Assembly: GCA_949318235.1 (NCBI GenBank)
Contig: CASGGR010000048.1
Coordinates: 62,001 to 126,000, forward strand
Source: Ecdyonurus torrentis
Taxonomy: Eukaryota > Arthropoda > Insecta > Ephemeroptera > Heptageniidae
Length of the DNA stretch: 64,000 bases
Direction: 5' to 3'
Part shown: one piece after another, positions 1 through 64,000 of the stretch
Layout: the number at the start of each line of letters is the position of its first letter
Numbering within the stretch: the stretch's first letter is position 1
The notes under the pieces: generated by a model
What the model was told of the DNA's origin: nothing
The model's database searches: none
The model's input: only the letters and a program-made list of their open reading frames with translations
Program-made: the position numbers and the translations under genes

Positions 1-189
1 CTAAAAATGCTTCAGACATTCAATATAACTCAAAACATAGCTTTTTCAATTCTCTACAAAAAAGATGTCTTGAACTTTTTTGCTCCGACGCATACTTTTT
101 GGGTTATTGACAATTTTAGTTATCACTCATCATGAAGCCAAACCAAGTCATAAAACAAAGTTTCTATTTCAAGAATTAAATGTTATTGA
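1..189 (+). repeat. Partial monomer at left edge
   Basis: The last 189 bases of a monomer of the type also found complete at 2894-3139 and 5844-6089 (GCTTCAGAC, CAATTCTCTAC, CATCATGAAGCC). The array therefore continues to the left of the window in the same phase. Confidence 0.93.
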
Positions 190-3139
190 ATGATAAAAAT
201 CATACTTTTTACACGATAAAAACTAGTTTTGATGATTTCTCAAAAACTAAGAATGCTACAGACAACTATTTTGACTCAAAACATAGCTATTTCAATTCTG
301 TACAAAAAATATGTCTTGAACTTTTTTGCTCCGACGCATACTTTTTGGGTTATTGACAATTTTAGTTTTCACTCGTCATGTAGCCAAACCTAGTCATAAA
401 ACAAAGTTTCTATTTCAAGAAACAAATATTATTGAATGATAAAAATCATACTTTTTACACGATTAAAACTAGTTTTGATGATTTCTCAAAAACTAAAAAT
501 GCTACAGACATCCAATATAACTCAAAACATAGCTTTTTTAATTGTCTACAAAAAAGATGTCTTGAACTTTTTTCTCCGACGCATACTTTTTGGGTTATTG
601 ACAATTTTAGTTATCACTCATCATGTAGCCAAACCAAGTCATAAAACAAAGTTTCTATTTCAAGAATTAAATGTTATTGAAATATAAAAATCATACTTTT
701 TACACGATTAAAACTAGTTTTGATGATTTCTCAAAAACTAAAAATGCTACAGACATTCAATATATCTCAAAACATAGCTTTTTCAATTCTCTACAAAAAA
801 GATGTCTTGAACTTTTTTGCTCCGACGCATACTTTTTGGGTTATTGACAATTTTAGTTATCACTCATCATGAAGCCAAACCAAGTCAAAAAACAAAGTTT
901 CTATTTCAAGAATTAAATGTTATTGAATGATAAAAATCATACTTTTTACACGATTAAAACTAGTTTTGATGATTTCTCAAAAACTAAGAAAGCTACAGAC
1001 TTTTTTTTAAACTCAAAACATAGCTTTTTCATTTCTGTACAAAAAAGATGTCTTGAACTTTTTTGCTCCGACGCATACTTTTTGGGTTATTGACAATTTT
1101 AGTTTTCACTCGTCATGTAGCCAAACCTAGTCATAAAACAAAGTTTCTATTTCAAGAACCAAATGTTATTGAATGATAAAAATCATACTTTTTACACGAT
1201 TAAAACTAGTTTTGATGATTTCTCAAAAACTAAAAATGCTACAGACATCCAATATAACTCAAAACATAGCTTTTTTAATTGTCTACAAAAAAAATGTCTT
1301 GAACTTTTTTGCTCCGACGCATACTTTTTGGGTTTTTGACAATTTTAGTTATCACTCATCATGTAGCCAAAGCAAGTCATAATACAAAGTTTCAATTTCA
1401 AGAATTAAATGTTATTGAATTATAAAAATCATACTTTTTACACGATTAAAACTAGTTTTGATGATTTCTCAAAAACTAAAAATGCTACAGACATTCAATA
1501 TTTCTCAAAACATAGCTTTTTCAATTCTGTACAAAAAAGATGTCTTGAACTTTTTTGCTCCGACGCATACTTTTTGGGTTATTGACAATTTTAGTTTTCA
1601 CTCGTCATGTAGCCAAACCTAGTCATAAAACAAAGTTTCTATTTCAAGAACCAAATGTTATTGAATGATAAAAATCATACTTTTTACACGATAAAAACTA
1701 GTTTTGATGATTTCTCAAAAACTAAGAATGCTACAGACATCTATTTTGACTCAAAACATAGCTATTTCAATTCTGTACAAAAAATATGTCTTGAACTTTT
1801 TTGCTCCGACGCATACTTTTTGGGTTATTGACAATTTTAGTTTTCACTCGTCATGTAGCCAAACCTAGTCATAAAACAAAGTTTCTATTTCAAGAAACAA
1901 ATATTATTGAATGATAAAAATCATACTTTTTACACGATTAAAACTAGTTTTGATGATTTCTCAAAAACTAAAAATGCTACAGACATCCAATATAACTCAA
2001 AACATAGCTTTTTTAATTGTCTACAAAAAAGATGTCTTGAACTTTTTTCTCCGACGCATACTTTTTGGGTTATTGACAATTTTAGTTATCACTCATCATG
2101 TAGCCAAACCAAGTCATAAAACAAAGTTTCTATTTCAAGAATTAAATGTTATTGAATTATAAAAATCATACTTTTTACACGATTAAAACTAGTTTTGATG
2201 ATTTCTCAAAAACTAAAAATGCTACAGACATTCAATATATCTCAAAACATAGCTTTTTCAATTCTGTACAAAAAAGATGTCTTAAACTTTTTTGATCCGA
2301 CGCATACTTTTTGGGTTATTGACAATTTTAGTTATCACTCATCATGTAGCCAAACCAAGTCATAAAACAAAGTTTCTATTTCAAAAATTAAATGTTATTG
2401 AATGATAAAAATCATACTTTTTACACGATTAAAACTAATTTTGATGATTTCTCAAAAACTAAGAATGCTACAGACATTTATTTTAACTTAAAACATAGCT
2501 TTTTCAATTCTGTACAAAAAATATGTATTGAACTTTTTTGCTCCGACGCATACTTTTTGGGTTATTGACAATTTTAGTTTTCACTCGTCATGTAGCCAAA
2601 CCTAGTCATAAAACAAAGTTTCTATTTCAAGAAACAAATGTTATTGAATGATAAAAATCATACTTTTTACACGATTAAAACTAGTTTTGATGATTTCTCA
2701 AAAACTAAAAATGCTACAGACATTCAATATAACTCAAAACATAGCTTTTTTAATTGTCTACAAAAAAGATGTCTTGAACTTTATTGCTCCGACGCATACT
2801 TTTTGGGTAAATGACAATTTTAGTTATCACTGATCATGTAGCCAAACCAAGTCATAAAACAAAGTTTCTATTTCAAGAATTAAATGTTATTGAATTATAA
2901 AAATCATACTTTTTACAAGATTAAAACTAGTTTTGATGATTTCTCAAAAACTAAAAATGCTTCAGACATTCAATATAACTCAAAACATAGCTTTTTCAAT
3001 TCTCTACAAAAAAGATGTCTTGAACTTTTTTGCTCCGACGCATACTTTTTGGGTTATTGACAATTTTAGTTATCACTCATCATGAAGCCAAACCAAGTCA
3101 TAAAACAAAGTTTCTATTTCAAGAATTAAATGTTATTGA
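190..3139 (+). repeat. 2,950-bp 12-mer HOR, copy 1
   Basis: Twelve monomers start at 190, 436, 681, 927, 1173, 1419, 1665, 1911, 2156, 2402, 2648 and 2894 (types 1 to 12). Types 2 and 8 are the 245-bp class and their forward reading is identical, so the unit is two 1,475-bp hexamers. Version A is types 3-8 and version B is types 9-12, 1 and 2. Private markers include AATATAAAAATC at 681, AGAAAGCTACAG in the monomer at 927, TTGATCCG at 2156 and GGGTAAATGAC at 2648. Confidence 0.93.
436..680 (+). repeat. 245-bp G-deletion monomer class (type specimen, 'type 2')
   Basis: This monomer reads CTTTTTTCTCCG where others read CTTTTTTGCTCCG, one base shorter. The same allele occurs in 29 monomers (starts 436, 1911, 3386, 4861, 6336, 7811, 9286, 10023, 11498, 12973, 14448, 15185, 19607, 20835, 21817, 28456, 31651, 33863, 35337, 37549, 38778, 40253, 43696, 44925, 46400, 55746, 59434, 61892, 63121). 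It is almost always preceded by the linked tail AAACAAATATTATTG, with one variant at 21787-21816. A shared indel plus a linked flanking haplotype points to one origin followed by amplification, which makes it the best landmark for the higher-order periods. Confidence 0.92.
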
Positions 3140-6089
3140 ATGATAAAAATCATACTTTTTACACGATAAAAACTAGTTTTGATGATTTCTCAAAAACTAA
3201 GAATGCTACAGACAACTATTTTGACTCAAAACATAGCTATTTCAATTCTGTACAAAAAATATGTCTTGAACTTTTTTGCTCCGACGCATACTTTTTGGGT
3301 TATTGACAATTTTAGTTTTCACTCGTCATGTAGCCAAACCTAGTCATAAAACAAAGTTTCTATTTCAAGAAACAAATATTATTGAATGATAAAAATCATA
3401 CTTTTTACACGATTAAAACTAGTTTTGATGATTTCTCAAAAACTAAAAATGCTACAGACATCCAATATAACTCAAAACATAGCTTTTTTAATTGTCTACA
3501 AAAAAGATGTCTTGAACTTTTTTCTCCGACGCATACTTTTTGGGTTATTGACAATTTTAGTTATCACTCATCATGTAGCCAAACCAAGTCATAAAACAAA
3601 GTTTCTATTTCAAGAATTAAATGTTATTGAAATATAAAAATCATACTTTTTACACGATTAAAACTAGTTTTGATGATTTCTCAAAAACTAAAAATGCTAC
3701 AGACATTCAATATATCTCAAAACATAGCTTTTTCAATTCTCTACAAAAAAGATGTCTTGAACTTTTTTGCTCCGACGCATACTTTTTGGGTTATTGACAA
3801 TTTTAGTTATCACTCATCATGAAGCCAAACCAAGTCAAAAAACAAAGTTTCTATTTCAAGAATTAAATGTTATTGAATGATAAAAATCATACTTTTTACA
3901 CGATTAAAACTAGTTTTGATGATTTCTCAAAAACTAAGAAAGCTACAGACTTTTTTTTAAACTCAAAACATAGCTTTTTCATTTCTGTACAAAAAAGATG
4001 TCTTGAACTTTTTTGCTCCGACGCATACTTTTTGGGTTATTGACAATTTTAGTTTTCACTCGTCATGTAGCCAAACCTAGTCATAAAACAAAGTTTCTAT
4101 TTCAAGAACCAAATGTTATTGAATGATAAAAATCATACTTTTTACACGATTAAAACTAGTTTTGATGATTTCTCAAAAACTAAAAATGCTACAGACATCC
4201 AATATAACTCAAAACATAGCTTTTTTAATTGTCTACAAAAAAAATGTCTTGAACTTTTTTGCTCCGACGCATACTTTTTGGGTTTTTGACAATTTTAGTT
4301 ATCACTCATCATGTAGCCAAAGCAAGTCATAATACAAAGTTTCAATTTCAAGAATTAAATGTTATTGAATTATAAAAATCATACTTTTTACACGATTAAA
4401 ACTAGTTTTGATGATTTCTCAAAAACTAAAAATGCTACAGACATTCAATATTTCTCAAAACATAGCTTTTTCAATTCTGTACAAAAAAGATGTCTTGAAC
4501 TTTTTTGCTCCGACGCATACTTTTTGGGTTATTGACAATTTTAGTTTTCACTCGTCATGTAGCCAAACCTAGTCATAAAACAAAGTTTCTATTTCAAGAA
4601 CCAAATGTTATTGAATGATAAAAATCATACTTTTTACACGATAAAAACTAGTTTTGATGATTTCTCAAAAACTAAGAATGCTACAGACATCTATTTTGAC
4701 TCAAAACATAGCTATTTCAATTCTGTACAAAAAATATGTCTTGAACTTTTTTGCTCCGACGCATACTTTTTGGGTTATTGACAATTTTAGTTTTCACTCG
4801 TCATGTAGCCAAACCTAGTCATAAAACAAAGTTTCTATTTCAAGAAACAAATATTATTGAATGATAAAAATCATACTTTTTACACGATTAAAACTAGTTT
4901 TGATGATTTCTCAAAAACTAAAAATGCTACAGACATCCAATATAACTCAAAACATAGCTTTTTTAATTGTCTACAAAAAAGATGTCTTGAACTTTTTTCT
5001 CCGACGCATACTTTTTGGGTTATTGACAATTTTAGTTATCACTCATCATGTAGCCAAACCAAGTCATAAAACAAAGTTTCTATTTCAAGAATTAAATGTT
5101 ATTGAATTATAAAAATCATACTTTTTACACGATTAAAACTAGTTTTGATGATTTCTCAAAAACTAAAAATGCTACAGACATTCAATATATCTCAAAACAT
5201 AGCTTTTTCAATTCTGTACAAAAAAGATGTCTTAAACTTTTTTGATCCGACGCATACTTTTTGGGTTATTGACAATTTTAGTTATCACTCATCATGTAGC
5301 CAAACCAAGTCATAAAACAAAGTTTCTATTTCAAAAATTAAATGTTATTGAATGATAAAAATCATACTTTTTACACGATTAAAACTAATTTTGATGATTT
5401 CTCAAAAACTAAGAATGCTACAGACATTTATTTTAACTTAAAACATAGCTTTTTCAATTCTGTACAAAAAATATGTATTGAACTTTTTTGCTCCGACGCA
5501 TACTTTTTGGGTTATTGACAATTTTAGTTTTCACTCGTCATGTAGCCAAACCTAGTCATAAAACAAAGTTTCTATTTCAAGAAACAAATGTTATTGAATG
5601 ATAAAAATCATACTTTTTACACGATTAAAACTAGTTTTGATGATTTCTCAAAAACTAAAAATGCTACAGACATTCAATATAACTCAAAACATAGCTTTTT
5701 TAATTGTCTACAAAAAAGATGTCTTGAACTTTATTGCTCCGACGCATACTTTTTGGGTAAATGACAATTTTAGTTATCACTGATCATGTAGCCAAACCAA
5801 GTCATAAAACAAAGTTTCTATTTCAAGAATTAAATGTTATTGAATTATAAAAATCATACTTTTTACAAGATTAAAACTAGTTTTGATGATTTCTCAAAAA
5901 CTAAAAATGCTTCAGACATTCAATATAACTCAAAACATAGCTTTTTCAATTCTCTACAAAAAAGATGTCTTGAACTTTTTTGCTCCGACGCATACTTTTT
6001 GGGTTATTGACAATTTTAGTTATCACTCATCATGAAGCCAAACCAAGTCATAAAACAAAGTTTCTATTTCAAGAATTAAATGTTATTGA
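3140..6089 (+). repeat. 2,950-bp 12-mer HOR, copy 2
   Basis: Monomer starts are 3140, 3386, 3631, 3877, 4123, 4369, 4615, 4861, 5106, 5352, 5598 and 5844, each exactly 2,950 bases after copy 1. All diagnostic variants I checked are the same, including the rare AATATAAAAATC at 3631. I saw no difference between the copies, which implies a very recent duplication. Confidence 0.93.
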
Positions 6090-8055
6090 ATGATAAAAAT
6101 CATACTTTTTACACGATAAAAACTAGTTTTGATGATTTCTCAAAAACTAAGAATGCTACAGACAACTATTTTGACTCAAAACATAGCTATTTCAATTCTG
6201 TACAAAAAATATGTCTTGAACTTTTTTGCTCCGACGCATACTTTTTGGGTTATTGACAATTTTAGTTTTCACTCGTCATGTAGCCAAACCTAGTCATAAA
6301 ACAAAGTTTCTATTTCAAGAAACAAATATTATTGAATGATAAAAATCATACTTTTTACACGATTAAAACTAGTTTTGATGATTTCTCAAAAACTAAAAAT
6401 GCTACAGACATCCAATATAACTCAAAACATAGCTTTTTTAATTGTCTACAAAAAAGATGTCTTGAACTTTTTTCTCCGACGCATACTTTTTGGGTTATTG
6501 ACAATTTTAGTTATCACTCATCATGTAGCCAAACCAAGTCATAAAACAAAGTTTCTATTTCAAGAATTAAATGTTATTGAATTATAAAAATCATACTTTT
6601 TACACGATTAAAACTAGTTTTGATGATTTCTCAAAAACTAAAAATGCTACAGACATTCAATATATCTCAAAACATAGCTTTTTCAATTCTCTACAAAAAA
6701 GATGTCTTGAACTTTTTTGCTCCGACGCATACTTTTTGGGTTATTGACAATTTTAGTTATCACTCATCATGAAGCCAAACCAAGTCAAAAAACAAAGTTT
6801 CTATTTCAAGAATTAAATGTTATTGAATGATAAAAATCATACTTTTTACACGATTAAAACTAGTTTTGATGATTTCTCAAAAACTAAGAAAGCTACAGAC
6901 TTTTTTTTAAACTCAAAACATAGCTTTTTCATTTCTGTACAAAAAAGATGTCTTGAACTTTTTTGCTCCGACGCATACTTTTTGGGTTATTGACAATTTT
7001 AGTTTTCACTCGTCATGTAGCCAAACCTAGTCATAAAACAAAGTTTCTATTTCAAGAACCAAATGTTATTGAATGATAAAAATCATACTTTTTACACGAT
7101 TAAAACTAGTTTTGATGATTTCTCAAAAACTAAAAATGCTACAGACATCCAATATAACTCAAAACATAGCTTTTTTAATTGTCTACAAAAAAAATGTCTT
7201 GAACTTTTTTGCTCCGACGCATACTTTTTGGGTTTTTGACAATTTTAGTTATCACTCATCATGTAGCCAAAGCAAGTCATAATACAAAGTTTCAATTTCA
7301 AGAATTAAATGTTATTGAATTATAAAAATCATACTTTTTACACGATTAAAACTAGTTTTGATGATTTCTCAAAAACTAAAAATGCTACAGACATTCAATA
7401 TTTCTCAAAACATAGCTTTTTCAATTCTGTACAAAAAAGATGTCTTGAACTTTTTTGCTCCGACGCATACTTTTTGGGTTATTGACAATTTTAGTTTTCA
7501 CTCGTCATGTAGCCAAACCTAGTCATAAAACAAAGTTTCTATTTCAAGAACCAAATGTTATTGAATGATAAAAATCATACTTTTTACACGATAAAAACTA
7601 GTTTTGATGATTTCTCAAAAACTAAGAATGCTACAGACATCTATTTTGACTCAAAACATAGCTATTTCAATTCTGTACAAAAAATATGTCTTGAACTTTT
7701 TTGCTCCGACGCATACTTTTTGGGTTATTGACAATTTTAGTTTTCACTCGTCATGTAGCCAAACCTAGTCATAAAACAAAGTTTCTATTTCAAGAAACAA
7801 ATATTATTGAATGATAAAAATCATACTTTTTACACGATTAAAACTAGTTTTGATGATTTCTCAAAAACTAAAAATGCTACAGACATCCAATATAACTCAA
7901 AACATAGCTTTTTTAATTGTCTACAAAAAAGATGTCTTGAACTTTTTTCTCCGACGCATACTTTTTGGGTTATTGACAATTTTAGTTATCACTCATCATG
8001 TAGCCAAACCAAGTCATAAAACAAAGTTTCTATTTCAAGAATTAAATGTTATTGA
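6090..8055 (+). repeat. 12-mer HOR, copy 3, truncated after type 8
   Basis: Types 1 to 8 start at 6090, 6336, 6581, 6827, 7073, 7319, 7565 and 7811. The monomer at 6581 reads ATTATAAAAATC where copies 1 and 2 read AATAT. After the 245-bp monomer at 7811 the order returns to type 3 instead of continuing to type 9. This is the expected result of exchange between the near-identical types 2 and 8. Confidence 0.9.
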
Positions 8056-9530
8056 ATTATAAAAATCATACTTTTTACACGATTAAAACTAGTTTTGATG
8101 ATTTCTCAAAAACTAAAAATGCTACAGACATTCAATATATCTCAAAACATAGCTTTTTCAATTCTCTACAAAAAAGATGTCTTGAACTTTTTTGCTCCGA
8201 CGCATACTTTTTGGGTTATTGACAATTTTAGTTATCACTCATCATGAAGCCAAACCAAGTCAAAAAACAAAGTTTCTATTTCAAGAATTAAATGTTATTG
8301 AATGATAAAAATCATACTTTTTACACGATTAAAACTAGTTTTGATGATTTCTCAAAAACTAAGAAAGCTACAGACATCTTTTTTAACTCAAAACATAGCT
8401 TTTTCATTTCTGTACAAAAAAGATGTCTTGAACTTTTTTGCTCCGACGCATACTTTTTGGGTTATTGACAATTTTAGTTTTCACTCGTCATGTAGCCAAA
8501 CCTAGTCATAAAACAAAGTTTCTATTTCAAGAACCAAATGTTATTGAATGATAAAAATCATACTTTTTACACGATTAAAACTAATTTTGATGATTTCTCA
8601 AAAACTAAAAATGCTACAGACATCCAATATAACTCAAAACATAGCTTTTTTAATTGTCTACAAAAAAAATGTCTTGAACTTTTTTGCTCCGACGCATACT
8701 TTTTGGGTTTTTGACAATTTTAGTTATCACTCATCATGTAGCCAAAGCAAGTCATAATACAAAGTTTCAATTTCAAGAATTAAATGTTATTGAATTATAA
8801 AAATCATACTTTTTACACGATTAAAACTAGTTTTGATGATTTCTCAAAAACTAAAAATGCTACAGACATTCAATATTTCTCAAAACATAGCTTTTTCAAT
8901 TCTGTACAAAAAAGATGTCTTGAACTTTTTTGCTCCGACGCATACTTTTTGGGTTATTGACAATTTTAGTTTTCACTCGTCATGTAGCCAAACCTAGTCA
9001 TAAAACAAAGTTTCTATTTCAAGAACCAAATGTTATTGAATGATAAAAATCATACTTTTTACACGATAAAAACTAGTTTTGATGATTTCTCAAAAACTAA
9101 GAATGCTACAGACATCTATTTTGACTCAAAACATAGCTATTTCAATTCTGTACAAAAAATATGTCTTGAACTTTTTTGCTCCGACGCATACTTTTTGGGT
9201 TATTGACAATTTTAGTTTTCACTCGTCATGTAGCCAAACCTAGTCATAAAACAAAGTTTCTATTTCAAGAAACAAATATTATTGAATGATAAAAATCATA
9301 CTTTTTACACGATTAAAACTAGTTTTGATGATTTCTCAAAAACTAAAAATGCTACAGACATCCAATATAACTCAAAACATAGCTTTTTTAATTGTCTACA
9401 AAAAAGATGTCTTGAACTTTTTTCTCCGACGCATACTTTTTGGGTTATTGACAATTTTAGTTATCACTCATCATGTAGCCAAACCAAGTCATAAAACAAA
9501 GTTTCTATTTCAAGAATTAAATGTTATTGA
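8056..9530 (+). repeat. 1,475-bp hexamer A, additional copy
   Basis: Types 3-8 again, starting at 8056, 8302, 8548, 8794, 9040 and 9286, in direct tandem with the hexamer at 6581-8055. It differs at a few sites: type 4 reads GACATCTTTTTTAACTC instead of a longer T-run, and type 5 (8548) reads CTAATTTTG, losing the palindrome. Confidence 0.88.
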
Positions 9531-10022
9531 ATTATAAAAATCATACTTTTTACACGATTAAAACTAGTTTTGATGATTTCTCAAAAACTAAAAATGCTAC
9601 AGACATTCAATATATCTCAAAACATAGCTTTTTCAATTCTGTACAAAAAAGATGTCTTGAACTTTTTTGCTCCGACGCATACTTTTTGGGTTATTGACAA
9701 TTTTAGTTATCACTCATCATGTAGCCAAACCAAGTCATAAAACAAAGTTTCTATTTCAAAAATTAAATGTTATTGAATGATAAAAATCATACTTTTTACA
9801 CGATTAAAACTAGTTTTGATGATTTCTCAAAAACTAAGAATGCTACAGACATTTATTTTAACTTAAAACATAGCTTTTTCAATTCTGTACAAAAAATATG
9901 TATTGAACTTTTTTGCTCCGACGCATACTTTTTGGGTTATTGACAATTTTAGTTTTCACTCGTCATGTAGCCAAACCTAGTCATAAAACAAAGTTTCTAT
10001 TTCAAGAAACAAATATTATTGA
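9531..10022 (+). repeat. Two-monomer block, types 9' and 10'
   Basis: Monomers at 9531 and 9777 resemble types 9 and 10, but lack the CTTAAAC/TTGATCCG variants of type 9 and retain CTAGTTTTG in type 10. The same pair recurs at 14693 and 14939, each time followed by a 245-bp class monomer. Confidence 0.82.
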
Positions 10023-11497
10023 ATGATAAAAATCATACTTTTTACACGATTAAAACTAGTTTTGATGATTTCTCAAAAACTAAAAATGCTACAGACATCC
10101 AATATAACTCAAAACATAGCTTTTTTAATTGTCTACAAAAAAGATGTCTTGAACTTTTTTCTCCGACGCATACTTTTTGGGTTATTGACAATTTTAGTTA
10201 TCACTCATCATGTAGCCAAACCAAGTCATAAAACAAAGTTTCTATTTCAAGAATTAAATGTTATTGAATTATAAAAATCATACTTTTTACACGATTAAAA
10301 CTAGTTTTGATGATTTCTCAAAAACTAAAAATGCTACAGACATTCAATATATCTCAAAACATAGCTTTTTCAATTCTGTACAAAAAAGATGTCTTAAACT
10401 TTTTTGATCCGACGCATACTTTTTGGGTTATTGACAATTTTAGTTATCACTCATCATGTAGCCAAACCAAGTCATAAAACAAAGTTTCTATTTCAAAAAT
10501 TAAATGTTATTGAATGATAAAAATCATACTTTTTACACGATTAAAACTAATTTTGATGATTTCTCAAAAACTAAGAATGCTACAGACATTTATTTTAACT
10601 TAAAACATAGCTTTTTCAATTCTGTACAAAAAATATGTATTGAACTTTTTTGCTCCGACGCATACTTTTTGGGTTATTGACAATTTTAGTTTTCACTCGT
10701 CATGTAGCCAAACCTAGTCATAAAACAAAGTTTCTATTTCAAGAAACAAATGTTATTGAATGATAAAAATCATACTTTTTACACGATTAAAACTAGTTTT
10801 GATGATTTCTCAAAAACTAAAAATGCTACAGACATTCAATATAACTCAAAACATAGCTTTTTTAATTGTCTACAAAAAAGATGTCTTGAACTTTATTGCT
10901 CCGACGCATACTTTTTGGGTAAATGACAATTTTAGTTATCACTGATCATGTAGCCAAACCAAGTCATAAAACAAAGTTTCTATTTCAAGAATTAAATGTT
11001 ATTGAATTATAAAAATCATACTTTTTACAAGATTAAAACTAGTTTTGATGATTTCTCAAAAACTAAAAATGCTTCAGACATTCAATATAACTCAAAACAT
11101 AGCTTTTTCAATTCTCTACAAAAAAGATGTCTTGAACTTTTTTGCTCCGACGCATACTTTTTGGGTTATTGACAATTTTAGTTATCACTCATCATGAAGC
11201 CAAACCAAGTCATAAAACAAAGTTTCTATTTCAAGAATTAAATGTTATTGAATGATAAAAATCATACTTTTTACACGATAAAAACTAGTTTTGATGATTT
11301 CTCAAAAACTAAGAATGCTACAGACAACTATTTTGACTCAAAACATAGCTATTTCAATTCTGTACAAAAAATATGTCTTGAACTTTTTTGCTCCGACGCA
11401 TACTTTTTGGGTTATTGACAATTTTAGTTTTCACTCGTCATGTAGCCAAACCTAGTCATAAAACAAAGTTTCTATTTCAAGAAACAAATATTATTGA
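10023..11497 (+). repeat. 1,475-bp hexamer B, copy 1
   Basis: Monomers at 10023 (245-bp class), 10268, 10514, 10760, 11006 and 11252 follow order 2-9-10-11-12-1. Markers are TTGATCCG, CTAATTTTG, GGGTAAATGAC, GCTTCAGAC with TTACAAGATT, and GACAACTATTTTGAC. Confidence 0.88.
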
Positions 11498-12972
11498 ATG
11501 ATAAAAATCATACTTTTTACACGATTAAAACTAGTTTTGATGATTTCTCAAAAACTAAAAATGCTACAGACATCCAATATAACTCAAAACATAGCTTTTT
11601 TAATTGTCTACAAAAAAGATGTCTTGAACTTTTTTCTCCGACGCATACTTTTTGGGTTATTGACAATTTTAGTTATCACTCATCATGTAGCCAAACCAAG
11701 TCATAAAACAAAGTTTCTATTTCAAGAATTAAATGTTATTGAATTATAAAAATCATACTTTTTACACGATTAAAACTAGTTTTGATGATTTCTCAAAAAC
11801 TAAAAATGCTACAGACATTCAATATATCTCAAAACATAGCTTTTTCAATTCTGTACAAAAAAGATGTCTTAAACTTTTTTGATCCGACGCATACTTTTTG
11901 GGTTATTGACAATTTTAGTTATCACTCATCATGTAGCCAAACCAAGTCATAAAACAAAGTTTCTATTTCAAAAATTAAATGTTATTGAATGATAAAAATC
12001 ATACTTTTTACACGATTAAAACTAATTTTGATGATTTCTCAAAAACTAAGAATGCTACAGACATTTATTTTAACTTAAAACATAGCTTTTTCAATTCTGT
12101 ACAAAAAATATGTATTGAACTTTTTTGCTCCGACGCATACTTTTTGGGTTATTGACAATTTTAGTTTTCACTCGTCATGTAGCCAAACCTAGTCATAAAA
12201 CAAAGTTTCTATTTCAAGAAACAAATGTTATTGAATGATAAAAATCATACTTTTTACACGATTAAAACTAGTTTTGATGATTTCTCAAAAACTAAAAATG
12301 CTACAGACATTTAATATAATTTAAAACATAGCTTTTTTAATTGTCTACAAAAAAGATGTCTTGAACTTTATTGCTCCGACGCATACTTTTTGGGTAAATG
12401 ACAATTTTAGTTATCACTGATCATGTAGCCAAACCAAGTCATAAAACAAAGTTTCTATTTCAAGAATTAAATGTTATTGAATTATAAAAATCATACTTTT
12501 TACACGATTAAAACTAGTTTTGATGATTTCTCAAAAACTAAAAATGCTACAGACATTCAATATAACTCAAAACATAGCTTTTTCAATTCTCTACAAAAAA
12601 GATGTCTTGAACTTTTTTGCTCCGACGCATACTTTTTGGGTTATTGACAATTTTAGTTATCACTCATCATGAAGCCAAACCAAGTCATAAAACAAAGTTT
12701 CTATTTCAAGAATTAAATGTTATTGAATGATAAAAATCATACTTTTTACACGATAAAAACTAGTTTTGATGATTTCTCAAAAACTAAGAATGCTACAGAC
12801 AACTATTTTGACTCAAAACATAGCTATTTCAATTCTGTACAAAAAATATGTCTTGAACTTTTTTGCTCCGACGCATACTTTTTGGGTTATTGACAATTTT
12901 AGTTTTCACTCGTCATGTAGCCAAACCTAGTCATAAAACAAAGTTTCTATTTCAAGAAACAAATATTATTGA
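11498..12972 (+). repeat. 1,475-bp hexamer B, copy 2
   Basis: Monomers at 11498, 11743, 11989, 12235, 12481 and 12727, exactly 1,475 bases after copy 1. Local changes: the monomer at 12235 has GACATTTAATATAATTT, and the one at 12481 reads TTACACGATT and GCTACAGAC, the common forms, where copy 1 has TTACAAGATT and GCTTCAGAC. Confidence 0.88.
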
Positions 12973-13709
12973 ATGATAAAAATCATACTTTTTACACGAT
13001 TAAAACTAGTTTTGATGATTTCTCAAAAACTAAAAATGCTACAGACATCCAATATAACTCAAAACATAGCTTTTTTAATTGTCTACAAAAAAGATGTCTT
13101 GAACTTTTTTCTCCGACGCATACTTTTTGGGTTATTGACAATTTTAGTTATCACTCATCATGTAGCCAAACCAAGTCATAAAACAAAGTTTCTATTTCAA
13201 GAATTAAATGTTATTGAATTATAAAAATCATACTTTTTACACGATTAAAACTAGTTTTGATGATTTCTCAAAAACTAAAAATGCTACAGACATTCAATAT
13301 ATCTCAAAACATAGCTTTTTCAATTCTGTACAAAAAAGATGTCTTAAACTTTTTTGATCCGACGCATACTTTTTGGGTTATTGACAATTTTAGTTATCAC
13401 TCATCATGTAGCCAAACCAAGTCATAAAACAAAGTTTCTATTTCAAAAATTAAATGTTATTGAATGATAAAAATCATACTTTTTACACGATTAAAACTAA
13501 TTTTGATGATTTCTCAAAAACTAAGAATGCTACAGACATTTATTTTAACTTAAAACATAGCTTTTTCAATTCTGTACAAAAAATATGTATTGAACTTTTT
13601 TGCTCCGACGCATACTTTTTGGGTTATTGACAATTTTAGTTTTCACTCGTCATGTAGCCAAACCTAGTCTTAAAACAAAGTTTCTATTTCAAGAACCAAA
13701 TGTTATTGA
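12973..13709 (+). repeat. Hexamer B, copy 3, truncated after three monomers
   Basis: Types 2, 9 and 10 start at 12973, 13218 and 13464. The next monomer (13710) belongs to the A-hexamer type 5 instead of type 11. The tail of 13464 has GTCTTAAAAC in place of GTCATAAAAC at about 13668. Confidence 0.85.
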
Positions 13710-15184
13710 ATGATAAAAATCATACTTTTTACACGATTAAAACTAGTTTTGATGATTTCTCAAAAACTAAAAATGCTACAGACATCCAATATAACTCAAA
13801 ACATAGCTTTTTTAATTGTCTACAAAAAAGATGTCTTGAACTTTTTTGCTCCGACGCATACTTTTTGGGTTATTGACAATTTTATATATCACTCATCATG
13901 TAGCCAAAGCAAGTCATAATACAAAGTTTCAATTTCAAGAATTAAATGTTATTGAATTATAAAAATCATACTTTTTACACGATTAAAACTAGTTTTGATG
14001 ATTTCTCAAAAACTAAAAATGCTACAGACATTCAATATATCTCAAAACATAGCTTTTTCAATTCTGTACAAAAAAGATGTCTTGAACTTTTTTGCTCCGA
14101 CGCATACTTTTTGGGTTATTGACAATTTTAGTTTTCACTCGTCATGTAGCCAAACCTAGTCATAAAACAAAGTTTCTATTTCAAGAACCAAATGTTATTG
14201 AATGATAAAAATCATACTTTTTACACGATAAAAACTAGTTTTGATGATTTCTCAAAAACTAAGAATGCTACAGACATCTATTTTGACTCAAAACATAGCT
14301 ATTTCAATTCTGTACAAAAAATATGTCTTGAACTTTTTTGCTCCGACGCATACTTTTTGGGTTATTGACAATTTTAGTTTTCACTCGTCATGTAGCCAAA
14401 CCTAGTCATAAAACAAAGTTTCAATTTCAAGAAACAAATATTATTGAATGATAAAAATCATACTTTTTACACGATTAAAACTAGTTTTGATGATTTCTCA
14501 AAAACTAAAAATGCTACAGACATCCAATATAACTCAAAACATAGCTTTTTTAATTGTCTACAAAAAAGATGTCTTGAACTTTTTTCTCCGACGCATACTT
14601 TTTGGGTTATTGACAATTTTAGTTATCACTCATCATGTAGCCAAACCAAGTCATAAAACAAAGTTTCTATTTCAAGAATTAAATGTTATTGAATTATAAA
14701 AATCATACTTTTTACACGATTAAAACTAGTTTTGATGATTTCTCAAAAACTAAAAATGCTACAGACATTCAATATATCTCAAAACATAGCTTTTTCAATT
14801 CTGTACAAAAAAGATGTCTTGAACTTTTTTGCTCCGACGCATACTTTTTGGGTTATTGACAATTTTAGTTATCACTCATCATGTAGCCAAACCAAGTCAT
14901 AAAACAAAGTTTCTATTTCAAAAATTAAATGTTATTGAATGATAAAAATCATACTTTTTACACGATTAAAACTAGTTTTGATGATTTCTCAAAAACTAAG
15001 AATGCTACAGACATTTATTTTAACTTAAAACATAGCTTTTTCAATTCTGTACAAAAAATATGTATTGAACTTTTTTGCTCCGACGCATACTTTTTGGGTT
15101 ATTGACAATTTTAGTTTTCACTCGTCATGTAGCCAAACCTAGTCATAAAACAAAGTTTCTATATCAAGAAACAAATATTATTGA
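13710..15184 (+). repeat. Hexamer-derived block, types 5-6-7-8-9'-10'
   Basis: Monomers at 13710, 13956, 14202, 14448, 14693 and 14939. The first is a type 5 relative with a private ATTTTATATATCAC near 13880. 13956 is a type 6 relative, 14202 matches type 7 and 14448 is the 245-bp class. The block again totals 1,475 bp, so the hexamer period persists although the composition is a mix of A and B versions. Confidence 0.82.
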
Positions 15185-15430
15185 ATGATAAAAATCATAC
15201 TTTTTACACGATTAAAACTAGTTTTGATGATTTCTCAAAAACTAAAAATGCTACAGACATCCAATATAACTCAAAACATAGCTTTTTTAATTGTTTACAA
15301 AAAAGATGTCTTGAACTTTTTTCTCCGACGCATACTTTTTGGGTTATTGACAATTTTAGTTATCACTCATCATGTAGCTAAAACAAAGTCATAAAACAAA
15401 GTTTCTATTTCAAGAATTAAATGTTATTGA
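15185..15430 (+). repeat. 245-bp class monomer with a compensating 1-bp insertion
   Basis: It has the G-deletion allele but also an altered tail (AGCTAAAACAAAGTC in place of AGCCAAACCAAGTC) that adds one base, restoring a 246-bp length. It further carries TTGTTTACAAA and CTATATCAAG nearby. It is the most divergent member of its class and lies where the hexamer domain gives way to the tetramer domain. Confidence 0.8.
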
Positions 15431-16168
15431 ATTATAAAAATCATACTTTTTACACGATTAAAACTAGTTTTGATGATTTCTCAAAAACTAAGAATGCTAC
15501 AGACATTTATTTTAACTTAAAACATAGCTTTTTCAATTCTGTACAAAAAATATGTATTGAACTTTTTTGCTCCGACGCATACTTTTTAGGTTATTGACAA
15601 TTTTAGTTTTCACTCGTCATGTAGCCAAACCTAGTCATAAAACAAAGTTTCTATTTCAAGAACCAAATGTTATTGAATGATAAAAATCATACTTTTTACA
15701 CGATTAAAACTAGTTTTGATGATTTCTCAAAAACTAAAAATGCTACAGACATCCAATATAACTCAAAACATAGCTTTTTCAATTTTGTACAAAAAAGATG
15801 TCTTAAACTTTTTTGATCCGACGCATACTTTTTGGGTTATTGACAATTTTAGTTATCACTCATCATGTAGCCAAACCAAGTCATAAAACAAAGTTTCTAT
15901 TTCAAAAATTAAATGTTATTGAATGATAAAAATCATACTTTTTACACGATTAAAACTAGTTTTGATGATTTCTCAAAAACTAAGAATGCTACAGACATCT
16001 ATTATAACTTAAAACATAGCTTTTTCAATTCTGTACAAAAAAGATGTCTTGAACTTTTTTGCTCCGACGCATACTTTTTGGGTTCTTGACAATTTTAGTT
16101 GTCACTCGTCATGTAGCCAAACCTAGTCATAAAACAAAGTTTCTATTTCAAGAACCAAATGTTATTGA
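15431..16168 (+). repeat. Transition monomers before the tetramer array
   Basis: Three monomers at 15431, 15677 and 15923. 15431 is a type 10 relative with TTTTTAGGTTATTG. 15677 has CAATTTTGTAC, CTTAAAC and TTGATCCG. 15923 carries GGTTCTTGAC and GTTGTCACTCG, the markers of tetramer position 2. The same series with the same rare markers recurs at 26244, 26490 and 26736. Confidence 0.82.
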
Positions 16169-16411
16169 ATGATAAAAATTATACTTTTTACATGATTAAA
16201 CTAGTTTTGATGATTTCTCAAAAACTAAAAATGCTACAGACATCCAATATAACTTAAAACATAGCTTTTAATTGTCTACAAAAAAGATGCCTTGAACTTT
16301 TTTGCTCCGACGCATACTTTTTGGGTTATTGACAATTTTAGTTATCACTCATCAATTAGCCAAACCAAGTCATAAAACAAAGTTTCTATTTCAAGAATTA
16401 AATGTTATTGA
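16169..16411 (+). repeat. 243-bp monomer (shortest complete copy)
   Basis: Tetramer position 3 relative with three missing bases: one A in GATTAAACTAG and two T in AGCTTTTAATTG. It also has CATCAATTAGCC in place of CATCATGTAGCC and GATGCCTTG in place of GATGTCTTG. It is the only complete monomer I find shorter than 245 bp. Confidence 0.85.
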
Positions 16412-16657
16412 ATTATAAAAATCATACTTTTTACACGATTAAAACTAGTTTTGATGATTTCTCAAAAACTAAAAATGCTACAGACATCCAATATAACTCA
16501 AAACATAGCTTTTTCAATTCTCTACAAAAAAGATGTCTTGAACTTTTTTGCTCCGATGCATACTTTTTGGGTTATTGACAATTTTAGTTATCACTCATCA
16601 TGAAGCCAAACCAAGTCATAAAACAAAGTTTCTATTTCAAGAATTAAATGTTATTGA
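16412..16657 (+). repeat. Tetramer position 4 monomer (leading copy)
   Basis: Marked by CTCCGATGCATAC (CpG to TpG in the core), CAATTCTCTAC and CATCATGAAGCC. It reads GACATCCAATATAAC where the following tetramers read GACATCCATTATAAC. Confidence 0.82.
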
Positions 16658-16671
16658 ATGATAAAAATCAT
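16658..16671. other. Small dyad at monomer start (ATGAT-AAAA-ATCAT)
   Basis: Five-base inverted arms flank an AAAA centre. The dyad is perfect in monomers beginning ATGAT and carries a mismatch in those beginning ATTAT or ATAAT, so it is not universally kept. It could be a weak hairpin or a protein dyad site, but with this AT content chance is also likely. Confidence 0.5.
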
Positions 16672-16686
16672 ACTTTTTACACGATT

Positions 16687-16717
16687 AAAACTAGTTTTGA
16701 TGATTTCTCAAAAACTA
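16687..16717. other. AAAACTAGTTTT palindrome followed by a third AAAACTA arm
   Basis: Positions 16687-16698 are a perfect 12-bp palindrome containing an ACTAGT (SpeI) site. TAGTTTT at 16692-16698 can also pair with AAAACTA at 16711-16717 across a 12-base loop, so two alternative hairpins share one arm. The motif is in nearly every monomer. Monomers losing one A (for example 17150) keep a 10-bp palindrome. A few (for example 2402, 5352, 8548, 10514, 11989, 13464) read CTAATTTTG and lose the palindrome and the site. Confidence 0.8.
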
Positions 16718-16730
16718 AGAATGCTACAGA

Positions 16731-16772
16731 CATCTATTTTAACTCAAAACATAGCTTTTTCATTTCTGTACA
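16731..16772. other. Hypervariable block of the monomer
   Basis: Most monomer-type differences fall here, about monomer positions 74-115. Examples after GACA are TCTATTTTAAC, TCCAATATAAC, TTCAATATATC, ACTATTTTGAC, TCCAACTTAATTC, TCCAGTATAAC and TTCATAATATC. The following T-run then continues as TTTTCATTTCTGTAC, TTTTCAATTCTCTAC or TTTTTAATTGTCTAC. These haplotypes are the best labels for tracing monomer ancestry and mark most of the unit boundaries used in this annotation. Confidence 0.85.
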
Positions 16773-16777
16773 AAAAA

Positions 16778-16832
16778 GATGTCTTGAACTTTTTTGCTCC
16801 GACGCATACTTTTTGGGTTATTGACAATTTTA
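16778..16832. other. Near-invariant core with CTCCGACGC
   Basis: The stretch from GATGTCTTGAAC through CTCCGACGCATAC to ATTGACAAT is almost unchanged across the array. Variants are few and recur in fixed monomer types: loss of G before CTCCG, TTATTGCTCCG, TTGATCCG, GTATTGAAC, CTTAAAC, GGGTAAATGAC and GGTTCTTGAC. It carries two of the three or four CpGs of the monomer and the ATTGACAAT mini-dyad (16820-16828). Contrast with the adjacent variable block could mean constraint (protein binding or nucleosome positioning) or simply more effective homogenisation. I see no CENP-B box in it. Confidence 0.7.
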
Positions 16833-17640
16833 GTTTTCACTCGTCATGTAGCAAAACCTAGTCATAAAACAAAGTTTCCATTTCAAGAACCAAATGTTAT
16901 TGAATGATAAAAATCATACTTTTTACACGATTAAAACTAGTTTTGATGATTTCTCAAAAACTAAGAATGCTACAGACATCTATTTTAACTTAAAACATAG
17001 CTTTTTCAATTCTGTACAAAAAAGATGTCTTGAACTTTTTTGCTCCGACGCATACTTTTTGGGTTCTTGACAATTTTAGTTGTCACTCGTCATGTAGCCA
17101 AACCTAGTCATAAAACAAAGTTTCTATTTCAAGAACCAAATGTTATTGAATGATAAAAATTATACTTTTTACATGATTAAACTAGTTTTGATGATTTCTC
17201 AAAAACTAAAAATGGTACAGACATCCAATATAACTTAAAACATAGCTTTTTTAATTGTCTACAAAAAAGATGTCTTGAACTTTTTTGCTCCGACGCATAC
17301 TTTTTGGGTTATTGACAATTTTAGTTATCACTCATCATGTAGCCAAACCAAGTCATAAAACAAAGTTTCTATTTCAAGAATTAAATGTTATTGAATTATA
17401 AAAATCATACTTTTTACACGATTAAAACTAGTTTTGATGATTTCTCAAAAACTAAAAATGCTACAGACATCCATTATAACTCAAAACATAGCTTTTTCAA
17501 TTCTCTACAAAAAAGATGTCTTGAACTTTTTTGCTCCGATGCATACTTTTTGGGTTATTGACAATTTTAGTTATCACTCATCATGAAGCCAAACCAAGTC
17601 ATAAAACAAAGTTTCTATTTCAAGAATTAAATGTTATTGA

Positions 17641-18623
17641 ATGATAAAAATCATACTTTTTACACGATTAAAACTAGTTTTGATGATTTCTCAAAAACTA
17701 AGAATGCTACAGACATCTATTTTAACTCAAAACATAGCTTTTTCATTTCTGTACAAAAAAGATGTCTTGAACTTTTTTGCTCCGACGCATACTTTTTGGG
17801 TTATTGACAATTTTAGTTTTCACTCGTCATGTAGCAAAACCTAGTCATAAAACAAAGTTTCCATTTCAAGAACCAAATGTTATTGAATGATAAAAATCAT
17901 ACTTTTTACACGATTAAAACTAGTTTTGATGATTTCTCAAAAACTAAGAATGCTACAGACATCTATTTTAACTTAAAACATAGCTTTTTCAATTCTGTAC
18001 AAAAAAGATGTCTTGAACTTTTTTGCTCCGACGCATACTTTTTGGGTTCTTGACAATTTTAGTTGTCACTCGTCATGTAGCCAAACCTAGTCATAAAACA
18101 AAGTTTCTATTTCAAGAACCAAATGTTATTGAATGATAAAAATTATACTTTTTACATGATTAAACTAGTTTTGATGATTTCTCAAAAACTAAAAATGGTA
18201 CAGACATCCAATATAACTTAAAACATAGCTTTTTTAATTGTCTACAAAAAAGATGTCTTGAACTTTTTTGCTCCGACGCATACTTTTTGGGTTATTGACA
18301 ATTTTAGTTATCACTCATCATGTAGCCAAACCAAGTCATAAAACAAAGTTTCTATTTCAAGAATTAAATGTTATTGAATTATAAAAATCATACTTTTTAC
18401 ACGATTAAAACTAGTTTTGATGATTTCTCAAAAACTAAAAATGCTACAGACATCCATTATAACTCAAAACATAGCTTTTTCAATTCTCTACAAAAAAGAT
18501 GTCTTGAACTTTTTTGCTCCGATGCATACTTTTTGGGTTATTGACAATTTTAGTTATCACTCATCATGAAGCCAAACCAAGTCATAAAACAAAGTTTCTA
18601 TTTCAAGAATTAAATGTTATTGA
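17641..18623 (+). repeat. 983-bp tetramer HOR, copy 2
   Basis: Monomers at 17641, 17887, 18133 and 18378. All position-specific markers of copy 1 are repeated, including ATGGTACAG and GACATCCATTATAAC. I saw no difference. Confidence 0.92.
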
Positions 18624-19360
18624 ATGATAAAAATCATACTTTTTACACGATTAAAACTAGTTTTGATAATTTCTCAAAAACTAAGAATGCTACAGACATC
18701 TATTTTAACTCAAAACATAGCTTTTTCATTTCTGTACAAAAAAGATGTCTTGAACTTTTTTGCTCCGACGCATACTTTTTGGGTTATTGACAATTTTAGT
18801 TTTCACTCGTCATGTAGCAAAACCTAGTCATAAAACAAAGTTTCCATTTCAAGAACCAAATGTTATTGAATGATAAAAATCATACTTTTTACACGATTAA
18901 AACTAGTTTTGATGATTTCTCAAAAACTAAGAATGCTACAGACATCTATTTTAACTTAAAACATAGCTTTTTCAATTCTGTACAAAAAAGATGTCTTGAA
19001 CTTTTTTGCTCCGACGCATACTTTTTGGGTTCTTGACAATTTTAGTTGTCACTCGTCATGTAGCCAAACCTAGTCATAAAACAAAGTTTCTATTTCAAGA
19101 ACCAAATGTTATTGAATGATAAAAATTATACTTTTTACATGATTAAACTAGTTTTGATGATTTCTCAAAAACTAAAAATGGTACAGACATCCAATATAAC
19201 TTAAAACATAGCTTTTTTAATTGTCTACAAAAAAGATGTCTTGAACTTTTTTGCTCCGACGCATACTTTTTGGGTTATTGACAATTTTAGTTATCACTCA
19301 TCATGTAGCCAAACCAAGTCATAAAACAAAGTTTCTATTTCAAGAATTAAATGTTATTGA
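18624..19360 (+). repeat. 983-bp tetramer HOR, copy 3, lacking position 4
   Basis: Monomers at 18624, 18870 and 19116. The first carries TTGATAATTTC, absent from the earlier copies. Position 4 is replaced at 19361 by a different type (TTCAATATATC with AGCTATTTC), which starts the next domain. Confidence 0.88.
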
Positions 19361-20588
19361 ATTATAAAAATCATACTTTTTACACGATTAAAACTAGTTT
19401 TGATGATTTCTCAAAAACTAAAAATGCTACAGACATTCAATATATCTCAAAACATAGCTATTTCAATTCTGTACAAAAAAGATGTCTTGAACTTTTTTGC
19501 TCCGACGCATACTTTTTGGGTTATTGACAATTTTAGTTTTCACTCGTCATGTAGCCAAACCTAGTCATAAAACAAAGTTTCTATTTCAAGAAACAAATAT
19601 TATTGAATGATAAAAATCATACTTTTTACACGATTAAAACTAGTTTTGATGATTTCTCAAAAACTAAAAATGCTACAGACAACCAATATAACTCAAAACA
19701 TAGCTTTTTTAATTGTCTACAAAAAAGATGTCTTGAACTTTTTTCTCCGACGCATACTTTTTGGGTTATTGACAATTTTAGTTATCACTCATCATGTAGC
19801 CAAACCAAGTCATAAAACAAAGTTTCTATTTCAAGAATTAAATGTTATTGAATTATAAAAATCATACTTTTTACACGATTAAAACTAGTTTTGATGATTT
19901 CTCAAAAACTAAGAATGCTACAGACATTTATTTTAACTCAAAACATAGCTTTTTCATTTCTGTACAAAAAAGATGTCTTGAACTTTTTTGCTCCGACGCA
20001 TACTTTTTGGGTTATTGACAATTTTAGTTTTCACTCGTCATGTAGCAAAACCTAGTCATAAAACAAAGTTTCCATTTCAAGAACCAAATGTTATTGAATG
20101 ATAAAAATCATACTTTTTACACGATTAAAACTAGTTTTGATGATTTCTCAAAAACTAACAATGCTACAGACATCTATTTTAACTTAAAACATAGCTTTTT
20201 CAATTCTGTACAAAAAAGATGTCTTGAACTTTTTTGCTCCGACGCATACTTTTTGGGTTCTTGACAATTTTAGTTGTCACTCGTCATGTAGCCAAACCTA
20301 GTCATAAAACAAAGTTTCTATTTCAAGAACCAAATGTTATTGAATGATAAAAATTATACTTTTTACATGATTAAACTAGTTTTGATGATTTCTCAAAAAC
20401 TAAAAATGCTACAGACATCCAATATAACTTAAAACATAGCTTTTTTAATTGTCTACAAAAAAGATGTCTTGAACTTTTTTGCTCCGACGCATACTTTTTG
20501 GGTTATTGACAATTTTAGTTATCACTCATCATGTAGCCAAACCAAGTCATAAAACAAAGTTTCTATTTCAAGAATTAAATGTTATTGA
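19361..20588 (+). repeat. 1,228-bp pentamer unit
   Basis: Monomers at 19361, 19607 (245-bp class with GACAACCAATATAAC), 19852, 20098 (AACTAACAATGC) and 20344 (A-deletion class, 245 bp). The last three are close to tetramer positions 1, 2 and 3, so the unit looks like a tetramer in which position 4 was exchanged for two monomers from the hexamer family. Confidence 0.83.
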
Positions 20589-21570
20589 ATTATAAAAATC
20601 ATACTTTTTACACGATTAAAACTAGTTTTGATGATTTCTCAAAAACTAAAAATGCTACAGACATTCAATATATCTCAAAACATAGCTATTTCAATTCTGT
20701 ACAAAAAAGATGTCTAGAACTTTTTTGCTCCGACGCATACTTTTTGGGTTATTGACAATTTTAGTTTTCACTCGTCATGTAGCCAAACCTAGTCATAAAA
20801 CAAAGTTTCTATTTCAAGAAACAAATATTATTGAATGATAAAAATCATACTTTTTACACGATTAAAACTAGTTTTGATGATTTCTCAAAAACTAAAAATG
20901 CTACAGACATCCAATATAACTCAAAACATAGCTTTTTTAATTGTCTACAAAAAAGATGTCTTGAACTTTTTTCTCCGACGCATACTTTTTGGGTTATTGA
21001 CAATTTTAGTTATCACTCATCATGTAGCCAAACCAAGTCATAAAACAAAGTTTCTATTTCAAGAATTAAATGTTATTGAATTATAAAAATCATACTTTTT
21101 ACACGATTAAAACTAGTTTTGATGATTTCTCAAAAACTAAAAATGCTACAGTTATTCAATATATCTCAAAACATAGCTTTTTCAATTCTGTACAAAAAAG
21201 ATGTCTTGAACTTTTTTGCTCCGACGCATACTTTTTGGGTTCTTGACAATTTTAGTTGTCACTCGTCATGTAGCCAAACCTAGTCATAAAACAAAGTTTC
21301 TATTTCAAGAACTAAATGTTATTGAATGATAAAAATTATACTTTTTACATGATTAAACTAGTTTTGATGATTTCTCAAAAACTAAAAATGCTACAGACAT
21401 CCAATATAACTTAAAACATAGCTTTTTTAATTGTCTACAAAAAAGATGTCTTGAACTTTTTTGCTCCGACGCATACTTTTTGGGTTATTGACAATTTTAG
21501 TTATCACTCATCATGTAGCCAAACCAAGTCATAAAACAAAGTTTCTATTTCAAGAATTAAATGTTATTGA
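20589..21570 (+). repeat. 982-bp four-monomer derivative of the pentamer
   Basis: Monomers at 20589, 20835 (245-bp class), 21080 and 21326 (A-deletion class). The monomer at 21080 begins like a type 9 copy (with a private GTTATTCAATATATC) but ends with GGTTCTTGAC and GTTGTCACTCG, the markers of tetramer position 2. It therefore appears to be a hybrid that removed one monomer. Confidence 0.8.
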
Positions 21571-22061
21571 ATTATAAAAATCATACTTTTTACACGATTA
21601 AAACTAGTTTTGATGATTTCTCAAAAACTAAAAATGCTACAGACACTCAATATATCTCAAAACATAGCTATTTCAATTCTGTACAAAAAAGATGTCTTGA
21701 ACTTTTTTGCTCCGACGCATACTTTTTGGGTTATTGACAATTTTAGTTTTCACTCGTCATGTAGCCAAACCTAGTCATAAAACAAAGTTTCTATTTCAAG
21801 AAACAAACATTATTAAATGATAAAAATCATACTTTTTACACGATTAAAACTAGTTTTGATGATTTCTCAAAAACTAAAAATGCTACAGACATCCAATATA
21901 ACTCAAAACATAGCTTTTTTAATTGTCTACAAAAAAGATGTCTTGAACTTTTTTCTCCGACGCATACTTTTTGGGTTATTGACAATTTTAGTTATCACTC
22001 ATCATGTAGCCAAACCAAGTCATAAAACAAAGTTTCTATTTCAAGAATTAAATGTTATTGA
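21571..22061 (+). repeat. Two-monomer remnant of the pentamer unit
   Basis: Monomers at 21571 (GACACTCAATATATC, AGCTATTTC) and 21817 (245-bp class). The boundary haplotype before 21817 is AACAAACATTATTAAATG, a variant of the usual AACAAATATTATTGAATG. Confidence 0.8.
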
Positions 22062-23291
22062 ATTATAAAAATCATACTTTTTACACGATTAAAACTAGTT
22101 TTGATGATTTCTCAAAAACTAAAAATGCTACAGACATTCAATATATCTCAAAACATAGCTTTTTCAATTCTGTACAAAAAAGATGTCTTAAGCTTTTTTG
22201 CTCCGACGCATACTTTTTGGGTTATTGACAATTTTAGTTATCACTCATCATGTAGCCAAACCAAGTCATAAAACAAAGTTTCTATTTCAATAATTAAATG
22301 TTATTGAATGATAAAAATCATACTTTTTACACGATTAAAACTAGTTTTGATGATTTCTCAAAAACTAAGAATGCTACAGACATTTATTTTAACTTAAAAC
22401 ATAGCTTTTTCAATTCTGTACAAAAAATATGTATTGAACTTTTTTGCTCCGACGCATACTTTTTGGGTTATTGACAATTTTAGTTTTCACTCGTCATGTA
22501 GCCAAACCTAGTCATAAAACAAAGTTTCTATTTCAAGAAACAAATGTTATTGAATGATAAAAATCATACTTTTTACACGATTAAAACTAGTTTTGATGAT
22601 TTCTTAAAAACTAAAAATGCTACAGACATTCAATATAACTCAAAACATAGCTTTTTTAATTGTCTACAAAAAAAATGTCTTGAACTTTATTGCTCCGACG
22701 CATACTTTTTGGGTAAATGACAATTTTAGTTATCACTCATCATGTAGCCAAACCAAGTCATAAAACAAAGTTTCTATTTCAAGAATTAAATGTTATTGAA
22801 TTATAAAAATCATACTTTTTACACGATTAAAACTAGTTTTGATGATTTCTCAAAAACTAAAAATGCTACAGACATTCAATATATCTCAAAACATAGCTTT
22901 TTCAATTCTCTACAAAAAAGATGTCTTGAACTTTTTTGCTCCGACGCATACTTTTTGGGTTATTGACAATTTTAGTTATCACTCATCATGAAGCCAAACC
23001 AAGTCATAAAACAAAGTTTCTATTTCAAGAATTAAATGTTATTGAATAATAAAAATCATACTTTTTACACGATTAAAACTAGTTTTGATGATTTCTCAAA
23101 AACTAAGAATGCTACAGACATCTTTTTTAACTCAAAACATAGCTTTTTCATTTCTGTACAAAAAAGATGTCTTGAACTTTTTTGCTCCGACGCATACTTT
23201 TTGGGTTATTGACAATTTTAGTTTTCACTCGTCATGTAGCCAAACCTAGTCATAAAACAAAGTTTCTATTTCAAGAACCAAATGTTATTGA
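22062..23291 (+). repeat. Mosaic monomers, 9-10-11-3-4 order
   Basis: Monomers at 22062 (type 9 relative, CTTAAGCTTTTTTGC), 22308 (type 10'), 22554 (type 11, with TTTCTTAAAAAC), 22800 (type 3) and 23046 (type 4, beginning ATAATAAAAATC). Together with the 245-bp monomer at 21817 they make a hexamer-like series. The first three are in the same order as 28701, 28947 and 29193. Confidence 0.78.
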
Positions 23292-24275
23292 ATGATAAAA
23301 ATCATACTTTTTACACGATTAAAACTAGTTTTGATGATTTCTCAAAAACTAAAAATGCTACAGACATCCAATATAACTCAAAACATAGCTTTTTTAATTG
23401 TCTACAAAAAAGATGTCTTGAACTTTTTTGCTCCGACGCATACTTTTTGGGTTATTGACAATTTTAGTTATCACTCATCATGTAGCCAAAGCAAGTCATA
23501 ATACAAAGTTTCAATTTCAAGAATTAAATGTTATTGAATTATAAAAATCATATTTTTTACACGATAAAAACTAGTTTTGATGATTTCTCAAAAACTAAAA
23601 ATGCTACAGACATTCAATATATCTCAAAACATAGCTTTTTCATTTCTGTACGAAAAAGATGTCTTGAACTTTTTTGCTCCGACGCATACTTTTTGGGTTA
23701 TTGACAATTTTAGTTTTCACTCGTCATGTAGCCAAACCTAGTCATAAAACAAAGTTTCTATTTCAAAAAACAAATGTTATTGAATGATAAAAATCATACT
23801 TTTTACACGATTAAAACTAGTTTTGATGATTTCTCAAAAACTAAAAATGCTACAGACATCCAATATAACTCAAAACATAGCTTTTTTAATTGTCTACAAA
23901 AAAGATGTCTTGAACTTTATTGCTCCGACGCATACTTTTTGGGTTATTGACAATTTTAGTTATCACTCATCATGTAGCCAAACCAAGTCATAAAACAAAG
24001 TTTCTATTTCAAGAACCAAATGTTATTGAATAATAAAAATTATACTTTTTACACGATTAAAACTAGTTTTGATGATTTCTCAAAAACTAAGAATGCTAGA
24101 GACATCCAACTTAATTCAAAACATAGCTTTTTCAATTCTCTACAAAAAAGATGTCTTGAACTTTTTTGCTCCGACGCATACTTTTTGGGTTATTGACAAT
24201 TTTAGTTATCACTCATCATGAAGCCAAACCAAGTCATAAAACAAAGTTTCTATTTCAAGAATTAAATGTTATTGA
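23292..24275 (+). repeat. Four-monomer block recurring across the array
   Basis: Monomers at 23292 (AGCAAGTCATAATAC), 23538 (TCATATTTTTTAC, GTACGAAAAAG), 23784 (TTATTGCTCCG) and 24030 (GCTAGAGACATCCAAC). The same four-type series appears at 42466-43449, 48613-49596 and 51073-52056, and a version with a fused last monomer at 54270-55253. This makes it a mobile-looking cassette within the satellite, most simply moved by unequal exchange. Confidence 0.8.
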
Positions 24276-26243
24276 ATGATAAAAATCATACTTTTTACAC
24301 GATTAAAACTAGTTTTGATGATTTCTCAAAAACTAAGAATGCTACAGACATCTTTTTTAACTTAAAACATAGCTTTTTCATTTCTGTACAAAAAAGATGT
24401 CTTGAACTTTTTTGCTCCGACGCATACTTTTTGGGTTATTGACAATTTTAGTTTTCACTCGTCATGTAGCCAAACCTAGTCATAAAACAAAGTTTCTATT
24501 TCAAGAACCAAATGTTATTGAATGATAAAAATCATACTTTTTACACGATAAAAACTAGTTTTGATGATTTCTCAAAAACTAAAAATGCTACAGACATTCA
24601 ATATATCTCAAAACATAGCTTTTTCAATTCTCTACAAAAAAGATGTCTTGAACTTTTTTGCTCCGACGCATACTTTTTGGGTTATTGACAATTTTAGTTA
24701 TCACTCATCATGAAGCCAAACCAAGTCATAAAACAAAGTTTCTATTTCAAGAATTAAATGTTATTGAATAATAAAAATCATACTTTTTACACGATTAAAA
24801 CTAGTTTTGATGATTTCTCAAAAACTAAGAATGCTACAGACATCTTTTTTAACTCAAAACATAGCTTTTTCATTTCTGTACAAAAAAGATGTCTTGAACT
24901 TTTTTGCTCCGACGCATACTTTTTGGGTTATTGACAATTTTAGTTTTCACTCGTCATGTAGCCAAACCTAGTCATAAAACAAAGTTTCTATTTCAAGAAC
25001 CAAATGTTATTGAATGATAAAAATCATACTTTTTACACGATTAAAACTAGTTTTGATGATTTCTCAAAAACTAAAAATGCTACAGACATTCAATATATCT
25101 CAAAACATAGCTTTTTCATTTCTGTACGAAAAAGATGTCTTGAACTTTTTTGCTCCGACGCATACTTTTTGGGTTATTGACAATTTTAGTTTTCACTCGT
25201 CATGTAGCCAAACCTAGTCATAAAACAAAGTTTCTATTTCAAGAATTAAATGTTATTGAATTATAAAAATCATACTTTTTACACGATTAAAACTAGTTTT
25301 GATGATTTCTCAAAAACTAAAAATGCTACAGACATTCAATATATCTCAAAACATAGCTTTTTCAATTCTCTACAAAAAAGATGTCTTGAACTTTTTTGCT
25401 CCGACGCATACTTTTTGGGTTATTGACAATTTTAGTTATCACTCATCATGAAGCCAAACCAAGTCATAAAACAAAGTTTCTATTTCAAGAATTAAATGTT
25501 ATTGAATGATAAAAATCATACTTTTTACACGATTAAAACTAGTTTTGATGATTTCTCAAAAACTAAAAATGCTACAGACATTCAATATATCTCAAAACAT
25601 AGCTTTTTCAATTCTCTACAAAAAAGATGTCTTGAACTTTTTTGCTCCGACGCATACTTTTTGGGTTATTGACAATTTTAGTTTTCACTCGTCATGTAGC
25701 CAAACCTAGTCATAAAACAAAGTTTCTATTTCAAGAACCAAATGTTATTGAATGATAAAAATCATACTTTTTACACGATTAAAACTAGTTTTAATGATTT
25801 CTCAAAAACTAAAAATGCTACAGACATCCAATATAACTCAAAACATAGCTTTTTTAATTGTCTACAAAAAAGATGTCTTGAACTTTTTTGCTCCGACGCA
25901 TACTTTTTGGGTTATTGACAATTTTAGTTATCACTCATCATGTAGCCAAAGCAAGTCATAATACAAAGTTTCAATTTCAAGAATTAAATGTTATTGAATT
26001 ATAAAAATCATACTTTTTACACGATTAAAACTAGTTTTGATGATTTCTCAAAAACTAAAAATGCTACAGACATTCAATATATCTCAAAACATAGCTTTTT
26101 CAATTCTGTACGAAAAAGATGTCTTGAACTTTTTTGCTCCGACGCATACTTTTTGGGTTATTGACAATTTTAGTTTTCACTCGTCATGTAGCCAAACCTA
26201 GTCATAAAACAAAGTTTCTATTTCAAAAATTAAATGTTATTGA
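24276..26243 (+). repeat. Poorly ordered mosaic monomers
   Basis: Eight monomers at 24276, 24522, 24768, 25014, 25260, 25506, 25752 and 25998. Types 3 and 4 relatives alternate. 24522 has the shortened-looking TACACGATAAAAAC (T to A), and 25014 and 25998 carry GTACGAAAAAG. 25752 has TTTTAATGATTTC, a variant later shared with 50335, 51073 and 54270. There is a loose three-monomer (738-bp) rhythm between 24522 and 25260, but no clean tandem period. Confidence 0.72.
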
Positions 26244-26735
26244 ATGATAAAAATCATACTTTTTACACGATTAAAACTAGTTTTGATGATTTCTCAAAAA
26301 CTAAGAATGCTACAGACATTTATTTTAACTTAAAACATAGCTTTTTCAATTCTGTACAAAAAATATGTATTGAACTTTTTTGCTCCGACGCATACTTTTT
26401 AGGTTATTGACAATTTTAGTTTTCACTCGTCATGTAGCCAAACCTAGTCATAAAACAAAGTTTCTATTTCAAGAACCAAATGTTATTGAATGATAAAAAT
26501 CATACTTTTTACACGATTAAAACTAGTTTTGATGATTTCTCAAAAACTAAAAATGCTACAGACATCCAATATAACTCAAAACATAGCTTTTTCAATTTTG
26601 TACAAAAAAGATGTCTTGAACTTTTTTGCTCCGACGCATACTTTTTGGGTTATTGACAATTTTAGTTATCACTCATCATGTAGCCAAACCAAGTCATAAA
26701 ACAAAGTTTCTATTTCAAAAATTAAATGTTATTGA
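26244..26735 (+). repeat. Copy of the 15431-15922 transition monomers
   Basis: 26244 shares GTATTGAAC and TTTTTAGGTTATTG with 15431, and 26490 shares CAATTTTGTAC with 15677. The offset is exactly 10,813 bases. The correspondence continues into the following block. Confidence 0.82.
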
Positions 26736-28455
26736 ATGATAAAAATCATACTTTTTACACGATTAAAACTAGTTTTGATGATTTCTCAAAAACTAAGAAT
26801 GCTACAGACATCTATTTTAACTTAAAACATAGCTTTTTCAATTCTGTACAAAAAAGATGTCTTGAACTTTTTTGCTCCGACGCATACTTTTTGGGTTCTT
26901 GACAATTTTAGTTGTCACTCGTCATTTAGCCAAACCTAGTCATAAAACAAAGTTTCTATTTCAAGAACCAAATGTTATTGAATGATAAAAATTATACTTT
27001 TTACATGATTAAACTAGTTTTGATGATTTCTCAAAAACTAAAAATGCTACAGACATCCAATATAACTTAAAACATAGCTTTTTTAATTGTCTACAAAAAA
27101 GATGTCTTGAACTTTTTTGCTCCGACGCATACTTTTTGGGTTATTGAAAATTTTAGTTATCACTCATCATGTAGCCAAACCAAGTCATAAAACAAAGTTT
27201 CTATTTCAAGAATTAAATGTTATTGAATTATAAAAATCATACTTTTTACACGATTAAAACTAGTTTTGATGATTTCTCAAAAACTAAAAATGCTACAGAC
27301 ATCCAATATAACTCAAAACATAGCTTTTTCAATTCTCTACAAAAAAGATGTCTTGAACTTTTTTGCTCCGATGCATACTTTTTGGGTTATTGACAATTTT
27401 AGTTATCACTCATCATGAAGCTAAACCAAGTCATAAAACAAAGTTTCTATTTCAAGAATTAAATGTTATTGAATGATAAAAATCATACTTTTTACACGAT
27501 TAAAACTAGTTTTGATGATTTCTCAAAAACTAAGAATGCTACAGACTTCTATTTTAACTCAAAACATAGCTTTTTCATTTCTGTACAAAAAAGATGTCTT
27601 GAACTTTTTTGCTCCGACGCATACTTTTTGGGTTATTGACAATTTTAGTTTTCACTCGTCATGTAGCAAAACCTAGTCATAAAACAAAGTTTCCATTTCA
27701 AGAACCAAATGTTATTGAATGATAAAAATCATACTTTTTACACGATTAAAACTAGTTTTGATGATTTCTCAAAAACTAAGAATGCTACAGACATCTATTT
27801 TAACTTAAAACATAGCTTTTTCAATTCTGTACAAAAAAGATGTCTTGAACTTTTTTGCTCCGACGCATACTTTTTGGGTTCTTGACAATTTTAGTTGTCA
27901 CTCGTCATGTAGCCAAACCTAGTCATAAAACAAAGTTTCTATTTCAAGAACCAAATGTTATTGAATGATAAAAATTATACTTTTTACATGATTAAACTAG
28001 TTTTGATGATTTCTCAAAAACTAAAAATGCTACAGACATCCAATATAACTTAAAACATAGCTTTTTTAATTGTCTACAAAAAAGATGTCTTGAACTTTTT
28101 TGCTCCGACGCATACTTTTTGGGTTATTGACAATTTTAGTTATCACTGATCATGTAGCCAAACCAAGTCATAAAACAAAGTTTCTATTTTAAGAATTAAA
28201 TGTTATTGAATTATAAAAATCATACTTTTTACACGATTAAAACTAGTTTTGATGATTTCTCAAAAACTTAAAATGCTACAGACATTCATAATATCTCAAA
28301 ACATAGCTATTTCAATTCTGTACAAAAAAGATGTCTTGAACTTTTTTGCTCCGACGCATACTTTTTGGGTTATTGACAATTTTAGTTTTCACTCGTCATG
28401 TAGCCAAACCTAGTCATAAAACAAAGTTTCTATTTCAAGAAACAAATATTATTGA
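26736..28455 (+). repeat. Leading part of the 13-mer HOR (7 monomers)
   Basis: Monomers at 26736, 26982, 27227, 27473, 27719, 27965 and 28210. Rare markers GTCATTTAGCC (26736), TTATTGAAAATTTTAG (26982), GAAGCTAAACC (27227), GACTTCTATTTTAAC (27473), CACTGATCATG (27965) and ACTTAAAATGC with TTCATAATATC (28210) all recur 3,195 bases later. The first six monomers are relatives of the 15923-17394 series. Confidence 0.87.
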
Positions 28456-31400
28456 ATGATAAAAATCATACTTTTTACACGATTAAAACTAGTTTTGATG
28501 ATTTCTCAAAAACTAAAAATGCTACAGACATCCAATATAACTCAAAACATAGCTTTTTTAATTGTCTACAAAAAAGATGTCTTGAACTTTTTTCTCCGAC
28601 GCATACTTTTTGGGTTATTGACAATTTTAGTTATCACTCATCATGTAGCCAAACCAAGTCATAAAACAAAGTTTCTATTTCAAGAATTAAATGTTATTGA
28701 ATTATAAAAATCATACTTTTTACACGATTAAAACTAGTTTTGATGATTTCTCAAAAACTAAAAATGCTACAGACATTCAATATATCTCAAAACATAGCTT
28801 TTTCAATTCTGTACAAAAAAGATGTCTTGAACTTTTTTGCTCCGACGCATACTTTTTGGGTTATTGACAATTTTAGTTATCACTCATCATGTAGCCAAAC
28901 CAAGACATAAAACAAAGTTTCTATTTCAAAAATTAAATGTTATTGAATGATAAAAATCATACTTTTTACACGATTAAAACTAGTTTTGATGATTTCTCAA
29001 AAACTAAGAATGCTACAGACATTTATTTTAACTTAAAACATAGCTTTTTCAATTCTGTACAAAAAAGATGTCTTGAACTTTTTTGCTCCGACGCATACTT
29101 TTTGGGTTATTGACAATTTTAGTTTTCACTCGTCATGTAGCCAAACCTAGTCATAAAACAAAGTTTCTATTTCAAGAAACAAATGTTATTGAATGATAAA
29201 AATCATACTTTTTACACGATTAAAACTAGTTTTGATGATTTCTCAAAAACTAAAAATGCTACAGACATTCAATATAACTCAAAACATAGCTTTTTTAATT
29301 GTCTACAAAAAAAATGTCTTGAACTTTATTGCTCCGACGCATACTTTTTGGGTAAATGACAATTTTAGTTATCACTCATCATGTAGCCAAACCAAGTCAT
29401 AAAACAAAGTTTCTATTTCAAGAATTAAATGTTATTGAATTATAAAAATCATACTTTTTACACGATTAAAACTAGTTTTGATGATTTCTCAAAAACTAAA
29501 AATGCTACAGACATTCAATATATCTCAAAACATAGCTTTTTCAATTCTGTACGAAAAAGATGTCTTGAACTTTTTTGCTCCGACGCATACTTTTTGGGTT
29601 ATTGACAATTTTAGTTTTCACTCGTCATGTAGCCAAACCTAGTCATAAAACAAAGTTTCTATTTCAAAAAACAAATGTTATTGAATGATAAAAATCATAC
29701 TTTTTACACGATTAAAACTAGTTTTGATGATTTCTCAAAAACTAAAAATGCTACAGACATCCAATATAACTCAAAACATAGCTTTTTCAATTCTCTACAA
29801 AAAAGATGTCTTGAACTTTTTTGCTCCGACGCATACTTTTTGGGTTATTGACAATTTTAGTTATCACTCATCATGAAGCCAAACCAAGTCATAAAACAAA
29901 GTTTCTATTTCAAGAATTAAATGTTATTGAATAATAAAAATCATACTTTTTACACGGTTAAAACTAGTTTTGATGATTTCTCAAAAACTAAGAATGCTAC
30001 AGACATCTATTTTAACTTAAAACATAGCTTTTTCAATTCTGTACAAAAAAGATGTCTTGAACTTTTTTGCTCCGACGCATACTTTTTGGGTTCTTGACAA
30101 TTTTAGTTGTCACTCGTCATTTAGCCAAACCTAGTCATAAAACAAAGTTTCTATTTCAAGAACCAAATGTTATTGAATGATAAAAATTATACTTTTTACA
30201 TGATTAAACTAGTTTTGATGATTTCTCAAAAACTAAAAATGCTACAGACATCCAATATAACTTAAAACATAGCTTTTTTAATTGTCTACAAAAAAGATGT
30301 CTTGAACTTTTTTGCTCCGACGCATACTTTTTGGGTTATTGAAAATTTTAGTTATCACTCATCATGTAGCCAAACCAAGTCATAAAACAAAGTTTCTATT
30401 TCAAGAATTAAATGTTATTGAATTATAAAAATCATACTTTTTACACGATTAAAACTAGTTTTGATGATTTCTCAAAAACTAAAAATGCTACAGACATCCA
30501 ATATAACTCAAAACATAGCTTTTTCAATTCTCTACAAAAAAGATGTCTTGAACTTTTTTGCTCCGATGCATACTTTTTGGGTTATTGACAATTTTAGTTA
30601 TCACTCATCATGAAGCTAAACCAAGTCATAAAACAAAGTTTCTATTTCAAGAATTAAATGTTATTGAATGATAAAAATCATACTTTTTACACGATTAAAA
30701 CTAGTTTTGATGATTTCTCAAAAACTAAGAATGCTACAGACTTCTATTTTAACTCAAAACATAGCTTTTTCATTTCTGTACAAAAAAGATGTCTTGAACT
30801 TTTTTGCTCCGACGCATACTTTTTGGGTTATTGACAATTTTAGTTTTCACTCGTCATGTAGCAAAACCTAGTCATAAAACAAAGTTTCCATTTCAAGAAC
30901 CAAATGTTATTGAATGATAAAAATCATACTTTTTACACGATTAAAACTAGTTTTGATGATTTCTCAAAAACTAAGAATGCTACAGACATCTATTTTAACT
31001 TAAAACATAGCTTTTTCAATTCTGTACAAAAAAGATGTCTTGAACTTTTTTGCTCCGACGCATACTTTTTGGGTTCTTGACAATTTTAGTTGTCACTCGT
31101 CATGTAGCCAAACCTAGTCATAAAACAAAGTTTCTATTTCAAGAACCAAATGTTATTGAATGATAAAAATTATACTTTTTACATGATTAAACTAGTTTTG
31201 ATGATTTCTCAAAAACTAAAAATGCTACAGACATCCAATATAACTTAAAACATAGCTTTTTTAATTGTCTACAAAAAAGATGTCTTGAACTTTTTTGCTC
31301 CGACGCATACTTTTTGGGTTATTGACAATTTTAGTTATCACTGATCATGTAGCCAAACCAAGTCATAAAACAAAGTTTCTATTTTAAGAATTAAATGTTA

Positions 31401-31650
31401 TTGAATTATAAAAATCATACTTTTTACACGATTAAAACTAGTTTTGATGATTTCTCAAAAACTTAAAATGCTACAGACATTCATAATATCTCAAAACATA
31501 GCTATTTCAATTCTGTACAAAAAAGATGTCTTGAACTTTTTTGCTCCGACGCATACTTTTTGGGTTATTGACAATTTTAGTTTTCACTCGTCATGTAGCC
31601 AAACCTAGTCATAAAACAAAGTTTCTATTTCAAGAAACAAATATTATTGA
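28456..31650 (+). repeat. 3,195-bp 13-mer HOR
   Basis: Monomers at 28456 (245-bp class), 28701, 28947, 29193, 29439, 29685, 29931, 30177, 30422, 30668, 30914, 31160 and 31405. Thirteen monomers minus three bases give 3,195 bp. 28701 carries CCAAGACATAAAAC and 29193 carries GGGTAAATGAC with AAAAAAAATG. The monomer at 29931 starts with the CACGGTTAAAAC of the unit-end type (33126, 36812) but ends with the GTCATTTAGCC of 26736, marking the duplication junction. Confidence 0.9.
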
Positions 31651-34600
31651 ATGATAAAAATCATACTTTTTACACGATTAAAACTAGTTTTGATGATTTC
31701 TCAAAAACTAAAAATGCTACAGACATCCAATATAACTCAAAACATAGCTTTTTTAATTGTCTACAAAAAAGATGTCTTGAACTTTTTTCTCCGACGCATA
31801 CTTTTTGGGTTATTGACAATTTTAGTTATCACTCATCATGTAGCCAAACCAAGTCATAAAACAAAGTTTCTATTTCAAGAATTAAATGTTATTGAATTAT
31901 AAAAATCATACTTTTTACACGATTAAAACTAGTTTTGATGATTTCTCAAAAACTAAAAATGCTACAGACATTCAATATATCTCAAAACATAGCTTTTTCA
32001 ATTCTGTACAAAAAAGATGTCTTGAACTTTTTTGCTCCGACGCATACTTTTTGGGTTATTGACAATTTTAGTTATCACTCATCATGTAGCCAAACCAAGA
32101 CATAAAACAAAGTTTCTATTTCAAAAATTAAATGTTATTGAATGATAAAAATCATACTTTTTACACGATTAAAACTAGTTTTGATGATTTCTCAAAAACT
32201 AAGAATGCTACAGACATTTATTTTAACTTAAAACATAGCTTTTTCAATTCTGTACAAAAAAGATGTCTTGAACTTTTTTGCTCCGACGCATACTTTTTGG
32301 GTTATTGACAATTTTAGTTTTCACTCGTCATGTAGCCAAACCTAGTCATAAAACAAAGTTTCTATTTCAAGAAACAAATGTTATTGAATGATAAAAATCA
32401 TACTTTTTACACGATTAAAACTAGTTTTGATGATTTCTCAAAAACTAAAAATGCTACAGACATTCAATATAACTCAAAACATAGCTTTTTTAATTGTCTA
32501 CAAAAAAAATGTCTTGAACTTTATTGCTCCGACGCATACTTTTTGGGTAAATGACAATTTTAGTTATCACTCATCATGTAGCCAAACCAAGTCATAAAAC
32601 AAAGTTTCTATTTCAAGAATTAAATGTTATTGAATTATAAAAATCATACTTTTTACACGATTAAAACTAGTTTTGATGATTTCTCAAAAACTAAAAATGC
32701 TACAGACATTCAATATATCTCAAAACATAGCTTTTTCAATTCTGTACGAAAAAGATGTCTTGAACTTTTTTGCTCCGACGCATACTTTTTGGGTTATTGA
32801 CAATTTTAGTTTTCACTCGTCATGTAGCCAAACCTAGTCATAAAACAAAGTTTCTATTTCAAAAAACAAATGTTATTGAATGATAAAAATCATACTTTTT
32901 ACACGATTAAAACTAGTTTTGATGATTTCTCAAAAACTAAAAATGCTACAGACATCCAATATAACTCAAAACATAGCTTTTTCAATTCTCTACAAAAAAG
33001 ATGTCTTGAACTTTTTTGCTCCGACGCATACTTTTTGGGTTATTGACAATTTTAGTTATCACTCATCATGAAGCCAAACCAAGTCATAAAACAAAGTTTC
33101 TATTTCAAGAATTAAATGTTATTGAATAATAAAAATCATACTTTTTACACGGTTAAAACTAGTTTTGATGATTTCTCAAAAACTAAGAATGCTACAGACA
33201 TCTATTTTAACTTAAAACATAGCTTTTTCAATTCTGTACAAAAAAGATGTCTTGAACTTTTTTGCTCCGACGCATACTTTTTGGGTTCTTGACAATTTTA
33301 GTTGTCACTCGTCATGTAGCCAAACCTAGTCATAAAACAAAGTTTCTATTTCAAGAACCAAATGTTGTTGAATGATAAAAATTATACTTTTTACATGATT
33401 AAACTAGTTTTGATGATTTCTCAAAAACTAAAAATGCTACAGACATCCAATATAACTTTAAACATAGCTTTTTTAATTGTCTACAAAAAAGATGTCTTGA
33501 ACTTTTTTGCTCCGACGCATACTTTTTGGGTTATTGACAATTTTAGTTATCACTCATCATGTAGCCAAACCAAGTCATAAAACAAAGTTTCTATTTCAAG
33601 AATTAAATGTTATTGAATTATAAAAATCATACTTTTTACACGATTAAAACTAGTTTTGATGATTTCTCAAAAACTAAAAATGCTACAGACAATCAATATA
33701 TCTCAAAACATAGCTATTTCAATTCTGTACAAAAAAGATGTCTTGAACTTTTTTGCTCCGACGCATACTTTTTGGGTTATTGACAATTTTAGTTTTCACT
33801 CGTCATGTAGCCAAACCTAGTCATAAAACAAAGTTTCTATTTCAAGAAACAAATATTATTGAATGATAAAAATCATACTTTTTACACGATTAAAACTAGT
33901 TTTGATGATTTCTCAAAAACTAAAAATGCTACAGACATCCAATATAACTCAAAACATAGCTTTTTTAATTGTCTACAAAAAAGATGTCTTGAACTTTTTT
34001 CTCCGACGCATACTTTTTGGGTTATTGACAATTTTAGTTATCACTCATCATGTAGCCAAACCAAGTCATAAAACAAAGTTTCTATTTCAAGAATTAAATG
34101 TTATTGAATTATAAAAATCATACTTTTTACACGATTAAAACTAGTTTTGATGATTTCTCAAAAACTAAAAATGCTACAGACATCCAATATAACTCAAAAC
34201 ATAGCTTTTTCAATTCTCTACAAAAAAGATGTCTTGAACTTTTTTGCTCCGATGCATACTTTTTGGGTTATTGACAATTTTAGTTATCACTCATCATGAA
34301 GCTAAACCAAGTCATAAAACAAAGTTTCTATTTCAAGAATTAAATGTTATTGAATGATAAAAATCATACTTTTTACACGATTAAAACTAGTTTTGATGAT
34401 TTCTCAAAAACTAAGAATGCTACAGACTTCTATTTTAACTCAAAACATAGCTTTTTCATTTCTGTACAAAAAAGATGTCTTGAACTTTTTTGCTCCGACG
34501 CATACTTTTTGGGTTATTGACAATTTTAGTTTTCACTCGTCATGTAGCAAAACCTAGTCATAAAACAAAGTTTCCATTTCAAGAACCAAATGTTATTGAA

Positions 34601-35336
34601 TGATAAAAATCATACTTTTTACACGATTAAAACTAGTTTTGATGATTTCTCAAAAACTAAGAATGCTACAGACATCTATTTTAACTTAAAACATAGCTTT
34701 TTCAATTCTGTACAAAAAAGATGTCTTGAACTTTTTTGCTCCGACGCATACTTTTTGGGTTCTTGACAATTTTAGTTGTCACTCGTCATGTAGCCAAACC
34801 TAGTCATAAAACAAAGTTTCTATTTCAAGAACCAAATGTTATTGAATGATAAAAATTATACTTTTTACATGATTAAACTAGTTTTGATGATTTCTCAAAA
34901 ACTAAAAATGCTACAGACATCCAATATAACTTAAAACATAGCTTTTTTAATTGTCTACAAAAAAGATGTCTTGAACTTTTTTGCTCCGACGCATACTTTT
35001 TGGGTTATTGACAATTTTAGTTATCACTGATCATGTAGCCAAACCAAGTCATAAAACAAAGTTTCTATTTTAAGAATTAAATGTTATTGAATTATAAAAA
35101 TCATACTTTTTACACGATTAAAACTAGTTTTGATGATTTCTCAAAAACTTAAAATGCTACAGACATTCATAATATCTCAAAACATAGCTATTTCAATTCT
35201 GTACAAAAAAGATGTCTTGAACTTTTTTGCTCCGACGCATACTTTTTGGGTTATTGACAATTTTAGTTTTCACTCGTCATGTAGCCAAACCTAGTCATAA
35301 AACAAAGTTTCTATTTCAAGAAACAAATATTATTGA
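31651..35336 (+). repeat. 3,686-bp 15-mer HOR, copy 1
   Basis: Monomers at 31651, 31896, 32142, 32388, 32634, 32880, 33126, 33372, 33617, 33863, 34108, 34354, 34600, 34846 and 35091. Same series as the 13-mer, but two additional monomers (33617 and 33863) sit between the A-deletion monomer and the CTCCGATGC monomer. 33372 also has AAATGTTGTTGAATG and ATAACTTTAAAC, absent from the 13-mer. Confidence 0.9.
33617..34107 (+). repeat. Two-monomer gain converting 13-mer to 15-mer
   Basis: A monomer with GACAATCAATATATC and AGCTATTTC (33617) followed by a 245-bp class monomer (33863). Their 491 bp equals exactly the difference between the 3,686-bp and 3,195-bp periods. The pair recurs at 37303 and 37549, in both cases leading with the tail AAACAAATATT before the 245-bp monomer. 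Confidence 0.87.
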
Positions 35337-37548
35337 ATGATAAAAATCATACTTTTTACACGATTAAAACTAGTTTTGATGATTTCTCAAAAACTAAAAA
35401 TGCTACAGACATCCAATATAACTCAAAACATAGCTTTTTTAATTGTCTACAAAAAAGATGTCTTGAACTTTTTTCTCCGACGCATACTTTTTGGGTTATT
35501 GACAATTTTAGTTATCACTCATCATGTAGCCAAACCAAGTCATAAAACAAAGTTTCTATTTCAAGAATTAAATGTTATTGAATTATAAAAATCATACTTT
35601 TTACACGATTAAAACTAGTTTTGATGATTTCTCAAAAACTAAAAATGCTACAGACATTCAATATATCTCAAAACATAGCTTTTTCAATTCTGTACAAAAA
35701 AGATGTCTTGAACTTTTTTGCTCCGACGCATACTTTTTGGGTTATTGACAATTTTAGTTATCACTCATCATGTAGCCAAACCAAGACATAAAACAAAGTT
35801 TCTATTTCAAAAATTAAATGTTATTGAATGATAAAAATCATACTTTTTACACGATTAAAACTAGTTTTGATGATTTCTCAAAAACTAAGAATGCTACAGA
35901 CATTTATTTTAACTTAAAACATAGCTTTTTCAATTCTGTACAAAAAAGATGTCTTGAACTTTTTTGCTCCGACGCATACTTTTTGGGTTATTGACAATTT
36001 TAGTTTTCACTCGTCATGTAGCCAAACCTAGTCATAAAACAAAGTTTCTATTTCAAGAAACAAATGTTATTGAATGATAAAAATCATACTTTTTACACGA
36101 TTAAAACTAGTTTTGATGATTTCTCAAAAACTAAAAATGCTACAGACATTCAATATAACTCAAAACATAGCTTTTTTAATTGTCTACAAAAAAAATGTCT
36201 TGAACTTTATTGCTCCGACGCATACTTTTTGGGTAAATGACAATTTTAGTTATCACTCATCATGTAGCCAAACCAAGTCATAAAACAAAGTTTCTATTTC
36301 AAGAATTAAATGTTATTGAATTATAAAAATCATACTTTTTACACGATTAAAACTAGTTTTGATGATTTCTCAAAAACTAAAAATGCTACAGACATTCAAT
36401 ATATCTCAAAACATAGCTTTTTCAATTCTGTACGAAAAAGATGTCTTGAACTTTTTTGCTCCGACGCATACTTTTTGGGTTATTGACAATTTTAGTTTTC
36501 ACTCGTCATGTAGCCAAACCTAGTCATAAAACAAAGTTTCTATTTCAAAAAACAAATGTTATTGAATGATAAAAATCATACTTTTTACACGATTAAAACT
36601 AGTTTTGATGATTTCTCAAAAACTAAAAATGCTACAGACATCCAATATAACTCAAAACATAGCTTTTTCAATTCTCTACAAAAAAGATGTCTTGAACTTT
36701 TTTGCTCCGACGCATACTTTTTGGGTTATTGACAATTTTAGTTATCACTCATCATGAAGCCAAACCAAGTCATAAAACAAAGTTTCTATTTCAAGAATTA
36801 AATGTTATTGAATAATAAAAATCATACTTTTTACACGGTTAAAACTAGTTTTGATGATTTCTCAAAAACTAAGAATGCTACAGACATCTATTTTAACTTA
36901 AAACATAGCTTTTTCAATTCTGTACAAAAAAGATGTCTTGAACTTTTTTGCTCCGACGCATACTTTTTGGGTTCTTGACAATTTTAGTTGTCACTCGTCA
37001 TGTAGCCAAACCTAGTCATAAAACAAAGTTTCTATTTCAAGAACCAAATGTTGTTGAATGATAAAAATTATACTTTTTACATGATTAAACTAGTTTTGAT
37101 GATTTCTCAAAAACTAAAAATGCTACAGACATCCAATATAACTTTAAACATAGCTTTTTTAATTGTCTACAAAAAAGATGTCTTGAACTTTTTTGCTCCG
37201 ACGCATACTTTTTGGGTTATTGACAATTTTAGTTATCACTCATCATGTAGCCAAACCAAGTCATAAAACAAAGTTTCTATTTCAAGAATTAAATGTTATT
37301 GAATTATAAAAATCATACTTTTTACACGATTAAAACTAGTTTTGATGATTTCTCAAAAACTAAAAATGCTACAGACAATCAATATATCTCAAAACATAGC
37401 TATTTCAATTCTGTACAAAAAAGATGTCTTGAACTTTTTTGCTCCGACGCATACTTTTTGGGTTATTGACAATTTTAGTTTTCACTCGTCATGTAGCCAA
37501 ACCTAGTCATAAAACAAAGTTTCTATTTCAAGAAACAAATATTATTGA
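35337..37548 (+). repeat. 15-mer HOR, copy 2, truncated after nine monomers
   Basis: Monomers at 35337, 35582, 35828, 36074, 36320, 36566, 36812, 37058 and 37303, in register with 31651-33862 and with matching markers (AAGACATAAAAC, CACGGTTAAAAC, TTGTTGAATG, TAACTTTAAAC). After the next 245-bp monomer (37549) the series switches to types 9, 10 and 11. Confidence 0.89.
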
Positions 37549-38531
37549 ATGATAAAAATCATACTTTTTACACGATTAAAACTAGTTTTGATGATTTCTC
37601 AAAAACTAAAAATGCTACAGACATCCAATATAACTCAAAACATAGCTTTTTTAATTGTCTACAAAAAAGATGTCTTGAACTTTTTTCTCCGACGCATACT
37701 TTTTGGGTTATTGACAATTTTAGTTATCACTCATCATGTAGCCAAACCAAGTCATAAAACAAAGTTTCTATTTCAAGAATTAAATGTTATTGAATTATAA
37801 AAATCATACTTTTTACACGATTAAAACTAGTTTTGATGATTTCTCAAAAACTAAAAATGCTACAGACATTCAATATATCTCAAAACATAGTTTTTTCAAT
37901 TCTGTACAAAAAAGATGTCTTGAACTTTTTTGCTCCGACGCATACTTTTTGGGTTATTGACAATTTTAGTTATCACTCATCATGTAGCCAAACCAAGACA
38001 TAAAACAAAGTTTCTATTTCAAAAATTAAATGTTATTGAATGATAAAAATCATACTTTTTACACGATTAAAACTAGTTTTGATGATTTCTCAAAAACTAA
38101 GAATGCTACAGACATTTATTTTAAATTAAAACATAGCTTTTTCAATTCTGTACAAAAAAGATGTCTTGAACTTTTTTGCTCCGACGCATACTTTTTGGGT
38201 TATTGACAATTTTAGTTTTCACTCGTCATGTAGCCAAACCTAGTCATAAAACAAAGTTTCTATTTCAAGAAACAAATGTTATTGAATGATAAAAATCATA
38301 CTTTTTACACGATTAAAACTAGTTTTGATGATTTCTCAAAAACTAAAAATGCTACAGACATTCAATATAACTCAAAACATAGCTTTTTTAATTGTCTACA
38401 AAAAAAATGTCTTGAACTTTATTGCTCCGACGCATACTTTTTGGGTAAATGACAATTTTAGTTATCACTCATCATGTAGCCAAACCAAGTCATAAAACAA
38501 AGTTTCTATTTCAAGAATTAAATGTTATTGA

Positions 38532-38777
38532 ATTATAAAAATCATACTTTTTACACGATTAAAACTAGTTTTGATAATTTCTCAAAAACTAAAAATGCTA
38601 CAGACATTCAATATATCTCAAAACATAGCTATTTCAATTCTGTACAAAAAAGATGTCTTGAACTTTTTTGCTCCGACGCATACTTTTTGGGTTATTGACA
38701 ATTTTAGTTTTCACTCGTCATGTAGCCAAACCTAGTCATAAAACAAAGTTTCTATTTCAAGAAACAAATATTATTGA
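38532..38777 (+). repeat. Hybrid monomer (39761-like start, 40007-like end)
   Basis: The first half has TTGATAATTTC and GACATTCAATATATC as in 39761. From AGCTATTTC onward it follows 40007, including the F-class tail and AAACAAATATT. Fusion of those two neighbours would delete one monomer and turn the 1,475-bp hexamer into the 1,229-bp pentamer seen at 37549-38777. Confidence 0.78.
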
Positions 38778-40252
38778 ATGATAAAAATCATACTTTTTAC
38801 ACGATTAAAACTAGTTTTGATGATTTCTCAAAAACTAAAAATGCTACAGACATCCAATATAACTCAAAACATAGCTTTTTTAATTGTCTACAAAAAAGAT
38901 GTCTTGAACTTTTTTCTCCGACGCATACTTTTTGGGTTATTGACAATTTTAGTTATCACTCATCATGTAGCCAAACCAAGTCATAAAACAAAGTTTCTAT
39001 TTCAAGAATTAAATGTTATTGAATTATAAAAATCATACTTTTTACACGATTAAAACTAGTTTTGATGATTTCTCAAAAACTAAAAATGCTACAGACATTC
39101 AATATATCTCAAAACATAGTTTTTTCAATTCTGTACAAAAAAGATGTCTTGAACTTTTTTGCTCCGACGCATACTTTTTGGGTTATTGACAATTTTAGTT
39201 ATCACTCATCATGTAGCCAAACCAAGACATAAAACAAAGTTTCTATTTCAAAAATTAAATGTTATTGAATGATAAAAATCATACTTTTTACACGATTAAA
39301 ACTAGTTTTGATGATTTCTCAAAAACTAAGAATGCTACAGACATTTATTTTAAATTAAAACATAGCTTTTTCAATTCTGTACAAAAAAGATGTCTTGAAC
39401 TTTTTTGCTCCGACGCATACTTTTTGGGTTATTGACAATTTTAGTTTTCACTCGTCATGTAGCCAAACCTAGTCATAAAACAAAGTTTCTATTTCAAGAA
39501 ACAAATGTTATTGAATGATAAAAATCATACTTTTTACACGATTAAAACTAGTTTTGATGATTTCTCAAAAACTAAAAATGCTACAGACATTCAATATAAC
39601 TCAAAACATAGCTTTTTTAATTGTCTACAAAAAAAATGTCTTGAACTTTATTGCTCCGACGCATACTTTTTGGGTAAATGACAATTTTAGTTATCACTCA
39701 TCATGTAGCCAAACCAAGTCATAAAACAAAGTTTCTATTTCAAGAATTAAATGTTATTGAATTATAAAAATCATACTTTTTACACGATTAAAACTAGTTT
39801 TGATAATTTCTCAAAAACTAAAAATGCTACAGACATTCAATATATCTCAAAACATAGCTTTTTCAATTCTCTACAAAAAAGATGTCTTGATCTTTTTTGC
39901 TCCGACGCATACTTTTTGGGTTATTGACAATTTTAGTTATCACTCATCATGAAGCCAAACCAAGTCATAAAACAAAGTTTCTATTTCAAGAATTAAATGT
40001 TATTGAATAATAAAAATCATACTTTTTACACGATTAAAACTAGTTTTGATGATTTCTCAAAAACTAAAAATGCTACAGACAATCAATATATCTCAAAACA
40101 TAGCTATTTCAATTCTGTACAAAAAAGATGTCTTGAACTTTTTTGCTCCGACGCATACTTTTTGGGTTATTGACAATTTTAGTTTTCACTCGTCATGTAG
40201 CCAAACCTAGTCATAAAACAAAGTTTCTATTTCAAGAAACAAATATTATTGA
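38778..40252 (+). repeat. Nested 1,475-bp hexamer, copy 1 (within the 25-mer)
   Basis: Monomers at 38778 (245-bp class), 39023, 39269, 39515, 39761 and 40007. This is again a 2-9-10-11 start, as in the left-end hexamers, followed by two locally derived types. Its duplicate within the second 25-mer lies at 44925-46399. Confidence 0.87.
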
Positions 40253-41727
40253 ATGATAAAAATCATACTTTTTACACGATTAAAACTAGTTTTGATGATT
40301 TCTCAAAAACTAAAAATGCTACAGACATCCAATATAACTCAAAACATAGCTTTTTTAATTGTCTACAAAAAAGATGTGTTGAACTTTTTTCTCCGACGCA
40401 TACTTTTTGGGTTATTGACAATTTTAGTTATCACTCATCATGTAGCCAAACCAAGTCATAAAACAAAGTTTCTATTTCAAGAATTAAATGTTATTGAATT
40501 ATAAAAATCATACTTTTTACACGATTAAAACTAGTTTTGATGATTTCTCAAAAACTAAAAATGCTACAGACATTCAATATATCTCAAAACATAGTTTTTT
40601 CAATTCTGTACAAAAAAGATGTCTTGAACTTTTTTGCTCCGACGCATACTTTTTGGGTTATTGACAATTTTAGTTATCACTCATCATGTAGCCAAACCAA
40701 GACATAAAACAAAGTTTCTATTTCAAAAATTAAATGTTATTGAATGATAAAAATCATACTTTTTACACGATTAAAACTAGTTTTGATGATTTCTCAAAAA
40801 CTAAGAATGCTACAGACATTTATTTTAACTTAAAACATAGCTTTTTCAATTCTGTACAAAAAAGATGTCTTGAACTTTTTTGCTCCGACGCATACTTTTT
40901 GGGTTATTGACAATTTTAGTTTTCACTCGTCATGTAGCCAAACCTAGTCATAAAACAAAGTTTCTATTTCAAGAAACAAATGTTATTGAATGATAAAAAT
41001 CATACTTTTTACACGATTAAAACTAGTTTTGATGATTTCTCAAAAACTAAAAATGCTACAGACATTCAATATAACTCAAAACATAGCTTTTTTAATTGTC
41101 TACAAAAAAAATGTCTTGAACTTTATTGCTCCGACGCATACTTTTTGGGTAAATGACAATTTTAGTTATCACTCATCATGTAGCCAAACCAAGTCATAAA
41201 ACAAAGTTTCTATTTCAAGAATTAAATGTTATTGAATTATAAAAATCATACTTTTTACACGATTAAAACTAGTTTTGATAATTTCTCAAAAACTAAAAAT
41301 GCTACAGACATTCAATATATCTCAAAACATAGCTTTTTCAATTCTCTACAAAAAAGATGTCTTGATCTTTTTTGCTCCGACGCATACTTTTTGGGTTATT
41401 GACAATTTTAGTTATCACTCATCATGAAGCCAAACCAAGTCATAAAACAAAGTTTCTATTTCAAGAATTAAATGTTATTGAATAATAAAAATCATACTTT
41501 TTACACGATTAAAACTAGTTTTGATGATTTCTCAAAAACTAAGAATGCTACAGACATCTTTTTTAACTCAAAACATAGCTTTTTCATTTCTGTACAAAAA
41601 AGATGTCTTGAACTTTTTTGCTCCGACGCATACTTTTTGGGTTATTGACAATTTTAGTTTTCACTCGTCATGTAGCCAAACCTAGTCATAAAACAAAGTT
41701 TCTATTTCAGGAACCAAATGTTATTGA
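40253..41727 (+). repeat. Nested 1,475-bp hexamer, copy 2 (within the 25-mer)
   Basis: Monomers at 40253 (245-bp class with GATGTGTTGAAC), 40498, 40744, 40990, 41236 and 41482. The first five follow 38778-40006. The last is a type 4 relative (ATCTTTTTTAACTC, tail TTTCAGGAACC) in place of the GACAATCAATATATC type. Its duplicate lies at 46400-47874. Confidence 0.86.
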
Positions 41728-42465
41728 ATGATAAAAATCATACTTTTTACACGATTAAAACTAGTTTTGATGATTTCTCAAAAACTAAAAATGCTACAGA
41801 CATCCAATATAACTCAAAACATAGCTTTTTTAATTGTCTACAAAAAAGATGTCTTGAACTTTTTTGCTCCGACGCATACTTTTTGGGTTATTGACAATTT
41901 TAGTTATCACTCATCATGTAGCCAAAGCAAGTCATAATACAAAGTTTCAATTTCAAGTCTTAAATGTTATTGAATTATAAAAATCATACTTTTTACACGA
42001 TTAAAACTAGTTTTGATGATTTCTCAAAAACTAAAAATGCTACAGACATTCAATATATCTCAAAACATAGCTTTTTCAATTCTGTACGAAAAAGATGTCT
42101 TGAACTTTTTTGCTCCGACGCATACTTTTTGGGTTATTGACAATTTTAGTTTTCACTCGTCATGTAGCCAAACCTAGTCATAAAACAAAGTTTCTATTTC
42201 AAAAAACAAATGTTATTGAATGATAAAAATCATACTTTTTACACGATTAAAACTAGTTTTGATGATTTCTCAAAAACTAAAAATGCTACAGACATCCAAT
42301 ATAACTCAAAACATAGCTTTTTTAATTGTCTACAAAAAAGATGTCTTGAACTTTATTGCTCCGACGCATACTTTTTGGGTTATTGACAATTTTAGTTTTC
42401 ACTCGTCATGTAGCCAAACCTAGTCATAAAACAAAGTTTCTATTTCAGGAACCAAATGTTATTGA
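41728..42465 (+). repeat. 738-bp trimer, copy 1 (within the 25-mer)
   Basis: Monomers at 41728 (AGCAAGTCATAATAC), 41974 (GTACGAAAAAG) and 42220. The third is hybrid: it starts like 42958 (TTATTGCTCCG) but ends like 41482 (F class, TTTCAGGAACC), exactly what a crossover between those two monomers would leave at the junction. Repeated at 47875-48612. Confidence 0.86.
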
Positions 42466-43203
42466 ATGATAAAAATCATACTTTTTACACGATTAAAACT
42501 AGTTTTGATGATTTCTCAAAAACTAAAAATGCTACAGACATCCAATATAACTCAAAACATAGCTTTTTTAATTGTCTACAAAAAAGATGTCTTGAACTTT
42601 TTTGCTCCGACGCATACTTTTTGGGTTATTGACAATTTTAGTTATCACTCATCATGTAGCCAAAGCAAGTCATAATACAAAGTTTCAATTTCAAGACTTA
42701 AATGTTATTGAATTATAAAAATCATACTTTTTACACGATTAAAACTAGTTTTGATGATTTCTCAAAAACTAAAAATGCTACAGACATTCAATATATCTCA
42801 AAACATAGCTTTTTCAATTCTGTACGAAAAAGATGTCTTGAACTTTTTTGCTCCGACGCATACTTTTTGGGTTATTGACAATTTTAGTTTTCACTCGTCA
42901 TGTAGCCAAACCTAGTCATAAAACAAAGTTTCTATTTCAAAAAACAAATGTTATTGAATGATAAAAATCATACTTTTTACACGATTAAAACTAGTTTTGA
43001 TGATTTCTCAAAAACTAAAAATGCTACAGACATCCAATATAACTCAAAACATAGCTTTTTTAATTGTCTACAAAAAAGATGTCTTGAACTTTATTGCTCC
43101 GACGCATACTTTTTGGGTTATTGACAATTTTAGTTATCACTCATCATGTAGCCAAACCAAGTCATAAAACAAAGTTTCTATTTCAAGAACCAAATGTTAT
43201 TGA
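42466..43203 (+). repeat. 738-bp trimer, copy 2 (within the 25-mer)
   Basis: Monomers at 42466, 42712 and 42958. Identical in type order to the previous trimer. The tail of the first differs by one base (CAAGACTTAAATG versus CAAGTCTTAAATG). Repeated at 48613-49350. Confidence 0.86.
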
Positions 43204-43449
43204 ATAATAAAAATTATACTTTTTACACGATTAAAACTAGTTTTGATGATTTCTCAAAAACTAAGAATGCTAGAGACATCCAACTTAATTCAAAACATAG
43301 CTTTTTTAATTCTCTACAAAAAAGATGTCTTGAACTTTTTTGCTCCGACGCACACTTTTTGGGTTATTGACAATTTTAGTTTTTACTCATCATGTAGCCA
43401 AACCAAGTCATAAAACAAAGTTTCTATTTGAAGAACCAAATGTTATTGA

Positions 43450-43695
43450 ATGATAAAAATCATACTTTTTACACGATTAAAACTAGTTTTGATGATTTCT
43501 CAAAAACTAAGAATGCTACAGACATCTATTTTAACTCAAAACATAGCTTTTTCAATTCTGTACGAAAAAGATGTCTTGAACTTTTTTGCTCCGACGCATA
43601 CTTTTTGGGTTATTGACAATTTTAGTTTTCACTCGTCATGTAGCCAAACCTAGTCATAAAACAAAGTTTCTATTTCAAGAAACAAATATTATTGA
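43450..43695 (+). repeat. Hybrid monomer at the 25-mer duplication junction
   Basis: It begins as its duplicate at 49597 (ATCTATTTTAACTC, GTACGAAAAAG) but ends AAGAAACAAATATTATTG like 37303, the monomer that precedes copy 1. The crossover therefore fell in the shared stretch between GTACGAAAAAG and the tail. This is direct sequence evidence for unequal exchange in monomer register. Confidence 0.82.
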
Positions 43696-46600
43696 ATGAT
43701 AAAAATCATACTTTTTACACGATTAAAACTAGTTTTGATGATTTCTCAAAAACTAAAAATGCTACAGACATCCAATATAACTCAAAACATAGCTTTTTTA
43801 ATTGTCTACAAAAAAGATGTCTTGAACTTTTTTCTCCGACGCATACTTTTTGGGTTATTGACAATTTTAGTTATCACTCATCATGTAGCCAAACCAAGTC
43901 ATAAAACAAAGTTTCTATTTCAAGAATTAAATGTTATTGAATTATAAAAATCATACTTTTTACACGATTAAAACTAGTTTTGATGATTTCTCAAAAACTA
44001 AAAATGCTACAGACATTCAATATATCTCAAAACATAGTTTTTTCAATTCTGTACAAAAAAGATGTCTTGAACTTTTTTGCTCCGACGCATACTTTTTGGG
44101 TTATTGACAATTTTAGTTATCACTCATCATGTAGCCAAACCAAGACATAAAACAAAGTTTCTATTTCAAAAATTAAATGTTATTGAATGATAAAAATCAT
44201 ACTTTTTACACGATTAAAACTAGTTTTGATGATTTCTCAAAAACTAAGAATGCTACAGACATTTATTTTAAATTAAAACATAGCTTTTTCAATTCTGTAC
44301 AAAAAAGATGTCTTGAACTTTTTTGCTCCGACGCATACTTTTTGGGTTATTGACAATTTTAGTTTTCACTCGTCATGTAGCCAAACCTAGTCATAAAACA
44401 AAGTTTCTATTTCAAGAAACAAATGTTATTGAATGATAAAAATCATACTTTTTACACGATTAAAACTAGTTTTGATGATTTCTCAAAAACTAAAAATGCT
44501 ACAGACATTCAATATAACTCAAAACATAGCTTTTTTAATTGTCTACAAAAAAAATGTCTTGAACTTTATTGCTCCGACGCATACTTTTTGGGTAAATGAC
44601 AATTTTAGTTATCACTCATCATGTAGCCAAACCAAGTCATAAAACAAAGTTTCTATTTCAAGAATTAAATGTTATTGAATTATAAAAATCATACTTTTTA
44701 CACGATTAAAACTAGTTTTGATAATTTCTCAAAAACTAAAAATGCTACAGACATTCAATATATCTCAAAACATAGCTATTTCAATTCTGTACAAAAAAGA
44801 TGTCTTGAACTTTTTTGCTCCGACGCATACTTTTTGGGTTATTGACAATTTTAGTTTTCACTCGTCATGTAGCCAAACCTAGTCATAAAACAAAGTTTCT
44901 ATTTCAAGAAACAAATATTATTGAATGATAAAAATCATACTTTTTACACGATTAAAACTAGTTTTGATGATTTCTCAAAAACTAAAAATGCTACAGACAT
45001 CCAATATAACTCAAAACATAGCTTTTTTAATTGTCTACAAAAAAGATGTCTTGAACTTTTTTCTCCGACGCATACTTTTTGGGTTATTGACAATTTTAGT
45101 TATCACTCATCATGTAGCCAAACCAAGTCATAAAACAAAGTTTCTATTTCAAGAATTAAATGTTATTGAATTATAAAAATCATACTTTTTACACGATTAA
45201 AACTAGTTTTGATGATTTCTCAAAAACTAAAAATGCTACAGACATTCAATATATCTCAAAACATAGTTTTTTCAATTCTGTACAAAAAAGATGTCTTGAA
45301 CTTTTTTGCTCCGACGCATACTTTTTGGGTTATTGACAATTTTAGTTATCACTCATCATGTAGCCAAACCAAGACATAAAACAAAGTTTCTATTTCAAAA
45401 ATTAAATGTTATTGAATGATAAAAATCATACTTTTTACACGATTAAAACTAGTTTTGATGATTTCTCAAAAACTAAGAATGCTACAGACATTTATTTTAA
45501 ATTAAAACATAGCTTTTTCAATTCTGTACAAAAAAGATGTCTTGAACTTTTTTGCTCCGACGCATACTTTTTGGGTTATTGACAATTTTAGTTTTCACTC
45601 GTCATGTAGCCAAACCTAGTCATAAAACAAAGTTTCTATTTCAAGAAACAAATGTTATTGAATGATAAAAATCATACTTTTTACACGATTAAAACTAGTT
45701 TTGATGATTTCTCAAAAACTAAAAATGCTACAGACATTCAATATAACTCAAAACATAGCTTTTTTAATTGTCTACAAAAAAAATGTCTTGAACTTTATTG
45801 CTCCGACGCATACTTTTTGGGTAAATGACAATTTTAGTTATCACTCATCATGTAGCCAAACCAAGTCATAAAACAAAGTTTCTATTTCAAGAATTAAATG
45901 TTATTGAATTATAAAAATCATACTTTTTACACGATTAAAACTAGTTTTGATAATTTCTCAAAAACTAAAAATGCTACAGACATTCAATATATCTCAAAAC
46001 ATAGCTTTTTCAATTCTCTACAAAAAAGATGTCTTGATCTTTTTTGCTCCGACGCATACTTTTTGGGTTATTGACAATTTTAGTTATCACTCATCATGAA
46101 GCCAAACCAAGTCATAAAACAAAGTTTCTATTTCAAGAATTAAATGTTATTGAATAATAAAAATCATACTTTTTACACGATTAAAACTAGTTTTGATGAT
46201 TTCTCAAAAACTAAAAATGCTACAGACAATCAATATATCTCAAAACATAGCTATTTCAATTCTGTACAAAAAAGATGTCTTGAACTTTTTTGCTCCGACG
46301 CATACTTTTTGGGTTATTGACAATTTTAGTTTTCACTCGTCATGTAGCCAAACCTAGTCATAAAACAAAGTTTCTATTTCAAGAAACAAATATTATTGAA
46401 TGATAAAAATCATACTTTTTACACGATTAAAACTAGTTTTGATGATTTCTCAAAAACTAAAAATGCTACAGACATCCAATATAACTCAAAACATAGCTTT
46501 TTTAATTGTCTACAAAAAAGATGTGTTGAACTTTTTTCTCCGACGCATACTTTTTGGGTTATTGACAATTTTAGTTATCACTCATCATGTAGCCAAACCA

Positions 46601-49600
46601 AGTCATAAAACAAAGTTTCTATTTCAAGAATTAAATGTTATTGAATTATAAAAATCATACTTTTTACACGATTAAAACTAGTTTTGATGATTTCTCAAAA
46701 ACTAAAAATGCTACAGACATTCAATATATCTCAAAACATAGTTTTTTCAATTCTGTACAAAAAAGATGTCTTGAACTTTTTTGCTCCGACGCATACTTTT
46801 TGGGTTATTGACAATTTTAGTTATCACTCATCATGTAGCCAAACCAAGACATAAAACAAAGTTTCTATTTCAAAAATTAAATGTTATTGAATGATAAAAA
46901 TCATACTTTTTACACGATTAAAACTAGTTTTGATGATTTCTCAAAAACTAAGAATGCTACAGACATTTATTTTAACTTAAAACATAGCTTTTTCAATTCT
47001 GTACAAAAAAGATGTCTTGAACTTTTTTGCTCCGACGCATACTTTTTGGGTTATTGACAATTTTAGTTTTCACTCGTCATGTAGCCAAACCTAGTCATAA
47101 AACAAAGTTTCTATTTCAAGAAACAAATGTTATTGAATGATAAAAATCATACTTTTTACACGATTAAAACTAGTTTTGATGATTTCTCAAAAACTAAAAA
47201 TGCTACAGACATTCAATATAACTCAAAACATAGCTTTTTTAATTGTCTACAAAAAAAATGTCTTGAACTTTATTGCTCCGACGCATACTTTTTGGGTAAA
47301 TGACAATTTTAGTTATCACTCATCATGTAGCCAAACCAAGTCATAAAACAAAGTTTCTATTTCAAGAATTAAATGTTATTGAATTATAAAAATCATACTT
47401 TTTACACGATTAAAACTAGTTTTGATAATTTCTCAAAAACTAAAAATGCTACAGACATTCAATATATCTCAAAACATAGCTTTTTCAATTCTCTACAAAA
47501 AAGATGTCTTGATCTTTTTTGCTCCGACGCATACTTTTTGGGTTATTGACAATTTTAGTTATCACTCATCATGAAGCCAAACCAAGTCATAAAACAAAGT
47601 TTCTATTTCAAGAATTAAATGTTATTGAATAATAAAAATCATACTTTTTACACGATTAAAACTAGTTTTGATGATTTCTCAAAAACTAAGAATGCTACAG
47701 ACATCTTTTTTAACTCAAAACATAGCTTTTTCATTTCTGTACAAAAAAGATGTCTTGAACTTTTTTGCTCCGACGCATACTTTTTGGGTTATTGACAATT
47801 TTAGTTTTCACTCGTCATGTAGCCAAACCTAGTCATAAAACAAAGTTTCTATTTCAGGAACCAAATGTTATTGAATGATAAAAATCATACTTTTTACACG
47901 ATTAAAACTAGTTTTGATGATTTCTCAAAAACTAAAAATGCTACAGACATCCAATATAACTCAAAACATAGCTTTTTTAATTGTCTACAAAAAAGATGTC
48001 TTGAACTTTTTTGCTCCGACGCATACTTTTTGGGTTATTGACAATTTTAGTTATCACTCATCATGTAGCCAAAGCAAGTCATAATACAAAGTTTCAATTT
48101 CAAGTCTTAAATGTTATTGAATTATAAAAATCATACTTTTTACACGATTAAAACTAGTTTTGATGATTTCTCAAAAACTAAAAATGCTACAGACATTCAA
48201 TATATCTCAAAACATAGCTTTTTCAATTCTGTACGAAAAAGATGTCTTGAACTTTTTTGCTCCGACGCATACTTTTTGGGTTATTGACAATTTTAGTTTT
48301 CACTCGTCATGTAGCCAAACCTAGTCATAAAACAAAGTTTCTATTTCAAAAAACAAATGTTATTGAATGATAAAAATCATACTTTTTACACGATTAAAAC
48401 TAGTTTTGATGATTTCTCAAAAACTAAAAATGCTACAGACATCCAATATAACTCAAAACATAGCTTTTTTAATTGTCTACAAAAAAGATGTCTTGAACTT
48501 TATTGCTCCGACGCATACTTTTTGGGTTATTGACAATTTTAGTTTTCACTCGTCATGTAGCCAAACCTAGTCATAAAACAAAGTTTCTATTTCAGGAACC
48601 AAATGTTATTGAATGATAAAAATCATACTTTTTACACGATTAAAACTAGTTTTGATGATTTCTCAAAAACTAAAAATGCTACAGACATCCAATATAACTC
48701 AAAACATAGCTTTTTTAATTGTCTACAAAAAAGATGTCTTGAACTTTTTTGCTCCGACGCATACTTTTTGGGTTATTGACAATTTTAGTTATCACTCATC
48801 ATGTAGCCAAAGCAAGTCATAATACAAAGTTTCAATTTCAAGACTTAAATGTTATTGAATTATAAAAATCATACTTTTTACACGATTAAAACTAGTTTTG
48901 ATGATTTCTCAAAAACTAAAAATGCTACAGACATTCAATATATCTCAAAACATAGCTTTTTCAATTCTGTACGAAAAAGATGTCTTGAACTTTTTTGCTC
49001 CGACGCATACTTTTTGGGTTATTGACAATTTTAGTTTTCACTCGTCATGTAGCCAAACCTAGTCATAAAACAAAGTTTCTATTTCAAAAAACAAATGTTA
49101 TTGAATGATAAAAATCATACTTTTTACACGATTAAAACTAGTTTTGATGATTTCTCAAAAACTAAAAATGCTACAGACATCCAATATAACTCAAAACATA
49201 GCTTTTTTAATTGTCTACAAAAAAGATGTCTTGAACTTTATTGCTCCGACGCATACTTTTTGGGTTATTGACAATTTTAGTTATCACTCATCATGTAGCC
49301 AAACCAAGTCATAAAACAAAGTTTCTATTTCAAGAACCAAATGTTATTGAATAATAAAAATTATACTTTTTACACGATTAAAACTAGTTTTGATGATTTC
49401 TCAAAAACTAAGAATGCTAGAGACATCCAACTTAATTCAAAACATAGCTTTTTTAATTCTCTACAAAAAAGATGTCTTGAACTTTTTTGCTCCGACGCAC
49501 ACTTTTTGGGTTATTGACAATTTTAGTTTTTACTCATCATGTAGCCAAACCAAGTCATAAAACAAAGTTTCTATTTGAAGAACCAAATGTTATTGAATGA

Positions 49601-49842
49601 TAAAAATCATACTTTTTACACGATTAAAACTAGTTTTGATGATTTCTCAAAAACTAAGAATGCTACAGACATCTATTTTAACTCAAAACATAGCTTTTTC
49701 AATTCTGTACGAAAAAGATGTCTTGAACTTTTTTGCTCCGACGCATACTTTTTGGGTTATTGACAATTTTAGTTTTCACTCGTCATGTAGCCAAACCTAG
49801 TCATAAAACAAAGTTTCTATTTCAAGAATTAAATGTTATTGA
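43696..49842 (+). repeat. 6,147-bp 25-mer tandem duplication, copy 2
   Basis: Monomers at 43696, 43941, 44187, 44433, 44679, 44925, 45170, 45416, 45662, 45908, 46154, 46400, 46645, 46891, 47137, 47383, 47629, 47875, 48121, 48367, 48613, 48859, 49105, 49351 and 49597. All private markers listed for copy 1 are present at the +6,147 offset and I noticed no substitution. Only the tail of the last monomer differs: AAGAATTAAATG here, AAGAAACAAATATT in copy 1, where it joins the start of copy 2. Confidence 0.93.
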
Positions 49843-50334
49843 ATTATAAAAATCATACTTTTTACACGATTAAAACTAGTTTTGATGATTTCTCAAAAAC
49901 TAAAAACGCTACAGACATTCAATATATCTCAAAACATAGCTTTTTCAATTCTCTACAAAAAAGATGTCTTGAACTTTTTTGCTCCGACGCATACTTTTTA
50001 GGTTATTGACAATTTTAGTTATCACTCATCATGAAGCCAAACCAAGTCATAAAACAAAGTTTCTATTTCAAGAATTAAATGTTATTGAATGATAAAAATC
50101 ATACTTTTTACACGATTAAAACTAGTTTTGATGATTTCTCAAAAACTAAGAATGCTACAGACATCTTTTTTAACTCAAAACATAGCTTTTTCATTTCTGT
50201 ACAAAAAAGATGTCTTGAACTTTTTTGCTCCGACGCATACTTTTTGGGTTATTGACAATTTTAGTTTTCACTCGTCATGTAGCCAAACCTAGTCATAAAA
50301 CAAAGTTTCTATTTCAAGAACCAAATGTTATTGA

Positions 50335-51072
50335 ATGATAAAAATCATACTTTTTACACGATTAAAACTAGTTTTAATGATTTCTCAAAAACTAGAAATG
50401 CTACAGACATCCAATATAACTCAAAACATAGCTTTTTTAATTGTCTACAAAAAAGATGTCTTGAACTTTTTTGCTCCGACGCATACTTTTTGGGTTATTG
50501 ACAATTTTAGTTATCACTCATCATGTAGCCAAAGCAAGTCATAATACAAAGTTTCAATTTCAAGAATTAAATGTTATTGAATTATAAAAATCATACTTTT
50601 TACACGATTAAAACTAGTTTTGATGATTTCTCAAAAACTAAAAATGCTACAGACATTCAATATATCTCAAAACATAGCTTTTTCAATTCTGTACGAAAAA
50701 GATGTCTTGAACTTTTTTGCTCCGACGCATACTTTTTGGGTTATTGACAATTTTAGTTTTCACTCGTCATGTAGCCAAACATAGTCATAAAACAAAGTTT
50801 CTATTTCAAAAAACAAATGTTATTGAATGATAAAAATCATACTTTTTACACGATTAAAACTAGTTTTGATGATTTCTCAAAAACTAAAAATGCTACAGAC
50901 ATCCAATATAACTCAAAACATAGCTTTTTTAATTGTCTACAAAAAAGATGTCTTGAACTTTATTGCTCCGACGCATACTTTTTGGGTTATTGACAATTTT
51001 AGTTTTCACTCGTCATGTAGCCAAACCTAGTCATAAAACAAAGTTTCTATTTCAAGAACCAAATGTTATTGA
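50335..51072 (+). repeat. 738-bp trimer with AACTAGAAATGC, copy 1
   Basis: Monomers at 50335, 50581 and 50827. The third is hybrid, starting like 51565 (TTATTGCTCCG) and ending like 50089 (F class, CAAGAACC). The arrangement matches the trimer at 41728 and would arise by the same type of exchange. 50581 has a private CCAAACATAGTC. Confidence 0.85.
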
Positions 51073-51810
51073 ATGATAAAAATCATACTTTTTACACGAT
51101 TAAAACTAGTTTTAATGATTTCTCAAAAACTAGAAATGCTACAGACATCCAATATAACTCAAAACATAGCTTTTTTAATTGTCTACAAAAAAGATGTCTT
51201 GAACTTTTTTGCTCCGACGCATACTTTTTGGGTTATTGACAATTTTAGTTATCACTCATCATGTAGCCAAAGCAAGTCATAATACAAAGTTTCAATTTCA
51301 AGAATTAAATGTTATTGAATTATAAAAATCATACTTTTTACACGATTAAAACTAGTTTTGATGATTTCTCAAAAACTAAAAATGCTACAGACATTCAATA
51401 TATCTCAAAACATAGCTTTTTCAATTCTGTACGAAAAAGATGTCTTGAACTTTTTTGCTCCGACGCATACTTTTTGGGTTATTGACAATTTTAGTTTTCA
51501 CTCGTCATGTAGCCAAACCTAGTCATAAAACAAAGTTTCTATTTCAAAAAACAAATGTTATTGAATGATAAAAATCATACTTTTTACACGATTAAAACTA
51601 GTTTTGATGATTTCTCAAAAACTAAAAATGCTACAGACATCCAATATAACTCAAAACATAGCTTTTTTAATTGTCTACAAAAAAGATGTCTTGAACTTTA
51701 TTGCTCCGACGCATACTTTTTGGGTTATTGACAATTTTAGTTATCACTCATCATGTAGCCAAACCAAGTCATAAAACAAAGTTTCTATTTCAAGAACCAA
51801 ATGTTATTGA
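51073..51810 (+). repeat. 738-bp trimer with AACTAGAAATGC, copy 2
   Basis: Monomers at 51073, 51319 and 51565. Only one copy of this trimer is present in the downstream unit (54270-55007), so the duplication is specific to the upstream unit or was lost downstream. Confidence 0.85.
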
Positions 51811-52302
51811 ATAATAAAAATTATACTTTTTACACGATTAAAACTAGTTTTGATGATTTCTCAAAAACTAAGAATGCTAGAGACATCCAACTTAATTCAA
51901 AACAAAGCTTTTTCAATTCTCTACAAAAAAGATGTCTTGAACTTTTTTGCTCCGACGCACACTTTTTGGGTTATTGACAATTTTAGTTTTTACTCATCAT
52001 GTAGCCAAACCAAGTCATAAAACAAAGTTTCTATTTCAAGAACCAAATGTTATTGAATGATAAAAATCATACTTTTTACACGATTAAAACTAGTTTTGAT
52101 GATTTCTCAAAAACTAAGAATGCTACAGACATTTATTTTGACTCAAAACATAGTTTTTTCAATTCTGTACGAAAAAGATGTCTTGAACTTTTTTGCTCCG
52201 ACGCATACTTTTTGGGTTATTGACAGTTTTAGTTTTCACTCGTCATGTAGCCAAACCTAGTCATAAAACAAAGTTTCTATTTCAAAAAACAAATGTTATT
52301 GA

Positions 52303-52548
52303 ATGATAAAAATCATACTTTTTACACGATTAAAACTAGTTTTGATGATTTCTCAAAAACTAAAAATGCTACAGACATCCAGTATAACTTAAAACATAGC
52401 TTTTTCAATTCTGTACAAAAAATATGTATTGAACTTTTTTGCTCCGACGCATACTTTTTGGGTTATTGACAATTTTAGTTTTCACTCGTCATGTAGCCAA
52501 ACCTAGTCATAAAACAAAGTTTATATTTCAAGAAACAAATGTTATTGA
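52303..52548 (+). repeat. Hybrid monomer (55254-like start, 55991-like end)
   Basis: It starts with GACATCCAGTATAAC as in 55254, then from about AGCTTTTTCAATTC follows the type 10 form in 55991, with AAAAAATATGTATTG and the tail AGTTTATATTTC. In the downstream unit those two halves are separated by 737 bp (three monomers). This unit has either lost, or never gained, the monomers equivalent to 55500 and 55746. Confidence 0.8.
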
Positions 52549-53531
52549 ATGATAAAAATCATACTTTTTACACGATTAAAACTAGTTTTAATGATTTCTC
52601 AAAAACTAAGAATGCTACAGACATCTATTTTAACTCAAAACATAGCTTTTTCATTTCTGTACAAAAAAGATATCTTGAACTTTTTTGCTCCGACGCATAC
52701 TTTTTGGGTTATTGACAATTTTAGTTTTCACTCGTCATGTAGCAAAACCTAGTCATAAAACAAAGTTTCCATTTCAAGAACCAAATGTTATTGAATGATA
52801 AAAATCATACTTTTTACACGATTAAAACTAGTTTTGATGATTTCTCAAAAACTAAGAATGCTACAGACATCTATTTTAACTTAAAACATAGCTTTTTCAA
52901 TTCTGTACAAAAAAGATGTCTTGAACTTTTTTGCTCCGACGCATACTTTTTGGGTTCTTGACAATTTAAGTTGTCACTCGTCATGTAGCCAAACCTAGTC
53001 ATAAAACAAAGTTTCTATTTCAAGAACCAAATGTTATTGAATGATAAAAATTATACTTTTTACATGATTAAACTAGTTTTGATGATTTCTCAAAAACTAA
53101 AAATGCTACAGACATCCAATATAACTTTAAACATAGCTTTTTTAATTGTCTACAAAAAAGATGTCTTGAACTTTTTTGCTCCGACGCATACTTTTTGGGT
53201 TATTGACAATTTTAGTTATCACTCATCATGTAGCCAAACCTAGTCATAAAACAAAGTTTCTATTTCAAGAATTAAATGTTATTGAATTATAAAAATCATA
53301 CTTTTTACACGATTAAAACTAGTTTTGATGATTTCTCAAAAACTAAAAATGCTACAGACAATCAATATATCTCAAAACATAGCTTTTTCAATTCTGTACG
53401 AAAAAGATGTCTTGAACTTTTTTGCTCCGACGCATACTTTTTGGGTTATTGACAATTTTAATTTTCACTCGTCATGTAGCCAAACCTAGTCATAAAACAA
53501 AGTTTCTATTTGAAGAACCAAATGTTATTGA

Positions 53532-55253
53532 ATGATAAAAATCATACTTTTTACACGATTAAAACTAGTTTTGATGATTTCTCAAAAACTAAGAATGCTA
53601 CAGACATCTATTTTAACTCAAAACATAGCTTTTTCAATTCTGTACGAAAAAGATGTCTTGAACTTTTTTGCTCCGACGCATACTTTTTGGGTTATTGACA
53701 ATTTTAGTTTTCACTCGTCATGTAGCCAAACCTAGTCATAAAACAAAGTTTCTATTTCAAGAATTAAATGTTATTGAATTATAAAAATCATACTTTTTAC
53801 ACGATTAAAACTAGTTTTGATGATTTCTCAAAAACTAAAAATGCTACAGACATTCAATATATCTCAAAACATAGCTTTTTCAATTCTCTACAAAAAAGAT
53901 GTCTTGAACTTTTTTGCTCCGACGCATACTTTTTAGGTTATTGACAATTTTAGTTATCACTCATCATGAAGCCAAACCAAGTCATAAAACAAAGTTTCTA
54001 TTTCAAGAATTAAATGTTATTGAATGATAAAAATCATACTTTTTACACGATTAAAACTAGTTTTGATGATTTCTCAAAAACTAAGAATGCTACAGACATC
54101 TTTTTTAACTCAAAACATAGCTTTTTCATTTCTGTACAAAAAAGATGTCTTGAACTTTTTTGCTCCGACGCATACTTTTTGGGTTATTGACAATTTTAGT
54201 TTTCACTCGTCATGTAGCCAAACCTAGTCATAAAACAAAGTTTCTATTTCAAGAACCAAATGTTATTGAATGATAAAAATCATACTTTTTACACGATTAA
54301 AACTAGTTTTAATGATTTCTCAAAAACTAGAAATGCTACAGACATCCAATATAACTCAAAACATAGCTTTTTTAATTGTCTACAAAAAAGATGTCTTGAA
54401 CTTTTTTGCTCCGACGCATACTTTTTGGGTTATTGACAATTTTAGTTATCACTCATCATGTAGCCAAAGCAAGTCATAATACAAAGTTTCAATTTCAAGA
54501 ATTAAATGTTATTGAATTATAAAAATCATACTTTTTACACGATTAAAACTAGTTTTGATGATTTCTCAAAAACTAAAAATGCTACAGACATTCAATATAT
54601 CTCAAAACATAGCTTTTTCAATTCTGTACGAAAAAGATGTCTTGAACTTTTTTGCTCCGACGCATACTTTTTGGGTTATTGACAATTTTAGTTTTCACTC
54701 GTCATGTAGCCAAACCTAGTCATAAAACAAAGTTTCTATTTCAAAAAACAAATGTTATTGAATGATAAAAATCATACTTTTTACACGATTAAAACTAGTT
54801 TTGATGATTTCTCAAAAACTAAAAATGCTACAGACATCCAATATAACTCAAAACATAGCTTTTTTAATTGTCTACAAAAAAGATGTCTTGAACTTTATTG
54901 CTCCGACGCATACTTTTTGGGTTATTGACAATTTTAGTTATCACTCATCATGTAGCCAAACCAAGTCATAAAACAAAGTTTCTATTTCAAGAACCAAATG
55001 TTATTGAATAATAAAAATTATACTTTTTACACGATTAAAACTAGTTTTGATGATTTCTCAAAAACTAAGAATGCTAGAGACATTTATTTTGACTCAAAAC
55101 ATAGTTTTTTCAATTCTGTACGAAAAAGATGTCTTGAACTTTTTTGCTCCGACGCATACTTTTTGGGTTATTGACAGTTTTAGTTTTCACTCGTCATGTA
55201 GCCAAACCTAGTCATAAAACAAAGTTTCTATTTCAAAAAACAAATGTTATTGA
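53532..55253 (+). repeat. Second copy of the 49597 series, shortened
   Basis: Monomers at 53532, 53778, 54024, 54270, 54516, 54762 and 55008. They match 49597, 49843, 50089, 50335, 50581, 51565 and a fusion of 51811 with 52057. AGGTTATTGAC in 53778 and AACTAGAAATGC in 54270 confirm the register. It has one trimer instead of two and one fused monomer in place of two. Confidence 0.87.
55008..55253 (+). repeat. Hybrid monomer (51811-like start, 52057-like end)
   Basis: It begins ATAATAAAAATTATAC and has GCTAGAGAC as in 51811. It then has ATTTATTTTGACTC, AGTTTTTTC and GACAGTTTTAG as in 52057. The fusion deletes exactly one monomer and places the crossover within a few bases of GAGACAT. Confidence 0.84.
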
Positions 55254-56973
55254 ATGATAAAAATCATACTTTTTACACGATTAAAACTAGTTTTGATGAT
55301 TTCTCAAAAACTAAAAATGCTACAGACATCCAGTATAACTTAAAACATAGCTTTTTTAATTGTCTACAAAAAAAATGTCTTGAACTTTTTTGCTCCGACG
55401 CATACTTTTTGGGTTATTGACAATTTTAGTTATCACTCATCATGTAGCCAAAGCAAGTCATAAAACAAAGTTTCAATTTCAAGAATTAAATGTTATTGAA
55501 TTATAAAAATCATACTTTTTACACGATTAAAACTAGTTTTGATGAATTCTCAAAAACTAAAAATGCTACAGACATTCAATATAACTCAAAACATAGCTTT
55601 TTTAATTCTGTACAAAAAAGATGTCTTGAACTTTTTTGCTCCGACGCATACTTTTTGGGTTATTGACAATTTTAGTTTTCACTCGTCATGTAGCCAAACC
55701 TAGTCATAAAACAAAGTTTCTATTTCAAGAAACAAATATTATTGAATGATAAAAATCATACTTTTTACACGATTAAAACTAGTTTTGATGATTTCTCAAA
55801 AACTAAAAATGCTACAGACATCCAATATAACTCAAAACATAGCTTTTTTAATTGTCTACAAAAAAGATGTCTTGAACTTTTTTCTCCGACGCATACTTTT
55901 TGGGTTATTGACAATTTTAGTTATCACTCATCATGTAGCCAAACCAAGTCATAAAACAAAGTTTCTATTTCAAGAATTAAATGTTATTGAATTATAAAAA
56001 TCATACTTTTTACACGATTAAAACTAGTTTTGATGATTTCTCAAAAACTAAGAATGCTACAGACATTTATTTTAACTTAAAACATAGCTTTTTCAATTCT
56101 GTACAAAAAATATGAATTGAACTTTTTTGCTCCGACGCATACTTTTTGGGTTATTGACAATTTTAGTTTTCACTCGTCATGTAGCCAAACCTAGTCATAA
56201 AACAAAGGTTATATTTCAAGAAACAAATGTTATTGAATGATAAAAATCATACTTTTTACACGATTAAAACTAGTTTTAATGATTTCTCAAAAACTAAGAA
56301 TGCTACAGACATCTATTTTAACTCAAAACATAGCTTTTTCATTTCTGTACAAAAAAGATGTCTTGAACTTTTTTGCTCCGACGCATACTTTTTGGGTTAT
56401 TGACAATTTTAGTTTTCACTCGTCATGTAGCAAAACCTAGTCATAAAACAAAGTTTCCATTTCAAGAACCAAATGTTATTGAATGATAAAAATCATACTT
56501 TTTACACGATTAAAACTAGTTTTGATGATTTCTCAAAAACTAAGAATGCTACAGACATCTATTTTAACTTAAAACATAGCTTTTTCAATTCTGTACAAAA
56601 AAGATGTCTTGAACTTTTTTGCTCCGACGCATACTTTTTGGGTTCTTGACAATTTAAGTTGTCACTCGTCATGTAGCCAAACCTAGTCATAAAACAAAGT
56701 TTCTATTTCAAGAACCAAATGTTATTGAATGATAAAAATTATACTTTTTACATGATTAAACTAGTTTTGATGATTTCTCAAAAACTAAAAATGCTACAGA
56801 CATCCAATATAACTTTAAACATAGCTTTTTTAATTGTCTACAAAAAAGATGTCTTGAACTTTTTTGCTCCGACGCATACTTTTTGGGTTATTGACAATTT
56901 TAGTTATCACTCATCATGTAGCCAAACCAAGTCATAAAACAAAGTTTCTATTTCAAGAATTAAATGTTATTGA

Positions 56974-57465
56974 ATTATAAAAATCATACTTTTTACACGA
57001 TTAAAACTAGTTTTGATGATTTCTCAAAAACTAAAAATGCTACAGACAATCAATATATCTCAAAACATAGCTTTTTCAATTCTGTACGAAAAAGATGTCT
57101 TGAACTTTTTTGCTCCGACGCATACTTTTTGGGTTATTGACAATTTTAATTTTCACTCGTCATGTAGCCAAACCTAGTCATAAAACAAAGTTTCTATTTC
57201 AAAAAACAAATGTTATTGAATGATAAAAATCATACTTTTTACACGATTAAAACTAGTTTTGATGATTTCTCAAAAACTAAAAATGCTACAGACAATCAAT
57301 ATATCTCAAAACATAGCTTTTTCAATTCTGTACGAAAAAGATGTCTTGAACTTTTTTGCTCCGACGCATACTTTTTGGGTTATTGACAATTTTAATTTTC
57401 ACTCGTCATGTAGCCAAACCTAGTCATAAAACAAAGTTTCTATTTCAAAAAACAAATGTTATTGA
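56974..57465 (+). repeat. Single-monomer tandem duplication
   Basis: Monomers at 56974 and 57220 share GACAATCAATATATC, GTACGAAAAAG and the rare TTTTAATTTTCAC. This combination is otherwise seen only at 53286. The second begins ATGAT and the first ATTAT, so the duplication boundary lies near the monomer start. Confidence 0.82.
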
Positions 57466-58203
57466 ATGATAAAAATCATACTTTTTACACGATTAAAACT
57501 AGTTTTGATGATTTCTCAAAAACTAAGAATGCTAGAGACATCCAACTTAATTCAAAACATAGCTTTTTCAATTCTCTACAAAAAAGATGTCTTGAACTTT
57601 ATTGCTCCGACGCATACTTTTTGGGTTATTGACAATTTTAGTTATCACTCATCATGTAGCCAAACCAAGTCATAAAACAAAGTTTCTATTTCAAGAACCA
57701 AATGTTATTGAATAATAAAAATTATACTTTTTACACGATTAAAACTAGTTTTGATGATTTCTCAAAAACTAAGAATGCTAGAGACATCCAACTTAATTCA
57801 AAACATAGCTTTTTCAATTCTCTACAAAAAAGATGTCTTGAACTTTTTTGCTCCGACGCACACTTTTTGGGTTATTGACAATTTTAGTTTTTACTCATCA
57901 TGTAGCCAAACCAAGTCATAAAACAAAGTTTCTAATTAAAGAACCAAATGTTATTGAATGATAAAAATCATACTTTTTACACGATTAAAACTAGTTTTGA
58001 TGATTTCTCAAAAACTAAGAATGCTACAGACATTTATTTTGACTCAAAACATAGCTTTTTCATTTCTGTACAAAAAAGATGTCTTGAACTTTTTTGCTCC
58101 GACGCATACTTTTTGGGTTATTGACAGTTTTAGTTTTCACTCGTCATGTAGCCAAACCTAGTCATAAAACAAAGTTTCTATTTCAAAAAACAAATGTTAT
58201 TGA
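57466..58203 (+). repeat. 738-bp trimer with TCTAATTAAAGAACC, copy 1
   Basis: Monomers at 57466 and 57712 (both GCTAGAGACATCCAAC) and 57958 (GACAGTTTTAG). The tail TCTAATTAAAGAACC before 57958 is private to this family. Confidence 0.86.
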
Positions 58204-58941
58204 ATGATAAAAATCATACTTTTTACACGATTAAAACTAGTTTTGATGATTTCTCAAAAACTAAGAATGCTAGAGACATCCAACTTAATTCAAAACATAG
58301 CTTTTTCAATTCTCTACAAAAAAGATGTCTTGAACTTTATTGCTCCGACGCATACTTTTTGGGTTATTGACAATTTTAGTTATCACTCATCATGTAGCCA
58401 AACTAAGTCATAAAACAAACTTTCTATTTCAAGAACCAAATGTTATTGAATAATAAAAATTATACTTTTTACACGATTAAAACTAGTTTTGATGATTTCT
58501 CAAAAACTAAGAATGCTAGAGACATCCAACTTAATTCAAAACATAGCTTTTTCAATTCTCTACAAAAAAGATGTCTTGAACTTTTTTGCTCCGACGCACA
58601 CTTTTTGGGTTATTGACAATTTTAGTTTTTACTCATCATGTAGCCAAACCAAGTCATAAAACAAAGTTTCTAATTAAAGAACCAAATGTTATTGAATGAT
58701 AAAAATCATACTTTTTACACGATTAAAACTAGTTTTGATGATTTCTCAAAAACTAAGAATGCTACAGACATTTATTTTGACTCAAAACATAGCTTTTTCA
58801 TTTCTGTACAAAAAAGATGTCTTGAACTTTTTTGCTCCGACGCATACTTTTTGGGTTATTGACAGTTTTAGTTTTCACTCGTCATGTAGCCAAACCTAGT
58901 CATAAAACAAAGTTTCTATTTCAAAAAACAAATGTTATTGA
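58204..58941 (+). repeat. 738-bp trimer with TCTAATTAAAGAACC, copy 2
   Basis: Monomers at 58204, 58450 and 58696. All trimer markers are repeated. The first monomer has AAACTAAGTC and AACAAACTTTC changes in its tail (about 58400-58420) not seen in copy 1. Confidence 0.86.
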
Positions 58942-61399
58942 ATGATAAAAATCATACTTTTTACACGATTAAAACTAGTTTTGATGATTTCTCAAAAACT
59001 AAAAATGCTACAGACATCCAGTATAACTTAAAACATAGCTTTTTTAATTGTCTACAAAAAAAATGTCTTGAACTTTTTTGCTCCGACGCATACTTTTTGG
59101 GTTATTGACAATTTTAGTTATCACTCATCATGTAGCCAAAGCAAGTCATAAAACAAAGTTTCAATTTCAAGAATTAAATGTTATTGAATTATAAAAATCA
59201 TACTTTTTACACGATTAAAACTAGTTTTGATGATTTCTCAAAAACTAAAAATGCTACAGACATTCAATATAACTCAAAACATAGCTTTTTTAATTCTGTA
59301 CAAAAAAGATGTCTTAAACTTTTTTGCTCCGACGCATACTTTTTGGGTTATTGACAATTTTAGTTTTCACTCGTCATGTAGCCAAACCTAGTCATAAAAC
59401 AAAGTTTCTATTTCAAGAAACAAATATTATTGAATGATAAAAATCATACTTTTTACACGATTAAAACTAGTTTTGATGATTTCTCAAAAACTAAAAATGC
59501 TACAGACATCCAATATAACTCAAAACATAGCTTTTTTAATTGTCTACAAAAAAGATGTCTTGAACTTTTTTCTCCGACGCATACTTTTTGGGTTATTGAC
59601 AATTTTAGTTATCACTCATCATGTAGCCAAACCAAGTCATAAAACAAAGTTTCTATTTCAAGAATTAAATGTTATTGAATTATAAAAATCATACTTTTTA
59701 CACGATTAAAACTAGTTTTGATGATTTCTCAAAAACTAAGAATGCTACAGACATTTATTTTAACTTAAAACATAGCTTTTTCAATTCTGTACAAAAAATA
59801 TGTATTGAACTTTTTTGCTCCGACGCATACTTTTTGGGTTATTGACAATTTTAGTTTTCACTCGTCATGTAGCCAAACCTAGTCATAAAACAAAGTTTAT
59901 ATTTCAAGAAACAAATGTTATTGAATGATAAAAATCATACTTTTTACACGATTAAAACTAGTTTTAATGATTTCTCAAAAACTAAGAATGCTACAGACAT
60001 CTATTTTAACTCAAAACATAGCTTTTTCATTTCTGTACAAAAAAGATGTCTTGAACTTTTTTGCTCCGACGCATACTTTTTGGGTTATTGACAATTTTAG
60101 TTTTCACTCGTCATGTAGCAATACCTAGTCATAAAACAAAGTTTCCATTTCAAGAACCAAATGTTATTGAATGATAAAAATCATACTTTTTACACGATTA
60201 AAACTAGTTTTGATGATTTCTCAAAAACTAAGAATGCTACAGACATCTATTTTAACTTAAAACATAGCTTTTTCAATTCTGTACAAAAAAGATGTCTTGA
60301 ACTTTTTTGCTCCGACGCATACTTTTTGGGTTCTTGACAATTTAAGTTGTCACTCGTCATGTAGCCAAACCTAGTCATAAAACAAAGTTTCTATTTCAAG
60401 AACCAAATGTTATTGAATGATAAAAATTATACTTTTTACATGATTAAACTAGTTTTGATGATTTCTCAAAAACTAAAAATGCTACAGACATCCAATATAA
60501 CTTTAAACATAGCTTTTTTAATTGTCTACAAAAAAGATGTCTTGAACTTTTTTGCTCCGACGCATACTTTTTGGGTTATTGACAATTTTAGTTATCACTC
60601 ATCATGTAGCCAAACCAAGTCATAAAACAAAGTTTCTATTTCAAGAATTAAATGTTATTGAATTATAAAAATCATACTTTTTACACGATTAAAACTAGTT
60701 TTGATGATTTCTCAAAAACTAAAAATGCTACAGACAATCAATATAACTCAAAACATAGCTTTTTTAATTGTCTACAAAAAAGATGTCTTGAACTTTATTG
60801 CTCCGACGCATACTTTTTGGGTTATTGACAATTTTAGTTATCACTCATCATGTAGCCAAACCAAGTCATAAAACAAAGTTTCTATTTCAAGAACCAAATG
60901 TTATTGAATAATAAAAATTATACTTTTTACACGATTAAAACTAGTTTTGATGATTTCTCAAAAACTAAGAATGCTAGAGACATTCAACTTAATTCAAAAC
61001 ATAGCTTTTTCAATTCTCTACAAAAAAGATGTCTTGAACTTTTTTGCTCCGACGCACACTTTTTGGGTTATTGACAATTTTAGTTTTTACTCATCATGTA
61101 GCCAAACCAAGTCATAAAACAAAGTTTCTAATTAAAGAACCAAATGTTATTGAATGATAAAAATCATACTTTTTACACGATTAAAACTAGTTTTGATGAT
61201 TTCTCAAAAACTAAGAATGCTACAGACATATATTTTGACTCAAAACATAGCTTTTTCATTTCTGTACAAAAAAGATGTCTTGAACTTTTTTGCTCCGACG
61301 CATACTTTTTGGGTTATTGACAGTTTTAGTTTTCACTCGTCATGTAGCCAAACCTAGTCATAAAACAAAGTTTCTATTTCAAAAAACAAATGTTATTGA
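58942..61399 (+). repeat. 15-mer HOR derivative with ten monomers (2,458 bp)
   Basis: Monomers at 58942, 59188, 59434 (245-bp class), 59679, 59925, 60171, 60417, 60662, 60908 and 61154. The first eight follow 55254-57219, although 60662 is a hybrid with GACAATCAATATAAC then TTATTGCTCCG. The last two follow 57712 and 57958, so one monomer duplication and one trimer are absent. Confidence 0.86.
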
Positions 61400-62628
61400 A
61401 TGATAAAAATCATACTTTTTACACGATTAAAACTAGTTTTGATGATTTCTCAAAAACTAAAAATGCTACAGACATCCAGTATAACTTAAAACATAGCTTT
61501 TTTAATTGTCTACAAAAAAAATGTCTTGAACTTTTTTGCTCCGACGCATACTTTTTGGGTTATTGACAATTTTAGTTATCACTCATCATGTAGCCAAAGC
61601 AAGTCATAAAACAAAGTTTCAATTTCAAGAATTAAATGTTATTGAATTATAAAAATCATACTTTTTACACGATTAAAACTAGTTTTGATGATTTCTCAAA
61701 AACTAAAAATGCTACAGACATTCAATATAACTCAAAACATAGCTTTTTTAATTCTGTACAAAAAAGATGTCTTAAACTTTTTTGCTCCGACGCATACTTT
61801 TTGGGTTATTGACAATTTTAGTTTTCACTCGTCATGTAGCCAAACCTAGTCATAAAACAAAGTTTCTATTTCAAGAAACAAATATTATTGAATGATAAAA
61901 ATCATACTTTTTACACGATTAAAACTAGTTTTGATGATTTCTCAAAAACTAAAAATGCTACAGACATCCAATATAACTCAAAACATAGCTTTTTTAATTG
62001 TCTACAAAAAAGATGTCTTGAACTTTTTTCTCCGACGCATACTTTTTGGGTTATTGACAATTTTAGTTATCACTCATCATGTAGCCAAACCAAGTCATAA
62101 AACAAAGTTTCTATTTCAAGAATTAAATGTTATTGAATTATAAAAATCATACTTTTTACACGATTAAAACTAGTTTTGATGATTTCTCAAAAACTAAGAA
62201 TGCTACAGACATTTATTTTAACTTAAAACATAGCTTTTTCAATTCTGTACAAAAAATATGTATTGAACTTTTTTGCTCCGACGCATACTTTTTGGGTTAT
62301 TGACAATTTTAGTTTTCACTCGTCATGTAGCCAAACCTAGTCATAAAACAAAGTTTATATTTCAAGAAACAAATGTTATTGAATGATAAAAATCATACTT
62401 TTTACACGATTAAAACTAGTTTTAATGATTTCTCAAAAACTAAGAATGCTACAGACATCTATTTTGACTCAAAACATAGCTTTTTCATTTCTGTACAAAA
62501 AAGATGTCTTGAACTTTTTTGCTCCGACGCATACTTTTTGGGTTATTGACAGTTTTAGTTTTCACTCGTCATGTAGCCAAACCTAGTCATAAAACAAAGT
62601 TTCTATTTCAAAAAACAAATGTTATTGA
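61400..62628 (+). repeat. 1,229-bp pentamer, copy 1
   Basis: Monomers at 61400, 61646 (CTTAAAC), 61892 (245-bp class), 62137 and 62383. The last is a hybrid: TTTTAATGATTTC at the start as in 56237 and 59925, then TTTTGACTC and GACAGTTTTAG as in 58696 and 61154. That hybrid closes the unit after five monomers. Confidence 0.86.
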
Positions 62629-63857
62629 ATGATAAAAATCATACTTTTTACACGATTAAAACTAGTTTTGATGATTTCTCAAAAACTAAAAATGCTACAG
62701 ACATCCAGTATAACTTAAAACATAGCTTTTTTAATTGTCTACAAAAAAAATGTCTTGAACTTTTTTGCTCCGACGCATACTTTTTGGGTTATTGACAATT
62801 TTAGTTATCACTCATCATGTAGCCAAAGCAAGTCATAAAACAAAGTTTCAATTTCAAGAATTAAATGTTATTGAATTATAAAAATCATACTTTTTACACG
62901 ATTAAAACTAGTTTTGATGATTTCTCAAAAACTAAAAATGCTACAGACATTCAATATAACTCAAAACATAGCTTTTTTAATTCTGTACAAAAAAGATGTC
63001 TTAAACTTTTTTGCTCCGACGCATACTTTTTGGGTTATTGACAATTTTAGTTTTCACTCGTCATGTAGCCAAACCTAGTCATAAAACAAAGTTTCTATTT
63101 CAAGAAACAAATATTATTGAATGATAAAAATCATACTTTTTACACGATTAAAACTAGTTTTGATGATTTCTCAAAAACTAAAAATGCTACAGACATCCAA
63201 TATAACTCAAAACATAGCTTTTTTAATTGTCTACAAAAAAGATGTCTTGAACTTTTTTCTCCGACGCATACTTTTTGGGTTATTGACAATTTTAGTTATC
63301 ACTCATCATGTAGCCAAACCAAGTCATAAAACAAAGTTTCTATTTCAAGAATTAAATGTTATTGAATTATAAAAATCATACTTTTTACACGATTAAAACT
63401 AGTTTTGATGATTTCTCAAAAACTAAGAATGCTACAGACATTTATTTTAACTTAAAACATAGCTTTTTCAATTCTGTACAAAAAATATGTATTGAACTTT
63501 TTTGCTCCGACGCATACTTTTTGGGTTATTGACAATTTTAGTTTTCACTCGTCATGTAGCCAAACCTAGTCATAAAACAAAGTTTATATTTCAAGAAACA
63601 AATGTTATTGAATGATAAAAATCATACTTTTTACACGATTAAAACTAGTTTTAATGATTTCTCAAAAACTAAGAATGCTACAGACATCTATTTTAACTCA
63701 AAACATAGCTTTTTCATTTCTGTACAAAAAAGATGTCTTGAACTTTTTTGCTCCGACGCATACTTTTTGGGTTATTGACAATTTTAGTTTTCACTCGTCA
63801 TGTAGCAAAACCTAGTCATAAAACAAAGTTTCCATTTCAAGAACCAAATGTTATTGA
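62629..63857 (+). repeat. 1,229-bp pentamer, copy 2
   Basis: Monomers at 62629, 62875, 63121 (245-bp class), 63366 and 63612. The first four match the previous pentamer. The fifth is the non-hybrid form with ATCTATTTTAACTC and GTAGCAAAACC, as in 56237 and 59925. Confidence 0.86.
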
Positions 63858-64000
63858 ATGATAAAAATCATACTTTTTACACGATTAAAACTAGTTTTGA
63901 TGATTTCTCAAAAACTAAGAATGCTACAGACATTTATTTTGACTCAAAATATAGCTTTTTCAATTCTGTACGAAAAAGATGTCTTGAACTTTTTTGCTCC
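63858..64000 (+). repeat. Partial monomer at right edge
   Basis: The first 143 bases of a monomer with ATTTATTTTGACTC, a private AAAATATAGC and GTACGAAAAAG, closest to the 52057/55008 type. The array continues to the right in the same phase and orientation. Confidence 0.92.

Follow-up and report, generated by a model that had tools for sequence, protein, structure and literature searches.

The monomers within human alpha satellite higher-order repeats (HORs) differ from one another by 20–40%, and the HORs of Arabidopsis CEN178 are irregular and local. Arrays of the CEN178 type contain numerous local duplications, in which blocks of differing length are copied among similar monomers and no unit is fixed. 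Centromere monomers are quoted as 100–200 nucleotides (PMC10199239). HOR satellites are already known from other insects, e.g. the Drosophila ananassae subgroup, in which monomers of 99–411 bp are reported to form stretches of up to 2 Mb (PMC11917152). In Tribolium, the major and minor satellites are described as related families of one ancestor that share (peri)centromeric regions, with macro-dyad symmetry (PMC13081366). No description of any mayfly satellite was found in a literature search that covered the larger result sets in part and, judged from the literature alone, the 246-bp satellite of Ecdyonurus torrentis is plausibly an undescribed family.

The window (the whole stretch of 64,000 bp analysed here) was returned by Tandem Repeats Finder as one array with a period of 246, 260.3 copies, 93% matches and 0% indels. 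Segmentation gave 260 monomers end to end (244–246 bp each, 113 distinct) with a mean divergence of 5.3%, and 260 anchors were found on the plus strand and none on the minus strand. The initial annotation had described 259 full monomers filling the window without a break; both methods bore out the unbroken array, and segmentation corrected the count by one. No ORF of at least 100 aa was detected in the window, indicating that the monomer is non-coding. The array thus has the head-to-tail order, the length far above that of its unit and the non-coding monomer of satellite DNA. A search of Rfam at the gathering threshold with window positions 1–10000 matched no structured-RNA family, and no inversion was seen inside the window or in the pieces of contig C59 examined. 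The longest conserved run inside the monomer was 22 columns, which was not significant (shuffle p 0.29). Variable sites were clustered (best 40-column window, p 0.0035), with the highest 20-column means at 21–60.

Table 1. Positions of the satellite array, its local HORs and the 37-bp core in the window
Feature	Position (bp)	Strand	Remarks
Uninterrupted 246-bp satellite array	1–64000	+	260 full copies and one partial
First copy of 37-bp core common to 176-bp and 342-bp satellites	227–263	+	once per monomer; position by eye from sequence
Trimer-phased stretch	1–8111	+	21 monomers (1–5161) recur at 2950–8111; lag 12 monomers, ~2,950 bp; 99.96% identical
Local 4-mer HOR	16468–19416	+	lag 983 bp; 8 monomers; 99.90%
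Local 13-mer HOR	26792–33672	+	lag 3,195 bp; 15 monomers; 99.89%
Local 15-mer HOR	30232–37849	+	lag 3,687 bp; 16 monomers; 99.92%
25-mer HOR	37605–49652	+	lag 6,147 bp; 24 monomers, 37605–43505 vs 43752–49652; 0 differences
Local 15-mer (~3,688 bp), 10-mer and 5-mer HORs	55310–63913	+	99.7–99.9%

As shown in Table 1, blocks of monomers recurred along the array, runs of 5–24 monomers being repeated at 99.2–100% identity within the window. With HORs defined by the TRASH defaults (at least 3 monomers and at most 5 variants, counted as alignment mismatches), 96.2% of the 260 monomers belonged to HORs, against 28–41% when monomer order was shuffled (five permutations); with a strict setting the values were 83.5% and 0. 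The longest matching run was 24 monomers, and 100 permutations of monomer order gave runs of 4 at most, indicating that the HORs did not arise by chance. Self-identity by lag was high at 246, 738, 983, 1229, 1475, 2950, 3195/3196, 3687/3688 and 6147 bp, so that every period named in the initial annotation was recovered, its 3,686 appearing as 3,687. The best lag shifted from block to block, each period was confined to a limited stretch, and the commonest nearest-HOR period accounted for 19.6% of the monomers in the window and 16.8% of those in C59. Nesting of the periods, also proposed there, was seen in the 25-mer, which contained an internal 6-mer duplication and overlapped a 5-mer duplication starting at 37359, but no single hierarchy ran across the window. 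The HORs are therefore real yet local and irregular, without a dominant period, and the suggested resemblance to the multi-level HORs of primate alpha satellite held for their existence but not for their regularity.

As in human alpha satellite, HOR copies (99–100% here) were more alike than neighbouring monomers (~94% here), but the mayfly monomers were only ~5% apart, the array had no dominant HOR period, and a CENP-B box was absent from its consensus, which mismatched the motif at 3 or 4 of the 9 core positions. The many local block duplications resembled those of CEN178, although the mayfly monomer is longer and its host is an animal. With the satellites of the Drosophila ananassae subgroup it shared an insect host, a complex monomer, megabase HOR stretches, few transposon interruptions and a putatively (peri)centromeric position, as far as that source describes them (PMC11917152). 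The likeness is one of organisation, and the mayfly satellite differs in lineage, in its irregular HOR periods and in having three related families with a common core.

The two identical 5.9-kb stretches could in part reflect false duplication or collapse of the repeat during assembly, and several satellite contigs had whole-kilobase sizes, suggesting cuts made in curation. The assembly was, however, made from 67-fold HiFi reads with a QV of 51 (PMC10665603), and HORs of many lengths occurred along the contig in copies mostly a few differences apart, which false duplication would not give. An artefactual origin of part of the HOR pattern is thus scarcely credible.

Across the genome, 33,145 matches (20,408 + 12,737) to the monomer core were detected with at most 2 mismatches, equivalent to ~8.2 Mb or 1.6%, and a reversed control gave 0; the window is one piece of a megabase-scale tandem repeat. 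Monomers of contigs C59, C60, C61 and C67 were 5.2–6.2% apart mutually and 6.9–9.2% from those of chromosomes 1, 2, 5 and 8, C61 and the chromosomes contributing few monomers to the comparison. The block duplications are local and recent. Blocks of neighbouring monomers would be copied again and again through unequal exchange, or through replication-based duplication when monomers misalign, and such copying would yield irregular, changing HORs and arrays more alike within a contig group than between groups.

Besides many small contigs, 246-bp blocks were located at or near one end of four of the 11 chromosome scaffolds. They were sampled on chromosome 1 at 57.08–57.09 Mb, 57.5 Mb and the last 501 bp (58.27 Mb); on chromosome 2 from 1.07 Mb onwards, with further samples at 1.2 and 1.6 Mb and an opposite-strand one at 2.5 Mb; on chromosome 5 from 48.93 Mb, at 48.97 Mb and the last 501 bp (49.00 Mb); and on chromosome 8 at 28.14–28.16 Mb, 28.4 Mb and the last 501 bp (28.63 Mb). 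On chromosomes 3, 4, 6, 7, 9, 10 and X, a sparse sampling gave no hit: the array was missing from all 27 readable samples taken 0.1 and 0.6 Mb inside the ends and from all 4 at 1.2 Mb. Chromosomes 3, 4, 6 and 7 were also absent among the 100 places of core matches listed, which reached contig C18, before chromosomes 9, 10 and X. Arrays of these seven chromosomes may be internal, unplaced or absent.

Such positions, with satellite in the final 501 bp of three scaffolds and 1–2.5 Mb from the start of a fourth, would also suit a satellite of subtelomeric or knob-like heterochromatin that is unconnected with the centromere. We regard this as very unlikely: nine other scaffold ends, including those of chromosomes 1, 2 and 8 opposite the 246-bp blocks, carry separate terminal repeats in one orientation, and no sampled chromosome had 246-bp repeats at both ends. 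Assembly scaffolds, moreover, often break within centromeres. A 246-bp block at one end and a different, end-type satellite at the other, as on chromosomes 1, 2 and 8, is the layout expected of acrocentric chromosomes.

Odonata, the sister order of the monocentric Ephemeroptera, is holocentric and has no CenH3. A mayfly is reported to possess CenH3 and CenpC, and Ephemeroptera, with metacentric or acrocentric chromosomes, were at one time described as holocentric and have since been reclassified as monocentric (PMC4359364). Because mayflies are reported to be monocentric, the blocks were read as centromeric or pericentromeric, and the array is probably part of the centromere-region satellite of E. 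torrentis. Counting against this reading are the seven chromosomes on which sampling gave no hit, the non-satellite DNA beside the chromosome 5 array and the lack of a CENP-B box. A six-frame genome search gave no match to the CENP-C cupin family; introns can interrupt such genes, so this is not evidence of absence.

The 246-bp blocks adjoined two related satellites, of 176 and 342 bp, on chromosomes 1 and 2 and the 342-bp one on chromosome 8. The chromosome 5 array adjoined non-satellite DNA, with no sister family in samples at 48.5 and 48.8 Mb. Comparisons among the 246-, 176- and 342-bp families gave local scores of 106, 107 and 183, where shuffled sequences reached at most 48, 65 and 54, and the three were therefore taken as a superfamily with a common 37-bp core (TTTTGATGATWTCTC..AAACTAA.AA.GCTACAG). 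Clustering of identity at this core was significant for 246 vs 342 (p 0.001) and 176 vs 342 (p 0.022) but not for 246 vs 176 (p 0.164), and the core was not the least variable part within the 176-bp family. Its constraint is thus a suggestion from sequence comparison, and the core may be a protein-binding element. Divergence was 5.3% in the 246-bp family (one contig), 6.9% in the 342-bp (chromosomes 1 and 8) and 12.6% in the 176-bp (chromosomes 1 and 2); these values are not directly comparable, since the 246-bp monomers differ by 7.0–8.5% between chromosomes, and no order of age was drawn.

A 128-bp repeat lay between 246-bp samples on two chromosomes: at 58.0 Mb on chromosome 1 (between 57.5 and 58.27 Mb) and at 2.0 Mb on chromosome 2, between plus-strand (1.07–1.6 Mb) and minus-strand (2.5 Mb) 246-bp repeats, themselves bordered on both outer flanks by 342-bp repeats. 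Among the 163 loci or samples that could be read, 2 contained it. As a fourth member of the superfamily it was not convincing (six comparisons, the best equalled by 3 of 500 shuffles), and we treat it as unrelated. Tribolium macro-dyads (PMC13081366) offer a partial parallel, since opposite-strand blocks also occurred here on chromosome 2 and in the 176-bp block near 57.03 Mb on chromosome 1, but the mirror layout of chromosome 2 rests on single samples and the array pieces themselves contained no inversion.

From its place on chromosome 1, the 128-bp repeat may be the true centromere core. The superfamily would then be pericentromeric, surrounding a kinetochore seated on the 128-bp repeat or another sequence. 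The two copies were 93.5% identical and both lay between 246-bp samples, and the second chromosome made this arrangement somewhat easier to accept, although each chromosome supplied one 300-bp sample, and a Hi-C scaffold with a contig N50 of 1.0 Mb (PMC10665603) leaves the order and orientation of contigs inside such repeats in doubt. We hold it possible but not favoured. The occurrence of the 128-bp repeat on a second chromosome also lowered our estimate that the 246-bp arrays themselves seat the kinetochore, from nearly even to rather doubtful. Within the broader centromere-region reading, which we prefer, CenH3 nucleosomes and the kinetochore would be seated in this putative centromere block. 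A layered mayfly centromere, in which the 342/176/246-bp superfamily diverged around a constrained 37-bp element and surrounds the unrelated 128-bp repeat, seems unlikely; there a centromere protein would bind the 37-bp element in a sequence-specific manner, giving the element a role comparable to that of the CENP-B box but an independent origin.

Another common satellite core was carried, in one orientation, by 9 of 20 readable chromosome ends, where the end repeats form 408-, 316- and 196-bp arrays. Mayfly chromosome ends are reported to lack TTAGG (PMC8977481, PMC9693754), and the mayfly telomere repeat is given as unknown in one of these sources (PMC8977481). The end-repeat family bears on the question of what caps these ends in place of TTAGG. 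The candidate centromere-region superfamily, present on four chromosomes, can serve directly as a probe for FISH and for mapping CenH3 in Ephemeroptera.

Positions 1–64000 of the window formed a single tandem array of the 246-bp satellite, comprising 260 monomers of 244–246 bp (113 distinct), all on the plus strand, with a mean pairwise divergence of 5.3% and a maximum of 10.5%. This bore out the uninterrupted satellite of the initial annotation, which took it for a possibly undescribed family, and the periods named there were recovered among the top self-identity lags (3,686 as 3,687 bp). The longest run of matching monomers was 24, as against 4 when monomer order was permuted (100 permutations). 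By the TRASH default for higher-order repeats (HORs, runs of neighbouring monomers copied as a block), given in PMC10199239 as at least three monomers and at most five variants, and with alignment mismatches counted here as variants, 96.2% of the 260 monomers lay inside HORs, compared with 28–41% in five permutations; a stricter setting (5 monomers, 3 variants) gave 83.5% against 0.

The HORs were local. The best lag varied by block along C59, the contig that holds the window at 62001–126000 (6, 17, 9, 59, 49, 9, 56, 6, 12 and so on), and the commonest nearest-HOR period accounted for 19.6% of window monomers and 16.8% of C59 monomers. Lags in multiples of three were preferred among window monomers, a three-type monomer order occupied the first ~15 kb of the window, and nesting was partial, around the 25-mer HOR. 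Of the multi-level HORs likened earlier to alpha satellite, the HORs themselves and a partial nesting at the 25-mer stood, but human alpha satellite has a fixed HOR unit, whereas the 246-bp array had none. Local HORs, shifting lags and partial nesting are the pattern expected from repeated block duplication by misaligned exchange, which may have shaped this array.

The sequence examined (ieEcdTorr1.1, 503,193,034 bp) contained 117 contigs, four scaffolds fewer than the 121 of the published E. torrentis genome (503.2 Mb, 11 chromosomes, 15.69-kb mitochondrion; PMC10665603). C1, C4, C8, C10, C11, C12, C15, C17, C20, C21 and C26 were the 11 chromosome scaffolds, and C117 (15,686 bp) was an arthropod mitochondrial genome, whose COX1 shared 98% identity with a cluster bearing the name of Epeorus pellucidus, a heptageniid mayfly; nuclear mitochondrial COX1 pieces were also seen (Table). 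A conserved 32-base core of the 246-bp monomer gave 20,408 forward and 12,737 reverse matches in the genome (≤2 mismatches), and the reversed core, as a control, gave 0 genome-wide at the same threshold. Multiplied by 246, the matches amounted to ~8.15 Mb (1.6% of the genome). The satellite was present at the sampled place in 16 of 62 contigs under 5 Mb (one place per contig; summed lengths of the 16, 4.50 Mb), beyond these in C59, C60 and C67, and in C45 at 3.0 Mb.

C59 (177 kb, 176 kb read) consisted of the satellite except for one 4.7-kb insertion, outside the window. By eye, an 8-bp target duplication (ATAAAAAT) seemed to flank this insertion, whose ends were inverted over 11 bp (TAGAGCTGTGG); none of its open stretches exceeded 87 aa. 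It looks like a non-autonomous element, putatively of hAT type.

As shown in the Table, sparse sampling placed the 246-bp repeat on four chromosomes. On the other seven, none of the 27 readable samples taken 0.1 and 0.6 Mb from the ends (28 in all, one all N) contained it, nor did any of 4 at 1.2 Mb; the core-match positions listed end ahead of chr9, chr10 and X. This is a real gap in the case. Monomers of C59, C60, C61 and C67 formed one group, 5.2–6.2% apart, and diverged by 6.9–9.2% from those of chr1, 2, 5 and 8, as judged from 3 monomers of C61 and 8–12 per chromosome, many from array edges. Within the satellite blocks, the assembly may not fix contig order and orientation with certainty.

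Table. Places of the repeats and other features (L-numbers, sampled pieces of the assembly; C-numbers, contigs or scaffolds)
Feature	Place	Position or piece	Detail
25-mer HOR	window	own stretch	24 monomers, 0 differences; among strongest
12-mer HOR	window	own stretch	21 monomers, 99.96%; among strongest
15-mer and 13-mer HORs	window	each confined to own stretch	among strongest
246-bp repeat	chr1	57.08–57.09 Mb, 57.5 Mb, last 501 bp (58.27)	
246-bp repeat	chr2	from 1.07 Mb, at 1.2 and 1.6 Mb	plus strand
246-bp repeat	chr2	2.5 Mb	minus strand
246-bp repeat	chr5	from 48.93 Mb, at 48.97, last 501 bp (49.00)	
246-bp repeat	chr8	28.14–28.16 and 28.4 Mb, last 501 bp (28.63)	
176-bp satellite	chr1	near 55.9, at 56.8, near 57.0 Mb	strand switch near 57.03 Mb
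176-bp family		L107 1–675, L165	
342-bp satellite	chr1	56.0 Mb	
342-bp satellite	chr2	0.6 and 3.0 Mb	
342-bp satellite	chr8	27.5 and 27.9 Mb	
342-bp family		L164, L166	
128-bp repeat	chr1	58.0 Mb (L135 1–300)	
128-bp repeat	chr2	2.0 Mb (L169 1–300)	93.5% identical to chr1 copy
End repeats	chr1 start	L036 1–10000	408-bp repeat, 24.5 copies, 99%, from base 1
End repeats	other chromosome ends	L039, L042, L051, L114, L119, L121, L122, L123	
Insertion	C59	165460–170148 (L025 9460 to L026 4148)	4.7 kb
COX1 pieces	chr10 (C21)	~7.234 Mb (L010, L012)	two overlapping copies in tandem
COX1 piece	chr2 (C4)	19.5 Mb (L013)	

On chr2 the start of the 246-bp array adjoined a 176-bp satellite, whose core matched 13,780 times genome-wide (≤1 mismatch). 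This family and a 342-bp one shared regions with the 246-bp repeat, both on chr1 and chr2 and the 342-bp also on chr8. Local alignment scores among the three (106, 107 and 183) exceeded all shuffled maxima (48, 65 and 54; 500 shuffles each), indicating that they are homologous and constitute a superfamily. A common 37-bp core was 84–92% identical, versus 58–70% outside it, identity clustering being significant in two of the three pairwise comparisons. Exact 176-bp core matches on chr1 were spaced by e.g. 1,231 and ~1,760 bp, which suggests HORs in that satellite too.

Other tandem repeats (~408, 316 or 196 bp, with a common ~60-bp core) were detected at 9 of 20 readable chromosome-scaffold ends; six of nine starts were read for 300 bp only, so some may be missed. 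All 21 core matches were oriented alike relative to the terminus, and 116 other samples (one all N) gave one clear and one weak match. TTAGG/CCTAA pentamers were absent from the last 501 bp of all 11 chromosome scaffolds. Since TTAGG is reported missing in Ephemeroptera, with no known substitute (PMC9693754 and PMC8977481), these end repeats are a candidate satellite telomere cap.

On chr1, chr2 and chr8 a block of the related satellites lay at one pole and end-type satellites at the opposite pole. Mayflies are reported to be monocentric, their chromosomes being either metacentric or acrocentric, and CenH3 and CenpC to be present in the mayfly species studied (PMC4359364); the layout agrees with acrocentric centromeres, and the 246-bp blocks are probably a centromere-region satellite. 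The chr1 array, however, was interrupted by a 128-bp tandem repeat, and the samples from chr1 and chr2 placed this repeat between 246-bp samples on both chromosomes. On chr2 the 246-bp flanks to either side of it differed in strand, and 342-bp repeats lay farther out in both directions. Comparison with the 246-, 176- and 342-bp families gave no convincing homology. The 128-bp repeat is a candidate inner core; a megabase mirror layout is possible, as is a scaffolding effect. That a second chromosome also had it within the block lowered the chance of the 246-bp arrays themselves being the kinetochore seat from somewhat short of even to less likely than not, and raised slightly, to the same level, the alternative that the superfamily is pericentromeric and the kinetochore sits on the 128-bp repeat or another sequence.

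HOR satellites are known in insects from the Drosophila ananassae subgroup (PMC11917152) and from Tribolium madens, with its related major and minor satellites (PMC13081366), and the mayfly 246-bp array is of the same kind. It is of interest for the insect order in which it occurs, for its three-member superfamily, joined by a common core, and for the layering of the block.
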